A stretch of 64,000 nt of DNA from NCBI RefSeq assembly GCF_000384315.1, contig NZ_ARVW01000001.1:434001-498000 (forward strand), read 5' to 3'. Positions 1-64,000 of this stretch are shown here, in pieces (positions within the stretch are counted from its first letter, which is position 1; every line of letters starts with the position of its first letter). The notes under the pieces are model-generated. The model ran no database searches. It worked only from the letters and a program-made list of their open reading frames with translations, and was not told where the DNA came from. Both the position numbers and the translations under genes were made by a program. The stretch is from Amycolatopsis nigrescens CSC17Ta-90 (GTDB taxonomy: Bacteria; Actinomycetota; Actinomycetes; Mycobacteriales; Pseudonocardiaceae).

Positions 1-400
1 CCGACTTGTCCTGGTCGACGAGCAGTGCTCCCTTGGTGCCGGTTTCCGTGGCACCGAACAGGAAGCCATCGTCGATGTACAACAGGGAAATGACGTTCCG
101 GTCCACCAGGTTCGCCTGCACGACCTGTCCGGCCTGATAGTTGACCCCGGGTCTCAGCTCGCCCTGCTGCCCCCAGACGAAATTGAACTTCAGATCCCAG
201 AAGAATCCCACCTGCGTACCCGGGTGACACGTTTTGACCAGCCAGGCGAGCGTGTGCACGTCCTTGGGCATGTCCGGCTGCTCCTGGAAGATGAGCGCCT
301 TGTGGCCGGCCAGCTTGGAGTTGTTGGTAATGGTCACCGAATATTTGGTGTCCTCACCCAGCTCCAGCACGTCATGGGCTCGATACGACACGACAGTCAT
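1..400 (-). CDS. RhiA-like protein, C-terminus cut by window edge
   Basis: The minus strand is open from an ATG at 398-400 to base 1 with no stop, giving the first 133 residues. A GAGGAG ribosome binding site lies just upstream of the ATG. The visible protein has no signal peptide or membrane segment. It contains a hydrophobic/aromatic stretch (residues ~50-90: LAWLVKTCHPGTQ, then FFWDLKFNFVWG and a GELRPGV turn). From memory this pattern matches the small RhiA family of rhizobial and soil bacteria (SLAWFAK...FxWxxxxxFxW...G.L.PGV), whose biochemical role is not settled. The family call is by motif only. The 168-base upstream gap (401-568) holds a TTCGGCCGAA palindrome at 535-544 in an AT-richer stretch, possibly promoter sequence for this gene. 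Confidence 0.6.
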   Translation of the reverse strand, partial: MTVVSYRAHDVLELGEDTKYSVTITNNSKLAGHKALIFQEQPDMPKDVHTLAWLVKTCHPGTQVGFFWDLKFNFVWGQQGELRPGVNYQAGQVVQANLVDRNVISLLYIDDGFLFGATETGTKGALLVDQDKS

Positions 401-568
401 GGTTGACACTCCTCGGATTTCATGGGCGGGACCCCGCCGAGATCAGTCTGCTCCTCGGTCGGGCGTCAAGAAAAGCAGAGACACCCGTCCGGACCTCGCG
501 GCAACCCACTTGCCGTATTTAGCAGATTTATTCGTTCGGCCGAATGGTTATTGCCGCGGCTGTTCCGT

Positions 569-1792
569 TCACTCCGGTGGCGGCAGCTCGAAGGTGACCA
601 GGGCGCCGCCATCGGGCGCGTTCGCGAAAAGCAGGGTGCCACCGAGCACTTTGGCCTGTGCGGCCGCGATGGTCAGGCCGAGGCCGTGCCCGCCCGGCCG
701 GTTGGTGTCCCCGGTCCGGAACCTGCTCGGCCCTTCGCGCAACAGGGTGTCGGGCAGGCCGGGGCCGTGGTCGCGCAGCGCGACCCGCCCGCCGTCGACC
801 TCGATCTCGATCGGCGGGGCGCCGTGCCGCCTGGCGTTGAGCATCAGGTTGACCAGCACCCGCTCCAGCCGCCGCGGATCGGTCTCCAGCGCGGCGTCGG
901 TGATCACCCGCACCTCGGCTTCCGGCACCACCCCGGCCGCCCGGCGGCGGACGAACTCGCCGAGCGCCACCTCGGAGCGGTCCGGCTCTTCGGTCGCGGT
1001 GTCCAGCCTGGCCACCTCGAGGACGTCCTCCACCAGCGACCGCAGCGCCGACACCCGGTCGCGGACCAGTTCGGCGGGACGGCCCGGCGGCAGCAGCTCG
1101 GCCGCGGTGACCAGCCCGGTCACCGGGGTGCGCAGCTCGTGCGCGATGTCGGCGGTCACCCTGCGCTCGGCCACCAGCCGCGCCTGCAACGCGTCCGCCA
1201 TCGCGTCCACCGCCTGCGCGAGGTCGGCGGTCTCGTCCTGCGGCCGGGTGCCGATGGCGTCTCTGACCCGCGCCGGGTCCCCGGCCGCCACCCGGCCGGC
1301 CGCTTCGGCCGCGCGCCGCAGCCGCCTGGACAGCCGGTTGCCGATCACGATGCCCAGCAGCGCACCGGCCACCGCCACCACCACCGAACCGATCACCAGC
1401 ACCTGGTCCAGCCCGGCCAGCGCCTGCGTCTGGTCGGCGTAGGAGCTGCGCAGCGAGAGGATCCGCCCGTCCACATCGGCCGCCGCCCAAATCCCCGGGT
1501 CCGGAGTGGACTCGTCGAGATAGGTCGCCCGGTTCCCGCCGAGCACGGCCGCCCGCAGCGGCGGCGGCAGCGCGGGATCGTCGAGCTTGCTGTCCAGGAT
1601 GGCCTGGCCGGTGCTGGCGTGGTCGCGCAGGATCACCTGCAGCCGTTCGTCCTGCAGCTCGCGCGCCTGCTCCAGCTGGGTGCGGGCGAACGCGCCGTGC
1701 ACCAGCAGGCTCAGCCCGACCGCCGCGGCCGCGGTGACCAGCATGATCACCGCGCTGAACTTCCCGCGCAGGGTGGCCGGGAACAGCTTCAC
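569..1792 (-). CDS. Sensor histidine kinase, CseC-like
   Basis: Membrane sensor kinase of 407 residues. It has a first membrane segment near residues 10-33, an extracytoplasmic domain of about 95 residues, and a second membrane segment near 130-150 followed by a HAMP linker. The dimerisation helix carries the phospho-accepting His in DIAHELRTPV (around residue 217). The ATPase domain shows an N box (NLMLNARRHG) and G boxes (DHGPGLP, GGHGLGLTIA). The GTG start at 1790-1792 is chosen because it overlaps the response regulator stop as GTGA, implying coupled translation; the open frame upstream of it lies inside the regulator gene. With the lipoprotein and regulator genes it reproduces the cseA-cseB-cseC order of the Streptomyces envelope-stress operon. 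The ligand is unknown. Confidence 0.9.
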   Translation of the reverse strand: MKLFPATLRGKFSAVIMLVTAAAAVGLSLLVHGAFARTQLEQARELQDERLQVILRDHASTGQAILDSKLDDPALPPPLRAAVLGGNRATYLDESTPDPGIWAAADVDGRILSLRSSYADQTQALAGLDQVLVIGSVVVAVAGALLGIVIGNRLSRRLRRAAEAAGRVAAGDPARVRDAIGTRPQDETADLAQAVDAMADALQARLVAERRVTADIAHELRTPVTGLVTAAELLPPGRPAELVRDRVSALRSLVEDVLEVARLDTATEEPDRSEVALGEFVRRRAAGVVPEAEVRVITDAALETDPRRLERVLVNLMLNARRHGAPPIEIEVDGGRVALRDHGPGLPDTLLREGPSRFRTGDTNRPGGHGLGLTIAAAQAKVLGGTLLFANAPDGGALVTFELPPPE

Positions 1793-2472
1793 GAACCGGG
1801 CCTGAGCTTGTAGCCGAACCCGCGCACGGTCTCGATCCGGTCCTGGCCGATCTTGGCCCGCAGCCGCTGGACGTGCACGTCGACCACGCGGGTGTCCCCG
1901 CCCCACTGGTAGTCCCAGACCCCGGCCAGCAGCGTGTCCCGGCTCAGCACGCTGCCCGGTTCCTCGGCGAACCGCAGGATCAGCCGCATCTCGGTGGGCG
2001 TCAGCTCGATCACCGTGCCGTCCCGGCGTACTTGGACCGCGTCCGGGTCGATCTCCAGCGCACCGAAGCGCAGCACCGGGTCGGCCGACTTACCGGCCGT
2101 GTCGCGGCCGGCCCTGCGCAGCACGGTGCTGATGCGGGCCACCAGCACCGCGCTGTCGAACGGCTTGGTCACGTAGTCGTCGGCACCGGCCTCCAGGCCG
2201 AGCACCACGTCCACCGGGTCCGAACGGGCGGAGAGCATGATCACCGGCACCGAGGTCTGCTCGCGGATCCGCCGGCACAGGCTGACCCCGTTCATCCCGG
2301 GCAGCATCACGTCCAGCAGCGCGATGTCCGGCGGCCCGGCGCGGAACGCGGACAGCCCGAGCAGCCCGTCCGCGGCCACCGTGACCCGGAACCCCTGCCG
2401 TTGCAGGCTGAGCTGGGTCGCCTCGCGGATCACGTCGTCGTCCTCGACGAACAGCACATGCGTTTCGGTCAC
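1789..2472 (-). CDS. OmpR/PhoB-family response regulator, CseB-like
   Basis: Response regulator of 227 residues. The receiver domain has an acidic pocket (EDDD at 10-13), phospho-acceptor Asp54 (LLDVMLPG) and the conserved Lys in YVTKPF. The C-terminal winged-helix DNA-binding domain (about 130-227) includes LTPTEMRLI and VDVHVQRLRAKIG. The GTG start at 2470-2472 overlaps the TGA of the lipoprotein gene, and the stop overlaps the kinase start, so all three genes are translationally coupled. It is probably phosphorylated by the downstream kinase. Likely targets include its own operon and possibly the divergent LytR-CpsA-Psr gene, since direct repeats lie in the shared intergenic region. Confidence 0.92.
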   Translation of the reverse strand: MTETHVLFVEDDDVIREATQLSLQRQGFRVTVAADGLLGLSAFRAGPPDIALLDVMLPGMNGVSLCRRIREQTSVPVIMLSARSDPVDVVLGLEAGADDYVTKPFDSAVLVARISTVLRRAGRDTAGKSADPVLRFGALEIDPDAVQVRRDGTVIELTPTEMRLILRFAEEPGSVLSRDTLLAGVWDYQWGGDTRVVDVHVQRLRAKIGQDRIETVRGFGYKLRPGS

Positions 2473-3053
2473 CGCGGCGCCTCCGTGAATGCGGCACCGT
2501 CCCAGCGGTACAAGCCGACCGGGCTGCTGGTGGGGCAGCACGGCGCGTCCCCGGTCAGGTAGACCGCGCGCAACGCCGCGATCTCCCCTTCGCCGACCTG
2601 TTCCACCGAACCGCCGCGCTCCTGGGTGGCGAACAGCGCGACCGGCTTCCCGTCCCTGATGGTGTAGACGTGGCCACCGAGCCGCCGCTCGATCGGCACC
2701 ACCCGCTCCGGCAGGCCGGACAGCTTCTCGAGCAGAAGCGCCGAGGGGCAGGCCCACACGTTGATCAGGACTTCGGGCACCGCGTCCCCGGTGAGGTCGG
2801 CGTACTGGGCCTCCAGCGGGTACCGGCCGTCGGCGCACGGCTTCAGGTCGTCCTTGGTCGCCTGGTTCACCGCGGGATCGTCGAGCAGCACCCGGACCGG
2901 GTCCACGCTGATCGAGGCGCCCGCCACCGGGTTCATCGCGCCCGGCGGCCGTTCCACCTGATCGACCCGCCCCTCCACCCGGACGCCGGGGTCGGTCGCG
3001 CACGCTCCGAGCAAGAACACCAGCCCCAGGCAGCCGAGCCGCCACCGTTTCAC
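2469..3053 (-). CDS. CseA-like lipoprotein
   Basis: Lipoprotein of 194 residues. After a short basic start (VKRWR) there is a hydrophobic segment and a lipobox ending LLGAC, so the mature protein should be lipidated and anchored outside the membrane. The central part (VDPVRVLLDDP...KDDLKPC...YADLTGD) and the terminal YRWDGAAF resemble what I recall of Streptomyces CseA, which dampens the CseC/CseB envelope-stress response. The GTG at 3051-3053 has GGAAGG about 10 bases upstream. A GTG eight codons further upstream would put extra residues before the signal peptide and is less likely. No sigE lies upstream here; the neighbour is a divergent LytR-CpsA-Psr gene. Confidence 0.78.
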   Translation of the reverse strand: MKRWRLGCLGLVFLLGACATDPGVRVEGRVDQVERPPGAMNPVAGASISVDPVRVLLDDPAVNQATKDDLKPCADGRYPLEAQYADLTGDAVPEVLINVWACPSALLLEKLSGLPERVVPIERRLGGHVYTIRDGKPVALFATQERGGSVEQVGEGEIAALRAVYLTGDAPCCPTSSPVGLYRWDGAAFTEAPR

Positions 3054-3128
3054 CCGACTACCGCCTTCCCGTTCCACTCGACTGCGATTGTGCCCCGAGC
3101 AGCGCCCGCGTTTCGCGCCGGACCTGCA

Positions 3129-3173
3129 CTGTTACCCGACCGACGGACAGTCGCGGGGCCGCTGTTACACGAC
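3129..3173. promoter_or_regulatory. Direct repeats between CseA-like and LCP genes
   Basis: The roughly 200-base divergent intergenic region contains CTGTTACCCGAC (3129-3140) and CTGTTACACGAC (3162-3173), matching at 11 of 12 positions and spaced 33 bases apart on the same face. OmpR-type regulators commonly bind direct repeats, so these are candidate sites for the adjacent regulator. This is inferred from position only. Confidence 0.4.
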
Positions 3174-3255
3174 TGCAGCCGGGCGGTGAAACCCCGTGGC
3201 TAGCTTCGAACCCGAGTGCACGAATCACCCCGATTCACCTCGGAAAGGGAGTTCG

Positions 3256-4362
3256 ATGTCGCTGGTGCGCAAGAGCGTGGTGGTCCTGCTGACCGCGGCG
3301 GCCCTGCTGATCGCCGGGGTGGCCACCTATACCTACGTCCGGTACCAGCAGCTCGACGACGGCGTCGCCACCGACGACGTGATCTCCCCGCGTCCCTCCG
3401 CGTCGTCCGCACCACCCGTGAACGGGATGAACATCCTGCTGATCGGGCTGGACAGCCGCACCGACAACCACGGCAGGCCGCTGCCGCAGGCGGTGCTCGA
3501 CGAGCTGCGGGCTGGCGAGCCGGACGGGCAGGAGCTGGCCGACACGATGATCCTGGTGCACCTGCCGAAGGATTCCGCGCGCCCGGCGTCCGCGGTGTCC
3601 TTCCCCCGTGACTCCTATGTGGACATCGCGGGCGGGTTCGGCAAGCACAAGATCAACTCCGCGTACGCGCGAGCGAAGAACGCGGCGGCGGACCGCCTAC
3701 GTGCCGAGGGCGTGACCGACGACGACCGGATCGCCCGCGAGTCGGCGACCGAGGGACGGCGCAACCTGATCGCCACCATCAGCGCGCTCACCGGCGTCGG
3801 AATCGACCACTACGCCGAGGTCAACCTGTACGGCTTCAGCGAGATCACCAAGGCCATCGGCGGCATCGACGTCTGCCTCAACAACCCCGTGCACGACAGC
3901 TACTCCGGCGCGGACTTCCCGGCCGGGCCGCAGACACTGTCCGGAGTGGACGCGCTGAAGTTCGTCCGGCAGCGGCACGGCCTGCCCGGCGGCGACCTGG
4001 ACCGGATCCGGCGGCAGCAGGCATTCCTGGCCGGGGTCCGGGACAAGATCACCTCGGCCGGCATGCTCACCGATCCCGCCGCCACGGGCCGGCTGATCGA
4101 CGCGGTGTCCGGGTCGGTGCTGCTGGACCAGGGCTGGGACGTCGCCGACTTCGCGCGACGGATCCAGGCGCTGGCCGGTTCCAGCGTGGAGTTCCAGACC
4201 ATTCCCACCGGGCGGTCCGATCTGTCCACTCCGGACGGTTCCGCGGTGCAGGTCGATCCGGCTCAGGTCAAGGAGTTCGCCAAGCTGTGGCTGGCCGATC
4301 CCCCGATGAACAACGCCGCGGGTGGCGGTGGCGCTGCCGCCGGTCCCACCTGCGTCAACTAA
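3256..4362 (+). CDS. LytR-CpsA-Psr family glycopolymer ligase
   Basis: Membrane-anchored LCP protein of 368 residues. A single membrane segment lies at about residues 5-25, then an extracytoplasmic LCP domain with hallmark stretches: NILLIGLDSR, DTMILVHL, SFPRDSYVDI, KINSAYA, YAEVNLYGF and FVRQRHGLPGGDLDRIRRQQ, which carries the conserved Arg residues that bind the lipid pyrophosphate. These enzymes transfer wall polymers such as arabinogalactan from a polyprenyl carrier to peptidoglycan. The ATG at 3256 follows GGAAAGGGA; an in-frame GTG 20 codons upstream lacks such a site. It diverges from the CseA-like operon, which fits a cell-wall stress connection. Its 3' end faces ndk, with a palindrome between. 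Confidence 0.88.
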   Translation: MSLVRKSVVVLLTAAALLIAGVATYTYVRYQQLDDGVATDDVISPRPSASSAPPVNGMNILLIGLDSRTDNHGRPLPQAVLDELRAGEPDGQELADTMILVHLPKDSARPASAVSFPRDSYVDIAGGFGKHKINSAYARAKNAAADRLRAEGVTDDDRIARESATEGRRNLIATISALTGVGIDHYAEVNLYGFSEITKAIGGIDVCLNNPVHDSYSGADFPAGPQTLSGVDALKFVRQRHGLPGGDLDRIRRQQAFLAGVRDKITSAGMLTDPAATGRLIDAVSGSVLLDQGWDVADFARRIQALAGSSVEFQTIPTGRSDLSTPDGSAVQVDPAQVKEFAKLWLADPPMNNAAGGGGAAAGPTCVN

Positions 4363-4373
4363 GCGCCCGGGGG

Positions 4374-4417
4374 TCGTGAGTGAAAAGTGTTGCCGGGGCA
4401 ACACTTTTCACTCACGA
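4374..4417. repeat. 44-bp palindromic intergenic repeat, copy 1
   Basis: Perfect inverted repeat with 21-base arms (TCGTGAGTGAAAAGTGTTG then CC) and a 2-base centre (GG). It sits between the convergent LCP and ndk genes, 6 bases from the ndk stop. A transcript of either strand would fold into a very stable hairpin, so it can act as a bidirectional terminator, although no T-run follows. The same element occurs at 9005, 25334 and 46966. Confidence 0.95.
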
Positions 4418-4423
4418 GGCCGG

Positions 4424-4834
4424 TCAGAGCTTGGGGAACCAGAGGGCCAGCTCGCGGTTGGCCGACTCGGCCGAGTCGGAGCCGTGCACCAGGTTGAACT
4501 GGGTCTCCAGCGCGAAGTCGCCGCGAATGGTGCCCGGGGTGGCCTTCTCCACCGGGTCGGTGCCGCCGGCCAGCTGCCGGAACGCCGCGATGGCGCGCGG
4601 GCCCTCGACGGCTAGCGCGACGACCGGGCCGGAGGTGATGAACTCCAGCAGCTCGCCGAAGAACGGCTTCTCCTTGTGCTCGGCGTAGTGCTCCTCGGCC
4701 ACCGAACGCTCCACGGTGCGCAGCTCCAGCGCGGCCAGGGTCAGGCCCTTGCCTTCGATCCGCGAGATGACCTCGCCGACCAGACCGCGCTTGACGCCAT
4801 CGGGCTTGACCAGAACCAGCGTGCGTTCACTCAC
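4424..4834 (-). CDS. ndk: Nucleoside diphosphate kinase
   Basis: Complete NDK of 136 residues, the usual length. It transfers the gamma phosphate of ATP to nucleoside diphosphates through a phospho-histidine and so balances NTP and dNTP pools in the cytoplasm. The active-site His117 lies in NLVHGSDS. The N-terminal [12 protein letters not shown] and the [18 protein letters not shown] region are typical. The GTG start at 4832-4834 has a GGAG 10 bases upstream. In mycobacteria ndk follows directly after folC and a DUF4233 gene. Here a phosphatase and an acylase gene separate it from them. Confidence 0.97.
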
Positions 4835-4891
4835 GACGGTGTTTCTCCTTCAGCAGGTCTTGTGCTATTCGCCCGAACTCTAACGTTCCGG

Positions 4892-6454
4892 TCATCGGCG
4901 CTCGGGGTGCAGGGTCGTCGACCACAGCGAAACGCCGGCCGCGTCGCGCAGGTCGACGGTCAGTTCGCCGCTGCGGCCGTGCACGTTCAGCTCGCCGAAA
5001 TGCTGGAATCCGTCCAGCGGCGAGGTGTTCGCCGCCGGTGGCGCGTGCACGAACACCGCTTCCGGCCCGAAGGTCGGGTCCAGCTTGTTCGGCCCGAACG
5101 CGCCGGCGTGCAGCGGCCCGGAGACGAACTCCCAGAACGGGTCGAAGTCCCCCACCGCGGCCCGGTCCGGCGAGTAGTGGTGCGCCGAGCTGTAGTGCAC
5201 GTCGGCGGTCAGCCACACCACGTTGCGGACCCGGCGCCGGGAGATCTCCCGCAGCACCCAGGCCAGCTCGGTCTCACGCCCGCCGGCCGCGCCGGGCAGC
5301 CCGTTCGCCACGCCCTCGATGTGCTGCCCGTCCGGCACCACCACCCCGATCGGCATATCGGCCTGCACGATCTTCCAGGTCGCGGTGCTCCGGTCCAGCG
5401 CGCGGACCAGCCAGTCCGCCTGCCGCTGCCCGAGCATGTGCCCCGGCCGTGACGGGTCGGAGGTGTTCGCGTCCCGGTAGGTGCGCATGTCCAGCACGAA
5501 CACCTCGACCCGGCTGCCGTAGCGGAAGCTCCGGTAGACCCGGCCGTCCACCGCGGCCCGCTGGTCGATCGGATGCCATTCGTGGAACGCCTGGAAGGCC
5601 CGCGCGGCGAGCACGTCCACCCGCTTCTCGGTGTACTCCGGGCGATCCGTGAGGATCTCCCCCGGGTACCAGTTGTTGACCACCTCGTGGTCGTCCCACT
5701 GCAGATAGGCGGGCACCTCGGCGGCGAACCGGCGCAGGTTGTCGTCGAGCAGGTTGTAGGCGAACTGGCCGCGGTACTCGTCCAGCGTCTCGGCCACCTT
5801 GGCCTTCTCCGGGGTGACCACGTTTCGCCAGGTCCGGCCGTCGGGCAGGGTGACCCGCTCGCTCAGCGGCCCGTCCGCGTACACCGTGTCGCCGCTGTGC
5901 AGGAACAGGTCCGGGCGGCGCTCGGCCATCGCCGCGTAGATCCGCATGCCGCCGATGTCGGGGTTGATCCCCCAGCCCTGCCCTGCCACGTCTCCGGACC
6001 ACAGCAGCCGCACGTCCCGGCGGCCGATCGGCGCGGTGCGGAGCATGCCGGTGCGCGGTTCGCTGGCGACGCGGCCGTCCAGCGCTTCGGCGGTGACCCG
6101 GTAGTGCAGTTCGGTGCCGGGCGGCAGGCCGGGCACGCGCAGCTTGCCGGTGCCGCCGGTGTCCGGGGTGAGCAGCGGCCCGCGCAGCCGCCTGGCGCGG
6201 CGGAACGACGGGTCGGTGGCGATCTCCACCAGCATCCTGGCCGGCCGGTCCGCCCTGGACCAGACGATGGCCGAACTGGTGGTGACGTCGCCGGACTGGA
6301 CGCCGTGGGTGAGCACCGGGCGGTCGCCGCGGAGCAGGACGGGCGCGGCACCGGCGGGCCTGGCGGTCAGCAGGCCGGTGCCCAGCAATCCGGTGGCGGT
6401 GAGGCCGGCGGCGCGCAGCACGGTCCGCCGGTCGTGGTGGGTCGGTTCGGTCAT
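4892..6454 (-). CDS. Secreted PhoD-like alkaline phosphatase/phosphodiesterase
   Basis: Protein of 520 residues with a twin-arginine signal (RRTVLRAAG, ending near ARPAGAA), so probably exported folded. A Fn3-like N-terminal domain (about 45-150) precedes the PhoD metallophosphatase domain. Putative Fe/Ca ligands are visible in WSGDVAGQ, HSGDTVYAD, WDDHEVVNN and LTADVHYSSAHHY. The family hydrolyses phosphate mono- and diesters and serves phosphate scavenging. The gene lies between ndk and a divergent acylase gene, with about 155 bases between the two divergent starts. No PHO box was identified. It is not part of the ndk-folC backbone and looks like an accessory insertion. Confidence 0.9.
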   Translation of the reverse strand: MTEPTHHDRRTVLRAAGLTATGLLGTGLLTARPAGAAPVLLRGDRPVLTHGVQSGDVTTSSAIVWSRADRPARMLVEIATDPSFRRARRLRGPLLTPDTGGTGKLRVPGLPPGTELHYRVTAEALDGRVASEPRTGMLRTAPIGRRDVRLLWSGDVAGQGWGINPDIGGMRIYAAMAERRPDLFLHSGDTVYADGPLSERVTLPDGRTWRNVVTPEKAKVAETLDEYRGQFAYNLLDDNLRRFAAEVPAYLQWDDHEVVNNWYPGEILTDRPEYTEKRVDVLAARAFQAFHEWHPIDQRAAVDGRVYRSFRYGSRVEVFVLDMRTYRDANTSDPSRPGHMLGQRQADWLVRALDRSTATWKIVQADMPIGVVVPDGQHIEGVANGLPGAAGGRETELAWVLREISRRRVRNVVWLTADVHYSSAHHYSPDRAAVGDFDPFWEFVSGPLHAGAFGPNKLDPTFGPEAVFVHAPPAANTSPLDGFQHFGELNVHGRSGELTVDLRDAAGVSLWSTTLHPERR

Positions 6455-6609
6455 GGCGCGGTTCTATCCCGCGTCGCGGTCCACCCGGCCAACTGGGGTT
6501 GTCCACCCGGTGAACCTGCGGAACTCCGCACGATGATCGAAATAGCGAGCTGCCGACGGGCCGCGGTGGCTACGTTGAGCGAGAAAGCACTTACCGAAAG
6601 GCGGTATCC

Positions 6610-8988
6610 ATGTCACTGGCCCGAAAATGGCCGATGGCTCTGGTGGCTCTGATCCTGGTGACCTCAGCGCCCGCGGTGGCCGAGGCCGGCGGAGCCCGCA
6701 GCACGATCCGCTACACCGAGCACGGCGTCCCGCACATCGTGGCCAAGGACTTCGACGGTCTCGGCTACGGCTACGGCTACGCGGCGGCGAAGGACAACAT
6801 CTGCGAGCTGGCGAACGGTTATCTCACCGTTTCCGCCCAGCGCTCCCGCCATTTCGGCCCGGACGGCACCGGCAATTCGGCGCTCAGCTCGGCGAGCGGC
6901 AACCTGAACAGCGACCTGTACTTCCAGCGGATCATCGATGAGGGCACGGTGGAGCGGTTGGCCGCCCAGCCCGCCCCGCTCGGGCCCCGCGCCGAGGTCC
7001 GCGAGCTCGTCTCCGGCTACACCCAGGGCTACAACCGCTATCTCGCCGAAACCGGGCCGGACGGCGTCACCGATCCGGCCTGCCGTGGCGCGGACTGGCT
7101 GCGGCCGATCGATGAGCTGGACGTCTACCGGCACTTCTACGCCATCGCCACGGTCTCCGGGCAGGGCGCGCTGGCCGACGGCACGGTCACCGCCGCACCG
7201 TCCCAGCCGGTCGCCAGCGACACCGATCACACGGCCACGGCCGAACGGCTGAAAGCCGGTCTGGAGCGCACGCTCGGTACCGGCGAGCTGGGCAGCAACG
7301 GCATCGCGATCGGCTCGGAAGGCGTGGCCGAGAACGCCGGAGCGCGGAGTGTGCTGCTCGGCAATCCGCACTATCCCTGGCACGGCGGGCGCCGGTTCTG
7401 GCAGTCGCAGCTGACCATTCCCGGCCGGTTCGACGTCTCCGGCGCGAGCCTGCTCGGCGTCCCGCTGGTGCAGATCGGGCACACCGCGAACGCGGCCTGG
7501 ACGCACACCGTGGCCACCCCGCGCACCTTCGGCCTGTTCGAGGTGCCGCTGGTGCCCGGCGACCCGACCAGCTACCTGGTGGACGGGCGGCCGGAGAAGA
7601 TGACCTCCTCGACCGTCCGGGTCGCGGTCAAGCAGGAAGACGGCTCGCTCGGCGAGGTGCAGCGGACGTTGTACGGCACCCGCTACGGACCGGTGCTCAC
7701 CTCCGCCACCGGCGTGCCGCTGCCGTGGACCGGGCAGTCCGCGCACGCCCTGCGGGACGGCAACGCGGCCAACCTGCGCGGGCTGAACACCTGGTTCGGG
7801 CTGAACCAGGCGCAGAGCACCGGGCAGATCCTGCGCGCGCTGACCGAGACCCAGGGCGCGCCGTGGGTGAACACGGTGGCCACCGACCGGGCGGGGAACG
7901 CGCTGTACTCGGACGTCCAGGTGGTCCCGCACGTCACCGACGAGCTCGAACGCGACTGCGGCACCCCGCTCGGGCACAAGCTGTTCGCCGCCTCCGCAGT
8001 GTCTATTTTGGACGGTGGAAGGTCGTCCTGTGCCTGGGGAACCGACGCGGACGCGGTCGAGCCCGGCCTGTTCGGACCGGCAAGACTGCCGGCTCAGCAG
8101 CGCCGCGACTACACGCTCAACGCGAACGACAGCGCCTGGCTGGCGAACGCGCGTGAGCCGATCACCGGCTACCCGAGGATCGTCGGCACGATCGGCACCG
8201 AACGCTCCGCGCGTACCCGCGAAGCCCTGTCCCGAGTCGAGGAAGTGTTGTCCGGCAAGGGATTCAGCACGGACTCGATGAAGGAGCTGCTGTTCGCCGA
8301 GCACAGCAAGATGGCCGAGCTGGCCGCCCCGGACGCGGCGAAGATGTGCGCCGCCTTCCCCGACGGCCAGGCACCTTCGGCGCACGGGCCGGTGGACGTG
8401 CGGACGGCCTGCGACGCACTGGCCGGATGGGACCACAGCTACCGGCTCGACTCGCTCGGCTCGCTGCTGTTCGAGCGGTTCGTGCTCAATCTTGGCTCGG
8501 CCGGCGGGCAGTGGCTGACCGCGTTCGATCCGGCCGATCCGGTGCGCACGCCGAACACGCTGAACACCGGGGCCGCCGCCGTGCAGACCGCGTTCGGCAA
8601 CGCGGCCGCCGAGCTGCGCGACGCCGGCATCCCGCTGGACGCGCGCCTCGCCGACTACCAGTCGGTGACCAGGAACGGGGTCCGGATCCCGCTGCACGGC
8701 GCCCCGCACCAGCTCGGGGTGCTGGACGTGATCTCGCCCGTCTGGGACGCGCGCCGGGGCAATGTGGAGGTGAGCACGGGGTCGAGCTTCCTGCAGGTGG
8801 TCGCGTTCGGCCGGGACGCCTGCCCGGACGCTTCGACGCTGCTCACCTACTCGCAGTCGGCGGACCCGACGTCACCGTACTTCGCCGACCAGACCGAGCT
8901 GTTCTCCCGCGGTGAATGGGCACGCGGCCGCTTCTGCGAACGCGACATTCTCGCCTCCCCGGCCCTGCACGTCGTCCCTTTGCGCTAA
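6610..8988 (+). CDS. Secreted Ntn-hydrolase acylase (aculeacin/AHL acylase type)
   Basis: Precursor of 792 residues in the penicillin-acylase family. A signal peptide (about residues 1-25) is followed by the alpha chain (YTEHGVPHIVAKDFDGLGYGYGYA), a spacer, and the autocatalytic site Gly228-Ser229 in LGSNGIAIG, where Ser229 becomes the N-terminal nucleophile of the beta chain. The FGPDGTGN and GVPLVQIGHTANAAWTHTV segments resemble aculeacin A acylase and the Streptomyces acyl-homoserine-lactone acylase AhlM. It likely removes long acyl chains from lipopeptides or signalling lactones outside the cell; the substrate cannot be told from sequence. The ATG has an AAGGCGG site 6 bases upstream. It stands alone, convergent with the DUF4233 gene and separated from it by palindrome copy 2. 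Confidence 0.88.
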   Translation: MSLARKWPMALVALILVTSAPAVAEAGGARSTIRYTEHGVPHIVAKDFDGLGYGYGYAAAKDNICELANGYLTVSAQRSRHFGPDGTGNSALSSASGNLNSDLYFQRIIDEGTVERLAAQPAPLGPRAEVRELVSGYTQGYNRYLAETGPDGVTDPACRGADWLRPIDELDVYRHFYAIATVSGQGALADGTVTAAPSQPVASDTDHTATAERLKAGLERTLGTGELGSNGIAIGSEGVAENAGARSVLLGNPHYPWHGGRRFWQSQLTIPGRFDVSGASLLGVPLVQIGHTANAAWTHTVATPRTFGLFEVPLVPGDPTSYLVDGRPEKMTSSTVRVAVKQEDGSLGEVQRTLYGTRYGPVLTSATGVPLPWTGQSAHALRDGNAANLRGLNTWFGLNQAQSTGQILRALTETQGAPWVNTVATDRAGNALYSDVQVVPHVTDELERDCGTPLGHKLFAASAVSILDGGRSSCAWGTDADAVEPGLFGPARLPAQQRRDYTLNANDSAWLANAREPITGYPRIVGTIGTERSARTREALSRVEEVLSGKGFSTDSMKELLFAEHSKMAELAAPDAAKMCAAFPDGQAPSAHGPVDVRTACDALAGWDHSYRLDSLGSLLFERFVLNLGSAGGQWLTAFDPADPVRTPNTLNTGAAAVQTAFGNAAAELRDAGIPLDARLADYQSVTRNGVRIPLHGAPHQLGVLDVISPVWDARRGNVEVSTGSSFLQVVAFGRDACPDASTLLTYSQSADPTSPYFADQTELFSRGEWARGRFCERDILASPALHVVPLR

Positions 8989-9002
8989 AACCGCAGGTCA
9001 CC

Positions 9003-9050
9003 GGTCGTGAGTGAAAAGTGTTGCCAGGGCAACGCTTTTCACTCACGACC
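9003..9050. repeat. 44-bp palindromic repeat, copy 2 (extended arms)
   Basis: The same element as at 4374, core 9005-9048, centre AG, with pairing extended to GG...CC at 9003-9050. One arm position differs (T to C), which still allows a G-U pair in RNA. The minus-strand DUF4233 gene runs into it: its last codons are TCG-TGA (stop at 9043-9045), both inside the repeat. Confidence 0.95.
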
Positions 9051-9444
9051 CGGTGGTGGGTTGCTGGCTGGGGAGGGTGCCGGCGGCCATCCGCTTTGCC
9101 ACCTCGCGGCGCAGCCAGAGCAGCCACACCAGGATGGCGAGGAACAGCAGCCCGATGATGGCCACCGCGGGCAACACGAAGAAGAACGCGATCAGGCCGA
9201 GTTGCAGGGCGAGCACCACCGGTACCACCCAGGAGTACTTGAGCAGCCCGCAGCAGACCACCAGCGCGACCGCGATGGCGATCACCGCCCAGCCCTTGGC
9301 GCTGTCGATGCCGCCGCCGAGCTTCGCCACCACCGGCAGCGCCAGTGCGACGGTAATCGCCTCCATGATCAGCGTCCCGGCCAGCACCCCGCGGAAGGAC
9401 TTCATCGGGTCCTTCGCCGGCTTCGGCACCTGCTGCTCGCTCAT
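9043..9444 (-). CDS. DUF4233 membrane protein between folC and ndk
   Basis: Protein of 133 residues with four hydrophobic segments (about 18-38, 47-65, 68-85 and 88-108) and a basic C-terminal tail, so an integral membrane protein of unknown function. It follows folC by 25 bases on the same strand, the position of the DUF4233 gene in actinobacterial folC-DUF4233-ndk clusters. The ATG at 9442-9444 is preceded by GGAG at 7 bases; a GTG two codons upstream is an alternative. The stop codon and the last serine lie inside palindrome copy 2, so the original C-terminus may have been replaced when the repeat arrived. Confidence 0.85.
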   Translation of the reverse strand: MSEQQVPKPAKDPMKSFRGVLAGTLIMEAITVALALPVVAKLGGGIDSAKGWAVIAIAVALVVCCGLLKYSWVVPVVLALQLGLIAFFFVLPAVAIIGLLFLAILVWLLWLRREVAKRMAAGTLPSQQPTTGS

Positions 9445-9469
9445 TCCCACACTCCAAGCTCACCCGAAC

Positions 9470-11146
9470 TCATGCCGGCTGCCTACCGAAAAGGGTACGG
9501 GCCTCACCGGCGGTGACCACCGAGCCGGTGATCAGCACCCCGCCGCCGGCCAGCGGCTCCTCCGGGTCGTCGCTCTGCTCGACCAGGCCGACCGCGGTCT
9601 CCACCGCCGCGTCCAGGCTGGGTTCGGCCAGCACGCGCTCCTCGCCGAAGACCGAGATCGCCAGCTCGTTCAGCTCCTCCAGCGGCATCGACCGCGGCGA
9701 GGAGTTCCTGGTCACCACGATCTCGGAGAGCACCGGCTCCAGCGCCTCCAGGATGCCGCGCGCGTCCTTCTCCGCCATCACCCCGACCACCGCGACCAGC
9801 TTGCGGAACGCGAACTCCTCGGCCAGCGCGGTGGCCAGCGCGGCCGCGCCGTGCGGGTTGTGCGCCGCGTCCAGCAGCACCGCCGGCGCCGCTCGCATCC
9901 GTTCCAGCCTGCCGGGGGTCTCCACCTCGGCGAACGCCTCCCGGACCGCCTCCACGACGAGCTGCCGGTCCTTGCCGGCGCCGAAGAACGCCTCCACCGC
10001 GGCCAGCGCCAGCACCGCGTTCGCCGCCTGGTGCGCGCCGTGCAACGGCAGGAAGATCTCCTCGTAGACACCGCCGAGGCCCTGCAGCTTCAGCAGCTGC
10101 CCGCCGACCGCGACCTCCCGCTCCAGCACCGCGAACTCGCTGCCCGCCCTGGCCACCGTGGCGTCCACCTCGACCGCGCGTTCGAGCAGCACCCGCAGCA
10201 CGTCCGGGTCCTGTTCGGCGAGCACCGCGACGGTGCCCGGCTTGATGATGCCCGCCTTCTCCCTGGCGATCCCGGTCAGCTCGCCGCCGAGGTACTCCAC
10301 GTGGTCGATGCCGATCGGGGTGATCGCGGCGACCTGTGCCTCGGCCACGTTGGTGGCGTCCCAGGTGCCGCCCAGCCCGGTCTCCAGCACCGCGGCCTCC
10401 ACCGGCGCGTCCGCGAAGGCCGCGAAGGCCATCCCGGTGAGCACCTCGAACTTGCTCATCGCCGGGCCGCCGGCACCGTCCACCATGGACACGTAGGGCG
10501 CGATGTCGCGGAACAGCTCGACGTACCGCGCGGCCGGGATCGGCGCGCCGTCCACCGCGATCCGCTCGGTGACCAGCTGCAGGTGCGGGCTGGTGTACCG
10601 GCCGACCCGCAGGCCCATCCTGGTCAGCAGCGCGTCGATCATCCTGGCGGTGGAGCCCTTGCCGTTGGTGCCGGCCACCTGGATCACCGGGTAGCCCTTG
10701 TGCGGCTCGCCGAGCAGGTTGACCAGCGCGGAGATCCTGGTCAGCGACGGCTCGATCACGGTCTCCGGCCAGCGCTGGTTCAGCTCGGCCTCGACCGCGG
10801 CCAGCTCGTACCTGGCCTGCCGCCCGTTCGGGTCCACCGGTTCCCCGGTTTCGCCCTGGTCGTCCAGCTCGTGCAGTTCGTCGTCGCCGGCCTTGGCCAG
10901 ATCCGGCACCGGGCCCAGCGCGAGGTTGTCGCCGAGCTGGCCGACCCCGCCGATGCCGCCGCGGGAACCACCGCCCGCGTCGAAAGCCCGGTCCAGGGTG
11001 GACAACTCGGCGTCCGGGGCATCAGGGTCTTCGGGGTCTTCGGGGGCCGAGTGCGCGCCCAACTCGTCGACCCCGGCGTAGCTGTCCGGATCGCCCAGCC
11101 TCGGGTCGCCGTCTTCGGACGGCTCGTCCGGGTTCTCTTGCCGCAC
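9470..11146 (-). CDS. folC: Folylpolyglutamate / dihydrofolate synthase
   Basis: Bifunctional FolC adds glutamate to dihydropteroate and polyglutamylates tetrahydrofolates. The Mur-ligase core shows the P-loop VAGTNGKGSTARM, the FEVLTGMAFAAFADAPVEAAVLETGLGG region, and a C-terminal domain with DAAHNPHGAAAL and VVGVMAEKD. The core begins near RYELAAVEAELNQRWPETVIEPSLTRI, close to the start of the mycobacterial enzyme. Upstream of that the frame stays open for over 100 codons of Asp/Glu/Pro/Gly-rich sequence. The GTG at 11144-11146 is chosen because GGGAG precedes it; a GTG at 11171-11173 is possible. Either gives an unusually long acidic extension (about 558 residues in total). valS, normally the next gene upstream, is displaced by a two-gene insertion. 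Confidence 0.92.
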   Translation of the reverse strand: MRQENPDEPSEDGDPRLGDPDSYAGVDELGAHSAPEDPEDPDAPDAELSTLDRAFDAGGGSRGGIGGVGQLGDNLALGPVPDLAKAGDDELHELDDQGETGEPVDPNGRQARYELAAVEAELNQRWPETVIEPSLTRISALVNLLGEPHKGYPVIQVAGTNGKGSTARMIDALLTRMGLRVGRYTSPHLQLVTERIAVDGAPIPAARYVELFRDIAPYVSMVDGAGGPAMSKFEVLTGMAFAAFADAPVEAAVLETGLGGTWDATNVAEAQVAAITPIGIDHVEYLGGELTGIAREKAGIIKPGTVAVLAEQDPDVLRVLLERAVEVDATVARAGSEFAVLEREVAVGGQLLKLQGLGGVYEEIFLPLHGAHQAANAVLALAAVEAFFGAGKDRQLVVEAVREAFAEVETPGRLERMRAAPAVLLDAAHNPHGAAALATALAEEFAFRKLVAVVGVMAEKDARGILEALEPVLSEIVVTRNSSPRSMPLEELNELAISVFGEERVLAEPSLDAAVETAVGLVEQSDDPEEPLAGGGVLITGSVVTAGEARTLFGRQPA

Positions 11147-11245
11147 TCCAACTCCCAACTCGTGCCTGCGCACGGACCACCCGAGTCTACGTGCGGGGCT
11201 CTCGCGGCCGCCCACCTGCGTGCCGTTGCTCAGTAGCCTGGCCGC

Positions 11246-11860
11246 ATGCCGTTCAACCACAACAACTTCTATCACTCGCTGCTGCTCAAGCAGGTCCCCG
11301 AAGGCGCCCGCACCGCGCTGGACGTGGGCTGCGGGGCCGGCCTGTTCGCCCGGCGACTGGCCGCGGCCGGGCTCGACGTGGACGGGGTGGACCAGTCCGC
11401 GCAGATGATCGACATCGCCACCGCGCAGGGCTCCCCCGGACCGGGCCGGACCGAGTACCGGCAGCAGGACATCGCCGAGGCCGCGCCCTCGGCCGGGCGG
11501 TACGACTTCATCTCCTGCCTGGCCTCGATCCACCACGTGCCCTTCGAGACGGTGACCTCGCTGCGGGCGGCGCTGCGGCCCGGCGGCGTGCTGGCGATCC
11601 TCGGCCTCGGCAAGCCGCGGTCCGCGCGGGACTGGGTCACCTGGGGACTGGCCAGTCCGCCGCTGAACCTGGCCGCCCGGCTGCTGGTGCACACCGGCGA
11701 GCGGCTCGACGGCGGCCCGCCGACGACGGCACAGGCGCCGGTCAGCGACTGGGCCATGTCGATGGCCGAGATCAGGCGCGAGTCCGCGGCGCTACTGCCT
11801 GGCCGGACCGTGCGGACACTGTTGTTCTGGCGTTACCTGTTGGTCTACCGAAACGAGTGA
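11246..11860 (+). CDS. Class I SAM-dependent methyltransferase
   Basis: Protein of 204 residues with a Rossmann methyltransferase fold. Motif I is LDVGCGAGLFARRLA (about 27-41), the acidic loop VDGVDQSAQMIDIA follows, and YDFISCLASIHHVPFE fits motif IV with the His-His pair common in small-molecule methyltransferases. RPGGVLAILGL is the post-motif strand. The substrate is unknown. It diverges from folC across 99 bases and is followed by the SGNH lipase gene 90 bases later. An MPFNHNNFYH start is typical of unassigned actinobacterial type 11/25 methyltransferases. Confidence 0.85.
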   Translation: MPFNHNNFYHSLLLKQVPEGARTALDVGCGAGLFARRLAAAGLDVDGVDQSAQMIDIATAQGSPGPGRTEYRQQDIAEAAPSAGRYDFISCLASIHHVPFETVTSLRAALRPGGVLAILGLGKPRSARDWVTWGLASPPLNLAARLLVHTGERLDGGPPTTAQAPVSDWAMSMAEIRRESAALLPGRTVRTLLFWRYLLVYRNE

Positions 11861-11950
11861 AGAGCGGTTCAGCCACTCGAATGGAGGCAGCGTTCTCACT
11901 GCGTTACCGACTAGGAACAGAGTGTCAGCCCGACTCAAAGGGGAGTCTCC

Positions 11951-12826
11951 ATGCGCACTCGCCGGTTCCTGCTCACCACGGTCCTCGCCGCACTGGCGAT
12001 GATCGCGTCCAGCCTCACCGCGGCGGCCGCGACCCGGTCGTTCCAGCGCTATGTCGCGCTCGGCGACTCGTACACCGCCGGCCCGCTGATCCCGCTGCCG
12101 CGGCTGGACCCGCTCGGCTGCGGCCGCTCGACCGCCAACTACCCCGCGCTGCTCGCGCAGGCGCTGCACGTGCGGTCCTACACCGACGCCAGCTGCAGCG
12201 GCGCGGACACCACGCACATGACCACCGCGCAGGACGTGCTGCTGGGCCGGAACCGGCCGCAGTTCGACGCCCTGCGCACCGACACCGACCTGGTCACCCT
12301 GGGCATCGGCGGCAACGACTACGGCGTCTTCGGCGCGGCCATCGGCACCTGCCCCGGTCTGCGCGCGTCCGACCCGACCGGCAACCCGTGCGAGCGGCAC
12401 TTCACCGTCGACGGGGTGGACACCCTGAAGGCGGCCATCGCCCGGATCCAGCCGAACGTGACCGAGGTGCTCAAGGGCATCCACCAGCGCTCGCCGGGGG
12501 CGAAGGTGCTGGTCATCGGCTACCCGAGGATCGCACCGGCGCGCGGCTACTGCCCGGATGTGCTGCCCTTCGCCAACGGTGACTACGCCTGGCTGAACAG
12601 CGTCGAAGTAGCGCTCAACCACGCACTGGCCAAGGCCGCCGCCGAGGACGGCGACGCGTCCTATGTGGACACCTTCGGCCCGTCGCTCGGCCACGACGCC
12701 TGCGCCCCGCGCGGCGTCGCCTGGATCAACGGCAAGGACCTGGACCTGCTCGCCGCCGCCGACTACCACCCGTTCCGCACCGGCATGGCCGGCGTCGCCG
12801 CCGTCACCCTCTCCACCCTCCGCTAA
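11951..12826 (+). CDS. Secreted SGNH/GDSL lipase-esterase
   Basis: Protein of 291 residues with a signal peptide (about 1-27, ending TAAAAT). It carries the four SGNH blocks: GDSYTAG with nucleophile Ser40, a block II region, GIGGNDYGVF (block III, Asn) and DYHPFRTG with the catalytic His273. Conserved cysteines (GCGRS, DASCSG, GTCPG, YCPD, HDACAP) resemble the disulfide-stabilised Streptomyces exoesterases such as the S. coelicolor lipase. It hydrolyses ester bonds in lipids or small acyl esters outside the cell. A GGGGAG ribosome site precedes the ATG. It ends just before a 55-bp palindrome shared with the valS 3' side. Confidence 0.9.
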   Translation: MRTRRFLLTTVLAALAMIASSLTAAAATRSFQRYVALGDSYTAGPLIPLPRLDPLGCGRSTANYPALLAQALHVRSYTDASCSGADTTHMTTAQDVLLGRNRPQFDALRTDTDLVTLGIGGNDYGVFGAAIGTCPGLRASDPTGNPCERHFTVDGVDTLKAAIARIQPNVTEVLKGIHQRSPGAKVLVIGYPRIAPARGYCPDVLPFANGDYAWLNSVEVALNHALAKAAAEDGDASYVDTFGPSLGHDACAPRGVAWINGKDLDLLAAADYHPFRTGMAGVAAVTLSTLR

Positions 12827-12838
12827 GCCCCCTGCCCA

Positions 12839-12893
12839 GTCCGTGAAGGCCACCTTGCCTACCTTGAAGGTAGGCAAGGTGGCCTTCACGGAC
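12839..12893. repeat. 55-bp perfect palindrome between lipase and valS
   Basis: Perfect inverted repeat with 27-base arms around a single G. The arms begin GTCCGTGAAGGCCACCTTG. It lies between convergent genes, 12 bases after the lipase stop and 7 bases from the valS stop, with a short A-run (12894-12899) on the valS side. It differs in sequence from the 44-bp family but has the same location type, and shares a TGAAGG start with the palindrome at 49355. It could terminate transcription from both sides. Confidence 0.95.
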
Positions 12894-12900
12894 AAAAAAG

Positions 12901-15543
12901 CTAGGAGGCTGGGAGGGTGGAGAGGCGAGAGGTGATGCGGGTGATGTCGGCGAGCGCGGTTTCCTTGCGCAGCTTGATCTTGTCGACGACTGCCGCCGGC
13001 GCCTTGGCCAGGAAGGCTTCGTTGCCCAGTTTGCCCTCGGTCTGCTGGAGTTCCTTGCGCGCCGCGGCCAGGTCCTTCTCCAGCCGCTTGCGCTCGGCCA
13101 CCACGTCCACCGTGCCGGACAGGTCCAGCTCGATCTTGGCCATCCCGGCGGACAGCGGCACCTCCAGCGACGCGCTCGGCGCGAAGCCGTCCTCCGGGTC
13201 GGTCAGCCGGACCAGCGAGCGCACCGCGCCGTCGTGCCCGGAGATCTCCTCGAATCCGCCGCCGGAAAGCCGCGCCGCCACCTTCTGCCCCGGCTTGAGC
13301 CCCTGGTCCGCACGGAACCGGCGCACCTCGGTGACCAGCTTCTGCACGTCCGCGATCCGCCCGTCGGCCACCGGGTCGGCGTACGCACCGTCCGCATTGG
13401 ACAGTGCGGGCCACTCCGCGATGACCAGCGACTCGCCGCCGGTGAGCGCGGTCCACAGCTTCTCGGTGACGAACGGGATCAGCGGGTGCAGCAGCCGCAG
13501 CACCACGTCCAGCACGTGCCCGAGCACCGCCCTGGTGTTCGCCACCGTGCGCTCGTCGCCCTGGTAGAACTGCACCTTCGCCAGTTCCAGGTACCAGTCG
13601 CACAGCTCGTCCCAGGTGAAGTGGTACAGCGCCTCGGTGGCCTTGGCGAACTGGTACTCCTCCAGCAGCCCGTCCACTTCGGACACGACCGAGCCGAGCA
13701 TGCCGAGTATCCACCGGTCGGCCTCGGTGAGCTGCTCGGCTGGCGGCACCGGGGTGGCCACGTTGGCGCCGTTCATCAGCGCGAACTTGGTGGCGTTCCA
13801 CAGTTTCGTGCAGAAGTTCCGCGAGCCGCTGACCCACTCCTCGGCCATCGCCATGTCACCGCCCGGGTTCGCCCCGCGCGCCAGGGTGAACCGGGTGGCG
13901 TCCGCGCCGTAGCTGTTCATCCAGTCCAGCGGGTCGATCACGTTGCCCTTGGACTTGGACATCTTCTTGCCGTTGGCGTCGCGGACCAGCCCGTGCAGAT
14001 AGAGATTGTCGAACGGCTGCACCCCGTCGGTGGCGTACAGGCCGAACATCATCATCCGCGCGACCCAGAAGAACAGGATGTCGTAGGCGGTGCACAGGAC
14101 GCTGGTCGGATAGAACTTCGCCAGGTCCGCGGTGCGCTCCGGCCAGCCGAGCGTGGACAGCGGCCACAGCCCGGAGGAGAACCAGGTGTCCAGCACGTCC
14201 GGGTCCTGGTACCAGCCCTCACCGGTGGGCGGCTCCTCGTCCGGGCCGAGGCAGACGCTCTTGTCGTCCGGGCCGTACCAGACCGGGATCCGGTGCCCCC
14301 ACCAGAGCTGGCGCGAGATGGTCCAGTCGTGCATGTTGTCGACCCAGTCGAAGTAGCGCTTGGCCAGCTCCGGCGGGTGAATCGTGGTGCGGCCGTCGCG
14401 CACCGCGTCGCCGGCCGCGCGGGCCAGCGGCTCGACCTTCACCCACCACTGCAGCGAAAGCCGCGGCTCGACCACCGTGTCGCAGCGCGAGCAGTGCCCG
14501 ACCGAGTGCAGATACGGCCGCTTCTCCGCGACGATCCGGCCCTGTTCCCGCAGCGCCGCGACCACCGCCGGCCGCGCCTCGAACCGGCCCTGCCCCTGGA
14601 ACGGCCCGTGCGCGGTGATCACCGCGTGTTCGTCCATAATGGACAACGCGGGCAGGTCGTGCCGCCTGCCGATCTCGAAGTCGTTCGGGTCGTGCGCGGG
14701 GGTGACCTTGACCGCGCCGGTGCCGAACTCGGGGTCCACGTGCTCGTCGGCCACGATCGGGATCATCCGGCCGGTCAGCGGCAGCTCGACCTCGGTGCCG
14801 ATCAGGTGCCGGTACCGCTCGTCGTCCGGGTGCACCGCAACCGCGGTGTCTCCGAGCATCGTCTCGGCGCGGGTGGTGGCCACCACGATCGCGTCCTGGC
14901 CGTCGCCGTAGCGGATCGACACCAGCTCGCCCTCGTCCTCGGAGTGGTCCACCTCGATGTCGGACAGCGCGGTGAGGCAGCGCGGGCACCAGTTGATGAT
15001 CCGCTCGGCGCGGTAGATCAGCCCGTCCTCGTACAGCTTCTTGAACATGGTCTGCACGGCCCGCGACCGGGCTTCGTCCATGGTGAAGCGCTCACGGGAC
15101 CAGTCGACGCTGTCGCCGAGCCGCCGCATCTGGTCGAGGATCCGGCCGCCGTACTCGGCCTTCCAGTCCCACACGCGCTCGACGAACTTCTCCCGGCCGA
15201 GGTCGTGCCGCGACTTGCCCTCGCCTGCCAGTTCGCGTTCCACCACGTTCTGGGTGGCGATGCCGGCGTGGTCCATGCCGGGCAGCCACAGCGCCTCGTA
15301 GCCCTGCATCCGGCGGCGGCGGGTCATCACGTCCATCAGGGTGTGGTCCAGCGCGTGCCCCACGTGCAGGCTGCCGGTGACGTTCGGCGGCGGCAGTACG
15401 ATCGTGAACGGCGGCTTTTCCGACCCGGCGTCCGCGGTGAAGTATCCGGCGTCTACCCAGCGCTGGTAGAGGTCGGCTTCTTCCTCGGCCGGGTTCCAGG
15501 CACCCGGGAGTTCGGTCTGCTGCTGCGCGTGGTTCTCCGTCAC
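12901..15543 (-). CDS. valS: Valyl-tRNA synthetase
   Basis: Complete class Ia synthetase of 880 residues that charges tRNA-Val and edits misacylated threonine. The HIGH signature is [15 protein letters not shown], the KMSKS loop is [14 protein letters not shown], and the CP1 editing domain ([20 protein letters not shown]) is intact. The C-terminal coiled coil ([32 protein letters not shown]) is typical of bacterial ValRS. The GTG start at 15541-15543 (VTENHAQQ) gives the expected length; the long open frame upstream is compositional. In mycobacteria folC follows valS directly. Here a lipase and a methyltransferase gene on the opposite strand lie between. Confidence 0.97.
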
Positions 15544-15650
15544 AACCGGTAAGTCTACGAACCGGCTCCGGCCCGGCGCATCCGCATTGGTAACGATCGC
15601 CTGTCCGCGCCGATGAGCCGGTATCCAGCATGGGGGGAAGGCGGTCCGCA

Positions 15651-16613
15651 ATGGACGACAGAGATACCGACAAGGGTACCCAGCAGCTCCCGCAGTTGCG
15701 CGATCCGGACTGGCAGCAGCACGTCGTGCAAGAGCCCTGGACCGGGATGCCCAGGGCCCGCCCGCGCGGCAGGCGGCGGCTGATCTGGTCCGCGGTCGGG
15801 CTGGCGGTACTGCTCGCCGCGGGCTTCGGCGTCTACCAGTGGAGCCGCCCCGACTCGGCGAACAGCGCGAGCGGCCCGCCGACCAGCGCACCGAGCCTGA
15901 TGCCGGAAATCGCCAAGGTCGATCTGACCCAGCCCTTCGCGAACACCCCGGCCGCGCTCTGGGCGGACGGTCTCGCCGGCCTCTCCTCCCCCGAGCCCGC
16001 CGCGGTCGGCGACTTCTCCGCCGCGCAGGTCGCCGACGCGCTGAAGAAGGTCCAGCAGGTGGTCGCCACCGGGCAGCTCGACCGGAAGATGCTGCTGGCG
16101 CACGACCCCGCCGACTACCTCGCCCTGTTCAGCGCCAACGAGCGCGCGCGAGTCAAGGAAGTACTGGATAAACCGGACAAGGCCGAGTCCGCCAGTTATG
16201 TCGCGCTGGTCGCGGATGGTTTCGAGCTGCTGCCCACCGGGCCGAAGGTGAACGGCAAGCTCACCACCCGCAAAGGCGACCAGGAGGGCGAACTGGTCGT
16301 GCACGTTTCGTATGTGATCGCGTACGCGTTCGACCCGAAGGGCGCGTTTCTGACCAGTCCCTCGGAGATCGTCTCCTTCATCCGCGCCGAGGAGGACTAC
16401 GTGCTCCGCTCGGACATCTACGACGAGGGCGATGTCGGCCTGGCCGGCTACGGCGGCGACCGCTCGGTCTATTCGATCGCCTGCGGAGCCGCGAACAAGG
16501 GCTTCTTGGCCCCTTCGTACAGCGAACCGCGGCTCGGCGGGCCGGAGTTCAAGAACGAGGGCGCGGTGTACGACCTGAACCAGCCGGTGCCGAGCGAGGA
16601 CAGCTGCCAGTAG
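15651..16613 (+). CDS. Membrane-anchored protein of unknown function
   Basis: Protein of 320 residues that I do not recognise. It has a cytoplasmic N-terminus (about 45 residues, with a basic PRGRRR stretch), one membrane segment ([20 protein letters not shown]) and an extracytoplasmic remainder. That part includes a segment on asparagine-free helices ([23 protein letters not shown]) and a possible beta-rich end. No enzyme motif is visible. The ATG at 15651 follows GGGGGAAGGCGG. It is divergent from valS (107 bases), a position that suggests a stable actinobacterial neighbour, but no function can be derived. Confidence 0.75.
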
Positions 16614-16636
16614 CTCGGCTACACAGGCTGAACTAA

Positions 16637-16650
16637 ACAGTCTAGACTGT
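16637..16650. promoter_or_regulatory. Palindromic operator overlapping leaderless MarR promoter
   Basis: Perfect 14-base palindrome ACAGTCTAGACTGT. It contains TAGACT (16643-16648), a good -10 hexamer that ends 6 bases before the MarR ATG at 16655, as expected for a leaderless transcript. A MarR dimer bound here would block the -10 box, so autorepression of the MarR-MFS operon is likely. Confidence 0.6.
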
Positions 16651-16654
16651 GTAT

Positions 16655-17098
16655 ATGAGCGTCATCTCCGCTGAGGTCGTGCGGCTGGCCGGCCGGCTGC
16701 GCGGCACCGTCGGCCAGCTGCACCGCAGGCTGCGCCAGGTGGACAACGCCGACGTGCTGACCCCGTCGCAGTCGGCCGTGCTCGGCAGGCTGTCCCGCGA
16801 AGGCCCGGCCACCCAGGCCGCGCTGGCCGCCGCCGAGCACATCCGGCAGCAGTCCATGGCCGCCACCCTCGGCGTGCTCGACGAGCTCGGCCACCTCACC
16901 CGCACCCGCGACCCCGGCGACGGCAGGCGGGTGCTCATCTCGCTGTCCGAACTCGGTGAGCGGACCGTCCGCGGCGTGGCCCAGCACCGCGAAGAGTTCC
17001 TCGCGCGGGCGCTGAGCCGCGAATTCTCCGCCGCCGAACGCGAAACCATCGCCGCCGCGCTGCCGTTGCTGCGGCGCCTCGCGCAGAGCCAGGAGTGA
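16655..17098 (+). CDS. MarR-family transcriptional regulator
   Basis: Winged-helix regulator of 147 residues. It contains the MarR helix-turn-helix (LTPSQSAVLGRL...TQAALAAAEHIRQQSMAATLGVLDELG) and the wing LTRTRDPGDGRRVLISLSELG with the conserved D-R pattern. The ATG at 16655 has no Shine-Dalgarno sequence and sits 6 bases after a -10-like TAGACT, so it is probably leaderless; a GTG two codons upstream is less likely. The gene overlaps the MFS transporter by GTGA, the usual layout of a MarR repressor controlling its own efflux pump. The inducer is unknown. Confidence 0.9.
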   Translation: MSVISAEVVRLAGRLRGTVGQLHRRLRQVDNADVLTPSQSAVLGRLSREGPATQAALAAAEHIRQQSMAATLGVLDELGHLTRTRDPGDGRRVLISLSELGERTVRGVAQHREEFLARALSREFSAAERETIAAALPLLRRLAQSQE

Positions 17099-18495
17099 TC
17101 ACTACGGCGACCAGTCCCCGTTTCGGCCCCAGGCTGCTTCTCCCGCTGATCGCCAGCGCGGTGCTCAACCCGGTCAACTCCACCCTGATCGCGGTCGCGC
17201 TGGTGCCGATCGGCCAGACCTTCGGTGCCGGACCGGGACATACCGCCTGGCTGATCTCCGCGCTGTATCTCGCCACCGCCGTCGGCCAGCCGGTGGTCGG
17301 CCTGCTGGTGGACCGCTTCGGCGCCCGGCGCGTGCTGCTCACCGGCGCGCTGGTGGTGCTGAGCGCCGGGGTGGCCGGCATGTTCCCGCTCTCGCTGGAC
17401 GGGCTGATCGGCGTCCGGGTGGTGCTCGGCCTCGGCACCTGCGCCGGTTTCCCGGCCGCGATGGCGGTGCTGCGCGCCCGCGCCGAGGAGACCGGCGCCG
17501 GCGTCCCGGCCAGGGTGCTCTCCGTGCTGTCCATCTGCTCGCAGACGATCATGGTGGTCGGCCCGACCCTGGGCGGCGCGCTGATCGGGCTGGCGGGCTG
17601 GCCGGCGATCTTCGCGGTGAACGTGCCCCTGGCGGGGCTCGCCCTGCTCTTCACGCTGCTGTGGGTACCGAAGGACGCGCGAAGCAGCGAAGCACGCCCG
17701 CACGGCCGGATCGATCTGCTCGGCATCGCGCTGTTCTCGCTGACCCTGCTCGCCGTGCTGCTCTATCTCATGCATCCCGGCATCGGTGACCTCTATCTGC
17801 CGGCCGTCGCGGTGCTGCTCGGCGCCGCCTTCGTCCGCGTCGAACTGCGATCGCGTGCCCCGTTCCTCGATCTGCGGATGCTGGCCCGCAACGGCCCGCT
17901 GCTGCGCACCTACCTGCGCCAGTCGCTGGCGTACCTGGTGGTTTACGCGATCATGTTCGGCTACGTGCAGTGGCTGGAGAGCGGGCGCGGGCTGACCGAG
18001 GCCGCGGCCGGGGCGCTGCTGCTGCCGATGTCCGGGGTGGCCGTGCTCGCGGCCGCCGCCTCCGGCCGGGGCCGCGGGATCCGGCTCCGGTTGCTGCTCA
18101 CCGCCGGCGGCCTGGTCTGCGGCTCGGTGCTGCTGATCTTCGTCGGCCACGGCACGCCGATCGGGCTGCTGATCGGGGTGGCCGCCCTGTTCGGCATCGC
18201 GCAGGGCCTGACCAGCGTCACCAACCAGGCCACCCTGTACACCCAGGCGCCCGCCGAGCAGATGGGCACCGCGAGCGGACTTTTCCGCACCGCGCAATAC
18301 CTCGGCGCGATCGCCGCGGCCACCCTCATCGCCCTGTGCTTCGGCCCGCACGCGGGTGACGCCGGACTGCACGAACTGGGCATCGCGCTCACCGTGGTCA
18401 GTGCGATTCTGCTGGCGGTTACTGTTTTCGACAGGGGCTTGAAGAAGCCGCGTACAGCGCGCGAAGCGGATTCTCGGCACGCGCGAGTAAGCTGA
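17095..18495 (+). CDS. MFS drug efflux transporter (DHA2-like)
   Basis: Membrane transporter of 466 residues with about 13-14 hydrophobic helices. It carries motif A (GLLVDRFGARRVLLTG, about residues 70-85) and the helix-5 motif C-like sequence GPTLGGALIG, marking a proton-coupled drug:H+ antiporter of the 14-TM type. The GTG start overlaps the MarR stop, so expression is coupled to the repressor. It probably exports a toxic compound sensed by that regulator. The C-terminal tail (DRGLKKPRTAREADSRHARVS) is charged and cytoplasmic. Confidence 0.9.
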   Translation: MITTATSPRFGPRLLLPLIASAVLNPVNSTLIAVALVPIGQTFGAGPGHTAWLISALYLATAVGQPVVGLLVDRFGARRVLLTGALVVLSAGVAGMFPLSLDGLIGVRVVLGLGTCAGFPAAMAVLRARAEETGAGVPARVLSVLSICSQTIMVVGPTLGGALIGLAGWPAIFAVNVPLAGLALLFTLLWVPKDARSSEARPHGRIDLLGIALFSLTLLAVLLYLMHPGIGDLYLPAVAVLLGAAFVRVELRSRAPFLDLRMLARNGPLLRTYLRQSLAYLVVYAIMFGYVQWLESGRGLTEAAAGALLLPMSGVAVLAAAASGRGRGIRLRLLLTAGGLVCGSVLLIFVGHGTPIGLLIGVAALFGIAQGLTSVTNQATLYTQAPAEQMGTASGLFRTAQYLGAIAAATLIALCFGPHAGDAGLHELGIALTVVSAILLAVTVFDRGLKKPRTAREADSRHARVS

Positions 18496-18565
18496 TCGGG
18501 GGTTGTCCCATCGGCAAAACGCGCGACACGCTGGAATTGTCGACGGGCAGCGCTACTTTCGATTC

Positions 18566-19456
18566 ATGGAAGACCGCGAACCCACCATCCGCAGCCGCAT
18601 GCTCGGCGACGGCCTGCGCGCGACACTGCACGCCGCCGGACTCTCCGCCAGGGAGGCCGCCCGCCGCCTCGAATGGCAGGACTCCACAGTTTCCCGCCTG
18701 CTCAACGGAAAGCGGGGTGGGGACCCGATCGAAGTGGCCACCTTCACCGGCCTCTGCAAGACCCCGCGCGCCGAACGCGAACGCCTACTCGGCCTCTGCG
18801 AAGACCGCACCAAGCCGGATTGGACCTCCAGATACGATGCCCCTTTCCCACAAGGCCTTCAGGTATACACCGACCACGAACAGGAAACGGTCGGTATCAA
18901 GTGCTTCCAGACTGTCATTATCCCAGGCCTGCTACAGACGGAGGCTTACTTTCGGGCGCTAGTAGCTGGAGCAGCGACTGTGCGGAGCGAAGAGATAGAA
19001 GACCGCCTACGTCTGCGGTTGGGCCGCCAGAAGCTGCTCGAACAGCGGCGAAGTATCACCTTCATCCTGCATGAGGCAGCCCTCCGACTCGCTGTCGGCG
19101 GCGCCGAGACCATGTCGGCCCAGATGCACCATCTGCTGCGCATGTCGGTCCGACCCCATGTTTCGATCCGGGTGGTGCCTGACACGCTCGGTGCCCATGC
19201 CGGAACCGCCGGTTCGTTCACACTGATGGAGTTCACCGAGTTCAAGCCCATCGCCTACGTCGAACCCGAGACTCGCGGTCTTCTTCTGGAAGAGCCCAAG
19301 GAGGTCGCTTCGTACCAGCGGGTTTTCAACTCGTTGTCCACGATCGCACTCGATGAGCGAGAATCGAGGGACACGATTGCCCGCCTGGCAATCGATCTCT
19401 ACTCATCGGGAGAGGCGAATGATGACCGACTCCAGAGATTCGACCATCTGGCGTAA
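18566..19456 (+). CDS. XRE regulator with DUF5753 domain (locus 1)
   Basis: Protein of 296 residues. An N-terminal helix-turn-helix (LRATLHAAGLSAREAARRLEWQDSTVSRLLNGKRG, about 16-50) is joined to the C-terminal DUF5753 domain (from about 95; QTVIIPGLLQTEAYFRALV, RLGRQKLLEQRR, FILHEAALR, IRVVPDTLGAH). In Streptomyces such proteins pair with small DUF397 proteins in WhiJ/AbaA-like developmental switches. Here the DUF397 gene starts inside its last codons. The ATG at 18566 is chosen because the helix-turn-helix starts soon after it and the upstream frame has no ribosome site. Its regulon is unknown. Confidence 0.88.
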   Translation: MEDREPTIRSRMLGDGLRATLHAAGLSAREAARRLEWQDSTVSRLLNGKRGGDPIEVATFTGLCKTPRAERERLLGLCEDRTKPDWTSRYDAPFPQGLQVYTDHEQETVGIKCFQTVIIPGLLQTEAYFRALVAGAATVRSEEIEDRLRLRLGRQKLLEQRRSITFILHEAALRLAVGGAETMSAQMHHLLRMSVRPHVSIRVVPDTLGAHAGTAGSFTLMEFTEFKPIAYVEPETRGLLLEEPKEVASYQRVFNSLSTIALDERESRDTIARLAIDLYSSGEANDDRLQRFDHLA

Positions 19457-19619
19457 AAGCAGCTACAGCCCCAACGGAAACCAAGACTGCGTCGAGGTCG
19501 GCTTTCAGGCTCCGGAGGTGCTGGTCAGGGATACCAAGGATCGATCCGGCGGCACCTTGTCCTTCGGCGCGGCCGAATGGCGGGCGTTCCTGGCCGGGTA
19601 CCGGAGTCAGGCACACTGA
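19422..19619 (+). CDS. DUF397 protein (partner of XRE locus 1)
   Basis: Protein of 65 residues. It has the family signature WRKSSYSPNGNQDCVEVG, then VLVRDTKDRSGGTLSFGAAEWRAFLAGYR. DUF397 proteins are small partners of XRE-DUF5753 regulators and are thought to modulate them. Two adjacent ATGs (19419, 19422) follow GAGAGG. The gene overlaps the end of the regulator gene by about 35 bases, so the two are co-translated. A second such locus exists at 60458-61694. Confidence 0.87.
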   Translation: MTDSRDSTIWRKSSYSPNGNQDCVEVGFQAPEVLVRDTKDRSGGTLSFGAAEWRAFLAGYRSQAH

Positions 19620-19623
19620 CCCC

Positions 19624-20211
19624 GTGGAGATCACCGTTCAGCGCGCGACCAAGGCGGATGCCGAGAAGATCGTCGATGCCATGCAGCAGGCGTTCGCAGA
19701 CGAAGCGGTGAGCGTCTGGGTGATGCCGGATGCGCGGACCCAGCGCGAGTCGGCTCCGGTGCACCTCAGTCACCTCGTCGACCAGGTGCTGACCAACGGT
19801 GAAGTGCTCTACGCCGGTGACTACGCCGCCGTCTCGCTCTGGCTGTACGAAGACGAGCGTGTCGACGAAGAGCCGGAGCCCCTCGCCACCATCCCGCCGG
19901 AGTGGGCAGCGGCCGCCGAGCGGGCCCGGCTCGTCTACCAGCTCACCGAGGCCCGGCACCCGCGCGGCGAACCGCACCTCTACCTGCCCGCCATGGGCGT
20001 GCTCCCGGCCCATCGCGGCACCGGCCTCGGCGGCGCCATGCTGCGCCACCGCCTCGCCCGCGCCGACGCCGCCAAACTCCCCGTCTACCTCGAAGCCAGC
20101 ACCACCCGCAATCGCGCCCTCTACGCCCGTCACGGCTTCGAAGACTTCGGCGACCCGATCGAGCTCCCCGGCGGCCCGACCATCCACCCCATGTGGCGCT
20201 CCCCCGCCTGA
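19624..20211 (+). CDS. GNAT-family N-acetyltransferase
   Basis: Protein of 195 residues. The acetyl-CoA binding motif is LPAMGVLPAHRGTGLGGAMLRHRLARAD (about 120-147, Q/RxxGxG/A type), with later strands VYLEASTTRNRALYARHGFEDFG typical of the GNAT C-terminus. It transfers an acetyl group from acetyl-CoA to an unknown amine. The GTG start follows the DUF397 stop by 4 bases, so it may be transcribed with the XRE/DUF397 pair. From residue ~115 to the end, codon use is extremely C-rich in third positions. Confidence 0.85.
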   Translation: MEITVQRATKADAEKIVDAMQQAFADEAVSVWVMPDARTQRESAPVHLSHLVDQVLTNGEVLYAGDYAAVSLWLYEDERVDEEPEPLATIPPEWAAAAERARLVYQLTEARHPRGEPHLYLPAMGVLPAHRGTGLGGAMLRHRLARADAAKLPVYLEASTTRNRALYARHGFEDFGDPIELPGGPTIHPMWRSPA

Positions 20212-20266
20212 CCAGCCGTAAGCTTGTTCGCCGGACCCCGAACCGGCAGCAGGAGACCACCACACC

Positions 20267-21064
20267 TTGACCGACCCGAGCCTCCGCGCGGACTGCGCGA
20301 ACTGCTTCGCGCTGTGCTGCGTCGCTCCGGCCTTCTCTGCTTCAGCGGACTTCGCCATCAACAAGCCCGCCGGAAAGCCTTGCCACAATCTCCAGCCGGA
20401 CTTCCGCTGCGGAATTCACCAGAACCTCCGTCAGCGGGGTTTCCCCGGCTGCACCGTCTACGACTGCTTCGGTGCCGGGCAGAAGGTCTCTCAACTCACC
20501 TTCGGCGGCCAGGACTGGCGAAAGGACCCGCGCACCGCGAAGCAGATGTTCGCCGTCTTCCCGGTGATGCGCGATCTGCACGAACTGCTCTCGTACCTCA
20601 CCGACGCGCTGAACCTGCCCCGCGCCCACCCGTTGCACGACGAACTCCGCCGCGCGCTCGACGAGACCGAGCGCCTCACCAAGTACAACCCCGAAGCCCT
20701 GCTGGACCTCGACGTGCCCGCGCACCGCCGGCAGGTCAACGTCCTCCTTACCCGCGCGAGCGAACTCGCCCGCGCCGAAATCCGCCGCAAGAAGGACCAC
20801 CGCGGTGCCGACCTGATCGGCGCGTCCTTGAAAGGCGCCGACCTGCGCGGCGCCAACCTCCGCGGCGCCTATCTGATCGGTGCGGATCTCCGCGACGCCG
20901 ACCTCCGCCATGCCGACGTCATCGGCGCCGACCTCCGCAACGCCGACCTCACCGGCGCCGACCTCACCGACGCCCTCTACCTCATCCAGTCCCAGCTCGA
21001 CGCCGCCCGCGGCAGCTCCACCACGAAACTGCCCCACGATTTCACTCGTCCGGCGCATTGGTAG
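20267..21064 (+). CDS. Cys-rich domain plus pentapeptide-repeat protein
   Basis: Protein of 265 residues. The N-terminal 65 residues carry a cysteine cluster (CANCFALCC, KPCHNL, FRCGIH, GCTVYDCFG) resembling the CxxC...CC metal-binding pattern of YkgJ-like proteins. A helical middle (about 85-175) follows, then about a dozen A(D/N)LxG pentapeptide repeats (about 184-245) that should form a right-handed beta helix. Pentapeptide proteins include DNA mimics protecting gyrase, but no quinolone-resistance role can be claimed here. The start is a TTG at 20267-20269, supported by AGGAGACC upstream. It stands alone after the GNAT gene. Confidence 0.82.
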   Translation: MTDPSLRADCANCFALCCVAPAFSASADFAINKPAGKPCHNLQPDFRCGIHQNLRQRGFPGCTVYDCFGAGQKVSQLTFGGQDWRKDPRTAKQMFAVFPVMRDLHELLSYLTDALNLPRAHPLHDELRRALDETERLTKYNPEALLDLDVPAHRRQVNVLLTRASELARAEIRRKKDHRGADLIGASLKGADLRGANLRGAYLIGADLRDADLRHADVIGADLRNADLTGADLTDALYLIQSQLDAARGSSTTKLPHDFTRPAHW

Positions 21065-21250
21065 TTCGAGCGGTTGCACTGAAGAAGTTTTCCCTGTCAA
21101 AATCTCCGGTTTATCGTCGGTCTTATATATAGACTGAGGTCACGATTTGAACTTCTCCCCGCTTAGAGGGATCCGCAGGCATTGTCGCCCGCTCTAAACT
21201 CGTGTGCTTATTCGGCGGCCCTGCCGTGGTGATCATATCCGGGGAGGGAT
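21065..21250. other. AT-rich intergenic region upstream of ESX satellite
   Basis: 186 bases with no gene. It is the most AT-rich stretch of its neighbourhood and includes TCTTATATATAGAC (21121-21134) and a cluster of T/A-rich hexamers. Probably the promoter region of the following four-gene EspG/PPE operon. No clear -35/-10 pair or operator could be assigned. Confidence 0.4.
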
Positions 21251-22081
21251 ATGACGCGGCCGCCGGTGCGAGGGGAGCTGTGCATGCGGCGGCGGTTCGA
21301 GGCGACGTTGAGCACGCTGGAGGTGCTGATCGTGGGGATGGCCCAGGACATCCAGGTACGGCGCTTCCCGCTGACCTTTCCTGCGCTGGGGCCAGATCCG
21401 GTGGAAGTCGCCCGCGCCGCACGACATGCCTACGAACAGCTGGCGGAGCGCCGTCTCGCCAGGCTGGACGAGCTCGTACCCGACCTTCGACGTTGTTTCG
21501 ATCTCTTCACCGACCACGTGGTTTCCATCGGCATCGCCGGAAAAGACGGCAAAGGCCAGGACTTCTCCATTCTGGGTCTCACCGACCATCGCCACCGGCT
21601 GTGCATCACCCAAATCAGTGAAAGCCTGAACTTTCTCCTCGAAGATGAAGACGACCTGCCTGCGATGCTGGTACCGCTGTTCGACTACGGCCGGCGCGCA
21701 CCGGACGGTCCCGTATTGCGAATTCCGCTTCGTACTCCGCCGGAGGACGAACCGACGACCGAGGATGAGCCCATCCGGAGCATGGTGCGTTCCCCCGATC
21801 GAGGGTTCAGTCACGCCATTCAGCGGCAGGCAGACCAGGACGCACTGGCCGAATTGTTCAGCCGCCCGCGCAGCGGCGGCGGTTTCGTCAAGATCGACGG
21901 CCCCAACCGGTATGGCGCCCGCGTCCACACGCCAGCCTTCTCCTGGCTCGACACGGACACCGGCCGCTACCTCGTGACGACCGAGGCCGATGGCACCGGC
22001 GTCTACACCCCCATCGATGCGGCGGGACTCACCCGCGTTCTGCACCGGCATGCCCGAGCGCTCTGGACACAGGTCACCTGA
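21251..22081 (+). CDS. EspG-like ESX secretion-associated chaperone
   Basis: Protein of 276 residues with the layout of actinobacterial EspG-like proteins. It has a beta-rich N-terminal half (LSTLEVLIVGMAQ...RRFPLTF), then RLARLDELVPDLRRCFDLFTDHVVSIGIAG and DHRHRLCITQISESL, and a C-terminal sheet ending in SWLDTDTGRYLVTTEADGTGVYTPIDAAGL. In mycobacteria EspG binds PE-PPE pairs and keeps them soluble for ESX secretion. Here PE-like and PPE-like genes follow in the same operon, which supports the assignment. The ATG at 21251 has a strong GGGGAGGG site. No ESX core component (EccB, C, D, E or MycP) lies in the window. Confidence 0.8.
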   Translation: MTRPPVRGELCMRRRFEATLSTLEVLIVGMAQDIQVRRFPLTFPALGPDPVEVARAARHAYEQLAERRLARLDELVPDLRRCFDLFTDHVVSIGIAGKDGKGQDFSILGLTDHRHRLCITQISESLNFLLEDEDDLPAMLVPLFDYGRRAPDGPVLRIPLRTPPEDEPTTEDEPIRSMVRSPDRGFSHAIQRQADQDALAELFSRPRSGGGFVKIDGPNRYGARVHTPAFSWLDTDTGRYLVTTEADGTGVYTPIDAAGLTRVLHRHARALWTQVT

Positions 22082-22107
22082 CAGGACACCAGGAGGGAAC
22101 CCATCGC

Positions 22108-22554
22108 ATGACCACGGCACCACCACCCGACGCCGGCACCTACCAGAAGATCATCGACGAGAAAGGCCCCTTCCTCGGCCAGGCACAGGCCCTCGTCCAC
22201 GCCGCCACCACCGGCAACCTCCGGGTCGAACCCGAGGCCGCCGAACACCAGCTCGCCATGATCCGCGAACTGTCCGAATACCTCCGCCGCAACATGCAGA
22301 GAATCCGGCTCCTCAGTGAACCGCTGCCGATCAGCTCCACCGCGGCCGGGAAGTTCTCGTCGGATCTCATGGTGCAGGTGGCCGCCAAGGGGGAAGTCCA
22401 AGGATTCCTCGAACAGGTGACGCGGCTTCAGCAGGCCCTGCCCTTGGTGGAAGACGCACTGGTCGAAGCCAGGAAGCGCTACCAGGAAACCGAAGAAGCG
22501 AACAAGGACGCCCTAGCCGCCCACGACCCCGAACAGGAAAGCCATCGGAAATGA
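22108..22554 (+). CDS. PE-like helical ESX substrate
   Basis: Protein of 148 residues without signal peptide, predicted as helices throughout. A first helical segment (about 20-40), a second (about 42-68, VEPEAAEHQLAMIRELSEYLRRNMQRI) and a long coiled stretch (about 90-135) end in a charged tail. Size, composition and position between EspG-like and PPE-like genes suggest a PE-type partner for the PPE protein, but the canonical WxG turn and a clear YxxxD/E secretion signal are not obvious. A GGAGGG site precedes the ATG. It overlaps the lipoprotein gene by ATGA. Confidence 0.68.
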   Translation: MTTAPPPDAGTYQKIIDEKGPFLGQAQALVHAATTGNLRVEPEAAEHQLAMIRELSEYLRRNMQRIRLLSEPLPISSTAAGKFSSDLMVQVAAKGEVQGFLEQVTRLQQALPLVEDALVEARKRYQETEEANKDALAAHDPEQESHRK

Positions 22555-23066
22555 AAAGGCCACGTGACCTCACCGCGCTCCTGATCATCGCCTGCGGGGC
22601 AGCCCTCGCCGCGTGCGGCAGCGAAACACCGGGCAACGCCGCGATGACGCTCCCCGACGCCAGCCCACTCGCCAGTACAGAACCGTGCACCCTGGCTCCG
22701 CCGGACACGGTGAGCAAGCTCGGTGGCAGCGGGCCGGGTGAAACGGAACAACTCGGCGAAGCCCGAACTTGTGTATGGCAAGTTCCGGGGCTCTATGTGT
22801 TCAGTGTCGACATCTACGACAGGGTCGGTCTCGACAACATCAGCAGAAGGCCCGATGCGAAGGACATCACGCAGGTGTCAGTAGGTTCGGCCAGACACGA
22901 TGCTATGAGCTGGACGTGGGCCAGCAGTTGCGTCTACTCCGTCGGAACCAGCCCGACCTCGAGAATCGACTTCGCCACGACGAGCGGGTTGCCGGAGAAG
23001 AACTGTGATACGGCGAAGATCATGGCGGACGCGGTGGAACCGAACCTTCCAGGCCAGGTGAAATAG
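22551..23066 (+). CDS. DUF3558-type lipoprotein in ESX satellite operon
   Basis: Protein of 171 residues with a lipoprotein signal (about 1-21, lipobox LAAC at Cys21). It shows the DUF3558 pattern: ASTEPCTLAPPDTVSKLG, RTCVWQV, and an SCVYSVGTS...KNCDTAKIMADAVEPNL end with paired cysteines. Function unknown. Such lipoproteins commonly accompany PPE-like genes in Pseudonocardiaceae. The ATG overlaps the PE-like gene's stop, and 2 bases separate its stop from the PPE-like gene, so it belongs to the same transcript. Confidence 0.82.
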   Translation: MKRPRDLTALLIIACGAALAACGSETPGNAAMTLPDASPLASTEPCTLAPPDTVSKLGGSGPGETEQLGEARTCVWQVPGLYVFSVDIYDRVGLDNISRRPDAKDITQVSVGSARHDAMSWTWASSCVYSVGTSPTSRIDFATTSGLPEKNCDTAKIMADAVEPNLPGQVK

Positions 23067-23068
23067 CC

Positions 23069-24559
23069 ATGAACGGCAGGCAGGAGCGCTTCTCGGTCGG
23101 GCCCACCGCACACGAAATACTCAGCGGCGAGCAGATCAGGGCCGAGGTCGAGCGAGAAGTACTGGGCGTCGGGTTCTTCGACAAAGCCCGCAAGATGTTC
23201 AACGGCGACTCGGACGTACAGGCCGAATACGAGAAGCGGCTCAACGACGACGCGGCGCGGATGACCGAAGGGTTGCAGCTTCGCGAACACGGCGGGGTTC
23301 CCTATTCGCTCTACGCCAACGCGTCGCACGACCAGATGAAAGAGCTGCTCGACGGCAACGCGAACTCGGCGACGATAGCGGCTTCTTCGGAGAAGTGGAT
23401 CGAGATCGGCAACCAGCTCGCGCGGTTCCAGTCCCGCACCGCCGACACCATCGCGCATTCCGAGCCCGTCTGGCACGGTGACGCCGCCGACGCGATGCGC
23501 CAGTTCTTCGCGCAGCTCGGCCAGTGGAGCGGGGACGCCGCGCGCGGTGCGCAGCTCACCGGCAAACAGCAGCAGGTGCAGTCCCAGTCGCTGAACGAGA
23601 CCCAGAAGAAGATGCCCGAGCCGGTCCCCTGGTCGCCGCGGGAGGAGACCGCTCAGCTCCAGCAGATCACCGACCCGGTCGCCTACGCCCGAGCGGCCGA
23701 CGCGATGAACGGGCGCTGGCGGATGTTCGAGTCCAACCAGCAGGAGGCGGCCCGGTTGATGACCGAGTTCGACCGCACCCTCGGTCAGGCGGCCGTGGTA
23801 CCGGCTTTTCCCAGCCCGCCGCAGCTCGGCGGCAACACCTTCGTCCCGCCCAAACCCCAGAGCACCGGGCACACCGGCCCCATCGACGTGCCCCAGATCG
23901 CGCCCGGCCGGATCGACCGTCCGGGCACGCCCGGCAAAACAGCCGTGACCACGGTCGACGTACCCGGCATCGCCCCTGGACAGCGACCTGAAATCGGGGG
24001 CCACGAGCCGTTCCGGCCCACCGCGCCCGGCTCCGGCGAACCCTCGCCTGGCGACCCGGCCGACCAGCCGGGATCCCGCCGCGAGCAGACCACCACCGCG
24101 GGCGCGGCGCCCGTTTTCGACACCACGCCCGGCATCTCCGCCTTGGACCGGGACCCAGGTCGCGGTCCCGGCGTCAGCACCGGAGCCGGCGGCACCTTCG
24201 GCCCGGGTGCGCCCGACGGCACCCCGCGCACCGGGTCGGGTGGCAGGTCAAGTAGCGGATCGGGTGGCAGCCCCGCCGGCGGCAGAGCAGGCGGCGGGGC
24301 GCTCGCCGGCGGGCGTGCCACCGGCACCGGTTCAGGCGCTGTCCCCGGCCACGGTGCCGGCGGCCGCGCCGGTGCCGGCGCCAGCACCGGCGGTAAGAGC
24401 GGTGCTGGTGGTGTCCCCTTCGGTCCGCTCGGCGGACGCGGCAGGGAGGAGGACAAGGAGCGCGAGCGTCCCAGCTACCTGCTCGAACAGGACACGACCG
24501 GCATTTTCGAGTCCGACGAACAGGTCGTGCCGCCCGTCATCGGCGAACGGCCCTCGTAG
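23069..24559 (+). CDS. PPE-like protein with Gly/Pro-rich C-terminus
   Basis: Protein of 496 residues. The N-terminal 240 residues are helical, with a central WHGDAADAM (Trp135) matching the WxG-type helix turn of PPE/WXG100 proteins and a following helix (QFFAQLGQWSGDAARGAQLTGKQQQ). From about 250 to 470 the sequence is low-complexity Pro/Gly/Thr/Ala, including a repeated V/IPGIAPGxxxR-like segment and glycine-rich runs. It ends in an acidic tail (LEQDTTGIFESDEQVVPPVIGERPS) resembling C-termini of actinobacterial PPE-like proteins. It is the probable cargo of the EspG-like chaperone, paired with the PE-like protein, and may be surface-exposed after export. It is convergent with the SDR gene, 1 base apart. 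Confidence 0.78.
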   Translation: MNGRQERFSVGPTAHEILSGEQIRAEVEREVLGVGFFDKARKMFNGDSDVQAEYEKRLNDDAARMTEGLQLREHGGVPYSLYANASHDQMKELLDGNANSATIAASSEKWIEIGNQLARFQSRTADTIAHSEPVWHGDAADAMRQFFAQLGQWSGDAARGAQLTGKQQQVQSQSLNETQKKMPEPVPWSPREETAQLQQITDPVAYARAADAMNGRWRMFESNQQEAARLMTEFDRTLGQAAVVPAFPSPPQLGGNTFVPPKPQSTGHTGPIDVPQIAPGRIDRPGTPGKTAVTTVDVPGIAPGQRPEIGGHEPFRPTAPGSGEPSPGDPADQPGSRREQTTTAGAAPVFDTTPGISALDRDPGRGPGVSTGAGGTFGPGAPDGTPRTGSGGRSSSGSGGSPAGGRAGGGALAGGRATGTGSGAVPGHGAGGRAGAGASTGGKSGAGGVPFGPLGGRGREEDKERERPSYLLEQDTTGIFESDEQVVPPVIGERPS

Positions 24560-24560
24560 G

Positions 24561-25319
24561 TCAGCGCAGGTGGGAGGCGCCGTTGAGGTCGAGGACGGCA
24601 CCGGAGGTCCAGGGCGAGTCGGCCGAAGCGAGGAAGACGACGGCTTCGGCGATCTCCCAGGGTTCCGCGACCCGGCCGAACGGGCTCTGCGCGCGCAGGT
24701 CCGTGCCCGGCTCGCCCTCCAGGCGGTCGCTCACCCGCGGGGTCGCGGTGAAGCCGGGGGCCACCGAGGTCACCGCGATGCCGTGCGGTGCGAGGGAAAC
24801 GGCCAGCGACTGGCCCAGCGAGTGCAGCGCCGCCTTGCTCGCACCGTAAGCGGGGTGATCGGCCTCGCCGCGGAAGGCACCCCGCGAACCGACGTTCACG
24901 ATCCGGCCGGGCTCGCCCCGTTCGATCTGGTGCCTGGCCACGCAGTAACTGAGGTTGGCCGCGCCGAACAGGTTCACCGCGAAGGTCTGCTGCCAGGCGA
25001 GCTGCCAGTCCACATAGGACGTGTCCGGCACCGGATGCGCGTTCGCCGCCGAGGTGCCGACGGCCGCGTTGTTCACCAGCACGTCCACCCCGTCTAGCGC
25101 TTCCTCCGCGGCATCGGCGAGTTCCTGCACGGCGGCCGGGTCGGCCAGGTCACCGGACACCAGTACGTGCCCCTCCCCCGGCAGCTCCGCCACGATCGCC
25201 TCGGCCTTGTCCCGCTGGGAGCCGTAGTGCACGGCCACCCGGTCGCCGCGTCCGGCGAACGCCTGCGCCAGCGCCTTACCGATCCCGCCCGACGCCCCAC
25301 TCACCAAAACCCCGCGCAT
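24561..25319 (-). CDS. Short-chain dehydrogenase/reductase
   Basis: Classical SDR of 252 residues. It has the cofactor motif GASGGIGKALAQAF (about 8-20), LVNNAAVG, catalytic Ser in NVGSRGAFRG, and YGASK with catalytic Tyr and Lys, followed by PGFTATPR. The residue after the second strand (VHYGSQ) suggests NADP(H), but this is not decisive. The substrate is unknown; the length and FabG-like features would fit a 3-oxoacyl or sugar/sterol reductase. The ATG at 25317-25319 follows GAGGGGTGAG, which lies between the start codon and palindrome copy 3, so the repeat is part of its upstream region. Confidence 0.88.
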   Translation of the reverse strand: MRGVLVSGASGGIGKALAQAFAGRGDRVAVHYGSQRDKAEAIVAELPGEGHVLVSGDLADPAAVQELADAAEEALDGVDVLVNNAAVGTSAANAHPVPDTSYVDWQLAWQQTFAVNLFGAANLSYCVARHQIERGEPGRIVNVGSRGAFRGEADHPAYGASKAALHSLGQSLAVSLAPHGIAVTSVAPGFTATPRVSDRLEGEPGTDLRAQSPFGRVAEPWEIAEAVVFLASADSPWTSGAVLDLNGASHLR

Positions 25320-25333
25320 CTCACCCCTCGCCC

Positions 25334-25377
25334 TCGTGAGTGAAAAGTGTTGCCCTGGCAACACTTTTCACTCACGA
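25334..25377. repeat. 44-bp palindromic repeat, copy 3
   Basis: Perfect arms identical to copy 1, centre CT. It lies between two same-strand genes: it ends the M14 peptidase gene (TCG-TGA stop at 25372-25374 inside the repeat) and starts 14 bases upstream of the SDR ATG. It therefore sits where a terminator separating two minus-strand units would be. Confidence 0.95.
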
Positions 25378-27903
25378 CCGTTGACCTGCGGAAACCCAGA
25401 AGACGGCCTTGCCGACCTGAGCGTAGAGGCCCTTCGGGTGGTTGCGGAACAGGGGTTCGGTACCGAAGAGCACGGTGCGGGCGCCCGCCGCCGCGACACC
25501 GGAGACCACCGAAGCCGAACCGGCCGCCTGCGCCTGCCCGGCCCCGTCGTCGCCGGGCAGCCAGTGCCCGGCCACCAGCGGACCCTGCCGCGCGTAGCTC
25601 TGCTCCGCGGTCACGCCGTCGCCGAGGTCGGTGAACCACAGTGGCGAGTAGACGAACGAATGCGCCGGCGAACCGGACCCGACCGGCCCGGCGCCGCCGG
25701 TCACCGACACGACGCCGTTCGCATCCGACCGGCCCGCCACCGCCCGCACCGGCAGCAGCCCGGCGGCGGCGTTGAACGCGGCCCCGGTCGAACCCCTGGT
25801 GACCACGCCGCCACGGGCGAACAACGCGTCCACCGACTGCTTCGCGGTCGTATTCAAGTCCTTATAGGACAGTCCGGATGAGACGAACAGGGCGTCCGTG
25901 CGGCTCAGGTCGAACCCGTCGTTGAGCACCGCGGTGGACACCGGCCGCACCTCGAAACCCATCTCCCGCAGGGCGGCCAGCTCGTCGGCCGCGACCGCCG
26001 CGGCGAGCACCGGCTTCCGCAGCAACGGCCCGCGCGGCCCGGCCGGGGCAGCGGTGAACCGCACCCCGAGCTGCTCGGCCACCGCCAGCGCCGCGGCCCG
26101 CGCGGCAGCGGGCACCACCACCGAGCCGTCCGGCTGCCGGTGCACCGGCTGTCCCTGGCCCAGCAGGGTGTTCACCGCGAGCACGTCCTTGCCGTCCACC
26201 TGCGCCAGCGCGAGATCCCGCCCCGGCGGAGCGTCCACCCCGCCGGTCGGCGCGGCCACCGTCACCGGGGTGGTCCGCACGCGCGGCGCCTCGGACTTCA
26301 CCACGTCCACCGACGCGCCCCAGAGCAGCCGGTGACTCCAGCCGCTGATGTCGTACATCTGGGGCACCTTCGCGGAAATGTCCTTGCCGTCCTCCAGGAT
26401 CACGTTGGCCAGCCCGCGTTTCGGCTGGTGCAGATCGACCAGATAGGACCCGGCCGGGTAGTTCCGCCCGGCCAGCCGGAAGTCGCGGTCGGCCCGACCG
26501 ACCCGGACGTCGTTGGCCACCAGCTGGTCCACCAGCCTGGCCGCCGCGACCGCGGACCGCTGGGCGGGACCGGCGGGAATCACGTAGGCGCGCGGGAACT
26601 CCGTCGAATAGCGGTCCTCCGGCCCGAAGCCGGGTACGAAACCATCCGGGATCGGCTGCTGCGGCTCCCCCGCCCAGCCGCGCCGGAACTGCTCGATCTG
26701 GTCCGCGATCAGCTCGTCGCGATGCGCCCCGGTGTAGGCGATCCCGGCCAGGATGGTGGCCTCGGAGACGTCCGCGTTCACCCCGGACCGCCGGCGCAGC
26801 TCCTCGACCGGCAGGTTCTCGTACTCACCGCGGTTGACCCGCAGCGGAACCTCGACCGTGTGGCCGACCGCGCCGTGGTAGATCGAGTACATCGGGGTGA
26901 AGATCGGCGGCCAGTCGTCCCATTCGCCGGGCGCGAAGTCGCGGAACGGGATGTCCGCGCGTGCCGACTCGGGATGGCCGAGCTCGCCGATCGCCTTCTC
27001 CATGCCGAGCGCGTTGGCGTAGGCGTGCTTGAGGTAGAGGTCGTACTCGTAGTTCTGCCCGTGCGGCGGGGTGCCCGGCTCGATCAGCGTGGTCCCGGTG
27101 TAGCCGTGCTCGTCCAGCATCACCAACGGCTGCTTGGCGATCACCAGGTCGCGCATCGCCCTGGACTCGGGCTGGGCGGAGATGGTCTGGTCGCGGTTGA
27201 GGTCGAACCCGGCCGCGTTCGCGCGGGTACCGGCGACGCGGCCGTCCGGGTTGTTGGTGACGGTGAAGTAGATCCGGCCGCGTTCGAGCAGCCGCCGGTC
27301 GTCACGGTCGGTGCTGGTGGCGAGCCGCTCGATCACCCGCAGCGTGCCGTCGGTGCCCTCCCACTCGTCGCCGTGGATGTTCGCGTTGATCCACACCGGC
27401 GCCTTGTACTCGCGGGCCAGCCGGCGGTCGCGCTCGGCGGCCTTCGGGTCGTCCTCGATCAGCGAGCGCCAGCGGTCCTGCTGCCGGGTCTCGGCCGCGC
27501 GTTCCGGCGCGGTCAGGGTGACCAGGTAGAGGTCGCGGCCGAGGGTGGACTGGCCGATCACCTCCACCGAAACCCGGTCGCTGCGCGCCTGCAGCTCGTT
27601 CAGCTTCGGCGCGATCGAGTGGTACGGCGCCAGACCGAGCTTGATCGCCTTGTCCGACGGGTCCTCGGGGAACACCCGGAGCTGGGTCTTCCGCGGATAG
27701 CCCTGGTGGCGGTCAGCGCGGTTCTCCCCCGCCGCCGCGGCCATCGCCCGCGGCGGCGGGTCGGTGGCGGCGACCTCGTTGCGTTCCGCCCCGTTGCCGG
27801 GGTCACGATGGCTCCCCTCCGGCGGCTGCGCCGCACTCGCCGGAACCACAATGGCCAGCACCATCAGCACAGCGGCGCACAGACGACCTGCAGCACGTGA
27901 CAC
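25372..27903 (-). CDS. Secreted M14 zinc carboxypeptidase
   Basis: Large exported peptidase of 843 residues. A signal peptide (1-25) is followed by a short propeptide-like stretch and the M14 domain, with zinc ligands His177 and Glu180 in NIHGDEWEGTDG, NNPDGR (substrate-binding Asn/Arg region), FDLNRD and the third His in LDEHGYTG. A long C-terminal extension (about 480-843) contains an IDQ...WGASVDVV segment and a DUF-like alpha/beta domain. It likely trims peptides outside the cell. The GTG start has GGAGG at 9 bases. The stop and last serine are donated by palindrome copy 3. About 70 bases separate it from the transporter genes. Confidence 0.88.
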   Translation of the reverse strand: MSRAAGRLCAAVLMVLAIVVPASAAQPPEGSHRDPGNGAERNEVAATDPPPRAMAAAAGENRADRHQGYPRKTQLRVFPEDPSDKAIKLGLAPYHSIAPKLNELQARSDRVSVEVIGQSTLGRDLYLVTLTAPERAAETRQQDRWRSLIEDDPKAAERDRRLAREYKAPVWINANIHGDEWEGTDGTLRVIERLATSTDRDDRRLLERGRIYFTVTNNPDGRVAGTRANAAGFDLNRDQTISAQPESRAMRDLVIAKQPLVMLDEHGYTGTTLIEPGTPPHGQNYEYDLYLKHAYANALGMEKAIGELGHPESARADIPFRDFAPGEWDDWPPIFTPMYSIYHGAVGHTVEVPLRVNRGEYENLPVEELRRRSGVNADVSEATILAGIAYTGAHRDELIADQIEQFRRGWAGEPQQPIPDGFVPGFGPEDRYSTEFPRAYVIPAGPAQRSAVAAARLVDQLVANDVRVGRADRDFRLAGRNYPAGSYLVDLHQPKRGLANVILEDGKDISAKVPQMYDISGWSHRLLWGASVDVVKSEAPRVRTTPVTVAAPTGGVDAPPGRDLALAQVDGKDVLAVNTLLGQGQPVHRQPDGSVVVPAAARAAALAVAEQLGVRFTAAPAGPRGPLLRKPVLAAAVAADELAALREMGFEVRPVSTAVLNDGFDLSRTDALFVSSGLSYKDLNTTAKQSVDALFARGGVVTRGSTGAAFNAAAGLLPVRAVAGRSDANGVVSVTGGAGPVGSGSPAHSFVYSPLWFTDLGDGVTAEQSYARQGPLVAGHWLPGDDGAGQAQAAGSASVVSGVAAAGARTVLFGTEPLFRNHPKGLYAQVGKAVFWVSAGQRS

Positions 27904-27975
27904 CAGAAACCTCCACCCGCCCAGAAAGTCAGCACAGTCTTTCCCCTGGCTAACGACTTGGCAAGGGGCAGCGGC

Positions 27976-28101
27976 TCAGCCGCCGAAGAGCTGGGTGACC
28001 TTGAGGACGAGCTCGTACACGCCGTAGGCGAAGGGCACGCCGACCCAGAGCCAGGCGAGCACCATCAGCCAGGTACGGCGCTGGGGCCCGGTGTCGTTCA
28101 T
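27976..28101 (-). CDS. Small membrane partner of the OFA transporter
   Basis: Protein of only 41 residues: a basic N-terminus (MNDTGPQRRTW), one or two membrane spans (LMVLAWLWVGVPFAYGVYELV) and a short end. Its ATG overlaps the transporter stop (ATGA), showing translational coupling. Tiny proteins encoded in this position next to OFA-family carriers are known as MFS transporter small subunits. Their role is unproven, possibly stabilising the carrier. Confidence 0.72.
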   Translation of the reverse strand: MNDTGPQRRTWLMVLAWLWVGVPFAYGVYELVLKVTQLFGG

Positions 28102-29456
28102 GCCGCCTTCCTCTCCGAAACCGCCAGCTGCGCCGGTTCGTGGAACCTGGGGTTGACCGGCCGCACCAGCTCGTTGGCTACAAACCCGATCACCAGCAGG
28201 CCGATCATGATGTAGAACGACGTGATGTAGAGGTCCGGCCCCTGCTTGCCCACCGTCTTCTGGCTGTCCGCCACCGCGTTCACGATCAGCGGGCCGAGCA
28301 CGCCCGCGGTGGACCAGGCGGTGAGCAGCCTGCCGTGGATCGCGCCGACCTGGTAGGTGCCGAAAAGGTCCTTCAGGTACGCCGGGACGGTAGCGAAACC
28401 ACCGCCGTAGAAGGACAGGATCACCACCGCGCAGAGCACGAACAGCAGCTTCGACGAGTTCTGCGCGAGCGCGATGACCAGGTACAGCAATGCCCCGACG
28501 CCGAGGTAGAGCCGGTAGATGTTCTTCCGGCCGACCAGGTCCGAAGTGGACGACCAGACGAACCGGCCGAGCATGTTGCACAGCGAGAGCAGTGCGACGA
28601 ACCCCGCCGCGGCGGCGGTGCCCACCGGCGCGCCGGTCTGCTTGAAGAAGTCGCCGATCATCGGCGCGGCCTTCTCCAGGATGCCGATGCCGGCCGTCAC
28701 GTTGAAGCACAGCACCACCCACAGGCACCAGAACTGCGGGGTCTTGATCGCGTTCTTCGCGGACACGTTGGCCGCGGTGATCATCGCGTTGCCGTTGTGC
28801 TCTTTGGGCTTCCAGCCGGCCGGGCGCCAGCCGTCCGCGGGCACCCGGACCAGCAGCACGCCCAGCGACATGAACACCGCGTAGACCAGGCCGTGCACCA
28901 GGAAGGTCGCGGCGATTCCGCCGGTGGTGACCCCGAAGGATTCCAGCATCTGGCTGGACCACGGCGAGGCGATCAGCGCGCCGCCGCCGAAGCCCATGAT
29001 CGCGATCCCGGTGGCCATGCCGGGCCGGTCCGGGAACCACTTGATCAGGGTGGACACCGGCGAGATGTAGCCGATGCCGAGCCCGATGCCGCCGATGAAC
29101 CCGTAGCCGAGCACCACCAGCCAGTACTGCGAGGTGGCCACGCCGAGCGCGGAGACCAGAAACCCGCTGGCGAAACAGGTCATCGAGACGAACATCGCCC
29201 AGCGCGGCCCGTTGCGCTCCACCAGCGTGCCGCCGAACGCGGCGGACAGCCCGAGCATCACGATGCCGAGCTGGAACGGCAACGCGCTCTGCGTGCCGGT
29301 CAGGCCGAGCGTCTTCTCCAGCGGTGGCTTGAACACGCTCCACGCGTAGGCTTGGCCGATCGAGAGGTGCACCGCCAGCGCGGCGGGCGGGATCAGCCAG
29401 CGACTCCAGTTCGCCGGTGCGATGGTGTGCGAGCGGTCCAGGAAGCTGAGGGCCAC
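28098..29456 (-). CDS. OFA-family MFS transporter (oxalate/formate/lactate type)
   Basis: Twelve-helix major facilitator of 452 residues. The N-terminal WLIPPAALAVHLSIGQAYAWSVFKPPLEK is typical of the oxalate/formate antiporter family, with GGTLVERNGPRWAMF as the loop 2-3 motif and IKWFPDRPGMATGIAIMGFGGGALI in helix 5. Substrates in the family are small monocarboxylates or dicarboxylates. It diverges from fdhD across 104 bases and is coupled to a small membrane partner. Formate is therefore a plausible substrate, but no formate dehydrogenase is present in the window. Confidence 0.86.
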   Translation of the reverse strand: MALSFLDRSHTIAPANWSRWLIPPAALAVHLSIGQAYAWSVFKPPLEKTLGLTGTQSALPFQLGIVMLGLSAAFGGTLVERNGPRWAMFVSMTCFASGFLVSALGVATSQYWLVVLGYGFIGGIGLGIGYISPVSTLIKWFPDRPGMATGIAIMGFGGGALIASPWSSQMLESFGVTTGGIAATFLVHGLVYAVFMSLGVLLVRVPADGWRPAGWKPKEHNGNAMITAANVSAKNAIKTPQFWCLWVVLCFNVTAGIGILEKAAPMIGDFFKQTGAPVGTAAAAGFVALLSLCNMLGRFVWSSTSDLVGRKNIYRLYLGVGALLYLVIALAQNSSKLLFVLCAVVILSFYGGGFATVPAYLKDLFGTYQVGAIHGRLLTAWSTAGVLGPLIVNAVADSQKTVGKQGPDLYITSFYIMIGLLVIGFVANELVRPVNPRFHEPAQLAVSERKAA

Positions 29457-29560
29457 GTTGCCTCCGTACGCTGTAGTTGAGCCCGCAATCTAATACTTGA
29501 AAGCGGTCGGCGCACTACCCAACTGTCGACTGTTCAGCTTCGGCAAGAGATGAGGCGGCC

Positions 29561-30382
29561 ATGGGGCGAGTTACGGTCCGGCGACCAGTGCGAATGCTGT
29601 CCGGGAACGGTGAACGCCGCCGGCCGGACGCGCTGGCCGCGGAAGAGCCGATGGAACTGCGCGTCGGCGGCCGGGCACTCGCGGTCACCATGCGCACTCC
29701 CGGCCACGATGTCGAGCTGGCACACGGCTTCCTGTTGTCCGAGGGCGTCATCGGCTCGCGAGAGGACGTCGCCTCGGCGCGCTACTGCAACAGCGTCGAC
29801 GACAGCGGGCGCAACACCTACAACGTGCTCGACGTGGCGTTGTCCGACGGGGTGCCGCCGCCGGAGACCGGAGTGGAGCGCAACTTCTACACCACGTCCT
29901 CCTGCGGGGTGTGCGGCAAGGCCGCTTTGGACGCGGTCAAGCTCCGCACCCGCTACTCCCCTGGCAACTCGCCGTTCGCGGTGCACCGGGACGTGCTCGC
30001 CGGGCTGCCGGACTCACTGCGCGAGCAACAGCGCGTCTTCGCCACCACGGGCGGGCTGCACGCGGCCGGACTGTTCGATTCGGACGGTTCGCTGCTGGTG
30101 GTGCGGGAGGACGTCGGACGGCACAACGCCGTGGACAAGGTGCTCGGCTGGGCCCTGCTCGAAGGACGGATTCCGTTGCTGGACAACGGTTTGCTCGTCT
30201 CCGGCCGGGCGTCCTTCGAGCTGGTGCAGAAGGCCGCGATGGCGGGCCTGCCGATGCTCGCCGCCGTGTCGGCGCCCTCGTCGCTGGCCGCCGAACTGGC
30301 CGCCGAACACGGCATCACCCTGGTCGGCTTCCTGCGCGGCGACTCGATGAACCTCTACACCGCCGACCACCGCGTCAGCTGA
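29561..30382 (+). CDS. fdhD: FdhD sulfurtransferase for formate dehydrogenase
   Basis: Protein of 273 residues, normal length. FdhD passes sulfur from a cysteine desulfurase to the molybdenum cofactor of formate dehydrogenase. The essential cysteine loop is SSCGVCGK (Cys115 and Cys118). [30 protein letters not shown] and [14 protein letters not shown] are conserved family blocks. It is divergent from the OFA transporter, which links it to formate handling. The ATG at 29561 is preceded by a GAGG-like site; a second start 10 codons later is possible. Its stop is 13 bases from the convergent carotenoid oxygenase stop. Confidence 0.95.
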
Positions 30383-30395
30383 TCCCTATCTGTCC

Positions 30396-31841
30396 TCACT
30401 CGGTGGGGGACCAGTTGCCGTGGAAGCCGTTGGGGACGCGGTCCGGCAGGTGCACGGCGGCGACGGTCTCCAGCGTCCCGGCGTCGAGCAGGGTCAGGTC
30501 GCTGCGCTGGGTGGCCGGGTCGTAGACCAGGCCCATCAGCACGCCCTCGTCCTCGGCCGCGCCCGGCCCGCTGGGCACGAACACGAACTCGCCGGGCTGC
30601 CGGCCCGCGTCGAAGGACCGCACCGCGGTACTGCCGCCGTGCAGATCGTGCTTGAGCAGCGAGTCGGACGGCCCCGCGCCGTCGACCGCCTGCATCGCGT
30701 AGCCGTACCGGTGCCTGCTGCCGACCAGCCGCTCGTCGATCCGGGGGAACTCCTGCGGCCGGCCGTCCAGCCGCTCTTCGCGAACCTTGCCGGCGTTCAG
30801 GTCCACCGTCCAGCGTTCCAGCGTCGGGTCGCCTTCGTTCGGGCCGCGCAGGTTGGTGTCGAACATCTTCGGGTGCCGCACCACGTCGAGCACCACGGAG
30901 TCGCCGTCGTCGTAGGCGTTCAGCGAGTGGAAGACGTAGCAGGGTTCGACGTCGAACCAGCGCACGTCGGCATTCGTGCCCTCGCGCGGCATGACACCGA
31001 CCCTGGCCGGATAGTCCGGGTCCCACCGATACGGCATCGCACCGTTCGGCCGGCTGCCGCGGGTTATCCTGGCCGAGATCGGATCCGGCACCCGGATCCT
31101 GCCCACGATCGCGGAGAGCACCAGCCTGGCGGGCAGCCGCAGCAGCGCGGGCACCGCATTGGCGACGGCCTGCTCCGGGTCGAAGGTGACCGGCAGGTCG
31201 TAGAACACCACGTACTTCTCGGTCAGGGAGAAGTCGTGCATCATCGGGCTGCCGCTGACCTGGATGTCCACCGTGCGCCTGGCGCGGCCGTCCGTGCCGA
31301 TCACGGAGTACTGCACCTGGTTGCCCCTGGTGAAGGAGTACGAGACGGCGTGCAGCTCGCCGGTGCGCGGGTCCCGTTTCGGGTGCGCGGTGTAGCCGCC
31401 GGAGACGGTGCCGCCGAAGTCGCAGGGGCCGACCGTGTCCAGCTCGTCGGTCAGCTCGTAGTTGGCCACCCCGGCTTCGATCAGCGCCAGGGTCCGGCCG
31501 GCGTGCGTGATCACGTTGGTGTTCGCGCCCACCCCGTCGGAGCCGGCCCGGCCGGCCGACGGGCGCCGGGCCTCGCCCAGCGCGCGGGCCGCCTGTGGCC
31601 CGCGCACCCAGCGGTTCCGGTACCACTCGGCGCGCCCGTCGCGGAGCCGGATGCCGTGCACCATGCCGTCGCCCGTGAACCAGTGGTAGGTCCCCGGGTC
31701 GATCTCGGCGATCGGATTGGGCCCGTTGCGCAGGTACCGGCCGTCCAGGTGCTCGGGAATCCGCCCGGTCACCGCCAGCTCGGTGATCGTCTGCTCCTTC
31801 GGCAGCGGGGCGTAGTTGCCTTCGAGGTACTCGTTGCCCAT
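30396..31841 (-). CDS. Carotenoid cleavage oxygenase
   Basis: Iron(II)-dependent oxygenase of 481 residues that cleaves carotenoids or related stilbenoids. The four His ligands are visible in context: YTAHPKRD, MMHDFSLTEKY, YVFHSLNAYDDGD and NGFHGNWSP near the C-terminus. The N-terminal LDGRYLRNGPNPI and WFTGDGMVHGIRLRDG are characteristic of the family. The ATG at 31839-31841 follows GAGGTGGAG; the 31-codon open stretch upstream contains the operator-like repeats and is excluded. A CrtR-like hydroxylase fusion encoded 7 kb away may act on related pigments. Confidence 0.9.
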   Translation of the reverse strand: MGNEYLEGNYAPLPKEQTITELAVTGRIPEHLDGRYLRNGPNPIAEIDPGTYHWFTGDGMVHGIRLRDGRAEWYRNRWVRGPQAARALGEARRPSAGRAGSDGVGANTNVITHAGRTLALIEAGVANYELTDELDTVGPCDFGGTVSGGYTAHPKRDPRTGELHAVSYSFTRGNQVQYSVIGTDGRARRTVDIQVSGSPMMHDFSLTEKYVVFYDLPVTFDPEQAVANAVPALLRLPARLVLSAIVGRIRVPDPISARITRGSRPNGAMPYRWDPDYPARVGVMPREGTNADVRWFDVEPCYVFHSLNAYDDGDSVVLDVVRHPKMFDTNLRGPNEGDPTLERWTVDLNAGKVREERLDGRPQEFPRIDERLVGSRHRYGYAMQAVDGAGPSDSLLKHDLHGGSTAVRSFDAGRQPGEFVFVPSGPGAAEDEGVLMGLVYDPATQRSDLTLLDAGTLETVAAVHLPDRVPNGFHGNWSPTE

Positions 31842-31860
31842 GTCTCCACCTCTCACGGTC

Positions 31861-31894
31861 ATAACGCCGTTATAGTTCATTTGTAACAGAGTTA
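31861..31894. promoter_or_regulatory. Two tandem inverted repeats upstream of carotenoid oxygenase
   Basis: ATAACGCCGTTAT (31861-31873) and TAACAGAGTTA (31884-31894) are inverted repeats with 3-base centres. Their centres are about 22 bases apart, two helical turns. On the minus strand both read CTATAAC, which also provides -10-like hexamers. They lie 20-53 bases upstream of the ATG, so a dimeric repressor of TetR type could control the gene. No regulator gene is adjacent. Confidence 0.5.
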
Positions 31895-32080
31895 TAGATC
31901 GCTGGCAAGTGCCGCACTGGCCGACTGAGCGCACCCGTCGGGTGACGAACCGTCACCGCCTCCCACCTCGCGAAACGCCGGCGGCCCCGGCCGCGATGAG
32001 AAGTTCGAAAGCCAGTGGAACCGGGGAACGCGGCGAACGCTCGCGCCGTCCGACCGGGGGCCGATGGGGACGGAGGACGG

Positions 32081-33013
32081 GTGCGAGAAGACGGCGATCC
32101 GCCGGTCACGGAGCGTGCCAAGCGGCGGCGGCCGAGCCGACGCTCGGTGCTGATCGCGGGCACCTCCGGACTGGGCATCGCCGCCTTCGCGGCGGGCACC
32201 GCCACCGGCACCCTGCCGTTCACCCCTGCCATCCAGCGAGCGCTGGGCGTGGCCTCCTCCTCGCCCGCCACCGAGCTCGGCGTGACCAGGGTCGAACGGG
32301 TCTATTCCGCAGCCAGGGGCCGTGAGGTCGACCTGGTCACCGTGCTGCCGACCAGGTCTGCGGGCAGCAACCTGCCGATGTCCCTGCTGTTGCACGGCCT
32401 GCACGGCAACGCCCGCAAGGCCTCGCCGACCGGGCTGCTCAGGCAGCTCAGCAGCGACGTGGCCAGGCGCGCCGTGCCGCCGTTCGGCTTCGTCGCGGTC
32501 GACGGCGGCGACCACTACTGGCACCAGAACACCGACGGCGACAACCCGATGGCCATGCTGCTGGAGGAGGTCCCGGTCTGGCTGCGGCAGCGCGGCCTCG
32601 CCGGGCCCGACGGCCTGCCGTTCGCCTGCACCGGCATGTCGATGGGCGGGTTCGGCGCGCTGCTCTACGGCCGCCGCCGCGCCGAACGCCGGCAGCCGCT
32701 GAAGGCGATGGCCCTGCTCGCACCGGCGCTGATCACCTCCTGGCCGGAGATGGCCAAGCGCAAAGCCTTCCGCGACGCCGCCGACTGGGCCTCGCTGGAC
32801 CCGCTGCGCAACCTGGACGCCACCCGCGGTGTGCCGACCGGGGTGTGGTGCGGTACCGAGGACTCGTTCATCGGCGGGGTGCGCAAGTTCATCACCGAGG
32901 CGCGGCCCGTGGTCGCGCACACCGCCCGCGGCAAGCACGGCGACGCGTTCAACCGCACCGTCGTGCCCAGCGTGGTCGGGTTCCTCGGCAAGCAGCTGCC
33001 GAAGACGCCCTAG
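32081..33013 (+). CDS. Tat-exported esterase (Ag85/esterase D-like)
   Basis: Protein of 310 residues. A twin-arginine signal ([12 protein letters not shown], hydrophobic region to about residue 40) leads to an alpha/beta hydrolase with nucleophile Ser187 in GMSMGGFGA and a catalytic His probably in KHGDAFN. The [14 protein letters not shown] stretch gives the oxyanion region. The fold resembles antigen-85/esterase D proteins, which act as acyltransferases or esterases outside the membrane. The GTG at 32081 has GGAGGACGG directly upstream. Its stop codon shares CTAG with the convergent membrane-protein gene. About 240 bases upstream separate it from the oxygenase gene. Confidence 0.85.
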
Positions 33014-33390
33014 TCGAGGATCCGGGCGGCCACCGAGACCAGCCAGAAGCCGACGACCGTGGTGCCGAGGAAGACCGCGGACCAGCCGAGCAGCGCGCGG
33101 TGGTCCTGCGTGCCGCGGATCCGCCAGAGCGCGTAGCCCGCCGCGCCGAACAGCGGCAACGGAATCAGCGGCAGCGCGGAGAGCCTGGTGACCACCGCGA
33201 TCAGGCAGGTGGCCACCAGCACGCCGAGCGTGATGACCAGCGCCCGGTGCAGCCGGGGGTGGCCGAGGTAGGTCTTCGTGACGATCAGCCGCGCGAGATC
33301 ACCGATCCCGCGCACCTCGTCCCGGCCGGCACCGGGCTCGTTCCCCGCCCGGTGCCCGCCGCCGGAACCGTTCAGCGGCATGACCGTCAT
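33010..33390 (-). CDS. Small membrane protein of unknown function
   Basis: Protein of 126 residues. A polar, Gly-rich N-terminus (about 45 residues) is followed by three hydrophobic segments (about 50-67, 70-87 and 101-121), the last ending near the C-terminus (SVAARILD). I do not recognise a family. It overlaps the convergent esterase gene by four bases, with stop codons sharing CTAG. It is 50 bases downstream of clpX on the same strand and may be read through from it. Confidence 0.7.
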
Positions 33391-33440
33391 CCCGCCGCCC
33401 GGCCGGCGCTCCTGGCCGTTCTAGAAGATCTCAAACCGGC

Positions 33441-34736
33441 TCAAGCCGACTTCTCGCCGCGCTCGCTGCGCTGGCGGCGCGACGGCTGCCTGGACACGAT
33501 CGTGGGATTCACGTTGTCCCGGACCGTCTGCTCGGTGATCACGACTTTGGCCACGTCGTCGCGGCTCGGGATGTCGTACATCACCGGCTGGAGCACTTCC
33601 TCCATGATGGCGCGCAGACCACGGGCACCGGTTCCGCGCAGCACCGCCTGGTCGGCGATGGCCTCCAGCGCGGCCTTGGTGAACTCCAGCTCCACGTTGT
33701 CCATCTCGAAGAGCTTCTTGTACTGCTTGATCAGCGCGTTCCGCGGCGTGCTGAGGATCTGCACCAGGGACTTCTTGTCCAGGTTCGTCACGCTCGCCAC
33801 CACCGGCAGACGACCGATGAACTCCGGGATCAACCCGAACTTGATCAGGTCCTCCGGCATGGTGCTGGAGAAGATGTCGCTGCTCTCGATCTCGGCCTTG
33901 GTGCGGATCTCCGCGCCGAAACCGAGGCCGCGCTTGCCGACCCGCTCGTTGATGATCCGCTCCAGCCCGGCAAACGCGCCGGCCACGATGAACAGCACGT
34001 TCGTCGTGTCGATCTGGATGAACTCCTGGTGCGGGTGCTTGCGCCCGCCCTGCGGCGGGACCGAGGCGGTGGTGCCCTCGAGGATCTTCAGCAGCGCCTG
34101 CTGCACGCCTTCGCCGGAGACGTCCCTGGTGATGGACGGGTTCTCCGACTTGCGGGCGATCTTGTCGACCTCGTCGATGTAGATGATGCCGGTCTCGGCG
34201 CGCTTGACGTCGTAGTCGGCGGCCTGGATCAGCTTCAGCAGGATGTTCTCCACATCCTCGCCCACGTAGCCCGCCTCGGTCAGCGCGGTCGCGTCCGCGA
34301 TGGCGAACGGCACGTTGAGCAGCTTGGCCAGCGTCTGCGCGAGGTAGGTCTTGCCGCAGCCGGTCGGCCCGAGCATCAGGATGTTGGACTTGCTGACCTC
34401 GACCGGCTCGTCCTTGGAGTCCTTCGGCCCGCTCTTGTCGTCGGCCTGGATGCGCTTGTAGTGGTTGTACACCGCGACGGCCAGGGTGCGCTTGGCATCT
34501 TCCTGGCCGATGATGTACTGCTCGAGGAACTCGTGGATCTCCGAGGGTTTCGGCAGCTCGTCGAGCTTGACGTCACCGGCTTCGGCGAGTTCTTCCTCGA
34601 TGATCTCGTTGCACAGGTCGATGCACTCATCGCAGATGTACACGCCGGGGCCGGCGATGAGCTTCTTCACCTGCTTTTGGCTCTTCCCGCAGAAGGAACA
34701 CTTCAGCAGGTCCCCACCGTCGCCGATCCGTGCCAT
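33441..34736 (-). CDS. clpX: ClpX ATPase subunit of Clp protease
   Basis: Complete ClpX of 431 residues. The N-terminal zinc-binding domain uses Cys13, Cys16, Cys35 and Cys38. The AAA+ module has Walker A GPTGCGKT, Walker [11 protein letters not shown], and the pore loop GYVGEDVEN. ClpX unfolds tagged proteins and feeds them to ClpP1P2. The IGF-type loop that docks onto ClpP is present as the segment [10 protein letters not shown] near the middle. The ATG at 34734-34736 follows GGAGGGG. It lies downstream of clpP2 on the same strand but is separated by 228 bases with a hairpin, so it probably has its own promoter. Confidence 0.97.
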
Positions 34737-34911
34737 GACCGTTGACCTGTCCCCTCCGGTGCCTCGGCTGACGCACCTGATGTGTGTACCTGCCCTCGGC
34801 GGACCCCGGTGCCGGAATCCGCGTGAGTTGCCACTGACGGTACCCGCCCGACGCTCCTGACGGGAGGACCATCAGGTTTCGGGCACGCCCGAGCGACCTT
34901 AGACCAGGAGA

Positions 34912-34951
34912 CCGGTGCGTGTCTGGAGGATGACCCTCCGACACGCACCGG
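34912..34951 (-). terminator. Hairpin downstream of clpP2
   Basis: CCGGTGCGTGTC-TGGAGG and CCTCC-GACACGCACCGG form a long stem with a one-base bulge and a 5-base loop, 13 bases after the clpP2 stop. It probably limits read-through from clpP1P2 into clpX. No T-run follows. The rest of the 228-base gap shows nothing recognisable. Confidence 0.6.
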
Positions 34952-34964
34952 CCTGCCCGGCGAT

Positions 34965-35597
34965 TCAGTTGTCGATCGCCGACGCCTTGCGGTACGGCAG
35001 CACCTCGTCGATGATGCCGTACTCCTTGGCCTGCTCCGACGTGAGAATCTTGTCGCGTTCGATGTCCGCGCGCACCTCTTCAACAGGCTTGTTCGTGTGA
35101 TGCGCCAGCGTCGTCTCCATCAGGCGCCGCACCCGCTGGATCTCGTTGGCCTGGATCTCCAGGTCCGAGACCTGCCCGTAGGTGCCCTCGGTGGCGGGCT
35201 GGTGGATCAGCACCCGCGAGTTCGGCAGCGCGAGACGCTTGCCCGGGGTGCCGGCGGCCAGCAGCACGGCCGCGGCGGAGGCGGCCTGCCCGATGCACAT
35301 CGTGACGATGTCCGGGCGCACGTACTGCATGGTGTCGTAGATCGCCATCAGCGAGGTGAACGAGCCACCGGGCGAGTTGATGTAGATGGTGATGTCGCGG
35401 TCCGGGTCCTCGTGCTCGAGGTGCAGCAGCTGGACCATCACGTCGTTCGCCGACGCGTCGTCCACCTGTACGCCGAGCATGATCTGGCGCTCCTCGTACA
35501 GCTTGTTGTACGGGTTGGACTCCTTGATCCCGTAGCTGGTGCGCTCGACGTACGAGGGCAGCACGTACCGGGACTGCGGAATGTGCAGGTCGCTCAT
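34965..35597 (-). CDS. clpP2: ClpP2 protease subunit
   Basis: Serine peptidase subunit of 210 residues. The catalytic triad is Ser107 (GQAASAAA), His132 (LIHQP) and Asp182. The substrate-binding strand is INSPGGSF. In actinobacteria ClpP2 pairs with ClpP1 to form a mixed two-ring tetradecamer, and ClpP2 carries the docking site for the ATPase; this subunit assignment follows from gene order (clpP1 first, clpP2 second) and an N-terminus matching ClpP2 (SRYVLPSYVERTSYGIKESNPYNKLYEER). It starts 20 bases after the clpP1 stop, co-transcribed with it. Confidence 0.96.
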   Translation of the reverse strand: MSDLHIPQSRYVLPSYVERTSYGIKESNPYNKLYEERQIMLGVQVDDASANDVMVQLLHLEHEDPDRDITIYINSPGGSFTSLMAIYDTMQYVRPDIVTMCIGQAASAAAVLLAAGTPGKRLALPNSRVLIHQPATEGTYGQVSDLEIQANEIQRVRRLMETTLAHHTNKPVEEVRADIERDKILTSEQAKEYGIIDEVLPYRKASAIDN

Positions 35598-35617
35598 TGA
35601 AATCTCCTCTTGCCCGG

Positions 35618-36223
35618 TCAGCTGGCCGAGTTCCGGCGGGTGTCACCCGACAGGACGTGGTCGACGAAGCCGTACTCCTTGGCCTCTTCCGCGGTGAACC
35701 ACCGGTCGCGGTCGCCGTCGGCGATGATCTGCTCGACGGTCTGCCCGGTCTGCTCCGCCGTGATCTTGGCCAGCTCGATCTTCCACTTGTTGAACAGGTC
35801 GGCCTGGATCGCGATGTCGGAGGCGGTACCGCTGATGCCGGAAGACGGCTGGTGCATCAGGATCCGCGCGTGCGGCAGCGAGTAGCGCTTGCCGGGAGCA
35901 CCGGAGGACAGCAAGAACTGCCCCATCGAGGCGGCCATCCCCATGGCGTAGGTCGCCACGTCCGCCTTGATCAGCTGCATCGTGTCGTAGATGGCGAAGC
36001 CCGATGGCACCGAGCCGCCCGGCGAGTTGATGTAGAAGGTGATGTCGGATTCGGAGTCATCCGCGTCCAGCAGCAACAGCTGCGCGGTGATCCGGTTCGC
36101 CACCTCGTCGTTGACCTCGGATCCGAGCACGACGATGCGCTCCTGGAGCAGCCTCTCGAATACCGAGTCGGTCAGGTTGAGCCCCGCGCTGCTGGACCGC
36201 GCCTCGGGCATGTGCTGCGTCAC
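35618..36223 (-). CDS. clpP1: ClpP1 protease subunit
   Basis: Serine peptidase subunit of 201 residues. The catalytic triad is Ser99 (GMAASMGQ), His124 (LMHQPSSG) and Asp173. The substrate-binding strand is INSPGGSV. The GTG at 36221-36223 follows AGGCAGG and gives an N-terminus ([11 protein letters not shown]) of the length expected for a propeptide-bearing ClpP1; an ATG four codons later is possible. First gene of the clpP1-clpP2 unit, separated from tig by 140 bases with a terminator. Confidence 0.95.
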
Positions 36224-36312
36224 GTCTGCCTGCCTTTTCGCCGCTGTGGGTCCGGTCCCCCGCGACCCACTGTGGACTTCGTTCAGATGCTTGATCTTGC
36301 AATCGACCCTAA

Positions 36313-36354
36313 CGAACTTGGGCGGTGTCCAATGCCCGACACCGCCCAAGTTCG
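36313..36354 (-). terminator. Strong hairpin after tig
   Basis: 17-base perfect stem (arms begin CGAACTTGGGCGGTGTC) with an 8-base loop, starting about 10 bases after the tig stop on the minus strand. Only a short TT follows, the usual GC-rich actinobacterial L-shaped form. It separates tig from clpP1P2. Confidence 0.8.
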
Positions 36355-36363
36355 CTCAGAGCG

Positions 36364-37773
36364 TCACTGATCGGAGGACGCGCCAGACTTGGCCGTGACC
36401 TCGGTCTCAGGGGTCTCAGCCGGCTCGGCTGTCTCCTCTGCCGCTTCGGTTTCGTCCTTGCCGAACAGCTCTTCGAGATCGATGGCCGCGCCGGAGGCGT
36501 CGGTCACGGTCGCCCGGCGGACCACCGTCGCCAGCGCCTTGCCGCGGCGCACGTCCGCGTAGATGGCGCTGAGCTGACCGGACTGCTGGGCCCGCTGGAG
36601 GTACTCCTCGGGGCTGACGCCGAAGCGCTGCGCCTGGTAGACGATCCGCTCGGTGAGCTCGCCGTCGTCCACGCTGGTCTCCTCGGCGTCGGCGATGGTG
36701 TCCAGCAGCAGCTGGGTGCGCACCGCCTTCTCCGACTCCTCGCGGACCTCGGTGTTGAACTCGTCGAGGGTCTTGCCCTCGGCCTCGAGCGACTTGGCGA
36801 AGGCATCCTCGTCGTGGTCGAACGGGTGCACCGCGTCGTGCCTGCGGTTCTCCACCTCGCCCTCGACGACCTTCTCCGGCAGCGGCACCTCGGTGGTCTC
36901 CAGCAGCGAGTCCAGGATCTTGTCCCTGGCCTGCACGCCCTGCTGCATCTTCTTCACCCGGCCGAGCCGCTCGCGGAGGTCAGCCTTCAGCTCGTCCAGC
37001 GTGTCGAACTCGCTGGCCAGCTGGGCGAACTCGTCGTCGGCCTCGGGCAGCTCGCGCTGCTTGATGGACTGGACGGTGACCGACACCTCGGCGTCGCGGC
37101 CGGCGTGCTCGCCGGCCACCAGCTTGGTGGTGAAGGTCTTCGTCTCCTCCGCGTTGGCGCCGATGATCGCGTCGTCGATGCCGTCCACGAGCTGGCCGGA
37201 GCCGATCTCGTAGGACAGGCCCTCGGTGGCGGCCTCCTCGACGGCCTCGCCGTCCACCGTGGCCGAGAGGTCGATCGACACGAAGTCGCCGTTCTCCGCC
37301 GGGCGGTCCACGCCGGTGAGGGTGCCGAACCGGGCGCGCAGCTCGTCGAGCTGCTCGTCGACCTCGGCGTCGGTCAGCTCCACGTCGTCCACGCTGACCG
37401 CGAGCTCGGTGAAGTCGGGCAGGGTGATGTCCGGGCGGACGTCGACCTCGGCGGTGAACTCGAGCACCTCGCGGTCCTCCAGCTTGGTCACCTCGATGTC
37501 GGGCTGGCCGAGGGCGCGTACCTCGCCCGTGCGCAGCGCCTCCATGTACTTGGCGGGGATGACCTCGTTGACGACCTCATCGAGCACCGGCGCGCGGCCG
37601 ATCCGGCTTTCCAGGACGCGAGCGGGCGCCTTGCCGGGACGGAACCCCGGAATGCGCACCTGCTGGGCGATCTTGCGGTAGGCGCGGTCGAAGTTCGGTT
37701 TGAGTTCGTCGAACGGCACCTCGACATTGATCTTGACTCGCGTCGGGCTGAGCTGCTCGACGGTGCTCTTCAA
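36364..37773 (-). CDS. tig: Trigger factor, ribosome-associated chaperone
   Basis: Complete trigger factor of 469 residues that binds the ribosome exit tunnel and helps nascent chains fold. The N-terminal ribosome-binding domain carries the signature GFRPGKAP (about residue 43-50). A FKBP-type PPIase domain (about 150-245, [16 protein letters not shown]...[13 protein letters not shown]) follows, then the helical C-terminal chaperone arms (about 250-440). The tail is acidic ([17 protein letters not shown]). ATG at 37771-37773 with GGAG upstream. Upstream of clpP1P2 and clpX as in mycobacteria. Confidence 0.97.
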
Positions 37774-37928
37774 CGTTTTCTCCTCGAGCCGTGACTGTGT
37801 AGGTTGGTTTGAACGGTCCCAATGCCCAGGTCAAGGAATGAACCGGGTCGCCCGAGTCTAGGCCAGTGACTCGCCAGCTCGGGCGGGGGTGCCAATCGGG
37901 CCTCAATCGGGCTCAGATCGGGCGCAGA

Positions 37929-38525
37929 TCAGCCCCGGAGTACCCGCTCGATGACCCAGTGGAGCTGGTCGACGACCTGGTGCACGGGCCCGCTCGGCTG
38001 CACCAGATGGCTCAGCAGCAGGCGCACCACGGTCTCCACCGCGACCTCCCACTCTGGCCCGCTCAGCGGTGCGTCCCGGTACCTGGCCATGAACATCGGC
38101 GTGACGGTCTCCACCGACCTCGCCAGCACCGCGCCGGAGTCCGTGGTCAGCAGCGGCAGCAGGCTGTCGGTCTCGCCGAACGGCCCCGCGAGCACGGTCT
38201 TGAGCAGCGGGTTGTCCATCGCGGACTCCAGGGTGAACCGGGCCGCCGCGGTGACTCCGGCGACCGGCTCGGCGTGTTCCGCGATCACCTCGGCCACCCC
38301 GGCGGCGAACCGGTCGGTCTCGCGCAGCATCAGCGCCTCGGCCATGGCCGGCTTACCGCCCAGCTCCTTGTAGACGGTCTGCCTGCTCACCCCGACCCGG
38401 ACCGCGACCTTGCCCATGGTGACCGCCGCCCAGCCCTGGGCGCAGGTGAGCTCGGCGGCCGCGTCCAGCAGTTGTTCGCGCAGCAGAGAGCGCACTGTCC
38501 TGGCGAAATTGGGGGCGGGATCCAC
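37929..38525 (-). CDS. TetR-family regulator
   Basis: Protein of 198 residues. The N-terminal helix-turn-helix (LDAAAELTCAQGWAAVTMGKVAVRVGVSRQTVYKELGGKPAMAEA, about 19-63) is typical TetR; the C-terminal ligand domain is unassigned and contains FETLESAMDNPLLKTVL-like helices. The GTG at 38523-38525 starts it. It diverges from the hydroxylase/reductase fusion gene, with direct repeats in the 110-base gap, so it probably represses that gene and itself. The 155 bases between it and tig hold no recognisable feature. Confidence 0.9.
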   Translation of the reverse strand: MDPAPNFARTVRSLLREQLLDAAAELTCAQGWAAVTMGKVAVRVGVSRQTVYKELGGKPAMAEALMLRETDRFAAGVAEVIAEHAEPVAGVTAAARFTLESAMDNPLLKTVLAGPFGETDSLLPLLTTDSGAVLARSVETVTPMFMARYRDAPLSGPEWEVAVETVVRLLLSHLVQPSGPVHQVVDQLHWVIERVLRG

Positions 38526-38531
38526 AGCGGC

Positions 38532-38571
38532 AGTTTACAACTACCGGTCACCTGTGGTTCAGATTTACAAC
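38532..38571. promoter_or_regulatory. Repeated TTTACAAC operator between TetR and hydroxylase genes
   Basis: TTTACAAC occurs at 38534-38541 and 38564-38571, exactly 30 bases (about three helical turns) apart in the divergent gap. The first lies in AGTTTACAACT, an inverted repeat with a 3-base centre (38532-38542). A TetR dimer is a natural candidate to bind here. Confidence 0.5.
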
Positions 38572-38635
38572 TTGGCTTACCTTGTCTAGCGTTGTCAGTT
38601 CTTCAGTCTTCTGCTGTCGCGCGAGGAGCCTCTCC

Positions 38636-40438
38636 ATGTCCGTCATCGAGGTCTCCACCGCGGCGCCCCAGGAGCCGGTACCGCCGGAGCGCACCCAGGG
38701 TGTGCCGGACCCCGGGATCCCGCTGCCCCGCGTGTCCGGGCCGACCCTGCTGCTGTTCACCGGCGGGCTGCTGGTGTGGTCGTCGGCGACCTGGCTGGCG
38801 CTCGCCGGCGGCGCCCCGCTGTGGCTGACCGTGGCGCTGCACGCGCTGGTCACCTTCACCATGTTCACCGTGCTGCACGAAGCTGCCCATCACGCGGCCG
38901 GGAAGCTGACCCCGGTCAACGAGATCCTGGGCAGGCTGGCCATGCCGTTCGTGGCCGCCTTCGGCTCGTTCCCGCTGATGCGCCACAGCCACGGCGAGCA
39001 CCACCGCAACACCAACGAACCGGCCTTCGACCCGGCCGCATGGGCCGCGCACGGACCGTGGTGGCAGCTGCCGCTGCGTTGGCTCACCGCCGACCTCTGG
39101 TACGTCCGCTTCTACCTGCGCCACGGCCGCGAACGGCCGGTGGGCGAACAGCTCGAAACGGTGGCCGTGGCGGTACTGGCCGTCGGCGGGTTCGCCGCGC
39201 TGGTCACCACCGGCCACGGCTGGGAACTGCTGGTGGTCTACCTGATCCCGCAGCGGATCGGGGTAGCCGTGCTGGCCTGGTGGTTCGAATGGCTGCCGCA
39301 CCACGGGCTGCCGGACACCCGGCGGCGCAACCGGTTCGGCGCGGCCAGGATCAGGGTCGGCCTGGACTGGCTGCTCGGCCCGCTGATGCTGTTCCAGAAC
39401 TACCACCTGGTGCACCACCTGCATCCGTCCGTGCCGTTCTACCGGTACCGGCAGGTGTGGCGGCTGAACCGGGCGGCCTACCTCGCCCGACGGGTGCCGG
39501 TCACCACGCCGTTGGGCCGGGCGCTGACCACGGCCGAGTACCTGGCGCTGCGCCCCACCAAGGACACCGACGGCACCGACAGCACTTCTGCGGTTCCGGC
39601 GGCCGAGCCCGTCCCCGGTCCGCCGCCGGAGTTCCATCAGCTGCGGATCGCGGAGTTGCGCGAACTCACCGCCGACACCGTCTTGGTCAGCTTCGCGGTA
39701 CCCGCCGACTTGCGGGACATCTTCCGCTTCCAGCCGGGCCAGCACCTCACCGTTCAGTCCATTGTGGACGGCAAGGAGGTGTACCGGTGCTACTCGATCT
39801 GCACGATGGCGGGCTGGACCCGGCCGCAGATCGCGGTCAAGCGCCGGGACGGCGGGCTGCTCACCAGCAGGCTTCAGCACGAGCTGCGCCCCGGCGACAC
39901 GCTGCGGGTGCGGCCGCCGGCAGGCCGGTTCGTACTGGCCGCCGACCCCGGACGCACCCGGCACTACGCGGCATTGGCCGCGGGCAGCGGGATCGCGCCG
40001 ATCATCTCCATGGTGTCCCACGCGCTGCACACCGAGCGGCACAGCCGGTGCACCCTGCTCTACCTCAACCGCAGCGGCGCGAGCACGCTGTTCGCCGCCG
40101 AGCTCAGCGAGCTGGCAAGGCGGTTCGAGGGCAGGCTGCAGATCGAGCACCACCGCACCGACGAGCGCGACCCCGACCTGCACCCGGTACGCACCAGGCC
40201 GCTGGACACGGTGGCCGAGGCGCTGGCCATCTCGCACGAGCAGTACCGGCGCGGCAGGCTGGACACCCGGCGCGTGCGGACGCTGCTGACCGGCAGGCTG
40301 CATCCGGTGAAGGTGGACGCCTGGTACCTGTGCGGCTCACAGCCGCTGGTAGACGCGGTGCGCCGGGAACTGGCCGAGCACGACGTACCGGAGGAGTCCG
40401 TGCACTTCGAGTTCTTCGCCCAAGACCGAACGCACTGA
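38636..40438 (+). CDS. CrtR-like hydroxylase fused to flavin reductase
   Basis: Protein of 600 residues joining two enzymes. Residues 1-300 are a membrane diiron desaturase/hydroxylase with four spans and His boxes H81EAAHH86, H117SHGEHH123, H222H223 and NYHLVHHLHP (His257-263). The last box and WLPHH strongly recall the plant/cyanobacterial CrtR beta-carotene hydroxylase. After a linker, residues 330-595 form a ferredoxin-NADP reductase module with RCYSICT (FAD) at 384-390 and LAAGSGIAP at 448-456 (NAD(P)H). The protein ends at HFEFF, where a [2Fe-2S] domain would start in PaaE-type reductases, and none is present. It diverges from a TetR gene. The ATG at 38636 follows GAGGAG. The substrate could be a fatty acid rather than a carotenoid. 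Confidence 0.85.
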   Translation: MSVIEVSTAAPQEPVPPERTQGVPDPGIPLPRVSGPTLLLFTGGLLVWSSATWLALAGGAPLWLTVALHALVTFTMFTVLHEAAHHAAGKLTPVNEILGRLAMPFVAAFGSFPLMRHSHGEHHRNTNEPAFDPAAWAAHGPWWQLPLRWLTADLWYVRFYLRHGRERPVGEQLETVAVAVLAVGGFAALVTTGHGWELLVVYLIPQRIGVAVLAWWFEWLPHHGLPDTRRRNRFGAARIRVGLDWLLGPLMLFQNYHLVHHLHPSVPFYRYRQVWRLNRAAYLARRVPVTTPLGRALTTAEYLALRPTKDTDGTDSTSAVPAAEPVPGPPPEFHQLRIAELRELTADTVLVSFAVPADLRDIFRFQPGQHLTVQSIVDGKEVYRCYSICTMAGWTRPQIAVKRRDGGLLTSRLQHELRPGDTLRVRPPAGRFVLAADPGRTRHYAALAAGSGIAPIISMVSHALHTERHSRCTLLYLNRSGASTLFAAELSELARRFEGRLQIEHHRTDERDPDLHPVRTRPLDTVAEALAISHEQYRRGRLDTRRVRTLLTGRLHPVKVDAWYLCGSQPLVDAVRRELAEHDVPEESVHFEFFAQDRTH

Positions 40439-40510
40439 GCGCACTGAGCGCACAGCCGGCGCACAGCACAGCCACATCCCGCTCCTACCAACCGGCCGCA
40501 CGCTGGGGCG

Positions 40511-41971
40511 ATGAGCTGGGTGCCGGCCCGAAGACCGCTGCGGACCAGGCTGATCGCATCCGCGGTCGCCCTGCTCGCCGTGCTCTGCGCGCTCATCGTG
40601 GTGCTCAGCGAGTTCGCGCTGTCCACCTTCCTGCACCGGCAGTTGGACGCGCAGCTGGCGGAGGCGAGCGACCGGGCCTGGGCCTTCGCCGAAGGACCAC
40701 CGCCGGTTCCCGGGGCGGGGCCCGATCCGCTGAACGCGCCGGGTCAGGCGGCAGGCACGCTCAACGCCCGGTTCGCCGTGGGCACGGTGCCCGACGCCGC
40801 GACGCTGTCCGACACCGGGCAGCGCGCCCCGTTGAGCGCGGCGGATCTGGACCTGCTCCGCGGGCTGCCCGCGGACGCCCGCCCGCACACGGCGACCCTG
40901 GACTCGGCTGGCGCGTACCGGCTGACCGCGGTGCGGACCAGCGCCGGGGTGGTGGTCACCGGGCTGCCGCTGGCGCCGCTCCGGGAAACGCTGCGGACCG
41001 CGGGTCTCGTGCTCGGCGGGGTCGGCGCGGCCGCCGTGCTCGGTGCCGGGGTGGCCGTCGCCTTCGCGGTGCGGCGCACGCTGCGCCCGCTGGACCGGGT
41101 GGCGGCCACCGCGGCACTGGTCACCGAGCTGCCGCTGGACCGCGGCGAGGTCGCGCTCGCGGTACGGGTGCCCAGGGCCGACACCGACCCGGGGACCGAG
41201 ATCGGGCAGGTCGGCGCGGCGCTCAACCGGATGCTGAGCCATGTCGGCACCGCGCTGGAAGCACGGCACGCCGGCGAGCTGCGCACGCGGCGGTTCGTCG
41301 CGGACGCCAGCCACGAGTTGCGCACCCCGCTGGCCGCGATCCGCGGTTACGCCGAGCTCGCCCGGCTCGGCGAGCACCGGCTGCCGCCGCGGGTCGCGCA
41401 CGCGGTGGGCCGGGTGGAGTCCGAGGCGGACCGGATGGCCGAACTGGTCGACGGGCTGCTGCTGCTGGCCAGGCTGGACATCGGCAGGCCGCTCGACACG
41501 GCCGAAGTCGATCTGTGCGTGCTGGCCGCGGACGCGGTCGCCGACGCGCACATCTCCGGTCCGGGGCACCGCTGGCTGATCGACCTGCCGCCGCGGCCGG
41601 TGCACGTGCCCGGTGACGCGCAGCGGCTGCACCAGGTGCTGGCCAACCTGCTGTCCAACGGCCGCACGCACACCCCGCCGGGCACCACCGTGCGCACCTC
41701 GCTCGGCCACTCCGCCGACGGCAGCGCCGTGCTCACCGTCACCGACGACGGTCCCGGCATTCCGGCCGCGCTGCTGCCCTCGGTGTTCGAGCGGTTCGCC
41801 GGTACCGGCAGCACCGGCACTACCGGTCTCGGTCTTGCCATCGCGGACGCGATCGTGCGGGCCCACCACGGCCGGATCGAGGTGCACAGCCGCCCCGGCC
41901 GCACCGAGTTCGAGGTCCGCCTGCCCGCCGCCCCACAGGAAGGGCACAGGGAAGGCACAAGGGCGGCCTAG
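40511..41971 (+). CDS. Orphan sensor histidine kinase
   Basis: Protein of 486 residues. Two membrane segments (about 13-35 and 160-185) flank an extracytoplasmic domain. A HAMP linker precedes the HisKA box DASHELRTPLAAIRGYAEL, and the ATPase domain has NLLSNGRTH, DDGPGIP and TGLGLAIADAI. No response regulator gene is adjacent; the upstream neighbour is the hydroxylase fusion (72 bases) and downstream is the GT39 operon (22 bases). Kinases like this usually follow a regulator gene in such glycosyltransferase loci, so the partner may be elsewhere or lost. The ATG has a weak GGGGCG site. Confidence 0.88.
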   Translation: MSWVPARRPLRTRLIASAVALLAVLCALIVVLSEFALSTFLHRQLDAQLAEASDRAWAFAEGPPPVPGAGPDPLNAPGQAAGTLNARFAVGTVPDAATLSDTGQRAPLSAADLDLLRGLPADARPHTATLDSAGAYRLTAVRTSAGVVVTGLPLAPLRETLRTAGLVLGGVGAAAVLGAGVAVAFAVRRTLRPLDRVAATAALVTELPLDRGEVALAVRVPRADTDPGTEIGQVGAALNRMLSHVGTALEARHAGELRTRRFVADASHELRTPLAAIRGYAELARLGEHRLPPRVAHAVGRVESEADRMAELVDGLLLLARLDIGRPLDTAEVDLCVLAADAVADAHISGPGHRWLIDLPPRPVHVPGDAQRLHQVLANLLSNGRTHTPPGTTVRTSLGHSADGSAVLTVTDDGPGIPAALLPSVFERFAGTGSTGTTGLGLAIADAIVRAHHGRIEVHSRPGRTEFEVRLPAAPQEGHREGTRAA

Positions 41972-41993
41972 GTGCGGTGGCGAAAGTGGCCCG

Positions 41994-43805
41994 ATGACCG
42001 TACGACGATGGGCCGTGGCCGGCCTGCTGCTGGGGACCGCGCTGCTCTACCTCTGGGGACTGGGGGCGTCCGGCTGGGCGAACGCCTACTACTCGGCCGC
42101 CGCGCAGGCCGGCGCGGCGAGCTGGAAGGCGTGGGTGTTCGGCGCCACCGACGCGGCGAACGGGATCACGGTGGACAAGACGCCGGCCGCGCTCTGGCTG
42201 CCCGGGCTTTCCGTGCGGCTGTTCGGGCTCGGCTCGTGGAGCGTGCTGGTGCCGCAGGCGCTGATGGGCGTCGGCTCGGTCGCGCTGCTGTACGCCACCG
42301 TGCGCCGCACGTCGGGGCACACCGCCGGGCTGCTGGCCGGTGCGGTGCTCGCGCTGACCCCGGTGGCCGCGTTGATGTTCCGGTTCAACAACCCGGACGC
42401 GCTGCTCGTGCTGCTGCTCGTCGCGGCGGCCTACTGCGTGGTGCGCGCACTGGAGAAGGCCAGCCCGCGCTGGCTCGCGCTGGCCGGGATCGCGGTGGGT
42501 TTCGGCTTTCTGGCGAAGATGCTGCAGGCGTTCCTGGTGTTGCCCGCCTTCGCGCTGGTCTATCTGGTGGCCGCTCCCACCGGCATGGGCAAACGGGTGC
42601 TGCATCTGCTGGGCGCGGCGGTGGCGGTGGTGTTCTCCGCCGGCTGGTACCTCGCGCTGGTGGAGCTGTGGCCCGCCATGGACCGCCCGTACATCGGCGG
42701 CTCGCAGCGGAACAGCCTGCTCGAACTGGCACTGGGTTACAACGGGCTCGGCCGGATCACCGGGGACGAGGTGGGCAGCGTCGGCGGCGGGATGGGCCGC
42801 GGCTGGGGACAGACCGGCTGGAGCAGGCTGCTCGGCGGTGAGATGGCCGGCGGGATCGCCTGGCTGCTGCCGGCCGCGGTGCTCGCGACCGCAGCCGGGC
42901 TGTGGTTCACCCGCCGGGCCCCGCGCACCGATCCGGCACGCGCCGCGCTGTTGCTCTGGGGTGGCTGGCTGCTGGTGACCGCGGTGGTCTTCAGTTACAT
43001 GAGCGGCATCATCCACCCGTACTACACGGTCGCGCTGGCCCCCGCGGTCGCCGCGTTGACCGGGATCGGCGGGGTGGCCCTGTGGCGCCGCCGCGAGGAC
43101 CCGGCCGCGGCGGGCACGCTCGCCGCCGGGGTCGCGCTGACCGCGCTCACCTCGTACCTGGTGCTGGCCGGGCAACCGGACTGGCTGCCGTGGCTGGCGC
43201 CGGCGCTGCTGTTCGCCGGGCTGGCCGCGGCCGCGCTGGTACTGGTCGCGGGCCGCCTGCCCACCGCCGCCCGGCGCTCGGTGGCCGTGCTGACGCTGGC
43301 CGCCGTGCTGGCGGGCACGGGCGCGTACGCGGTGGCCACAGCGGCGACGCCGCACACCGGGGCGATTCCGTCCGCGGGTCCCGCTACCGGGCGCGCGCCC
43401 GGCGGAGGCGGGCAGGGACGCGCCGGTGGCGGGCTGCTGGGCGCCGCCGAGACCGACCCTTCGCTGGCCGCGCTGCTGGCCGCCGACGCGGAGAACTACG
43501 TCTGGGCGGTGGCGACCGTCGGGTCCAACAACGCGGCCGGCTACCAGCTCGCGATCGACGCGCCGGTGCTCGCGGTGGGTGGCTTCAACGGCACCGACCC
43601 GTCGCCGACGCTGGCCCAGTTCCAGCAGTACGTCCAAAGTGGACTGATTCACTTCTTCGCCGGCGACGGCATGTCGATGCGCGGCGAAACGGGCAGCGAT
43701 GAGGCACAGCGGATCGCGGACTGGGTCGCCGCCACCTTCCCCGCCAACACGGTCGGCGGCGTCACCGTCTACGACCTGAGCTACACAGGTGGCGCACAGC
43801 CATGA
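41994..43805 (+). CDS. GT39-like polytopic glycosyltransferase, paralogue A
   Basis: Membrane protein of 603 residues in the ArnT/PMT superfamily. It has about 11-12 spans and the catalytic first loop with Asp-Lys (TVDKTPAALW). RFNNPDALLVLLL in span 3-4 and GYNGLGRI are shared with paralogue B downstream. The C-terminal extracytoplasmic domain (about 490-603) ends in a Gly-rich linker and a small alpha/beta fold. It probably transfers a sugar from a polyprenyl phosphate to an extracellular acceptor. The ATG at 41994 overlaps no gene; its stop overlaps the GT2 start (ATGA). Confidence 0.87.
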   Translation: MTVRRWAVAGLLLGTALLYLWGLGASGWANAYYSAAAQAGAASWKAWVFGATDAANGITVDKTPAALWLPGLSVRLFGLGSWSVLVPQALMGVGSVALLYATVRRTSGHTAGLLAGAVLALTPVAALMFRFNNPDALLVLLLVAAAYCVVRALEKASPRWLALAGIAVGFGFLAKMLQAFLVLPAFALVYLVAAPTGMGKRVLHLLGAAVAVVFSAGWYLALVELWPAMDRPYIGGSQRNSLLELALGYNGLGRITGDEVGSVGGGMGRGWGQTGWSRLLGGEMAGGIAWLLPAAVLATAAGLWFTRRAPRTDPARAALLLWGGWLLVTAVVFSYMSGIIHPYYTVALAPAVAALTGIGGVALWRRREDPAAAGTLAAGVALTALTSYLVLAGQPDWLPWLAPALLFAGLAAAALVLVAGRLPTAARRSVAVLTLAAVLAGTGAYAVATAATPHTGAIPSAGPATGRAPGGGGQGRAGGGLLGAAETDPSLAALLAADAENYVWAVATVGSNNAAGYQLAIDAPVLAVGGFNGTDPSPTLAQFQQYVQSGLIHFFAGDGMSMRGETGSDEAQRIADWVAATFPANTVGGVTVYDLSYTGGAQP

Positions 43806-45112
43806 CACACCGACGGCAAAGGCCGCACCGCGACGGTGGCGTCATGACAGTCACGCTGCCTTCCCAGAAGACCGGGCCGGTCGACACCACCGGCACCGGC
43901 CCGGTGCTCGACGTGGTCATCCCGGTCTACAACGAAGAAGCCGACCTCGAACCGTGCGTCCGCCGGCTGCACGAGCACCTGACGGCCGGTTTCCCCTACC
44001 GCTTCCGGATCACCGTCGCGGACAACGCCAGCACGGACGGCACGCTGCGAGTCGCCGAGCGGCTGGCCCGCGAGTTCGCCGAGGTTTCCGTGCACCACCT
44101 GCCCGAAAAGGGCCGGGGGCGGGCGCTGCACGCGGTGTGGTCGGCCTCGGACGCGGCCGTGCTGGCCTACATGGACGTGGACCTGTCCACCGACCTCGCC
44201 GCGCTCTCGCCACTGGTGGCCCCGCTGCTGTCCGGGCATTCCGACCTGGCCATCGGCAGCAGGCTGGCCAGGGGCGCGCGGGTGGTCCGCGGCCCCAAGC
44301 GCGAGCTGATCTCCCGCTGCTACAACCTGCTGCTGCGCGGCACGCTGGCCGCCGGGTTCTCCGACGCGCAGTGCGGGTTCAAGGCGATCCGGGCGGACGT
44401 GGCGCGCCGGCTGCTGCCGCACGTCCGGGATGTCGGCTGGTTCTTCGACACCGAGCTGCTGGTGCTCGCCCAGCGCGCCGGGCTGCGGATCCACGAGGTG
44501 CCGGTGGACTGGGTGGACGACCCGGACTCGCGGGTGGATCTGCTGGCCACCGCGCTGGCCGATCTGAAGGGCATCGTCCGGCTGACCCGCGCGATGACGA
44601 ACGGCACCGTGCCGCTTGGCGAGCTGCGTGCCCAACTCGGCAGGCGGCCGATCGGGGTGCTGGCCCCCGGCGTGCCCACCAGCCTGCCCAAGCAATTGGT
44701 CCGCTTCGCCGCGATCGGGGTGGCCAGCACGCTGGCCTACCTGGTGCTGTTCCTGGCCCTGCGCACCGGAATGGGCGCACAGCCGGCGAACCTGGTCGCG
44801 CTGGCGGTGACCGCGGTGGCCAACACCGCGGCGAACCGCCGGCTCACCTTCGGCATCCGCGGCGCGAAGGGTGCGGGCCGGCACCAGTTCGAAGGGCTGA
44901 TCGTGTTCGGCCTCGGGCTGGCACTAACCAGCGGCTCGCTGGCCCTGCTGCACGGCCTGACCGCGCCGGGGCCCGTGCTCGAACTGTCCGTGCTGGTGCT
45001 GGCCAACCTGACCGCCACCGTGCTGCGGTTCCTGCTGCTGCGCGGCTGGGTCTTCCACCCACGCCGCCAAACCACCCAGAACACCACCGATACCCGGGAG
45101 AACCACCGATGA
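43802..45112 (+). CDS. GT2 polyprenyl-phosphate sugar transferase with GtrA domain
   Basis: Protein of 436 residues. The N-terminal GT2 domain has VVIPVYNEEADLEPCVRRLHEHL, the DxD motif YMDVDLSTD and GSRLARGARVVRGPKRELISRCYN, as in dolichol-phosphate mannose synthases, so it makes a polyprenyl-linked sugar on the cytoplasmic face. The C-terminal GtrA-like domain (about 300-420) has four membrane spans and could flip or hold the product. Coupled by ATGA to GT39 genes on both sides, it plausibly supplies their lipid-linked donor. The ATG at 43802 is supported by the overlap; an internal ATG 14 codons later is an alternative. Confidence 0.9.
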   Translation: MTHRRQRPHRDGGVMTVTLPSQKTGPVDTTGTGPVLDVVIPVYNEEADLEPCVRRLHEHLTAGFPYRFRITVADNASTDGTLRVAERLAREFAEVSVHHLPEKGRGRALHAVWSASDAAVLAYMDVDLSTDLAALSPLVAPLLSGHSDLAIGSRLARGARVVRGPKRELISRCYNLLLRGTLAAGFSDAQCGFKAIRADVARRLLPHVRDVGWFFDTELLVLAQRAGLRIHEVPVDWVDDPDSRVDLLATALADLKGIVRLTRAMTNGTVPLGELRAQLGRRPIGVLAPGVPTSLPKQLVRFAAIGVASTLAYLVLFLALRTGMGAQPANLVALAVTAVANTAANRRLTFGIRGAKGAGRHQFEGLIVFGLGLALTSGSLALLHGLTAPGPVLELSVLVLANLTATVLRFLLLRGWVFHPRRQTTQNTTDTRENHR

Positions 45113-46971
45113 CCAGCGTGCTCAGCACGGCGCCGCCGACCCCGATGCCGGCCACCGGAACACCCGCCAGGCCGGACCGGCCGCGCTGGCAACGTCCGGC
45201 GGTGGCCGTGCTGCTGGCCGGCACCGCGGTGCTGTACCTGTGGAACCTGACCGCTTCCGGCTACGGCAACTCCTTCTACGCGGCTGCCGTGCAGGCCGGT
45301 TCGCAGAGCTGGAAGGCGTGGCTGTTCGGCTCGCTGGACGCGGGAAACGTGCTCACCGTGGACAAACCGCCCGCCGCCCTGTGGGTGGCCGGGTTGTTCG
45401 CCAGGATCTTCGGTTTCTCCAGTTGGACCGTGCTGGCCCCGCAGGCGCTGATGGGGGTGGCCTCGGTCGGGCTGCTGTACGCGACGGTGCGCCGGAGTTC
45501 CGGCCCGGTGCCAGGGCTGCTCGCCGGTGCCGCGCTGGCACTGACCCCGGTGGCCGCGCTGATGTTCCGGTTCAACAACCCGGACGCGCTGCTGGTGCTG
45601 CTGCTCGTCGCGGCGGCCTATTTCGTGGTGCGGGCGCTGGAAAAGGCGAGTCCGCGCTGGCTGGCGCTGGCCGGGGTGGCGATCGGTCTCGGCTTCCTGA
45701 CCAAGATGATGCAGGCGTTCCTGGTGCTGCCCGCCTTCGCGCTGGTGTACCTGGTGGCCGCTCCCACCGGTCTCGGCAAACGGGTGCTGCACCTGCTTGG
45801 CGCCGGGCTGGCGGTGGTGGTCTCGGCGGGCTGGTACATCGCGCTGGTCGAGCTCTGGCCCGCCGCGGACCGGCCCTACATCGGCGGTTCCACCGACAAC
45901 AGCCTGCTGGAACTGGCGCTGGGCTACAACGGGCTCGGCCGGATCTTCGGCCGCGGTGAAGGCGGACCGGGCGGCGGCGGACCCGGCGGTGACGGCGGCG
46001 GCGCGGGCAATGTCGCGTTCGGTGGCGAAACCGGGATCGGCAGGCTGTTCGGCGCGAGCATGGGCATCGAGATCTCCTGGCTGCTGCCGGCCGCGCTGCT
46101 CGGCCTGGTGGCCGGGCTCTGGTTCACCCGCCGCGCCCCGCGCACCGACCGCACCAGGGCCGCGCTGCTGCTGTGGGGTGGCTGGCTGCTGGTGACCGGG
46201 CTGGTGTTCAGCTTCATGGGCGGGATCACGCACCCCTACTACGCGGTGGCGCTGGCCCCCGCGATCGCCGCGCTGATCGGCATCGCGGGCCGGGAACTGT
46301 GGCAGGGCAGGCACAACAGGCTGGCCCGTGCCGCGCTCGCGGCGATGGTTGCGGCCACCGCGGTCTGGGGGTTCATCCTGCTGGACCGGACTCCGGACTG
46401 GCTGCCCGCGCTGCGCTGGGCGCTGGTCGCGCTCGGCCTGGTGGTGGCCACCGCGCTCGCGGTCGGGCTGCCCTCGTTCCGGAAGCTGACCGCGGTGCTG
46501 GCGGCGGCCGCGGTGCTGACCGCCGGGGTGGCCACCGCCGCCTACACGGTGGACACCGCGTCCAGGACCCATCGGGGGTCGATCCCCATCTCGGGCCCGG
46601 GTGACTCCGCGATGGGTGGCGGCATGGGTATGGAGCGGGACCAGGCCGATCCCGAACTGGCCGCGCTGCTGGCGCGGACCAGCGGCACCTGGGCGGCGGC
46701 GACCACCGGCGCCCAGTCCGCGGCGAGCCTGGCACTGGCCAGCGGCAAGGCGGTGATCGGCATCGGCGGCTGGAGCGGCGGCGACCCGGCACCCACCCTG
46801 GAGCAGTTCCAGCGGTACGTGGCCGACGGGCAGGTGCGGTACTTCGTCACCGGCGGCCAGGGCGGGCCCGGTGGCCGCGAGGGCACCGGCACCACGATCA
46901 CCGAGTGGGTGGCGGCCAACTTCACCGCGACCACCGTCGGCGAGCAGACCGTCTACGACCTGTCCTCGTGA
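45109..46971 (+). CDS. GT39-like polytopic glycosyltransferase, paralogue B
   Basis: Protein of 620 residues and a close paralogue of A (shared TVDKPPAALW, FRFNNPDALLVLLLVAAAY, RPYIGGS, GYNGLGRI). It differs by a Gly-rich insertion (about 285-310) in the loop after span 8. It likely transfers a sugar from a polyprenyl phosphate outside the membrane. It starts at an ATG overlapping the GT2 stop and is the last of three coupled genes. Its final codons TCG-TGA lie inside palindrome copy 4. Confidence 0.87.
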   Translation: MTSVLSTAPPTPMPATGTPARPDRPRWQRPAVAVLLAGTAVLYLWNLTASGYGNSFYAAAVQAGSQSWKAWLFGSLDAGNVLTVDKPPAALWVAGLFARIFGFSSWTVLAPQALMGVASVGLLYATVRRSSGPVPGLLAGAALALTPVAALMFRFNNPDALLVLLLVAAAYFVVRALEKASPRWLALAGVAIGLGFLTKMMQAFLVLPAFALVYLVAAPTGLGKRVLHLLGAGLAVVVSAGWYIALVELWPAADRPYIGGSTDNSLLELALGYNGLGRIFGRGEGGPGGGGPGGDGGGAGNVAFGGETGIGRLFGASMGIEISWLLPAALLGLVAGLWFTRRAPRTDRTRAALLLWGGWLLVTGLVFSFMGGITHPYYAVALAPAIAALIGIAGRELWQGRHNRLARAALAAMVAATAVWGFILLDRTPDWLPALRWALVALGLVVATALAVGLPSFRKLTAVLAAAAVLTAGVATAAYTVDTASRTHRGSIPISGPGDSAMGGGMGMERDQADPELAALLARTSGTWAAATTGAQSAASLALASGKAVIGIGGWSGGDPAPTLEQFQRYVADGQVRYFVTGGQGGPGGREGTGTTITEWVAANFTATTVGEQTVYDLSS

Positions 46972-47009
46972 GTGAAAAGTGTTGCCAGGGCAACACTTTT
47001 CACTCACGA
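46966..47009. repeat. 44-bp palindromic repeat, copy 4
   Basis: Perfect arms as in copy 1, centre AG. It supplies the serine codon and TGA stop (46969-46971) of the GT39-B gene and could terminate the operon. The next gene, PP2C, starts 75 bases beyond. Confidence 0.95.
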
Positions 47010-47083
47010 CGGGTTTAAGGGAAACACAGGCTGTACTCAGGGAAGGCGGGGATCGTGGAGGGTGAGCGGGCAAGGAGGGCGCC

Positions 47084-47833
47084 ATGATCCCCGGCTTCGG
47101 AGCAGAACGGCCGCGCTGGCACACGGCGAGCGCACAGGGCCCCCGGGCGGTCAACGCGGACGCGGTCGGCGCCTTCGCCGACCCGGCCACGCACCGGGTG
47201 GTGTTCGCGCTGGCCGACGGGGTCGGGGACGACGCGGGCGCGGCCCGCGCCGCGCGGGTGGCCGCTTCGGCCGCCGCCCGCACCCCGGCCGAGGCCGGCC
47301 CGGTGGCCGCGGTGCTCGCCGCGCGGCGCGCCGTGCTCGCCGACCCCGGCGCGAGCGACTGCGTCCTGGTGGTGGCCATGCCCTTCGGCAACACCGGCGG
47401 CAGCGGCTACCGGATCGCCTGGGTCGGGGACGCCCGCGCGTACCGCTGGGACGACCGCGATCCCGCGCCGCCGCGGCAGCTCACCACCGACCACACGCTG
47501 GCGCAGTACTTCCGCGCCCGGCATCAGGCGACCACCCCGCGGATGGAGCACATGGTGCTCACCAGCGTGCGCACCGCCGGCGACCGGGAGATCGGCACCA
47601 CCGAGCTCCGCGGCGACGCCGGGCTGCTGCTCACCAGCGACGGGGTGCACAAGACGCTCGCCCCGGCGGCCATCGGCGAAATCCTGACCCAACCGGGCCG
47701 GGCCGCGGCCGCTCTGGTGGAAACCGCGATCACGTTGGGTGGCACGGACAACGCCACCGCGATCGTGGTGGCAGCCCACCGGCGTCCGGCTGACGCGACC
47801 ACCGAAGCATTCGTCTCCACCCCTGCGGGCTGA
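47084..47833 (+). CDS. PP2C-family protein phosphatase
   Basis: Protein of 249 residues with PP2C motifs: NADAVGAF, FALADGVGDD (metal-binding Asp-Gly), WVGDARAYRW, LLTSDGVHK and GTDNATAIVV (metal Asp-Asn). These phosphatases remove phosphate from Ser/Thr proteins, often opposing Hanks-type kinases or controlling anti-sigma factors. It is somewhat short for the family, and no kinase is adjacent. An AAGGAGG site precedes the ATG. It is separated from the GT operon by palindrome copy 4. Confidence 0.85.
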   Translation: MIPGFGAERPRWHTASAQGPRAVNADAVGAFADPATHRVVFALADGVGDDAGAARAARVAASAAARTPAEAGPVAAVLAARRAVLADPGASDCVLVVAMPFGNTGGSGYRIAWVGDARAYRWDDRDPAPPRQLTTDHTLAQYFRARHQATTPRMEHMVLTSVRTAGDREIGTTELRGDAGLLLTSDGVHKTLAPAAIGEILTQPGRAAAALVETAITLGGTDNATAIVVAAHRRPADATTEAFVSTPAG

Positions 47834-47989
47834 AGGCCTGAACCTCCCGGCAGCTGGGACGGCCATCGGGTTCCTTGACCACCGCGGCGGCGCTGCTGCA
47901 CTGTGACGACCAGCGACAGCCGCCCGAAGTCGTACGGCCACCCCGAATTCTCTTCTGCCCTCTTTTTCGCCGCCCAGCAAGGATTTGCC

Positions 47990-49357
47990 ATGCCCGGAAA
48001 ACGGATTCTGCTCAACGCGTTCGACATGCCGGTGACCGGCCATCTCGCACCTGGGGTGTGGACCCATCCCGAGGACGAGGCGCACCGCTACAAGGATCTC
48101 GAGTACTGGACGGAACTGGCGAAGCTGCTGGAGCGCGGCAAGTTCGACGGCCTGTTCCTGGCGGACGTGCTCGGCGTCTACGACGTGTACCAGGACTCGC
48201 GCGAGCCCGCGCTGCGCACCGGCACCCAGGTCCCGGTGAACGACCCGCTGCTGTCGATTTCGGCGATGGCCGCGGTCACCGAGCACCTCGGCTTCGGGGT
48301 GACCGTTTCGCTGACCTACGAACAGCCCTACGCACTGGCCAGGAAGTTCACCACGCTGGACCACCTCACCAAGGGCAGGGTGGCCTGGAACATCGTCACC
48401 TCCTATTTGGACAGTGCGGCGGTGAACCTCGGACTGGACCAGCAGATCACCCACGACAACCGGTACCAGATCGGCGAGGAGTTCCTGGAGGTCGCCTACA
48501 AGCTCTGGGAGTCGTCGTGGCAGGACGACGCGGTGGTGGCCGACAAGGAGACCGGGGTGTACGCCGATCCGGCCAAGGTGCACCCGATCGAGCACAAGGG
48601 CGAGTACTACTCCGTGCCCGGCGTGTTCCTCGCTGAGCCTTCCCCGCAGCGGACCCCGGTGCTGTACCAGGCCGGCACGTCCACCAAGGGGCGCGCTTTC
48701 GCCGCCAAGCACGCCGAAGCGGTGTTCATCATGGGCCATTCCACCGAACTGGTCGGCCGCAACGTGGCCGACATCCGTCGCCAGGCCGCCGAGTTCGGCC
48801 GCGACCCGGCCAGCGTCAAATTCTTCGCGCTGATCACGCCGATCGTCGCGGAAACCGACGAGGCGGCGCGGGAGAAATACCGCGACTACCTTTCACGGGC
48901 CAGTTTCGAGGGTGCGCTGACCCTGTTCGGCGGCTGGACCGGGATCGACCTGTCCGGCTACACCCCGGACGAGGCACTGGAGCACGTGCACAGCGAGGCG
49001 ATCCAGTCGGTGGTGGAGAACTTCTCCAAGGCCGACCCGTCGCGCACCTGGACCCCGGAGGAGATCGGGAAATTCCTCGGCATCGGCGGACTCGGCCCGG
49101 TCGCGGTCGGTTCTCCGGCCACGGTGGCCGACGAGCTGGAGCGCTGGGTGGCCGAGGCCGACGTGGACGGGTTCAACCTGGCCTACGCGGTCACCCCCGG
49201 CACCTTCGTGGAGTTCATCGACCTTGTCGTGCCGGAACTCCAGCGGCGCGGCCTGGTCTGGCCGGACTACCAGGGGAACACCCTGCGCGAAAGCATCTAC
49301 GAGCCCGGGCAGGTCCGGCTACGAGACGATCACCCCGGTTCGCGCTACCGCCGCTGA
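47990..49357 (+). CDS. NtaA/SnaA/DszA-family flavin monooxygenase
   Basis: Luciferase-like protein of 455 residues. MPGKRILLNAFDM, HRYKDLEYWTELAKLLERGKFDGLFLAD, GRVAWNIVTSYLDSAAVNLG and YQAGTSTKGRAFAAKHAEAVF are typical of FMNH2-dependent monooxygenases acting on nitrilotriacetate, pristinamycin precursors or dibenzothiophene sulfone. The substrate is unknown; a flavin reductase partner is not in the window. The ATG at 47990 follows AAGGAT; the 29-codon open stretch upstream is ignored. The stop lies inside the palindrome at 49355. The 156-base upstream gap has no clear operator. Confidence 0.88.
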   Translation: MPGKRILLNAFDMPVTGHLAPGVWTHPEDEAHRYKDLEYWTELAKLLERGKFDGLFLADVLGVYDVYQDSREPALRTGTQVPVNDPLLSISAMAAVTEHLGFGVTVSLTYEQPYALARKFTTLDHLTKGRVAWNIVTSYLDSAAVNLGLDQQITHDNRYQIGEEFLEVAYKLWESSWQDDAVVADKETGVYADPAKVHPIEHKGEYYSVPGVFLAEPSPQRTPVLYQAGTSTKGRAFAAKHAEAVFIMGHSTELVGRNVADIRRQAAEFGRDPASVKFFALITPIVAETDEAAREKYRDYLSRASFEGALTLFGGWTGIDLSGYTPDEALEHVHSEAIQSVVENFSKADPSRTWTPEEIGKFLGIGGLGPVAVGSPATVADELERWVAEADVDGFNLAYAVTPGTFVEFIDLVVPELQRRGLVWPDYQGNTLRESIYEPGQVRLRDDHPGSRYRR

Positions 49358-49394
49358 AGGACGCCTTCGGCGCAGGTGCCGAAGGCGTCCTTCA
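49355..49394. repeat. 40-bp palindrome after monooxygenase gene
   Basis: Inverted repeat with 17-base arms (TGAAGGACGCCTTCGGC) and a 6-base loop. It includes the TGA stop of the monooxygenase (49355-49357) and lies 4 bases from the convergent GH92 stop. It shares TGAAGG and its location type with the 55-bp palindrome at 12839. Likely a bidirectional terminator. Confidence 0.9.
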
Positions 49395-49397
49395 AGG

Positions 49398-51767
49398 TCA
49401 CCGGGCGTCGAGCAGACGGGGCGGAGCGGAGCCGGGAGTGGTGCCCCAGGTGGCACTGGCCGGGTCCGCGGTGAGCGCGAAACGGATCGTCCTGGCGCCG
49501 AGCAGATCCTCGTGGTTGAGCCAGGTCCTGCTCTGTTCACGTCCGTGCACCCGCACACCCTCGACGTACTGCAGCTTGTTCGCGTCCGCGCCGGGTGCGT
49601 CGATCCGGACGGTGCGCCCGCGCGCCGGGGTGATCTCCACCTTCTCGAACATCGGCGCGCTCAGCAGGTACTGCCCCGAACCCGGGGTCGCCTCGAACAC
49701 CCCGGCCATGGCGAACACCAGCCAGGACGAAATCGTGCCGAGGTCGTCGTTGCCCGGCATGCCGTAGGGCGTGTCGGTGAACAGGGTGCGCGCCGCGCGC
49801 ATCACCGCGGAGGTCTTCCACGGCGTGCCCGCCCACGCGTACATCCAGGGCGCGTGCAGGTCCGGTTCGTTGTTCGGGTTGAACGCGAAGTTGTTGTGGT
49901 AGTCGTAGGCGCCGATCACCCAGGACTCCTTCGCCGCCTTCGCCGGATCCTTGAGCAGCAACGGGATGTCGAAGAACGTGTCCAACCGGGCAGCGGCCTG
50001 CCCAGCGCCACCCATCAGCGCGAACAGCGCCGCCGGGTCCTGCTGGCCGAGCCACTGGTACTGCCACGGCGTGCCTTCGTGGAAACCGGTGGACTTGGCC
50101 GGATCGGGGTCGCCCACCCACGAACCGTCCTCGGCGCGCGAGCGCGGGAAGCCGGTGAAGCCCCTCGACTGCACACTCGGATCCCACTGCTTGGTGAAGT
50201 TCTGGCAGCGGGCAGCCAGTGCGGCCGCCTTGTCCCGCTCGCCGAGGCCGTTCGCCATCACCGCCAGCGAGCAGTCCGCCAGCGCGTACTCGAGGGTCGC
50301 CGAGCCGGACTGCCGGGTGTCGCCGAAGGTGTAGCCGGGCACGTCCCGGTAGCCGATCCAGCCGTTCTCCACGTAGCTCGGGTTCCCGTCCCGGCCGCGG
50401 AACCGCGACTGGTCCGCGGGCACCTCGTTGGCGTTGCGCCACAACCGGTCGAACAGTGCACGCGCGGTCCGGTCGTCGAGCAGGCCGCGCCGGTAGTTGT
50501 CCACCACCCACGGGGTCACCGGGTCGCCGCTCATCACGTTCGTCTCCCCGCCGCCCAGCGCCCATCTCGGCACCCAGCCGCCGTCCTCGGCGATCCGCAG
50601 CACCGATCTGGTCATGTCCGCAGCCCGGTCCGGATGCAGCAGCGCCACCAGCTGGTTCTGCGAGCGATAGGTGTCCCACAGCGAGAACATCTGGTAGTAG
50701 GGATGATTCGCCCGGTACACCCGGTCGTCGAACCCGCGATACCGTCCGTCCACATCGGACCCGACCGACGGGTGCAGCAGCGAGCGGTACAGCGCGCTGT
50801 AGTAGGTGCGCTGGTCCGCCGTGCTGCCGCCGGCCACGCGCATCCGGTTCAGCTCGTCACGCCAGGTCCGGCTCGCCTGCTCCCGCACCGAGTCGAACCC
50901 GCGCCATGCGCTTTCCACGCCCCGGTTGAGCTTGGCGCCGTCCACCGAGGTGTAGGACAGCCCGACGCTGGCGCCCACCTGCTTGCCCGCTTCCGGGTCG
51001 AAGCTCAGCCAGGCACCGTTGCGCTTGGCCCCGAGCTTCGCGTCCCTCGCACCCGGGGTCAGGGTGTCGTCGGTCCAGGTGCCGAAGGAGGAGAACTTCC
51101 GGTCGAACTTCGCGCTGAAGAACACCCGGTAGCGCTCCTTCTGCGTCTCCCAGCAGAAGTTGCCGCCCTGCAGCCAGCCTTCGACGGTGTCGTCACCGAC
51201 CACCTTCACCTCGCCGGCGTAGGTGTAGCCGTTGCTCTCCCCCACCTCGATCAGCACGTTCTGGCTGCCGGCGGACTCCGGGTAGGTGTAGCGGTGCCGC
51301 CCGGTGCGCTCGGTGGCGGTGAGCTCGGCCTGCACGTCGTAGGAGTCCAGCCGCACCGAGTACGAGCCGGGCGACGACTCCTCGCGGTCGTGGCTGAACT
51401 TCGAGCCGTACCTCGCCGGATCGGAGGAGGTGACCGCGCCGGTGGTGGGCATGAACCGGATGTTGCCCATGGTCTGGCAGCCGACCCCGGACAGGTGGGT
51501 GTGGCTGAAGCCCAGGATGGTGTCGTTCTCGTAGTCGTAGGACGCGTACTTCTTGAGCTGGGTATCCGGGCTCAGCTGCACCATGCCGAACGGCGCCGCC
51601 GCACCGGGGAAGGTGGTCCCGTCGCCGTTGTTCCCGATCGACGTGTCGACCAGCTTGGTCGGGTCGTCGGGAAACCGGGGACCGGACGGTGCGGCGGCTG
51701 CCTGGACGGTCCCGGCCGCGATGATCGAGACCATCGCGGCAGCAAGGAGACGCTTGCGCGCTCTCAT
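49398..51767 (-). CDS. Secreted GH92 alpha-mannosidase
   Basis: Exported enzyme of 789 residues. A signal peptide (1-25) is followed by an N-terminal beta-sandwich (about 35-260, VDTSIGNNGDGTTFPGAAAPFGMVQLSPDT) and an (alpha/alpha)6 catalytic domain. The family markers FSHTHLSGVGC, LWDTYRSQ, GGETNVMSGDPVTPWVVDNYRRG and MPGNDDLGTISSWLVFAMAG are all present; GH92 enzymes are Ca-dependent exo-alpha-mannosidases. It is probably used on yeast or fungal mannans, or on its own glycoconjugates. It diverges from GH2 across 115 bases with a LacI-type operator. Confidence 0.93.
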   Translation of the reverse strand: MRARKRLLAAAMVSIIAAGTVQAAAAPSGPRFPDDPTKLVDTSIGNNGDGTTFPGAAAPFGMVQLSPDTQLKKYASYDYENDTILGFSHTHLSGVGCQTMGNIRFMPTTGAVTSSDPARYGSKFSHDREESSPGSYSVRLDSYDVQAELTATERTGRHRYTYPESAGSQNVLIEVGESNGYTYAGEVKVVGDDTVEGWLQGGNFCWETQKERYRVFFSAKFDRKFSSFGTWTDDTLTPGARDAKLGAKRNGAWLSFDPEAGKQVGASVGLSYTSVDGAKLNRGVESAWRGFDSVREQASRTWRDELNRMRVAGGSTADQRTYYSALYRSLLHPSVGSDVDGRYRGFDDRVYRANHPYYQMFSLWDTYRSQNQLVALLHPDRAADMTRSVLRIAEDGGWVPRWALGGGETNVMSGDPVTPWVVDNYRRGLLDDRTARALFDRLWRNANEVPADQSRFRGRDGNPSYVENGWIGYRDVPGYTFGDTRQSGSATLEYALADCSLAVMANGLGERDKAAALAARCQNFTKQWDPSVQSRGFTGFPRSRAEDGSWVGDPDPAKSTGFHEGTPWQYQWLGQQDPAALFALMGGAGQAAARLDTFFDIPLLLKDPAKAAKESWVIGAYDYHNNFAFNPNNEPDLHAPWMYAWAGTPWKTSAVMRAARTLFTDTPYGMPGNDDLGTISSWLVFAMAGVFEATPGSGQYLLSAPMFEKVEITPARGRTVRIDAPGADANKLQYVEGVRVHGREQSRTWLNHEDLLGARTIRFALTADPASATWGTTPGSAPPRLLDAR

Positions 51768-51792
51768 GAGCGATTTCCCTTCCCTGACAAGA

Positions 51793-51806
51793 TGACAACG
51801 TTGTCA
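51793..51806. promoter_or_regulatory. LacI-type operator between GH92 and GH2
   Basis: Perfect palindrome TGACAACGTTGTCA, the central-CG form bound by LacI-family sugar repressors in actinobacteria. It lies 26 bases upstream of the GH92 ATG and 77 bases upstream of the GH2 ATG, so one bound repressor could control both. No LacI gene is in the window. Confidence 0.75.
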
Positions 51807-51882
51807 ACCAGTTACCGATGAAATTCTCACCCAGAATTGACTTCGCCGTCAAGATGCCGACTGCCAGCTGGGGGACGAATCC

Positions 51883-54225
51883 ATGAAGCGCAGCCCGAAA
51901 AGACGCCCGGCGGTTCTGCTGCTCCTGCTGACTCTGTTGGCTGCCTTGCTCGCCTTCCCGCTCCCCGGCCTTCCCGCCGCCGCAGCTTCCGAGGTCGCGC
52001 CGGCGGCGGCGTTGACCACGCCGTGGACCGACCAGGTCGGCCAGGACAACGCGCTGCCGGAGTACCCGCGACCGGCGATGACCAGGCCGGACTGGCAGAA
52101 CCTCAACGGCACCTGGCAGTTCGAACCCGGCTCGGCCGGCCAGGCGCCGCCGATCGGCCGTCCGCTGAGCGGCTCGGTGCTGGTGCCCTATCCGATCGAG
52201 TCGGCGCTGTCCGGCGTGCAGGCCCACCACGACCGGATGTGGTACCGCCGCGCCTTCACCGTGCCGGCCGGCTGGTCCGGCCGTCAGGTGCAGCTGAACT
52301 TCGGCGCGGTGGACTGGCAGGCCGAGGTCTGGGTGAACGGCGTCAAGGTCGGCGGGCACGCCGGCGGCTACGCCAAGTTCTCCTTCGACATCACCGCCCA
52401 GCTCAAGCCCGGCGACAACGAGCTAGTGGTCGGCGTCTTCGATCCCACCGATGCGGGCGGGCAGCCGGTCGGCAAGCAGCGGCTCAACTCCACCGACCGG
52501 ATCTTCTACACCCCGTCGTCGGGCATCTGGCAGACCGTCTGGCTGGAACCCACCGCCGCGGCACACGTGACCCGGCTGGACATCACCCCGGACCTGCCCG
52601 CCGCCAGCGTCCGGGTCGTCCCGCACGCGGCCGCGGCGGCCGGGTTGACCGCGCGGGTGACCGTGCGCACCGGCGGCACCGCGGTGGCCACCGGTACCGG
52701 GCCGGCCGGTGCCGAGATCGTGGTGCCGGTGCCGAACCCGCGGCTGTGGTCGCCGGACGACCCGTTCCTCTACGACCTCACCGTCTCGCTGGAGCGCGAC
52801 GGCACGGCGGTGGACACCGTCGGCGGCTACTTCGGCATGCGCTCGATCGGCAAGGCGAACGTCGGCGGCGTGCTCCGCCCCGTCCTCAATGGACAGTACG
52901 TGTTCTCGATGGGCACGCTGGACCAGGGTTTCTGGCCGGACGGGCTGCACACCGCACCCACCGACGAGGCGCTGAAGTTCGACCTGCAGGCGCACAAGGA
53001 CCTCGGTTTCAACACCGTGCGCAAGCACATCAAGGTGGAGCCGGAGCGCTGGTACTACTGGGCGGACCGGCTGGGCCTGATGGTCTGGCAGGACATGCCG
53101 TCGATGACCCCGACCAGGGCGCCGAGCCCGCTGGCCAAGGCCAGGTTCGAGACCGAGCTGCACGACATGGTCGATCAGCTCCGCAGCGTCACCTCGATCG
53201 TGCAGTGGGTGCCGTTCAACGAGGGCTGGGGCGAGTACGACCCGGCCAGGATCGCGGACCTGGTGCACGGCTGGGATCCAAGTCGGCTGGTGAACAACAA
53301 CTCCGGCTCGAACTGCTGCGGTTTCGACGGCGGCAACGGGGACGTGATCGACGACCACGTCTACGTCGCTCCCGGCAGCACGCAACGCCCGGTGCCCGGC
53401 CGGACCCCGCAGCCGCCGAGCGCGACCAGGGTGGCGGTGCTCGGCGAGTACGGCGGCCTCGGCCTGGCGATCCCCGGCCACGAATGGCAGCCTGGCCACG
53501 GTGGCGGCTACGAGAACGTGTCCAGCCCGGCCGCGCTGACCAGCCGCTACGTCAGCCTGCTGTCCGTGGTGCAGGGCCTGGCCAAGGGCAACGGGCTCTC
53601 CGGCGCGATCTACACCGAGATCACCGACGTGGAGAACGAGACGAACGGGCTCTACACCTACGACCGCCGGGTGCTCAAGCCGGACGCGGCCAGGATCGCC
53701 GCGGCCAACCGGGCGATCATCGCCGGGCGGCCGGTGGCCGAGTCGGTGCCGCTGCACGTCAACGCCCGCCAGTCGCTGCGGGTGACCACTCCCGGCTTGA
53801 CCGACCGGTACGCAAGGCACCTCGACGGCCAGGGCGTCACCTCCGTGGTGACCGGCGGCAGCCCCGCGCTGGAGAAGCAGGACGCGACCTGGCAGCTGGT
53901 GCCGGGGCTGGCCGACCCGTCCTGCTTTTCGCTGCGTTCGGTCAACTACCCCGGCGACTACCTGCGCCACCGGGACTCGCAGCTGTTCAAGGAGCCGTTC
54001 GCGGACAACGCCGTCTACCGCGCGGACGCCACCTGGTGCGCCCGTCCCGGGCTCAACGGCACGGACGTGTCCTTCGAGTCGTACAACTTCCCCGGCGAGT
54101 TCCTCCGGCACTACCAGAGCCGGCTGTGGCTGGCCGGCGGCGCCGGGGTGCCCGGCGCGCACAACTCCGCCGCGTTCTTCCCCGAGGACGTGACCTGGCA
54201 GGTCGCCGTACCCTGGGCGCCTTGA
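51883..54225 (+). CDS. Secreted GH2-family glycosidase with AbfB domain
   Basis: Exported protein of 780 residues. After a signal peptide (about 1-35) come the GH2 sugar-binding domain (RPDWQNLNGTWQF...WYRRAFTVP...DWQAEVWVNGVKVGGHAGGY), an immunoglobulin-like domain and a TIM barrel with the acid/base Glu in PFNEGWGEYD and a nucleophile candidate Glu in LGEYGGLG. The C-terminal domain (about 645-780: SCFSLRSVNYPGDYLRHRDSQLF, SFESYNFPGEFLRHYQSRLWL) is an AbfB arabinofuranose-binding module (CBM42). Substrates could be galactosides, mannosides or arabinose-containing plant polysaccharides. Divergent from GH92, sharing its operator. Confidence 0.9.
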   Translation: MKRSPKRRPAVLLLLLTLLAALLAFPLPGLPAAAASEVAPAAALTTPWTDQVGQDNALPEYPRPAMTRPDWQNLNGTWQFEPGSAGQAPPIGRPLSGSVLVPYPIESALSGVQAHHDRMWYRRAFTVPAGWSGRQVQLNFGAVDWQAEVWVNGVKVGGHAGGYAKFSFDITAQLKPGDNELVVGVFDPTDAGGQPVGKQRLNSTDRIFYTPSSGIWQTVWLEPTAAAHVTRLDITPDLPAASVRVVPHAAAAAGLTARVTVRTGGTAVATGTGPAGAEIVVPVPNPRLWSPDDPFLYDLTVSLERDGTAVDTVGGYFGMRSIGKANVGGVLRPVLNGQYVFSMGTLDQGFWPDGLHTAPTDEALKFDLQAHKDLGFNTVRKHIKVEPERWYYWADRLGLMVWQDMPSMTPTRAPSPLAKARFETELHDMVDQLRSVTSIVQWVPFNEGWGEYDPARIADLVHGWDPSRLVNNNSGSNCCGFDGGNGDVIDDHVYVAPGSTQRPVPGRTPQPPSATRVAVLGEYGGLGLAIPGHEWQPGHGGGYENVSSPAALTSRYVSLLSVVQGLAKGNGLSGAIYTEITDVENETNGLYTYDRRVLKPDAARIAAANRAIIAGRPVAESVPLHVNARQSLRVTTPGLTDRYARHLDGQGVTSVVTGGSPALEKQDATWQLVPGLADPSCFSLRSVNYPGDYLRHRDSQLFKEPFADNAVYRADATWCARPGLNGTDVSFESYNFPGEFLRHYQSRLWLAGGAGVPGAHNSAAFFPEDVTWQVAVPWAP

Positions 54226-54314
54226 GCGAACACCGGAAGTGACCGGCCGGTCACTGCTATCGTGCCAAGGTGGTGCGCCCGCATCGCCAGAGCACGATCC
54301 CCAGGGGAGTCGCT

Positions 54315-54659
54315 GTGCCCGAACCGGTCCTGATCTCCATCGCCGCCGCACTGGCCAGCCGCACCGTGGTCGGCCTGTACCAGCTGGTCAAGTCGAAGTT
54401 CTCGGACGACCCGGAGGCGACCGCGCTGCTCGAAGCCGCGGAGGGTGCCGGTGAGGACTCGCCGCAGGTGCGGGCGCTGAGCGAGCGCCTCGCCGACGCC
54501 GAGGCCGAGAGCCCCGAGTTCGCCGAGGAGCTGCGCGGCGAGTGGGAGCGCTCGGCGGGTCAGCACGCCGAGTCCGGCGGGGTGACCAACCAGATCACTG
54601 GCAACGTGAGCGGGAAAGTCGTGCAGGCGAGGGACATCCAGGGCGGTATCAGCTTCTGA
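54315..54659 (+). CDS. Small protein with amyloid-signalling-like C-terminus
   Basis: Protein of 114 residues. The N-terminal part is helical (VPEPVLISIAAALASRTVVGLYQLVKSKF, a possible membrane-active or packing helix, then an acidic helix to about 85). The last 23 residues (92-114) read N-x-I-x-G-x-V-x-G-x-VVQA-x-D-I-x-G-G-I-x-F. This resembles, from memory, the bacterial amyloid signalling sequences described near actinobacterial NLR-type receptors, related to the RHIM core (V/I-Q-V/I/A-G). The GTG at 54315 follows AGGGGAG; the upstream 15 codons lack a start. No NLR or effector gene is adjacent: the neighbours are GH2 and GH64 genes. The function is not known and the motif assignment is an inference. 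Confidence 0.6.
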   Translation: MPEPVLISIAAALASRTVVGLYQLVKSKFSDDPEATALLEAAEGAGEDSPQVRALSERLADAEAESPEFAEELRGEWERSAGQHAESGGVTNQITGNVSGKVVQARDIQGGISF

Positions 54660-54786
54660 GCCGGCCGTCCATAATGGACTTCTGTGGCACGCACCGGCCG
54701 GCGAAGATCATTTAGTGACAAAACCGGTCAGGAAGATCTCCGCGGGTTGACCCCACCATTTCGCCATAGGTACCTTCCCCGGGAAA

Positions 54787-54796
54787 GGTCTAGACC
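54787..54796. promoter_or_regulatory. DasR-like operator upstream of GH64
   Basis: GGTCTAGACC, the central palindrome of the DasR-responsive element of Streptomyces (consensus, from memory, AGTGGTCTAGACCACT; 12 of 16 positions match here), lies 11 bases before the GH64 ATG, overlapping the leader. A GntR-type regulator such as DasR could block transcription or initiation here. Confidence 0.5.
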
Positions 54797-54807
54797 AAGG
54801 GAGGCCA

Positions 54808-56025
54808 ATGGTGATTTCCCGGCGATCGTTTCTCGGCATTTCCGCTGCCGCGGTGACCGCACCGATCTGGGCGCGTGGAGCGGCGGCGATGGCCGCCACT
54901 CCGGCCACTTTCACCCTGAGTTTCGAGAACAGATCCGGCTCCGGCAACGCGTTCGCCTACGTCGCCGGCACCGCACCGGACGGCAAGCTCGTCCTGCTCA
55001 AGGCGGACGGGTCGCCGTACAACCCCGCCTCTCCCCCGGCCGAGCACACCCCGTTGCCCGAGGACTGCGCGATTCCGCTCGGCCCGGTCGGCGGCGCCCC
55101 GAAACAGGTCCAGGTACCCAAAATGGCGGGCGCCCGGATCTATCTGGTCACCGACGACAAGCTGGAATTCTTCCTCAACCCCGGCCCGGCACTGGTGCAC
55201 CCGAGCTTCTTGAACTCCGGCGACCCCAACTTCGAGAAGAACTGGAGCTTCGCCGAATTCACCTTCAACGACGCGCAGCTCTTCGCCAACATCAGCTACG
55301 TCGACTTCGTCGGCATGCCGCTCGGCCTGGACCTGACCACCGAGTCCTCCGGCAGGCAGACGGTACCCGGCCTGCCCTCCGGTTCGCTGGACCAGATCTG
55401 CGAAGAGCTCAAGGCACAGGGGGCCAAGGAGGGATCCAACTGGGGTGAGCTGGTGCAGACCGGCCAGAACGGCGCCAACCTGCGGGCGATGAGCGCGCAC
55501 TACCGAGCCGACCGGTTCGACGGCTATCTCGACGGGTACATCGACGAGGTCTGGAAGAAGTACAGCGGCCAGCCGCTGACCGTCGATTCGCAGAACCCCG
55601 GGCTCGGCAAGTTCACCGGGCAGGTCGGCGGAGACGGCCGGCTGACCTTCGACAACGGAGAGAGCTTCGACAAGCCGAAGACCGCGGACGTGTGGAGCTG
55701 CGACAGCGGCCCGTTCGCCATCAAGTCCGGCGACAGCGACGCCCGCAAGAGCATCATCCCCCGGCTGGCCGCGGCACTGAACCGGACGACCCTGCTGGAC
55801 AACGCGAACCAGCCGACCGGCGAGGACCCGGCCGCCTTCTACGGCAAACCCGTCACGAACCACTACGCGCGGATCGTGCACGAGAAGTTGCCGGACAACC
55901 GGGGTTACGCGTTCCCGTATGACGACGTGTCCCCTGGGCCGGATTTCAGCGGAGCGGTGCAGGCAGGGGATCCTGTCGTGCTCACGGTCGCCGTCAACGC
56001 CGTGCGGACTATGCTGAACGGGTGA
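54808..56025 (+). CDS. Tat-exported GH64 beta-1,3-glucanase
   Basis: Protein of 405 residues. A twin-arginine signal (SRRSFLGISAAAV, to about residue 30) is followed by a beta-barrel domain with FTLSFENRSGSGNAFAYVAGT and LVTDDKLEFFLNPGPALVHPSF, then NISYVDFVGMPLGLDLTT and the catalytic-region stretch YIDEVWKKYSGQPL. GH64 laminaripentaose-producing glucanases use Glu and Asp acids. It attacks beta-1,3-glucan of fungal walls, in keeping with the mannosidase genes upstream. The ATG has AGGGAGG 4 bases upstream. It overlaps the following kinase gene by GTGA. Confidence 0.88.
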   Translation: MVISRRSFLGISAAAVTAPIWARGAAAMAATPATFTLSFENRSGSGNAFAYVAGTAPDGKLVLLKADGSPYNPASPPAEHTPLPEDCAIPLGPVGGAPKQVQVPKMAGARIYLVTDDKLEFFLNPGPALVHPSFLNSGDPNFEKNWSFAEFTFNDAQLFANISYVDFVGMPLGLDLTTESSGRQTVPGLPSGSLDQICEELKAQGAKEGSNWGELVQTGQNGANLRAMSAHYRADRFDGYLDGYIDEVWKKYSGQPLTVDSQNPGLGKFTGQVGGDGRLTFDNGESFDKPKTADVWSCDSGPFAIKSGDSDARKSIIPRLAAALNRTTLLDNANQPTGEDPAAFYGKPVTNHYARIVHEKLPDNRGYAFPYDDVSPGPDFSGAVQAGDPVVLTVAVNAVRTMLNG

Positions 56026-56498
56026 CGATCATCCTGGTGACAGGCATGTCCGGCACCGGGAAATCAACAGCCCTGGACCGGTTGGCACAGCTCGGATATC
56101 GAGTGGTGGATACCGACGTCGGGGAGTGGATCGAAGACGCTCCGCTTCCCGACGGCACCGGTGTGGAGCCTCAGTGGCGCGAGGACCGGATCGACGCGCT
56201 GCTCGCCGAGCACGAGCTTTCCGGTGCGCCGCTGTTCATCCAGGGCACCGTGTGGAACCAGAGCAAGTTCTATCCCCGATTCGACGAGGTCGTCCTGCTA
56301 AGTGCTCCCTTGGCGGTGATGCTCGAACGCATCGCCGACCGTGAGACGAACTCCTTCGGGAAGGCCACTGAGGAGCGGGATCGGATCGTGGCGGACACGA
56401 TCGAGATTGAGCCGTTGCTCCGTTCCGCGGCGACGGTGGAGATCGATACTCGGGTGGCGGTTGGTGCGGTGGTGGCTCGGTTGGTGGCTCTTGCTTAG
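56022..56498 (+). CDS. Small P-loop kinase-like protein
   Basis: Protein of 158 residues with an N-terminal Walker A motif (GMSGTGKST, residues 8-16), a second acidic motif (VVDTDVGEW), a likely lid region (RIADRETNSFGKATEERD) and a helical C-terminus. The fold resembles shikimate/adenylate-kinase-like AAA_18 proteins; the phosphorylated substrate is unknown. Its GTG overlaps the GH64 stop, so it is translated with the glucanase gene. This pairing looks fortuitous. Confidence 0.8.
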   Translation: MTIILVTGMSGTGKSTALDRLAQLGYRVVDTDVGEWIEDAPLPDGTGVEPQWREDRIDALLAEHELSGAPLFIQGTVWNQSKFYPRFDEVVLLSAPLAVMLERIADRETNSFGKATEERDRIVADTIEIEPLLRSAATVEIDTRVAVGAVVARLVALA

Positions 56499-56583
56499 GC
56501 TGGGTTTCGGGCCCGCCTTCGGCGCGCCGTGGGGACGGGCTCGGGGCCCGGTTCTTGTCGGGGGTCGCCGATAGAATTCGGGT

Positions 56584-57681
56584 ATGGATAGGGACCAGGC
56601 TTGTGAGTTGTTGAAGGACATTCAGGTTATTCAGGAGCGGAAGTGCCGCTTGGAGGCGGAGCAGCTTCGGCTGGTGGCGCGGTTGAATGAGGTGGAAGAA
56701 AGAACTAGAGGGGTGCCAGCGGAGTTGGCGCTGGGGCTGGCGGTCACGGAGAACATGGCCGGTAAGCAGATCGCGCTGGCCGAGGCGTTGGCGACTCGGT
56801 TGCCGAAGACGTTGCAGGCCATGGAATCCGGGGTCATCGACGGGTACAAAGCCTCCAAGATCTTCGACGCCACCGCCGTGCTCTCCGACGAGAAGGCCCG
56901 TGAAGTCGACGCGGTGATGAGCGAACGGCTGGCGGGCAAAAACCCCTCCAGTCTGCGGCGGGCCGTGAACCGAGTGGTCGCCCGAATCGACCCGAACGGA
57001 TACGCCGCCCGCACCCGACGCCGCCGACTGGACCGCAAAGTCGAACTGGTGCACCAAGGCGAAGGCATGACCACCCTCATCGTCGATCTACCCGTCGAAG
57101 TCGGCACAGCGATCTACGCCCGCACCGATCGTGAAGCCCATGCGCTGAAGGTCGCCGGCGAACCCCGCACACTGGACCAACTTCGGGCCGATGTGCTCGC
57201 GGATCGATGTCTCCGCGAACGCGGCACACCCCGCAACCCGAAGGCCGACGTGTACCTCTACGTCGACCTCACCACCCTTGCCGGATTGAACGACAACTAC
57301 GCCGAACTCACCGGCTCCGGACCCATCCCCGCCTGGCTGGCCAAGGAAATCGCCTACAACCCCGGCTCCACCTGGCGCCGTATCGTGACCGACCCGGTCA
57401 CTGGTCTTCCCGTGGATGTCGGCCGCAGCAGCTACCGACCCCCTGCCGCACTCGACCGGTTCATCCGCATCCGCGACCGCGAATGCGCCCACCCCGGCTG
57501 CCACCGACCAGCCCAACTAGCCGACCTCGACCACACCACCGACTGGGCACACGGCGGACCCACCACCAAAACCAACCTCCGCGGCTACTGCAAACGCCAC
57601 CACAAACTCAAAGACCAACCAGGCTGGACCCACACCGACCACACCATCACCACCCCAGCCAAAGCCACCTACACCGTTTAG
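56584..57681 (+). CDS. DUF222/HNH endonuclease protein (13E12 type)
   Basis: Protein of 365 residues in the DUF222 family, known from the mycobacterial REP13E12 repeats. The N-terminal 250 residues are helical DUF222. The C-terminus carries the HNH motif (REC...HPGCHRPAQLADLDHTTDWAHGGPTTKTNLRGYCKRHHKLK) with zinc-binding Cys/His pairs. It is probably a nuclease-like protein; a biological role has not been settled. The ATG at 56584 has no ribosome site, and TAGAAT ends 6 bases before it, so the mRNA is probably leaderless. The first ~80 codons are AT-richer than their neighbours, consistent with transfer. Confidence 0.88.
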   Translation: MDRDQACELLKDIQVIQERKCRLEAEQLRLVARLNEVEERTRGVPAELALGLAVTENMAGKQIALAEALATRLPKTLQAMESGVIDGYKASKIFDATAVLSDEKAREVDAVMSERLAGKNPSSLRRAVNRVVARIDPNGYAARTRRRRLDRKVELVHQGEGMTTLIVDLPVEVGTAIYARTDREAHALKVAGEPRTLDQLRADVLADRCLRERGTPRNPKADVYLYVDLTTLAGLNDNYAELTGSGPIPAWLAKEIAYNPGSTWRRIVTDPVTGLPVDVGRSSYRPPAALDRFIRIRDRECAHPGCHRPAQLADLDHTTDWAHGGPTTKTNLRGYCKRHHKLKDQPGWTHTDHTITTPAKATYTV

Positions 57682-57797
57682 CGGTCAGCTGGTCCCGCTC
57701 ACCGACGCCATCCCGCCGGTCGAACGCACCTCACTCTGGCCCTGCCTGCTACTTTCACCGGGGCGCGTTTCGCCCGACCGAGAACGAGGGAGCACCA

Positions 57798-58232
57798 ATG
57801 AAATTCGCCAAGGAGATCATCATCGACCGGCCACTGGCCGAGGTGCTGACCTTGCTCGAGGACCCCGAGCACGTCAAGCAGTGGCAGCCCGACCTGGTCA
57901 GCATCACGCCGCTGAGCGGAACACCCGGCGAGGCCGGCGCCAAGGCCACCCTGGCCTACCGCAGCGACGGGCGTGACTTCGAACTGACCGAAACCGTGGT
58001 GAGCCGCGATCCACACGGGCAGAGCGTCTCCACCTATGAGACCAAGGGAATGCTGCACACCGTCACCAACCATTTTACCGCCTTGGACGGAAACAGGACC
58101 AAGATGGTCTCCGAAAACGATATGCAGTTCAGCGGAGCCATGAAACTGATGGGAAAAATGCTGGCCAAGTCGCTGCGCACACGGGCGGAAACCAATATCG
58201 AGAATTTCAAGCACTTCGCCGAAACGGCCTGA
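57798..58232 (+). CDS. SRPBCC-family (START-like) protein
   Basis: Protein of 144 residues. The pattern KEIIIDRPLAEVLTLLEDPEHVKQWQPDLVSITPLSGTPGEAGAKATLAY and the final long helix (ARSLRTRAETNIENFKHFAE-type) fit the polyketide cyclase/START-like helix-grip fold, which binds hydrophobic ligands. Ligand unknown. The ATG at 57798 follows GAGGGAGC. It lies 116 bases after the DUF222 gene and 43 before the CYTH-CHAD gene, so it may share transcription with the latter. Confidence 0.85.
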   Translation: MKFAKEIIIDRPLAEVLTLLEDPEHVKQWQPDLVSITPLSGTPGEAGAKATLAYRSDGRDFELTETVVSRDPHGQSVSTYETKGMLHTVTNHFTALDGNRTKMVSENDMQFSGAMKLMGKMLAKSLRTRAETNIENFKHFAETA

Positions 58233-58275
58233 AATGTGATGCTTGCACACCGCCGCGGGCGGGTATCTTCGTGTC

Positions 58276-59784
58276 ATGGCCATCGAGTGGGAACGCAAGT
58301 TCGAGCTGGACGTGAGCGCCCCCGTCCCCGACCTGACCGGCACCGGGCTGGTCGCCGGGCGGACCGAACCCGTGCAGCAGCGGCTGGACGCCACCTACTT
58401 CGACACCCGTGATCTCCGGCTGGCCAAGGCCGGTGTGACGCTGCGCCGGCGGACCGGTGGCACGGACGCGGGCTGGCACCTGAAGATCCCGCTGTCCCTG
58501 GAACGCCGCGAAGAGATCGGCCTGCCGCTCGGCGAGGACCGGGACACCGTGCCCGTTGAACTGGCGCGGCTGGTCACCGCCCGCAGTCATGGCGACGAGC
58601 TCGTGCCGATCGCGCATATCGCGACCACCAGGGACTCCGCCGAACTGCTCGACGCCGAAGGCCGCACGCTGGCCGCCGTCGCCGATGACCAGGTTGCCGC
58701 GGAGACCATCGGCCAGGCCCCGCGGCTGGAGCGGTGGCGAGAACTGGAGGTCGAACTCGCCGAGGATGCCGGTGCGGCGGTGCTCGACGAGGTGACCGAA
58801 ACGCTGCGGCACCAAGGAGTCCGGCGCGCCACCGGACCGTCCAAACTGTCCAGGATCCTGGGCGACCGGCTGCCAGCCGAAGACGCCGACGCGGAACCGG
58901 GGACCACCGCCGGCGAGGTGGTGCTCGGCTACCTGCGGCGCCAGGCCGAGCTGCTGCGCGCGCACGACGTGGGCGTGCGCCGGGGCGCCGAGGACGCGGT
59001 GCACCAGATGCGGGTCGCCGGCCGTCGCCTGCGCAGCGCGCTGAGCACCTTCCGCCGGCTGCTGGACCGCGACGCCACCCGCGACCTCGCCGACGAGCTC
59101 AAATGGCTCAGCGGGCGGCTCGCCGCCGCACGGGACACCGAAGTACTCGCCGCGCGGCTGGCCGAGCAACTCGACGAACAGCCGACGGAACTGGTGCTGG
59201 GACCGGTCAAAGCGGCCCTGACCGCGCATTTCGCCCGTCAGGAGCGCGAAGCACGCGACACCGCGCTCGAGGCACTCGACAGCACGCGCTACGTCGAACT
59301 GCTGCGCGGACTGGACCAGTTGCTCACCGACCCGCCCCTCACCCACCGGGCTGGCAGGCCCGCCGACGCCGAACTGCGGCACGCGCTCCGCCGCGCGGAC
59401 CGCCGGCTGCGCCGCACCGTCAAGGCACTGGACGGAATCGAGGACCGCAGCCAGCTGAACGAGGCCCTGCACGAGGTCCGCAAGAAGGCGAAACAGGCCC
59501 GCTACTGCGCGGACGCCGCCGAACCGGCGTTCGGCGCGCGCCTGAAGTCCTGGCGCAACGGAGTCAAGAAGGTGCAGAGCGCACTGGGCAACCAGCACGA
59601 CTGCGTGGTCGCCGCGGACGCTCTGCGGGAACTCGGCGTCCAGGCGGGTCTCGCCGGCGCCAACGCGTTCACCTACGGCTTGCTGCACCGGCACAACACC
59701 GCCGAGGCCGAGCACTGGCAGGCCGTTTTCCACCGCCGCTGGAACGAGCTGGACGACCGGCGGACACCCGGTTGGCTCGGCTAG
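58276..59784 (+). CDS. CYTH-CHAD domain polyphosphate-related protein
   Basis: Protein of 502 residues. The CYTH domain (about 1-200) carries the ExExK signature E4-W-E6-R-K8 and triphosphate-handling residues in a tunnel fold (TYFDTRDLRLAKAGVTLRRR). The CHAD domain (about 220-500) is helical, with repeated His/Arg/Lys patterns (VHQMRVAGRRLRSALSTFRRLL and LHEVRKKAKQARYC) that bind polyphosphate. Proteins of this type act on tripolyphosphate or attach to polyphosphate granules. The ATG at 58276 gives the normal N-terminus. It is convergent with the XRE gene, sharing CTAG at the stops. Confidence 0.92.
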   Translation: MAIEWERKFELDVSAPVPDLTGTGLVAGRTEPVQQRLDATYFDTRDLRLAKAGVTLRRRTGGTDAGWHLKIPLSLERREEIGLPLGEDRDTVPVELARLVTARSHGDELVPIAHIATTRDSAELLDAEGRTLAAVADDQVAAETIGQAPRLERWRELEVELAEDAGAAVLDEVTETLRHQGVRRATGPSKLSRILGDRLPAEDADAEPGTTAGEVVLGYLRRQAELLRAHDVGVRRGAEDAVHQMRVAGRRLRSALSTFRRLLDRDATRDLADELKWLSGRLAAARDTEVLAARLAEQLDEQPTELVLGPVKAALTAHFARQEREARDTALEALDSTRYVELLRGLDQLLTDPPLTHRAGRPADAELRHALRRADRRLRRTVKALDGIEDRSQLNEALHEVRKKAKQARYCADAAEPAFGARLKSWRNGVKKVQSALGNQHDCVVAADALRELGVQAGLAGANAFTYGLLHRHNTAEAEHWQAVFHRRWNELDDRRTPGWLG

Positions 59785-60254
59785 CTCCGCTCCAGCGCCC
59801 GCAGCACGTTCAGCAGCCCTTCCGGCGAGGTGTCGCACAGCCGCGCCATCCCGGCGATCGCGCCGCCGTCCAGGTACACCACCGCCGGCTGCCCGGCGGG
59901 ACTGCGCGCCAGCCGGTGCTCGGCCCAGCGGCGCAACGGAAGCAGCTCGGTGCCGCGATGCCGGACCAGCGCGGTCAGGTCGACCCGCACCCGCTCCGCG
60001 TCCGCCACCCGCGCCTGCACCCTGGCCAGCAGTTCCACCGCCGAGACGTCCAACGCCTGGCACAGCTCCATCAGCCGTACCACCGAGCAGTGCCGGGTGC
60101 CCAGCTCGTAGGTCGCCAACGTCTGCACCGAGACCTTCGCCGTCAGCCTGGCCTGCAGTTGCCGTCGCGACCAGCCGCGCTGCCCCCTGGCTCGTCGCAG
60201 TTCGTCACCGAGTACGCGCAGTACGGTGCCGGCCAGTTCCGGTTCAGCGACCAT
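59781..60254 (-). CDS. XRE-family helix-turn-helix regulator
   Basis: Protein of 157 residues with an N-terminal HTH (LGDELRRARGQRGWSRRQLQARLTAKVSVQTLATYELGTRHCSVVRLMELCQALD, about 14-65) and a C-terminal segment of unknown role (VRHRGTELLPLRRWAEHRLA). The ATG at 60252-60254 has no obvious Shine-Dalgarno sequence and might be leaderless; a GTG 31 codons upstream is possible but adds Ala/Arg-rich sequence. It diverges from the XRE-DUF5753 gene across 203 bases containing adjoining palindromes. Confidence 0.8.
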   Translation of the reverse strand: MVAEPELAGTVLRVLGDELRRARGQRGWSRRQLQARLTAKVSVQTLATYELGTRHCSVVRLMELCQALDVSAVELLARVQARVADAERVRVDLTALVRHRGTELLPLRRWAEHRLARSPAGQPAVVYLDGGAIAGMARLCDTSPEGLLNVLRALERS

Positions 60255-60344
60255 GGCCCGCGCGCAAACCGCCGCGATTCTGCCGCTTCCACCACATGCC
60301 TGCTCCCGATACCGTGCCGGAACGGCCGCTCCGGCCGCACACCG

Positions 60345-60365
60345 CAAGCTAGCTTGTATATATAC
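60345..60365. promoter_or_regulatory. Adjoining palindromes between divergent XRE genes
   Basis: CAAGCTAGCTTG (60345-60356) is a perfect 12-base palindrome, and GTATATATAC (60356-60365) a perfect 10-base one, sharing a G. They lie between the two divergent regulator genes. The TA-rich one may overlap a -10 element. Probable binding sites for one or both XRE proteins. Confidence 0.55.
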
Positions 60366-60457
60366 ATAGATCCATACGCCATTAGGACGGACTGCGGGAC
60401 GGCGTGCGTCTGCTGGGACACTGTGCGGCGTGCTCGGGGAGATACGGAGGTACGTCA

Positions 60458-61333
60458 GTGGTTGACCATCGCGCAGACCCGTCCGCCCTGCGCTTTCTGA
60501 TCGGCCACGACCTGCGCGCCGAGCGCGACCGGTCCGGATGGAAGCAAGCCGACGCGGCCAAGGTGATCGGCAGCAGTCAGGCTAAGATCAACTATCTGGA
60601 AACCGGGAAGACACAGCAAAAACCGGGCGAGATCGCCGCACTGCTGCGGGCGTATGGCGCGGACGTGGAGCACGTGGACCGGATGAGCTCGCTGGCGAGG
60701 AGGGCCGATCAGGGCACCTGGTGGGCGCCGTTCAGCGACGTGCTGCCCGACTGGTTCAAAACCTTCGTGGGACTGGAAGGCCTGGCCACGGCGGCGTTCA
60801 GCTACGAATCCCTGCTCCTGCCGGGACAGCTGCAGACCAGCGACTACGCGGCCGCGCTGCTGGTCGGCAACCTGCGGGTGCCGCCGCGGGAGGTGCAGCA
60901 GGTGGTGCGCGCCAGGATGGCGAGGCAGCGGCTGGACAGCACCGACCAGAGCATCGTCCCGCTGCGTTTCCGTACCGTGATCGAAGAGTACGTGCTGGAC
61001 CGGATCGTCGGCGGACCGACGGTGATGCGTGCGCAACTGGAGCATCTGCTCGAAATGATGCGCCGGGACAACGTGGAACTGCACGTCATGCCGGTGACCA
61101 CGACCGTGCACGACGGGCTGGACGGCGACTTCCTGCTGCTCGATTTCGAGGTGGCACAAAGCATCGGCTACATCGAGTACCCGGCGGGGGCCATCTACAT
61201 TCAAGACCAGGACCAAGTCGACGGGTACGCTTTGTCTGCGGATCGGCTGTGCTCCGCCGCGCTGTCGGGCCCCGATTCCGCGAAGTTCATCGAAGGCCGT
61301 ATCGCCGGCCTGATCGCGAGTTCGGAGGACTGA
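60458..61333 (+). CDS. XRE regulator with DUF5753 domain (locus 2)
   Basis: Protein of 291 residues. The HTH (LRAERDRSGWKQADAAKVIGSSQAKINYLETGKTQQKP, about 18-55) precedes a DUF5753 domain (TAAFSYESLLLPGQLQTSDYAAALLVG, ARMARQRLDS, VIEEYVLDRIVGG, VELHVMPVTTTVHDG, FLLLDFE). The GTG at 60458 follows GGAGG at 7 bases. It is followed by a DUF397 gene after one base, the second XRE/DUF397 pair in the window. Like locus 1 it probably belongs to the WhiJ/AbaA-like regulator class, but its targets are unknown. Confidence 0.9.
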   Translation: MVDHRADPSALRFLIGHDLRAERDRSGWKQADAAKVIGSSQAKINYLETGKTQQKPGEIAALLRAYGADVEHVDRMSSLARRADQGTWWAPFSDVLPDWFKTFVGLEGLATAAFSYESLLLPGQLQTSDYAAALLVGNLRVPPREVQQVVRARMARQRLDSTDQSIVPLRFRTVIEEYVLDRIVGGPTVMRAQLEHLLEMMRRDNVELHVMPVTTTVHDGLDGDFLLLDFEVAQSIGYIEYPAGAIYIQDQDQVDGYALSADRLCSAALSGPDSAKFIEGRIAGLIASSED

Positions 61334-61334
61334 C

Positions 61335-61694
61335 ATGCCGGTACCAGGCCGACTCCAGTGGCGGACTTCCAGCCGCAGCAGCAACGGCGAGAACTGCGTA
61401 GAGGTCGCACCGTCCCAGTCGCAGGTGAGCCTCCGGCACAGCAAGCACCGCGCCGCCGGCACCATCACTTTCCCCGCGCTGGCGTGGTCGGCGTTCCTGC
61501 ACGAGACCAGTGCCGATCTGCCCAGTGCCAACGGAATCGTCGCCGTCCGCAAGGCGGGCAAGCACGCCGTCGTGCGTTCGCTGACGGGCGGGGTCGAGCT
61601 GAGGTTCGACGAGGGCGAATGGACCGCCTTCGTGGCGGGAGCACGCCGAGGCGAGTTCGACTTCTTCGTCGAGTACACCCCGGCGTGCCACTGA
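61335..61694 (+). CDS. DUF397 protein, apparently with two copies
   Basis: Protein of 119 residues, about twice the usual DUF397 length. The first unit is QWRTSSRSSNGENCVEVAPSQSQVSLRHSKHRAAGTITFPALAWSAFL. The second half (VAVRKAGKHAVVRSLTGGVELRFDEGEWTAFVAGARRGEFD) looks like the second part of another DUF397, lacking the SS-SNGxxCVE start. Partner of the regulator gene it follows, with one base between. It may be a product of duplication and partial loss, or a two-lobed binder. Confidence 0.8.
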   Translation: MPVPGRLQWRTSSRSSNGENCVEVAPSQSQVSLRHSKHRAAGTITFPALAWSAFLHETSADLPSANGIVAVRKAGKHAVVRSLTGGVELRFDEGEWTAFVAGARRGEFDFFVEYTPACH

Positions 61695-61700
61695 GGCGCC

Positions 61701-61895
61701 TCAGCCCGCCATCCGGTCGGCTTCGGTTCCGCCGTCCGGCAGCAGTCCCAACATGTCCAGCAGCTGAGCGCAGTCTTCCCGGTCGGTCGCCGCGGTGGCG
61801 ACCCGGCGAGCCGCGCGCAGCCGCTCTTCGGCCGCCGCCCGCGGATCTTCCAGTGGCTCACCGGGCGGCAGCGCGAGATCGTACGACTTCACCAT
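61701..61895 (-). CDS. Small hypothetical protein
   Basis: Protein of 64 residues, soluble and mostly helical (AAAEERLRAARRVATAATDREDCAQLLDMLGLLPDGG). No family recognised. The ATG follows GAGAGGTGAG. It starts 6 bases after the membrane-protein gene's stop, so the two are probably co-transcribed. Confidence 0.65.
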   Translation of the reverse strand: MVKSYDLALPPGEPLEDPRAAAEERLRAARRVATAATDREDCAQLLDMLGLLPDGGTEADRMAG

Positions 61896-61901
61896 GCGTG
61901 C

Positions 61902-62378
61902 TCACCTCTCCGGCGCGTCGTGCTCCAGCCCTGGGCTCACGCTCGGGCCAGGGGCACCCGGCTGTCCCGGTACCGGAGCGACGGTCTGTCCCTGTCCCGG
62001 CACCATGGTCGGTCCGCCGGGGACCCGGTTCGCCCGGCGCGCACTGATGTCCTCGCCGACCTGGCTGTCCCGGATCCGGCCAAGCACGGTCAGGGTGAGC
62101 CCGTGGGCGACGGCCAGGATCAGCAGGAACACGCCCAGCTTGCCGACCACGCCCTCGATCGAGTTGCCGCCGATGTCGACGATGGAGACCAAGGCGAGCA
62201 CCCCGAGTACCACCAGATGGAAGAGCACGGTGACCAGCCGGGTCATCGACGCGCCGCTTTCCGTGTCGCCGTAGGCCTTTTCCAGGTAGCGACGTCCGCT
62301 GCGATAGATGATCTGCCCGTCCACGGCGACCAGCAGCAGCCCTACCAGCAGGAAGGTCAGATAGGCATCGGTGTCCAT
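61902..62378 (-). CDS. Multi-span membrane protein of unknown function
   Basis: Protein of 158 residues with three or four hydrophobic segments (about 4-20, 44-62, 75-98) and a Pro/Gly/Gln-rich cytoplasmic tail (from about 125; GGPTMVPGQGQTVAPVPGQPGAPGPS). No family recognised. The ATG at 62376-62378 follows GAAGGGAC. It lies downstream of a STAS gene and upstream of a small gene on the same strand. Confidence 0.72.
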   Translation of the reverse strand: MDTDAYLTFLLVGLLLVAVDGQIIYRSGRRYLEKAYGDTESGASMTRLVTVLFHLVVLGVLALVSIVDIGGNSIEGVVGKLGVFLLILAVAHGLTLTVLGRIRDSQVGEDISARRANRVPGGPTMVPGQGQTVAPVPGQPGAPGPSVSPGLEHDAPER

Positions 62379-62444
62379 GGCAGTCCCTTCCGTCGGCTCC
62401 TCCACGACGAGTACCCGACGGGAGAGCCGGCGAAACGCCGGGAC

Positions 62445-62813
62445 TCAGCGCAGGACGGTGTCGTCCAGCGCGTCCGGCACCGCCGGCAGCACGGCGAAAA
62501 GCCCGCGCAGCCCGGTCGCCTCCAGTGCACGCAGCACGATGTACCGGGTGGTGACCAGCACCAGCCCGGCACCGCGCCGGTTGGCCACCGCCAGCGCCTC
62601 GAGCGCGGAGCAGGACAGGAAGTCGACCCTGGACAGGTCGACCACCAGGCGGCTGCCTTCGGTTACACCGCCGAGCGCGGCACGCAGCCCGCCGACGGTC
62701 AGGGCGTCCACTTCGCCGACCACCGTCAGCAGCACGACGTCCTGCTGCGGGGTGCTCACGGTGACGGACATACCGAAATGATCTTGGGAATGCCGGGGGC
62801 TCGGAATATTCAT
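62445..62813 (-). CDS. STAS-domain anti-sigma factor antagonist-like protein
   Basis: Protein of 122 residues covering one STAS domain. VVLLTVVGEVDALTVGGLRAAL and LVVDLSRVDFLSCSALEALAVANRR are the usual strands and helix. In SpoIIAA-type antagonists the loop reads D-S-S-G, where the first Ser is phosphorylated by the anti-sigma kinase. Here the matching residues are Ser67-Cys68-Ser69-Ala70, so the usual phospho-site is a Cys. It may not be regulated by phosphorylation. The ATG at 62811-62813 has GGAG at 7 bases. No sigma factor or kinase is adjacent. Confidence 0.85.
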   Translation of the reverse strand: MNIPSPRHSQDHFGMSVTVSTPQQDVVLLTVVGEVDALTVGGLRAALGGVTEGSRLVVDLSRVDFLSCSALEALAVANRRGAGLVLVTTRYIVLRALEATGLRGLFAVLPAVPDALDDTVLR

Positions 62814-63059
62814 GATGCGCTCCTCTCGAGGCCGACGAACGGCCTCGCCCGCGAGATCGACCGCGGACGGTTGGGCGAGGCGGACCTTCGCCCGCCTTCT
62901 CGCTGACCGGAGCACGCTGCTGAACAACAGCCAGTCCCGCTGACGGTACGCGACTGACCCGGCACGTCAACCGCACGCCACCGGCCGGGACGGGTTTCCG
63001 GTTGCCGCGCGCCGGGTATTCCGGCGACCTGGGCACCGGTTCCGGCGAGGAGGTGGACG
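62814..63059. other. Divergent intergenic region
   Basis: 246 bases between the STAS gene and the NDH-2 gene, without any recognisable gene. The NDH-2 ribosome site GAGGAGG lies at its end. No promoter or operator palindrome was identified. Confidence 0.4.
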
Positions 63060-64000
63060 ATGACGCGAAAGCGGGTGGTGGTCGTCGGCGGAGGCTTCGC
63101 CGGCTACGAGGCCGCCAAGGGGCTGTCGGCGAAACTTCCGCCGGAGGAGTTCGAGATCGCACTGGTCAACCCCACCGACTACTTCCTCTACCTCCCGCTG
63201 CTGCCCGAGGTGGCCGCCGGCATCCTGGACCCGCGCCGGATCTCCGTCTCACTGCCCGGCACGCTGCCGGACGTCCGGCTGATGCTGGGCGAGGTGCGTG
63301 CGGTCGAGCTCGCCGAACGCCAGATCCGCTATACCGATCCAGAAGGTGCACACCATCGGCTGTCCTACGATCGGCTGGTGCTGGCCGTCGGCAGTGTGCA
63401 CAAGCTGCTGCCGATTCCCGGCCTCGCCGAGTACGCACACGGCTTCCGCGGCGTGCCCGAAGCGCTCTACCTCCGCGATCACGTGACCAGGCAGGTGGAG
63501 CTGGCCGCGGCCGCCGATGAGGAGAAGGAACGGGACGCGCGCTGCACCTTCGTGGTGGTCGGCGCCGGCTACACCGGTACCGAGGTCGCCGCGCAGGGTC
63601 CGCGGTACACCGCGCAACTCGCCGCCAGGCACGCCGAGCTGCGCGGGCAGCGGATGCGCTGGCTGCTGCTCGACGTCGCGCCGCGGGTGCTGCCCGAACT
63701 CGACCAGCGACTGTCCGGCACCGCGGACCGGGTGCTCCGCGAGCAAGGGGTCGAGGTGCGGACGGAGACGTCGATCAGTGAAGCGACCGCTGACGGGGTC
63801 ACGCTGACCACCGGAGAGTTCGTGCCGACCCGTTCCCTGGTCTGGTGCGTTGGCGTGCGGCCGGATCCGCTGGTCGACGACGTCGGCCTGGAGACGACGA
63901 AGGGACGGCTGGTGGTGGACCCCCGGCTCGGCGTGCCGGGACATCCCGAGGTGTTCGCCTGCGGTGACGCCGCCGCGGTGCCGGATCTCACCAGGCCGGG
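63060..64000 (+). CDS. Type II NADH dehydrogenase-like oxidoreductase, cut by window edge
   Basis: The frame is open from the ATG at 63060 (after GAGGAGGTGG) to the window end, giving 313 residues. The FAD-binding Rossmann motif is VVVVGGGFAGYEAAKGL and the second nucleotide-binding motif is FVVVGAGYTGTEVAAQ. FACGDAAAV near residue 300 is the FAD-contacting segment. NDH-2 passes electrons from NADH to quinone at the inner face of the membrane without pumping protons. The C-terminal membrane-binding helices are outside the window. PRYTAQL...RWLLLDVAPRVLPE and LVWCVGVRPDPLV fit NDH-2/Ndh better than sulfide-quinone reductase. Confidence 0.85.
   Translation, partial: MTRKRVVVVGGGFAGYEAAKGLSAKLPPEEFEIALVNPTDYFLYLPLLPEVAAGILDPRRISVSLPGTLPDVRLMLGEVRAVELAERQIRYTDPEGAHHRLSYDRLVLAVGSVHKLLPIPGLAEYAHGFRGVPEALYLRDHVTRQVELAAAADEEKERDARCTFVVVGAGYTGTEVAAQGPRYTAQLAARHAELRGQRMRWLLLDVAPRVLPELDQRLSGTADRVLREQGVEVRTETSISEATADGVTLTTGEFVPTRSLVWCVGVRPDPLVDDVGLETTKGRLVVDPRLGVPGHPEVFACGDAAAVPDLTRP

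Follow-up and report, generated by a model that had tools for sequence, protein, structure and literature searches.

The REPINs of Pseudomonas, which are mobilised by RAYT, are extragenic, genome-repeated inverted pairs that form hairpins, with conserved ends, compensatory changes and a spacer whose sequence varies while its length and pairing are maintained, and according to the abstract of the same paper REP doublets are randomly distributed in extragenic space (PMC3116915). The CGTC-tagged REPs (Rickettsia RPE, Neisseria dRS3 and others) are short palindromic repeats, often paired, with 8-9-bp stems, a CGTC tag and no dedicated transposase, and the words Actinobacteria and Amycolatopsis are absent from the main text of the paper describing them (PMC3733652). 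In GC-rich bacteria, I-shaped (U-less) intrinsic terminators are a structural class of strong hairpins placed soon after genes without a T-tract, and mapping of transcript ends in Streptomyces clavuligerus gave a class that lacks U (PMC8269248). MITEs are small non-coding inverted-repeat elements that are present in some relatives and absent from others. Typical MITEs are longer than the element described here. The uptake sequences of Neisseria and Haemophilus are arranged as terminator inverted repeats, and their motif also occurs frequently on its own, mostly inside genes. These short conserved motifs differ between species as dialects (PMC3630211).

We analysed a window of 64 kb from Amycolatopsis nigrescens (the host) for which an initial annotation had described a family of 44-bp palindromes at gene 3' ends. 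The window contains eight matches to the 19-base arm (up to three mismatches), compared with 0.02 on average over 100 shuffles, and the four 44-bp copies are located where they had been annotated (Table 1). Three of the four were confirmed as perfect palindromes with copy 2 carrying a single T/C change in one arm, and the centres of copies 1 to 4 read GG, AG, CT and AG as described. The 14-bp one-sided flank of copies 2 and 3 recurs beside other copies of the element. The predicted fold of the window copies is strong (-32.9 kcal/mol with a z of -8.5 for copy 1), and no match to a known RNA family of Rfam was found in the window.

Table 1. Element copies, one-sided tails and neighbouring genes in the window.
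Feature	Coordinates	Strand	Remarks
Element copy 1	4374..4417	.	Convergent neighbours, which end 11 and 6 nt away
LytR_cpsA_psr protein gene	3256-4362	+	Neighbour of copy 1
Nucleoside diphosphate kinase gene	4424-4834	-	Neighbour of copy 1
Element copy 2	9005..9048	.	Convergent neighbours
DUF4233 protein gene	9043-9444	-	Stop at 9043 is the TCG-TGA inside copy 2
Penicillin amidase family gene	6634-8988	+	Other neighbour of copy 2
Tail of copy 2	8991..9004	+	CCGCAGGTCA and 4 nt touching the arm
Element copy 3	25334..25377	.	Tandem minus-strand neighbours
M14 zinc carboxypeptidase gene	25372-27870	-	Stop at 25372 is the TCG-TGA inside copy 3
Tail of copy 3	25378..25391	-	4 nt and TGACCTGCGG; lies in the final codons of the upstream gene
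Element copy 4	46966..47009	.	Tandem plus-strand neighbours
Mannosyltransferase-family gene	45202-46971	+	Stop at 46971 is the TCG-TGA inside copy 4

The host genome carries 184-185 copies, a control with the reversed pattern giving none, and many relatives of the antibiotic producer Amycolatopsis carry the element in hundreds of copies. Across the 80 genus genomes the copy number ranges from 0 to 487. When 8-bp ends were used, 172 of the 390 sampled genomes and 19 of the 46 genera of the family Pseudonocardiaceae were positive, and no copy was found in 254 genomes of the class from outside this family. An exact scan of the contigs of other genomes for the host dialect gave no match in a set from which near relatives of the window were possibly excluded. 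Two genomes that are 96% identical over 6.8 kb carry 108 and 13 copies respectively. Among relatives that are about 90-93% identical, the empty sites for which the initial annotation had proposed a search were found, the unit being absent at some orthologous positions, and other hairpins were observed to be swapped in at the same gene ends; filled and empty sites were compared for one G015 copy and one G034 copy, each with four relatives. Together with the copy number and the species dialects, these sites support the proposed spread by copying, and the presence and absence between relatives is shared with MITEs. Gain, loss and replacement of the element are rapid among related species. The gains could in part reflect recombination with other strains. 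A phage or plasmid carrier was discarded, as the one viral contig that matched did so at its very edge, and blastn of copy 3 with its flanks against plasmids and phages gave no match. No account of the 44-bp repeat was found among the literature matches listed, most subscription journals being outside the coverage.

The plan of the element is rigid: TCGTGAGTG, then 26 bp, then CACTCACGA. The conserved inverted ends (8-9 bp) and the length are nearly invariant and the inner arms vary by species. With spacers of 12-40 allowed, almost all copies have exactly 26 (487 of 492 in G079, 390 of 392 in G034, 389 of 394 in G070, 388 of 395 in G215, 443 of 454 in G328 and 225 of 227 in G322), and the ninth end base is present in only 225 of the 477 G322 copies having 8-bp ends. 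Core-only searches recovered perfect outer ends in 46 of 48 host, 38 of 40 G215 and 41 of 47 G079 copies. Almost no decayed copies were seen, an unusual finding if the element were purely selfish. A tail of 14-18 bp occurs on one side only in a subset of copies. The same tail stands at exactly +4 in 17 of the 47 host copies and, in two further genomes, in 4 of 44 and in 6 of 38, where at most 0.8 sides are expected per set.

Within genomes, the identity of the variable arm segment is 0.88 in the host and 0.89, 0.75, 0.70, 0.66 and 0.49 in others, while between genomes it is 0.07-0.63, as computed on the copies at hand; these values indicate species dialects. In its many hairpin copies outside genes, with ends that are conserved and a variable spacer of fixed length, the element agrees with REPINs, although its ends lack GTAG. 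It also differs from the CGTC-tagged REPs in its sequence and in being a single 44-bp unit. Uptake sequences likewise place a short conserved motif as inverted pairs beside gene ends and form dialects, but the dialect of the element lies in the arms and not in the motif, and its 9-mer is rarely single, 47 of the 52 forward occurrences in 864 kb of host DNA being paired.

A REP-associated Y1 transposase and target duplications, both of which the initial annotation had suggested looking for, were not found. Matches to PF01797 occurred in none of 80 genus genomes (a control gave matches in 5 of 14), which leaves a REP transposase partner in the genus unsupported and separates the element from REPINs. 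One of eight copy-bearing genomes of other genera had a match, and no transposase or other mobilising enzyme was linked to the element. Target duplications of 4-8 bp, as expected of MITEs, were absent from 47 host and 18 cluster copies. Shorter flank duplications were only slightly above the shuffled values in the host (2 bp, 13 against 10.2; 3 bp, 4 against 2.3), and the cluster copies gave 2 against 0.5 for 2 bp and 0 against 0.9 for 3 bp. Among the unpaired 9-mers in the 864 kb, inspection by eye revealed no longer element with the same ends and no gene framed by them, a further difference from MITEs.

Unlike the random placement of REP doublets, the element is tied to gene ends. According to gene calls made in this analysis, 40 of 47 host copies, and in two further genomes (two genera in all) 33 of 44 and 33 of 38, have a gene end no more than 25 nt away, in stretches of the host, G079 and G215 which were picked where copies were already listed and whose densities are therefore not genome averages. 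If the 44, 43 and 38 non-coding copies were inserted at random, 6.2, 6.5 and 5.4 would be expected there, with maxima of 15, 15 and 12 in 2000 simulations. The position is linked to stop codons at a distance of a few nucleotides and is biased towards convergent genes, and the arm, unlike that of REPINs, often provides the stop codon (33 stop codons in 27 of the 47 host copies examined). The gene-end bias and the use of TCG-TGA as a stop, annotated in the window, were seen in three genomes.

This position could also be explained by resident bidirectional terminators that do not transpose, in which selection keeps the hairpin and gene conversion homogenises the arms per genome to give dialects and mosaic arms. 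The gene-end and convergent bias agrees with such terminators, as do arms more complementary than shuffled in four of the five genomes examined, symmetric double changes with one mosaic intermediate at orthologous sites, and TTTT within 14 nt of the hairpin at convergent genes of G215 (8 of 42 flanks). In tandem copies of G215 such a TTTT occurs in 2 of 14 flanks on the sense side and 2 of 14 on the antisense side, and this genome partly fits a canonical intrinsic terminator; the G079 counts are 3 of 42 convergent, 1 of 21 tandem sense and 1 of 21 tandem antisense. However, TTTT within 12 nt was found in none of the 94 flanks of the 47 host copies, unlike a canonical intrinsic terminator, and both arms are identical in 18 of these copies against 15.5 expected by random dealing (872 of 5000 shuffles reach 18), so that host arms are hardly more alike than chance. 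Resident terminators also leave unexplained the ends, spacing and tail shared across genera, the restriction to one family and the unit at sites that are empty in relatives, and we consider them an unlikely explanation. An ordinary terminator as the full account is rejected because the ends, spacing and tail are common to several genera while the arms differ. I-shaped terminators share the strong hairpin soon after genes without a T-tract but are defined by structure, whereas the element is a single repeated sequence whose ends, length and tail are fixed and which species gain and lose. The initial annotation had held that freely varying arms with compensatory changes, and orthologues ending identically without the repeat, would indicate an ordinary terminator. 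Compensatory arm changes and orthologues ending without the repeat were indeed observed, but the fixed ends, fixed length and one-family restriction point the other way. As for termination itself, the tR2 terminator of E. coli was nearly fully repressed close to a stop (PMC4824070), and a ribosome at a stop codon within the stem should prevent the hairpin from folding, which counts against a termination role.

The variable 2-base centre of the initial annotation applies to the host, where CT or AG occurs in 12 of 47 copies, but not to all species. Unlike in REPINs, the centre is conserved in some of them: it is CT or AG in 49 of 50 G079 and 43 of 43 G215 copies among those listed, and in 21, 17 and 12 of 25 in three other genomes. 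The centre is a directional GTTCTAAC in 47 of 50 copies of one genome and in 43 of 43 of another, and in 0 of 47 host copies. Some species also show fixed left/right arm differences, and no enrichment of palindromy was found in the flanks beyond 44 bp in host copies. No clear tie of CT-centre orientation to transcription was seen, as tandem copies of G079 and G215 have CT 23 and AG 12 times on the sense strand (binomial p 0.09); a smaller set from relatives, several copies of which are orthologous, gave AG 7 and CT 2. Strongly conserved ends and spacing with free arms, the directional features and a centre with no clear tie to transcription would suit a DNA site at which a dedicated protein, such as a chromosome-organising or recombination factor, reads two ends at fixed spacing, gene ends being merely tolerated. 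Against it stand the stop-linked position, which a generic binding site would not need, the arms tending to remain complementary in four of five genomes and the 108 and 13 copies of the pair that is 96% identical over 6.8 kb, and such a site is improbable.

The fixed length and the strong predicted fold would be expected of an RNA processing hairpin, whose stem of about two helical turns would be cleaved by a double-strand RNase, fixing the 3' end of the mRNA or its decay. Double-strand RNases need a given stem length. The tandem copies speak against such cleavage, as their centre has no clear strand preference and, in 21 host tandem copies, only 5 sense G-U pairs were counted against 15 sense A-C mismatches, and its probability appears very small. 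The same counts, being opposite to expectation, leave selection at the RNA level through G-U orientation unsupported in the host.

We favour, with a probability of roughly one half, a single family of hairpin repeats, confined to Pseudonocardiaceae as far as sampled, that is copied by a non-RAYT process and kept mostly at gene 3' ends as a 3'-end structure. This retains the copying, gene-end bias and stop supply of the initial annotation and departs from it on the Y1 transposase and target duplications. On this reading the element is a REPIN-like repeat that probably forms mRNA 3' ends in both directions. Under the favoured reading, the element would multiply within genomes and at new sites by copying other than RAYT transposition, and we infer a process acting on its hairpin or single-stranded form, for example template switching or a recombinase that recognises hairpins. 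Copies persist chiefly at gene 3' ends, where the hairpin may form a transcript end or terminator that can be read from either side, and the edge TCG-TGA often takes over from the stop codon used by orthologs that lack the element. The GTTCTAAC centre, not being common to all species, counts against this reading, as do the ninth end base lacking in many G322 copies, the near absence of decayed copies and the failure to find a linked enzyme or target duplications of 4-8 bp; the missing TTTT in host flanks and the G-U counts speak against its termination role. More tentatively, gene 3' ends across the family may be a niche contested by several mobile hairpin families that replace one another within species time and bring a transcript end and a stop with them, the terminators being acquired through a new kind of non-RAYT copying of a mobile unit and not evolved in place.

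If the favoured reading is right, many strong gene-end hairpins in the host, and probably in its relatives, are copies of a spreading repeat, which would explain how bidirectional 3' ends can originate fast without T-tracts in GC-rich genomes and would point to a separate copying machinery. The copies would provide ready-made gene-end parts for engineering Amycolatopsis-type hosts, with the caution that C-terminal residues and stop codons may derive from an inserted repeat. In 864 kb of host DNA, 47 of the 117 strong hairpins are copies of the element.

The four copies of the element claimed for the window by the initial annotation were all recovered at the positions given there (eight arm matches against 0.02 expected), and copies 2, 3 and 4 do give a neighbouring gene its stop on TCG-TGA. 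The genes beside these copies are of ordinary types, namely LytR_cpsA_psr, NDK, penicillin amidase, DUF4233, short-chain dehydrogenase, M14 peptidase and mannosyltransferase, and one of the eight neighbours was without a Pfam match. RNA folding of five window-copy strands gave -29.0 to -32.9 kcal/mol (z -8.5 to -9.0).

A total of 185 copies were found in the whole A. nigrescens genome (9.11 Mb, one contig) with spacers of 10-38 between the inverted ends, and 184 of them have a spacer of exactly 26; the reversed pattern gave 0 matches. The same rigidity was observed in six other genomes, where spacers of 12-40 and of exactly 26 gave 492 and 487, 392 and 390, 394 and 389, 395 and 388, 454 and 443, and 227 and 225 copies respectively, and a spacer of 28 gave 0-2 matches per genome across 390 genomes. 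In 864 kb of A. nigrescens DNA, made up of the window and stretches picked where copies were already listed, 47 of the 52 forward occurrences of the 9-mer have a partner at the element distance.

The element was found in 67 of the 80 genomes of the genus, with 1 to 487 copies each. With 8-bp ends it occurs in 172 of 390 genomes and 19 of 46 genera of the family, genomes with a single match possibly reflecting chance. Its distribution is patchy (0 of 16 genomes in one genus, 1 of 25 in another), and in three other genera the genomes with most copies hold 331 to 477. In a class sample of 256 genomes A. nigrescens was the sole positive, with 0 of 254 outside the family (one more sampled genome is of the same family). 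The form with centre GTTCTAAC matched at least 120 stretches of named genomes; the matches listed include Amycolatopsis, Kibdelosporangium, Haloechinothrix, Prauserella, Qaidamihabitans and Actinophytocola, of which three genera were looked up as Pseudonocardiaceae. Six of the stretches (L201, L210, L223, L227, L259 and L302) carry copies on contigs recorded as Rhodococcus rhodnii NRRL B-16535, which does not belong to the expected family; either the record is mislabelled or this is a true exception.

Gene positions were taken from our own hexamer gene caller, some calls of which are surely wrong. By these calls, 23 A. nigrescens copies are convergent, 20 tandem, 1 divergent and 3 within predicted coding sequence (25, 21 and 1 for the first three in an earlier run). 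The corresponding numbers are 21, 21, 1 and 1 in G079 and 21, 14, 3 and 0 in G215 (G-numbers denote other sampled genomes of the genus or family). A gene end lies no more than 25 nt away from 40 of 47, 33 of 44 and 33 of 38 copies in A. nigrescens, G079 and G215, against 6.2, 6.5 and 5.4 expected if the 44, 43 and 38 non-coding copies were inserted at random into gaps (2000 simulations; maxima 15, 15 and 12). Genes also end inside the element: 26 at TCG-TGA and 7 at GAG-TGA across 27 A. nigrescens copies, six of which serve two convergent genes each, 16 in 14 copies in G079 and 13 in 12 copies in G215.

When copies were located through the core alone, leaving the ends out of the search, perfect ends were found in 46 of 48 copies in A. 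nigrescens (the remaining two with one mismatch), 38 of 40 in G215 (one with one mismatch, one unrelated) and 41 of 47 in G079, where four of the other six share the same change in both arms. A sub-family with both arms altered, having the ends TCGTGAGCG...CGCTCACGA, was seen in G079 and G070. In G322 the ninth end base is present in just 225 of 477 copies having 8-bp ends. The tail TGACCTGCGG starts exactly 4 bp beyond the core in 17 of 47 A. nigrescens, 4 of 44 G079 and 6 of 38 G215 copies, and is one-sided at the score used (shuffled expectation at most 0.8 sides per set).

The inner arms form species dialects. Arm identity inside a genome is 0.88 in A. nigrescens, 0.89 in G006, 0.75 in G215, 0.70 in G079, 0.66 in G004 and 0.49 in G002, and 0.89 among 18 copies of a six-species cluster, against 0.07 to 0.63 between compared sets. 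The centre GTTCTAAC occurs in 47 of 50 listed G079 and 43 of 43 listed G215 copies, in 14, 10 and 8 of 25 copies in G004, G002 and G006, and in 0 of 47 A. nigrescens and 0 of 4 fetched G322 copies. Copies with this centre are directional units, with particular positions that set the left arm apart from the right; at arm position 18 in G215, 33 of 43 left arms have T and 28 of 43 right arms have G, and the corresponding G006 counts are T 13 of 25 versus G 24 of 25. Arm complementarity exceeds that of shuffled arms in G215 and G002 (0 of 2000 shuffles), G079 (5 of 2000) and G006 (20 of 2000), hardly does so in A. nigrescens, and does not in G004 (1948 of 2000).

Gene ends gain and lose the element between relatives. 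Among 20 relatives compared, an exact-end element occurs at window site 1 just in A. nigrescens and G070, in the dialect of the respective genome, with unrelated hairpins in several others. Site 2 is filled in A. nigrescens, G034, G060 and G079, and G070 has a copy there with a variant end. A set of six relatives whose anchor region is 89-93% identical to that of G034 holds 18 copies in nine sites (read by eye; genome coverage varies by site), of which five are filled in a single genome and none in all covered genomes. Empty sites, a check proposed in the initial annotation, were found at two of the nine, in four relatives in each case, with flanks 83-96% identical. At one of these two sites, in the genome that has the copy, the gene to its right now ends on the element. 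Elsewhere the same gene end holds the element in some species and a different hairpin in others, which suggests a shared niche, and one orthologous site has a mosaic arm intermediate. G079 and G070 are 92% identical over 9.4 kb; 10 of the 44 G079 sites were compared by eye, the rest being without flanks in the sample (27), displaced (3) or too distant in their flank matches (4). Four have the element at the same place in both genomes, none with the same arm pair and one sharing a single arm type. One has it about 300 bp off, one is probably a variant with TCGTGAGCG ends, and four are without it, two of these having another hairpin.

Dialects and turnover support the earlier suggestion of spread by copying, and we favour a REPIN-like spreading hairpin that is kept at gene ends. 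Template switching between hairpins may be the copying route; it would suit the element because of its block structure, with fixed ends, exchangeable arms and, in some species, a fixed centre. A Y1 transposase match was found in 0 of 80 genus genomes and in only 1 of 8 copy-bearing genomes of other genera (G363:C106:4228-4581), and no target duplications of 4-8 bp lie beside the 47 A. nigrescens copies or the 18 cluster copies. None of the searches made pointed to a phage or plasmid as carrier, and Rfam gave no match in the window.

Position and fold suggest that the element may act in termination or 3'-end formation. T-tracts as in a standard terminator adjoin part of the G215 copies; TTTT was found in 0 of 94 flanks in A. 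nigrescens. At least for a gene whose stop lies inside the element, the standard terminator model fits poorly, since the terminating ribosome should mask the stem, and PMC4824070 describes E. coli tR2 as nearly fully repressed near a stop. The element could still serve as a terminator for the opposite gene of a convergent pair.

The element is one of several hairpin families. Of 117 strong hairpins in the selected 864 kb, 47 belong to it; 22 of 57 other hairpins outside predicted genes contain a 10-mer that marks a second family (arm GTGAAGGCCACCTTGCCT), and further, smaller families are present. Loops with GTTC, then A/T, then A (GTTCTA, GTTCAA) were noticed by eye in several gene-end families, including the second family and element centres of other species. 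The reversed control AGCACTCAC...GTGAGTGCT, perhaps a further palindrome family, had 18 matches in G322 and 0 in the other five genomes of that search.

Elements, other gene-end hairpins and repeats located in the window
Feature	Position	Gene context	Detail
Element copy 1	4374-4417		
Element copy 2	9005-9048		
Element copy 3	25334-25377		
Element copy 4	46966-47009		
Second-family hairpin	12839-12893	flanked by genes 11951-12826(+) and 12901-15543(-), which converge on it	arm GTCCGTGAAGGCCACCTTGCCTACC...; 26-bp arms, 0 mismatches
Strong gene-end hairpin	36311-36356		AACGAACTTGGGCGGTGTC...
Strong gene-end hairpin	49355-49394		TGAAGGACGCCTTCGG...
Direct repeats	20804-20969	within predicted gene 20267-21064	nine, 15-base period
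Repeat pair	42011-43077		300-base stretches, 75-76% identity
Repeat pair	45198-46294	mannosyltransferase-family gene	300-base stretches, 75-76% identity

The direct repeats probably encode pentapeptide repeats, and the repeat pair in the mannosyltransferase-family gene is perhaps a gene duplication.
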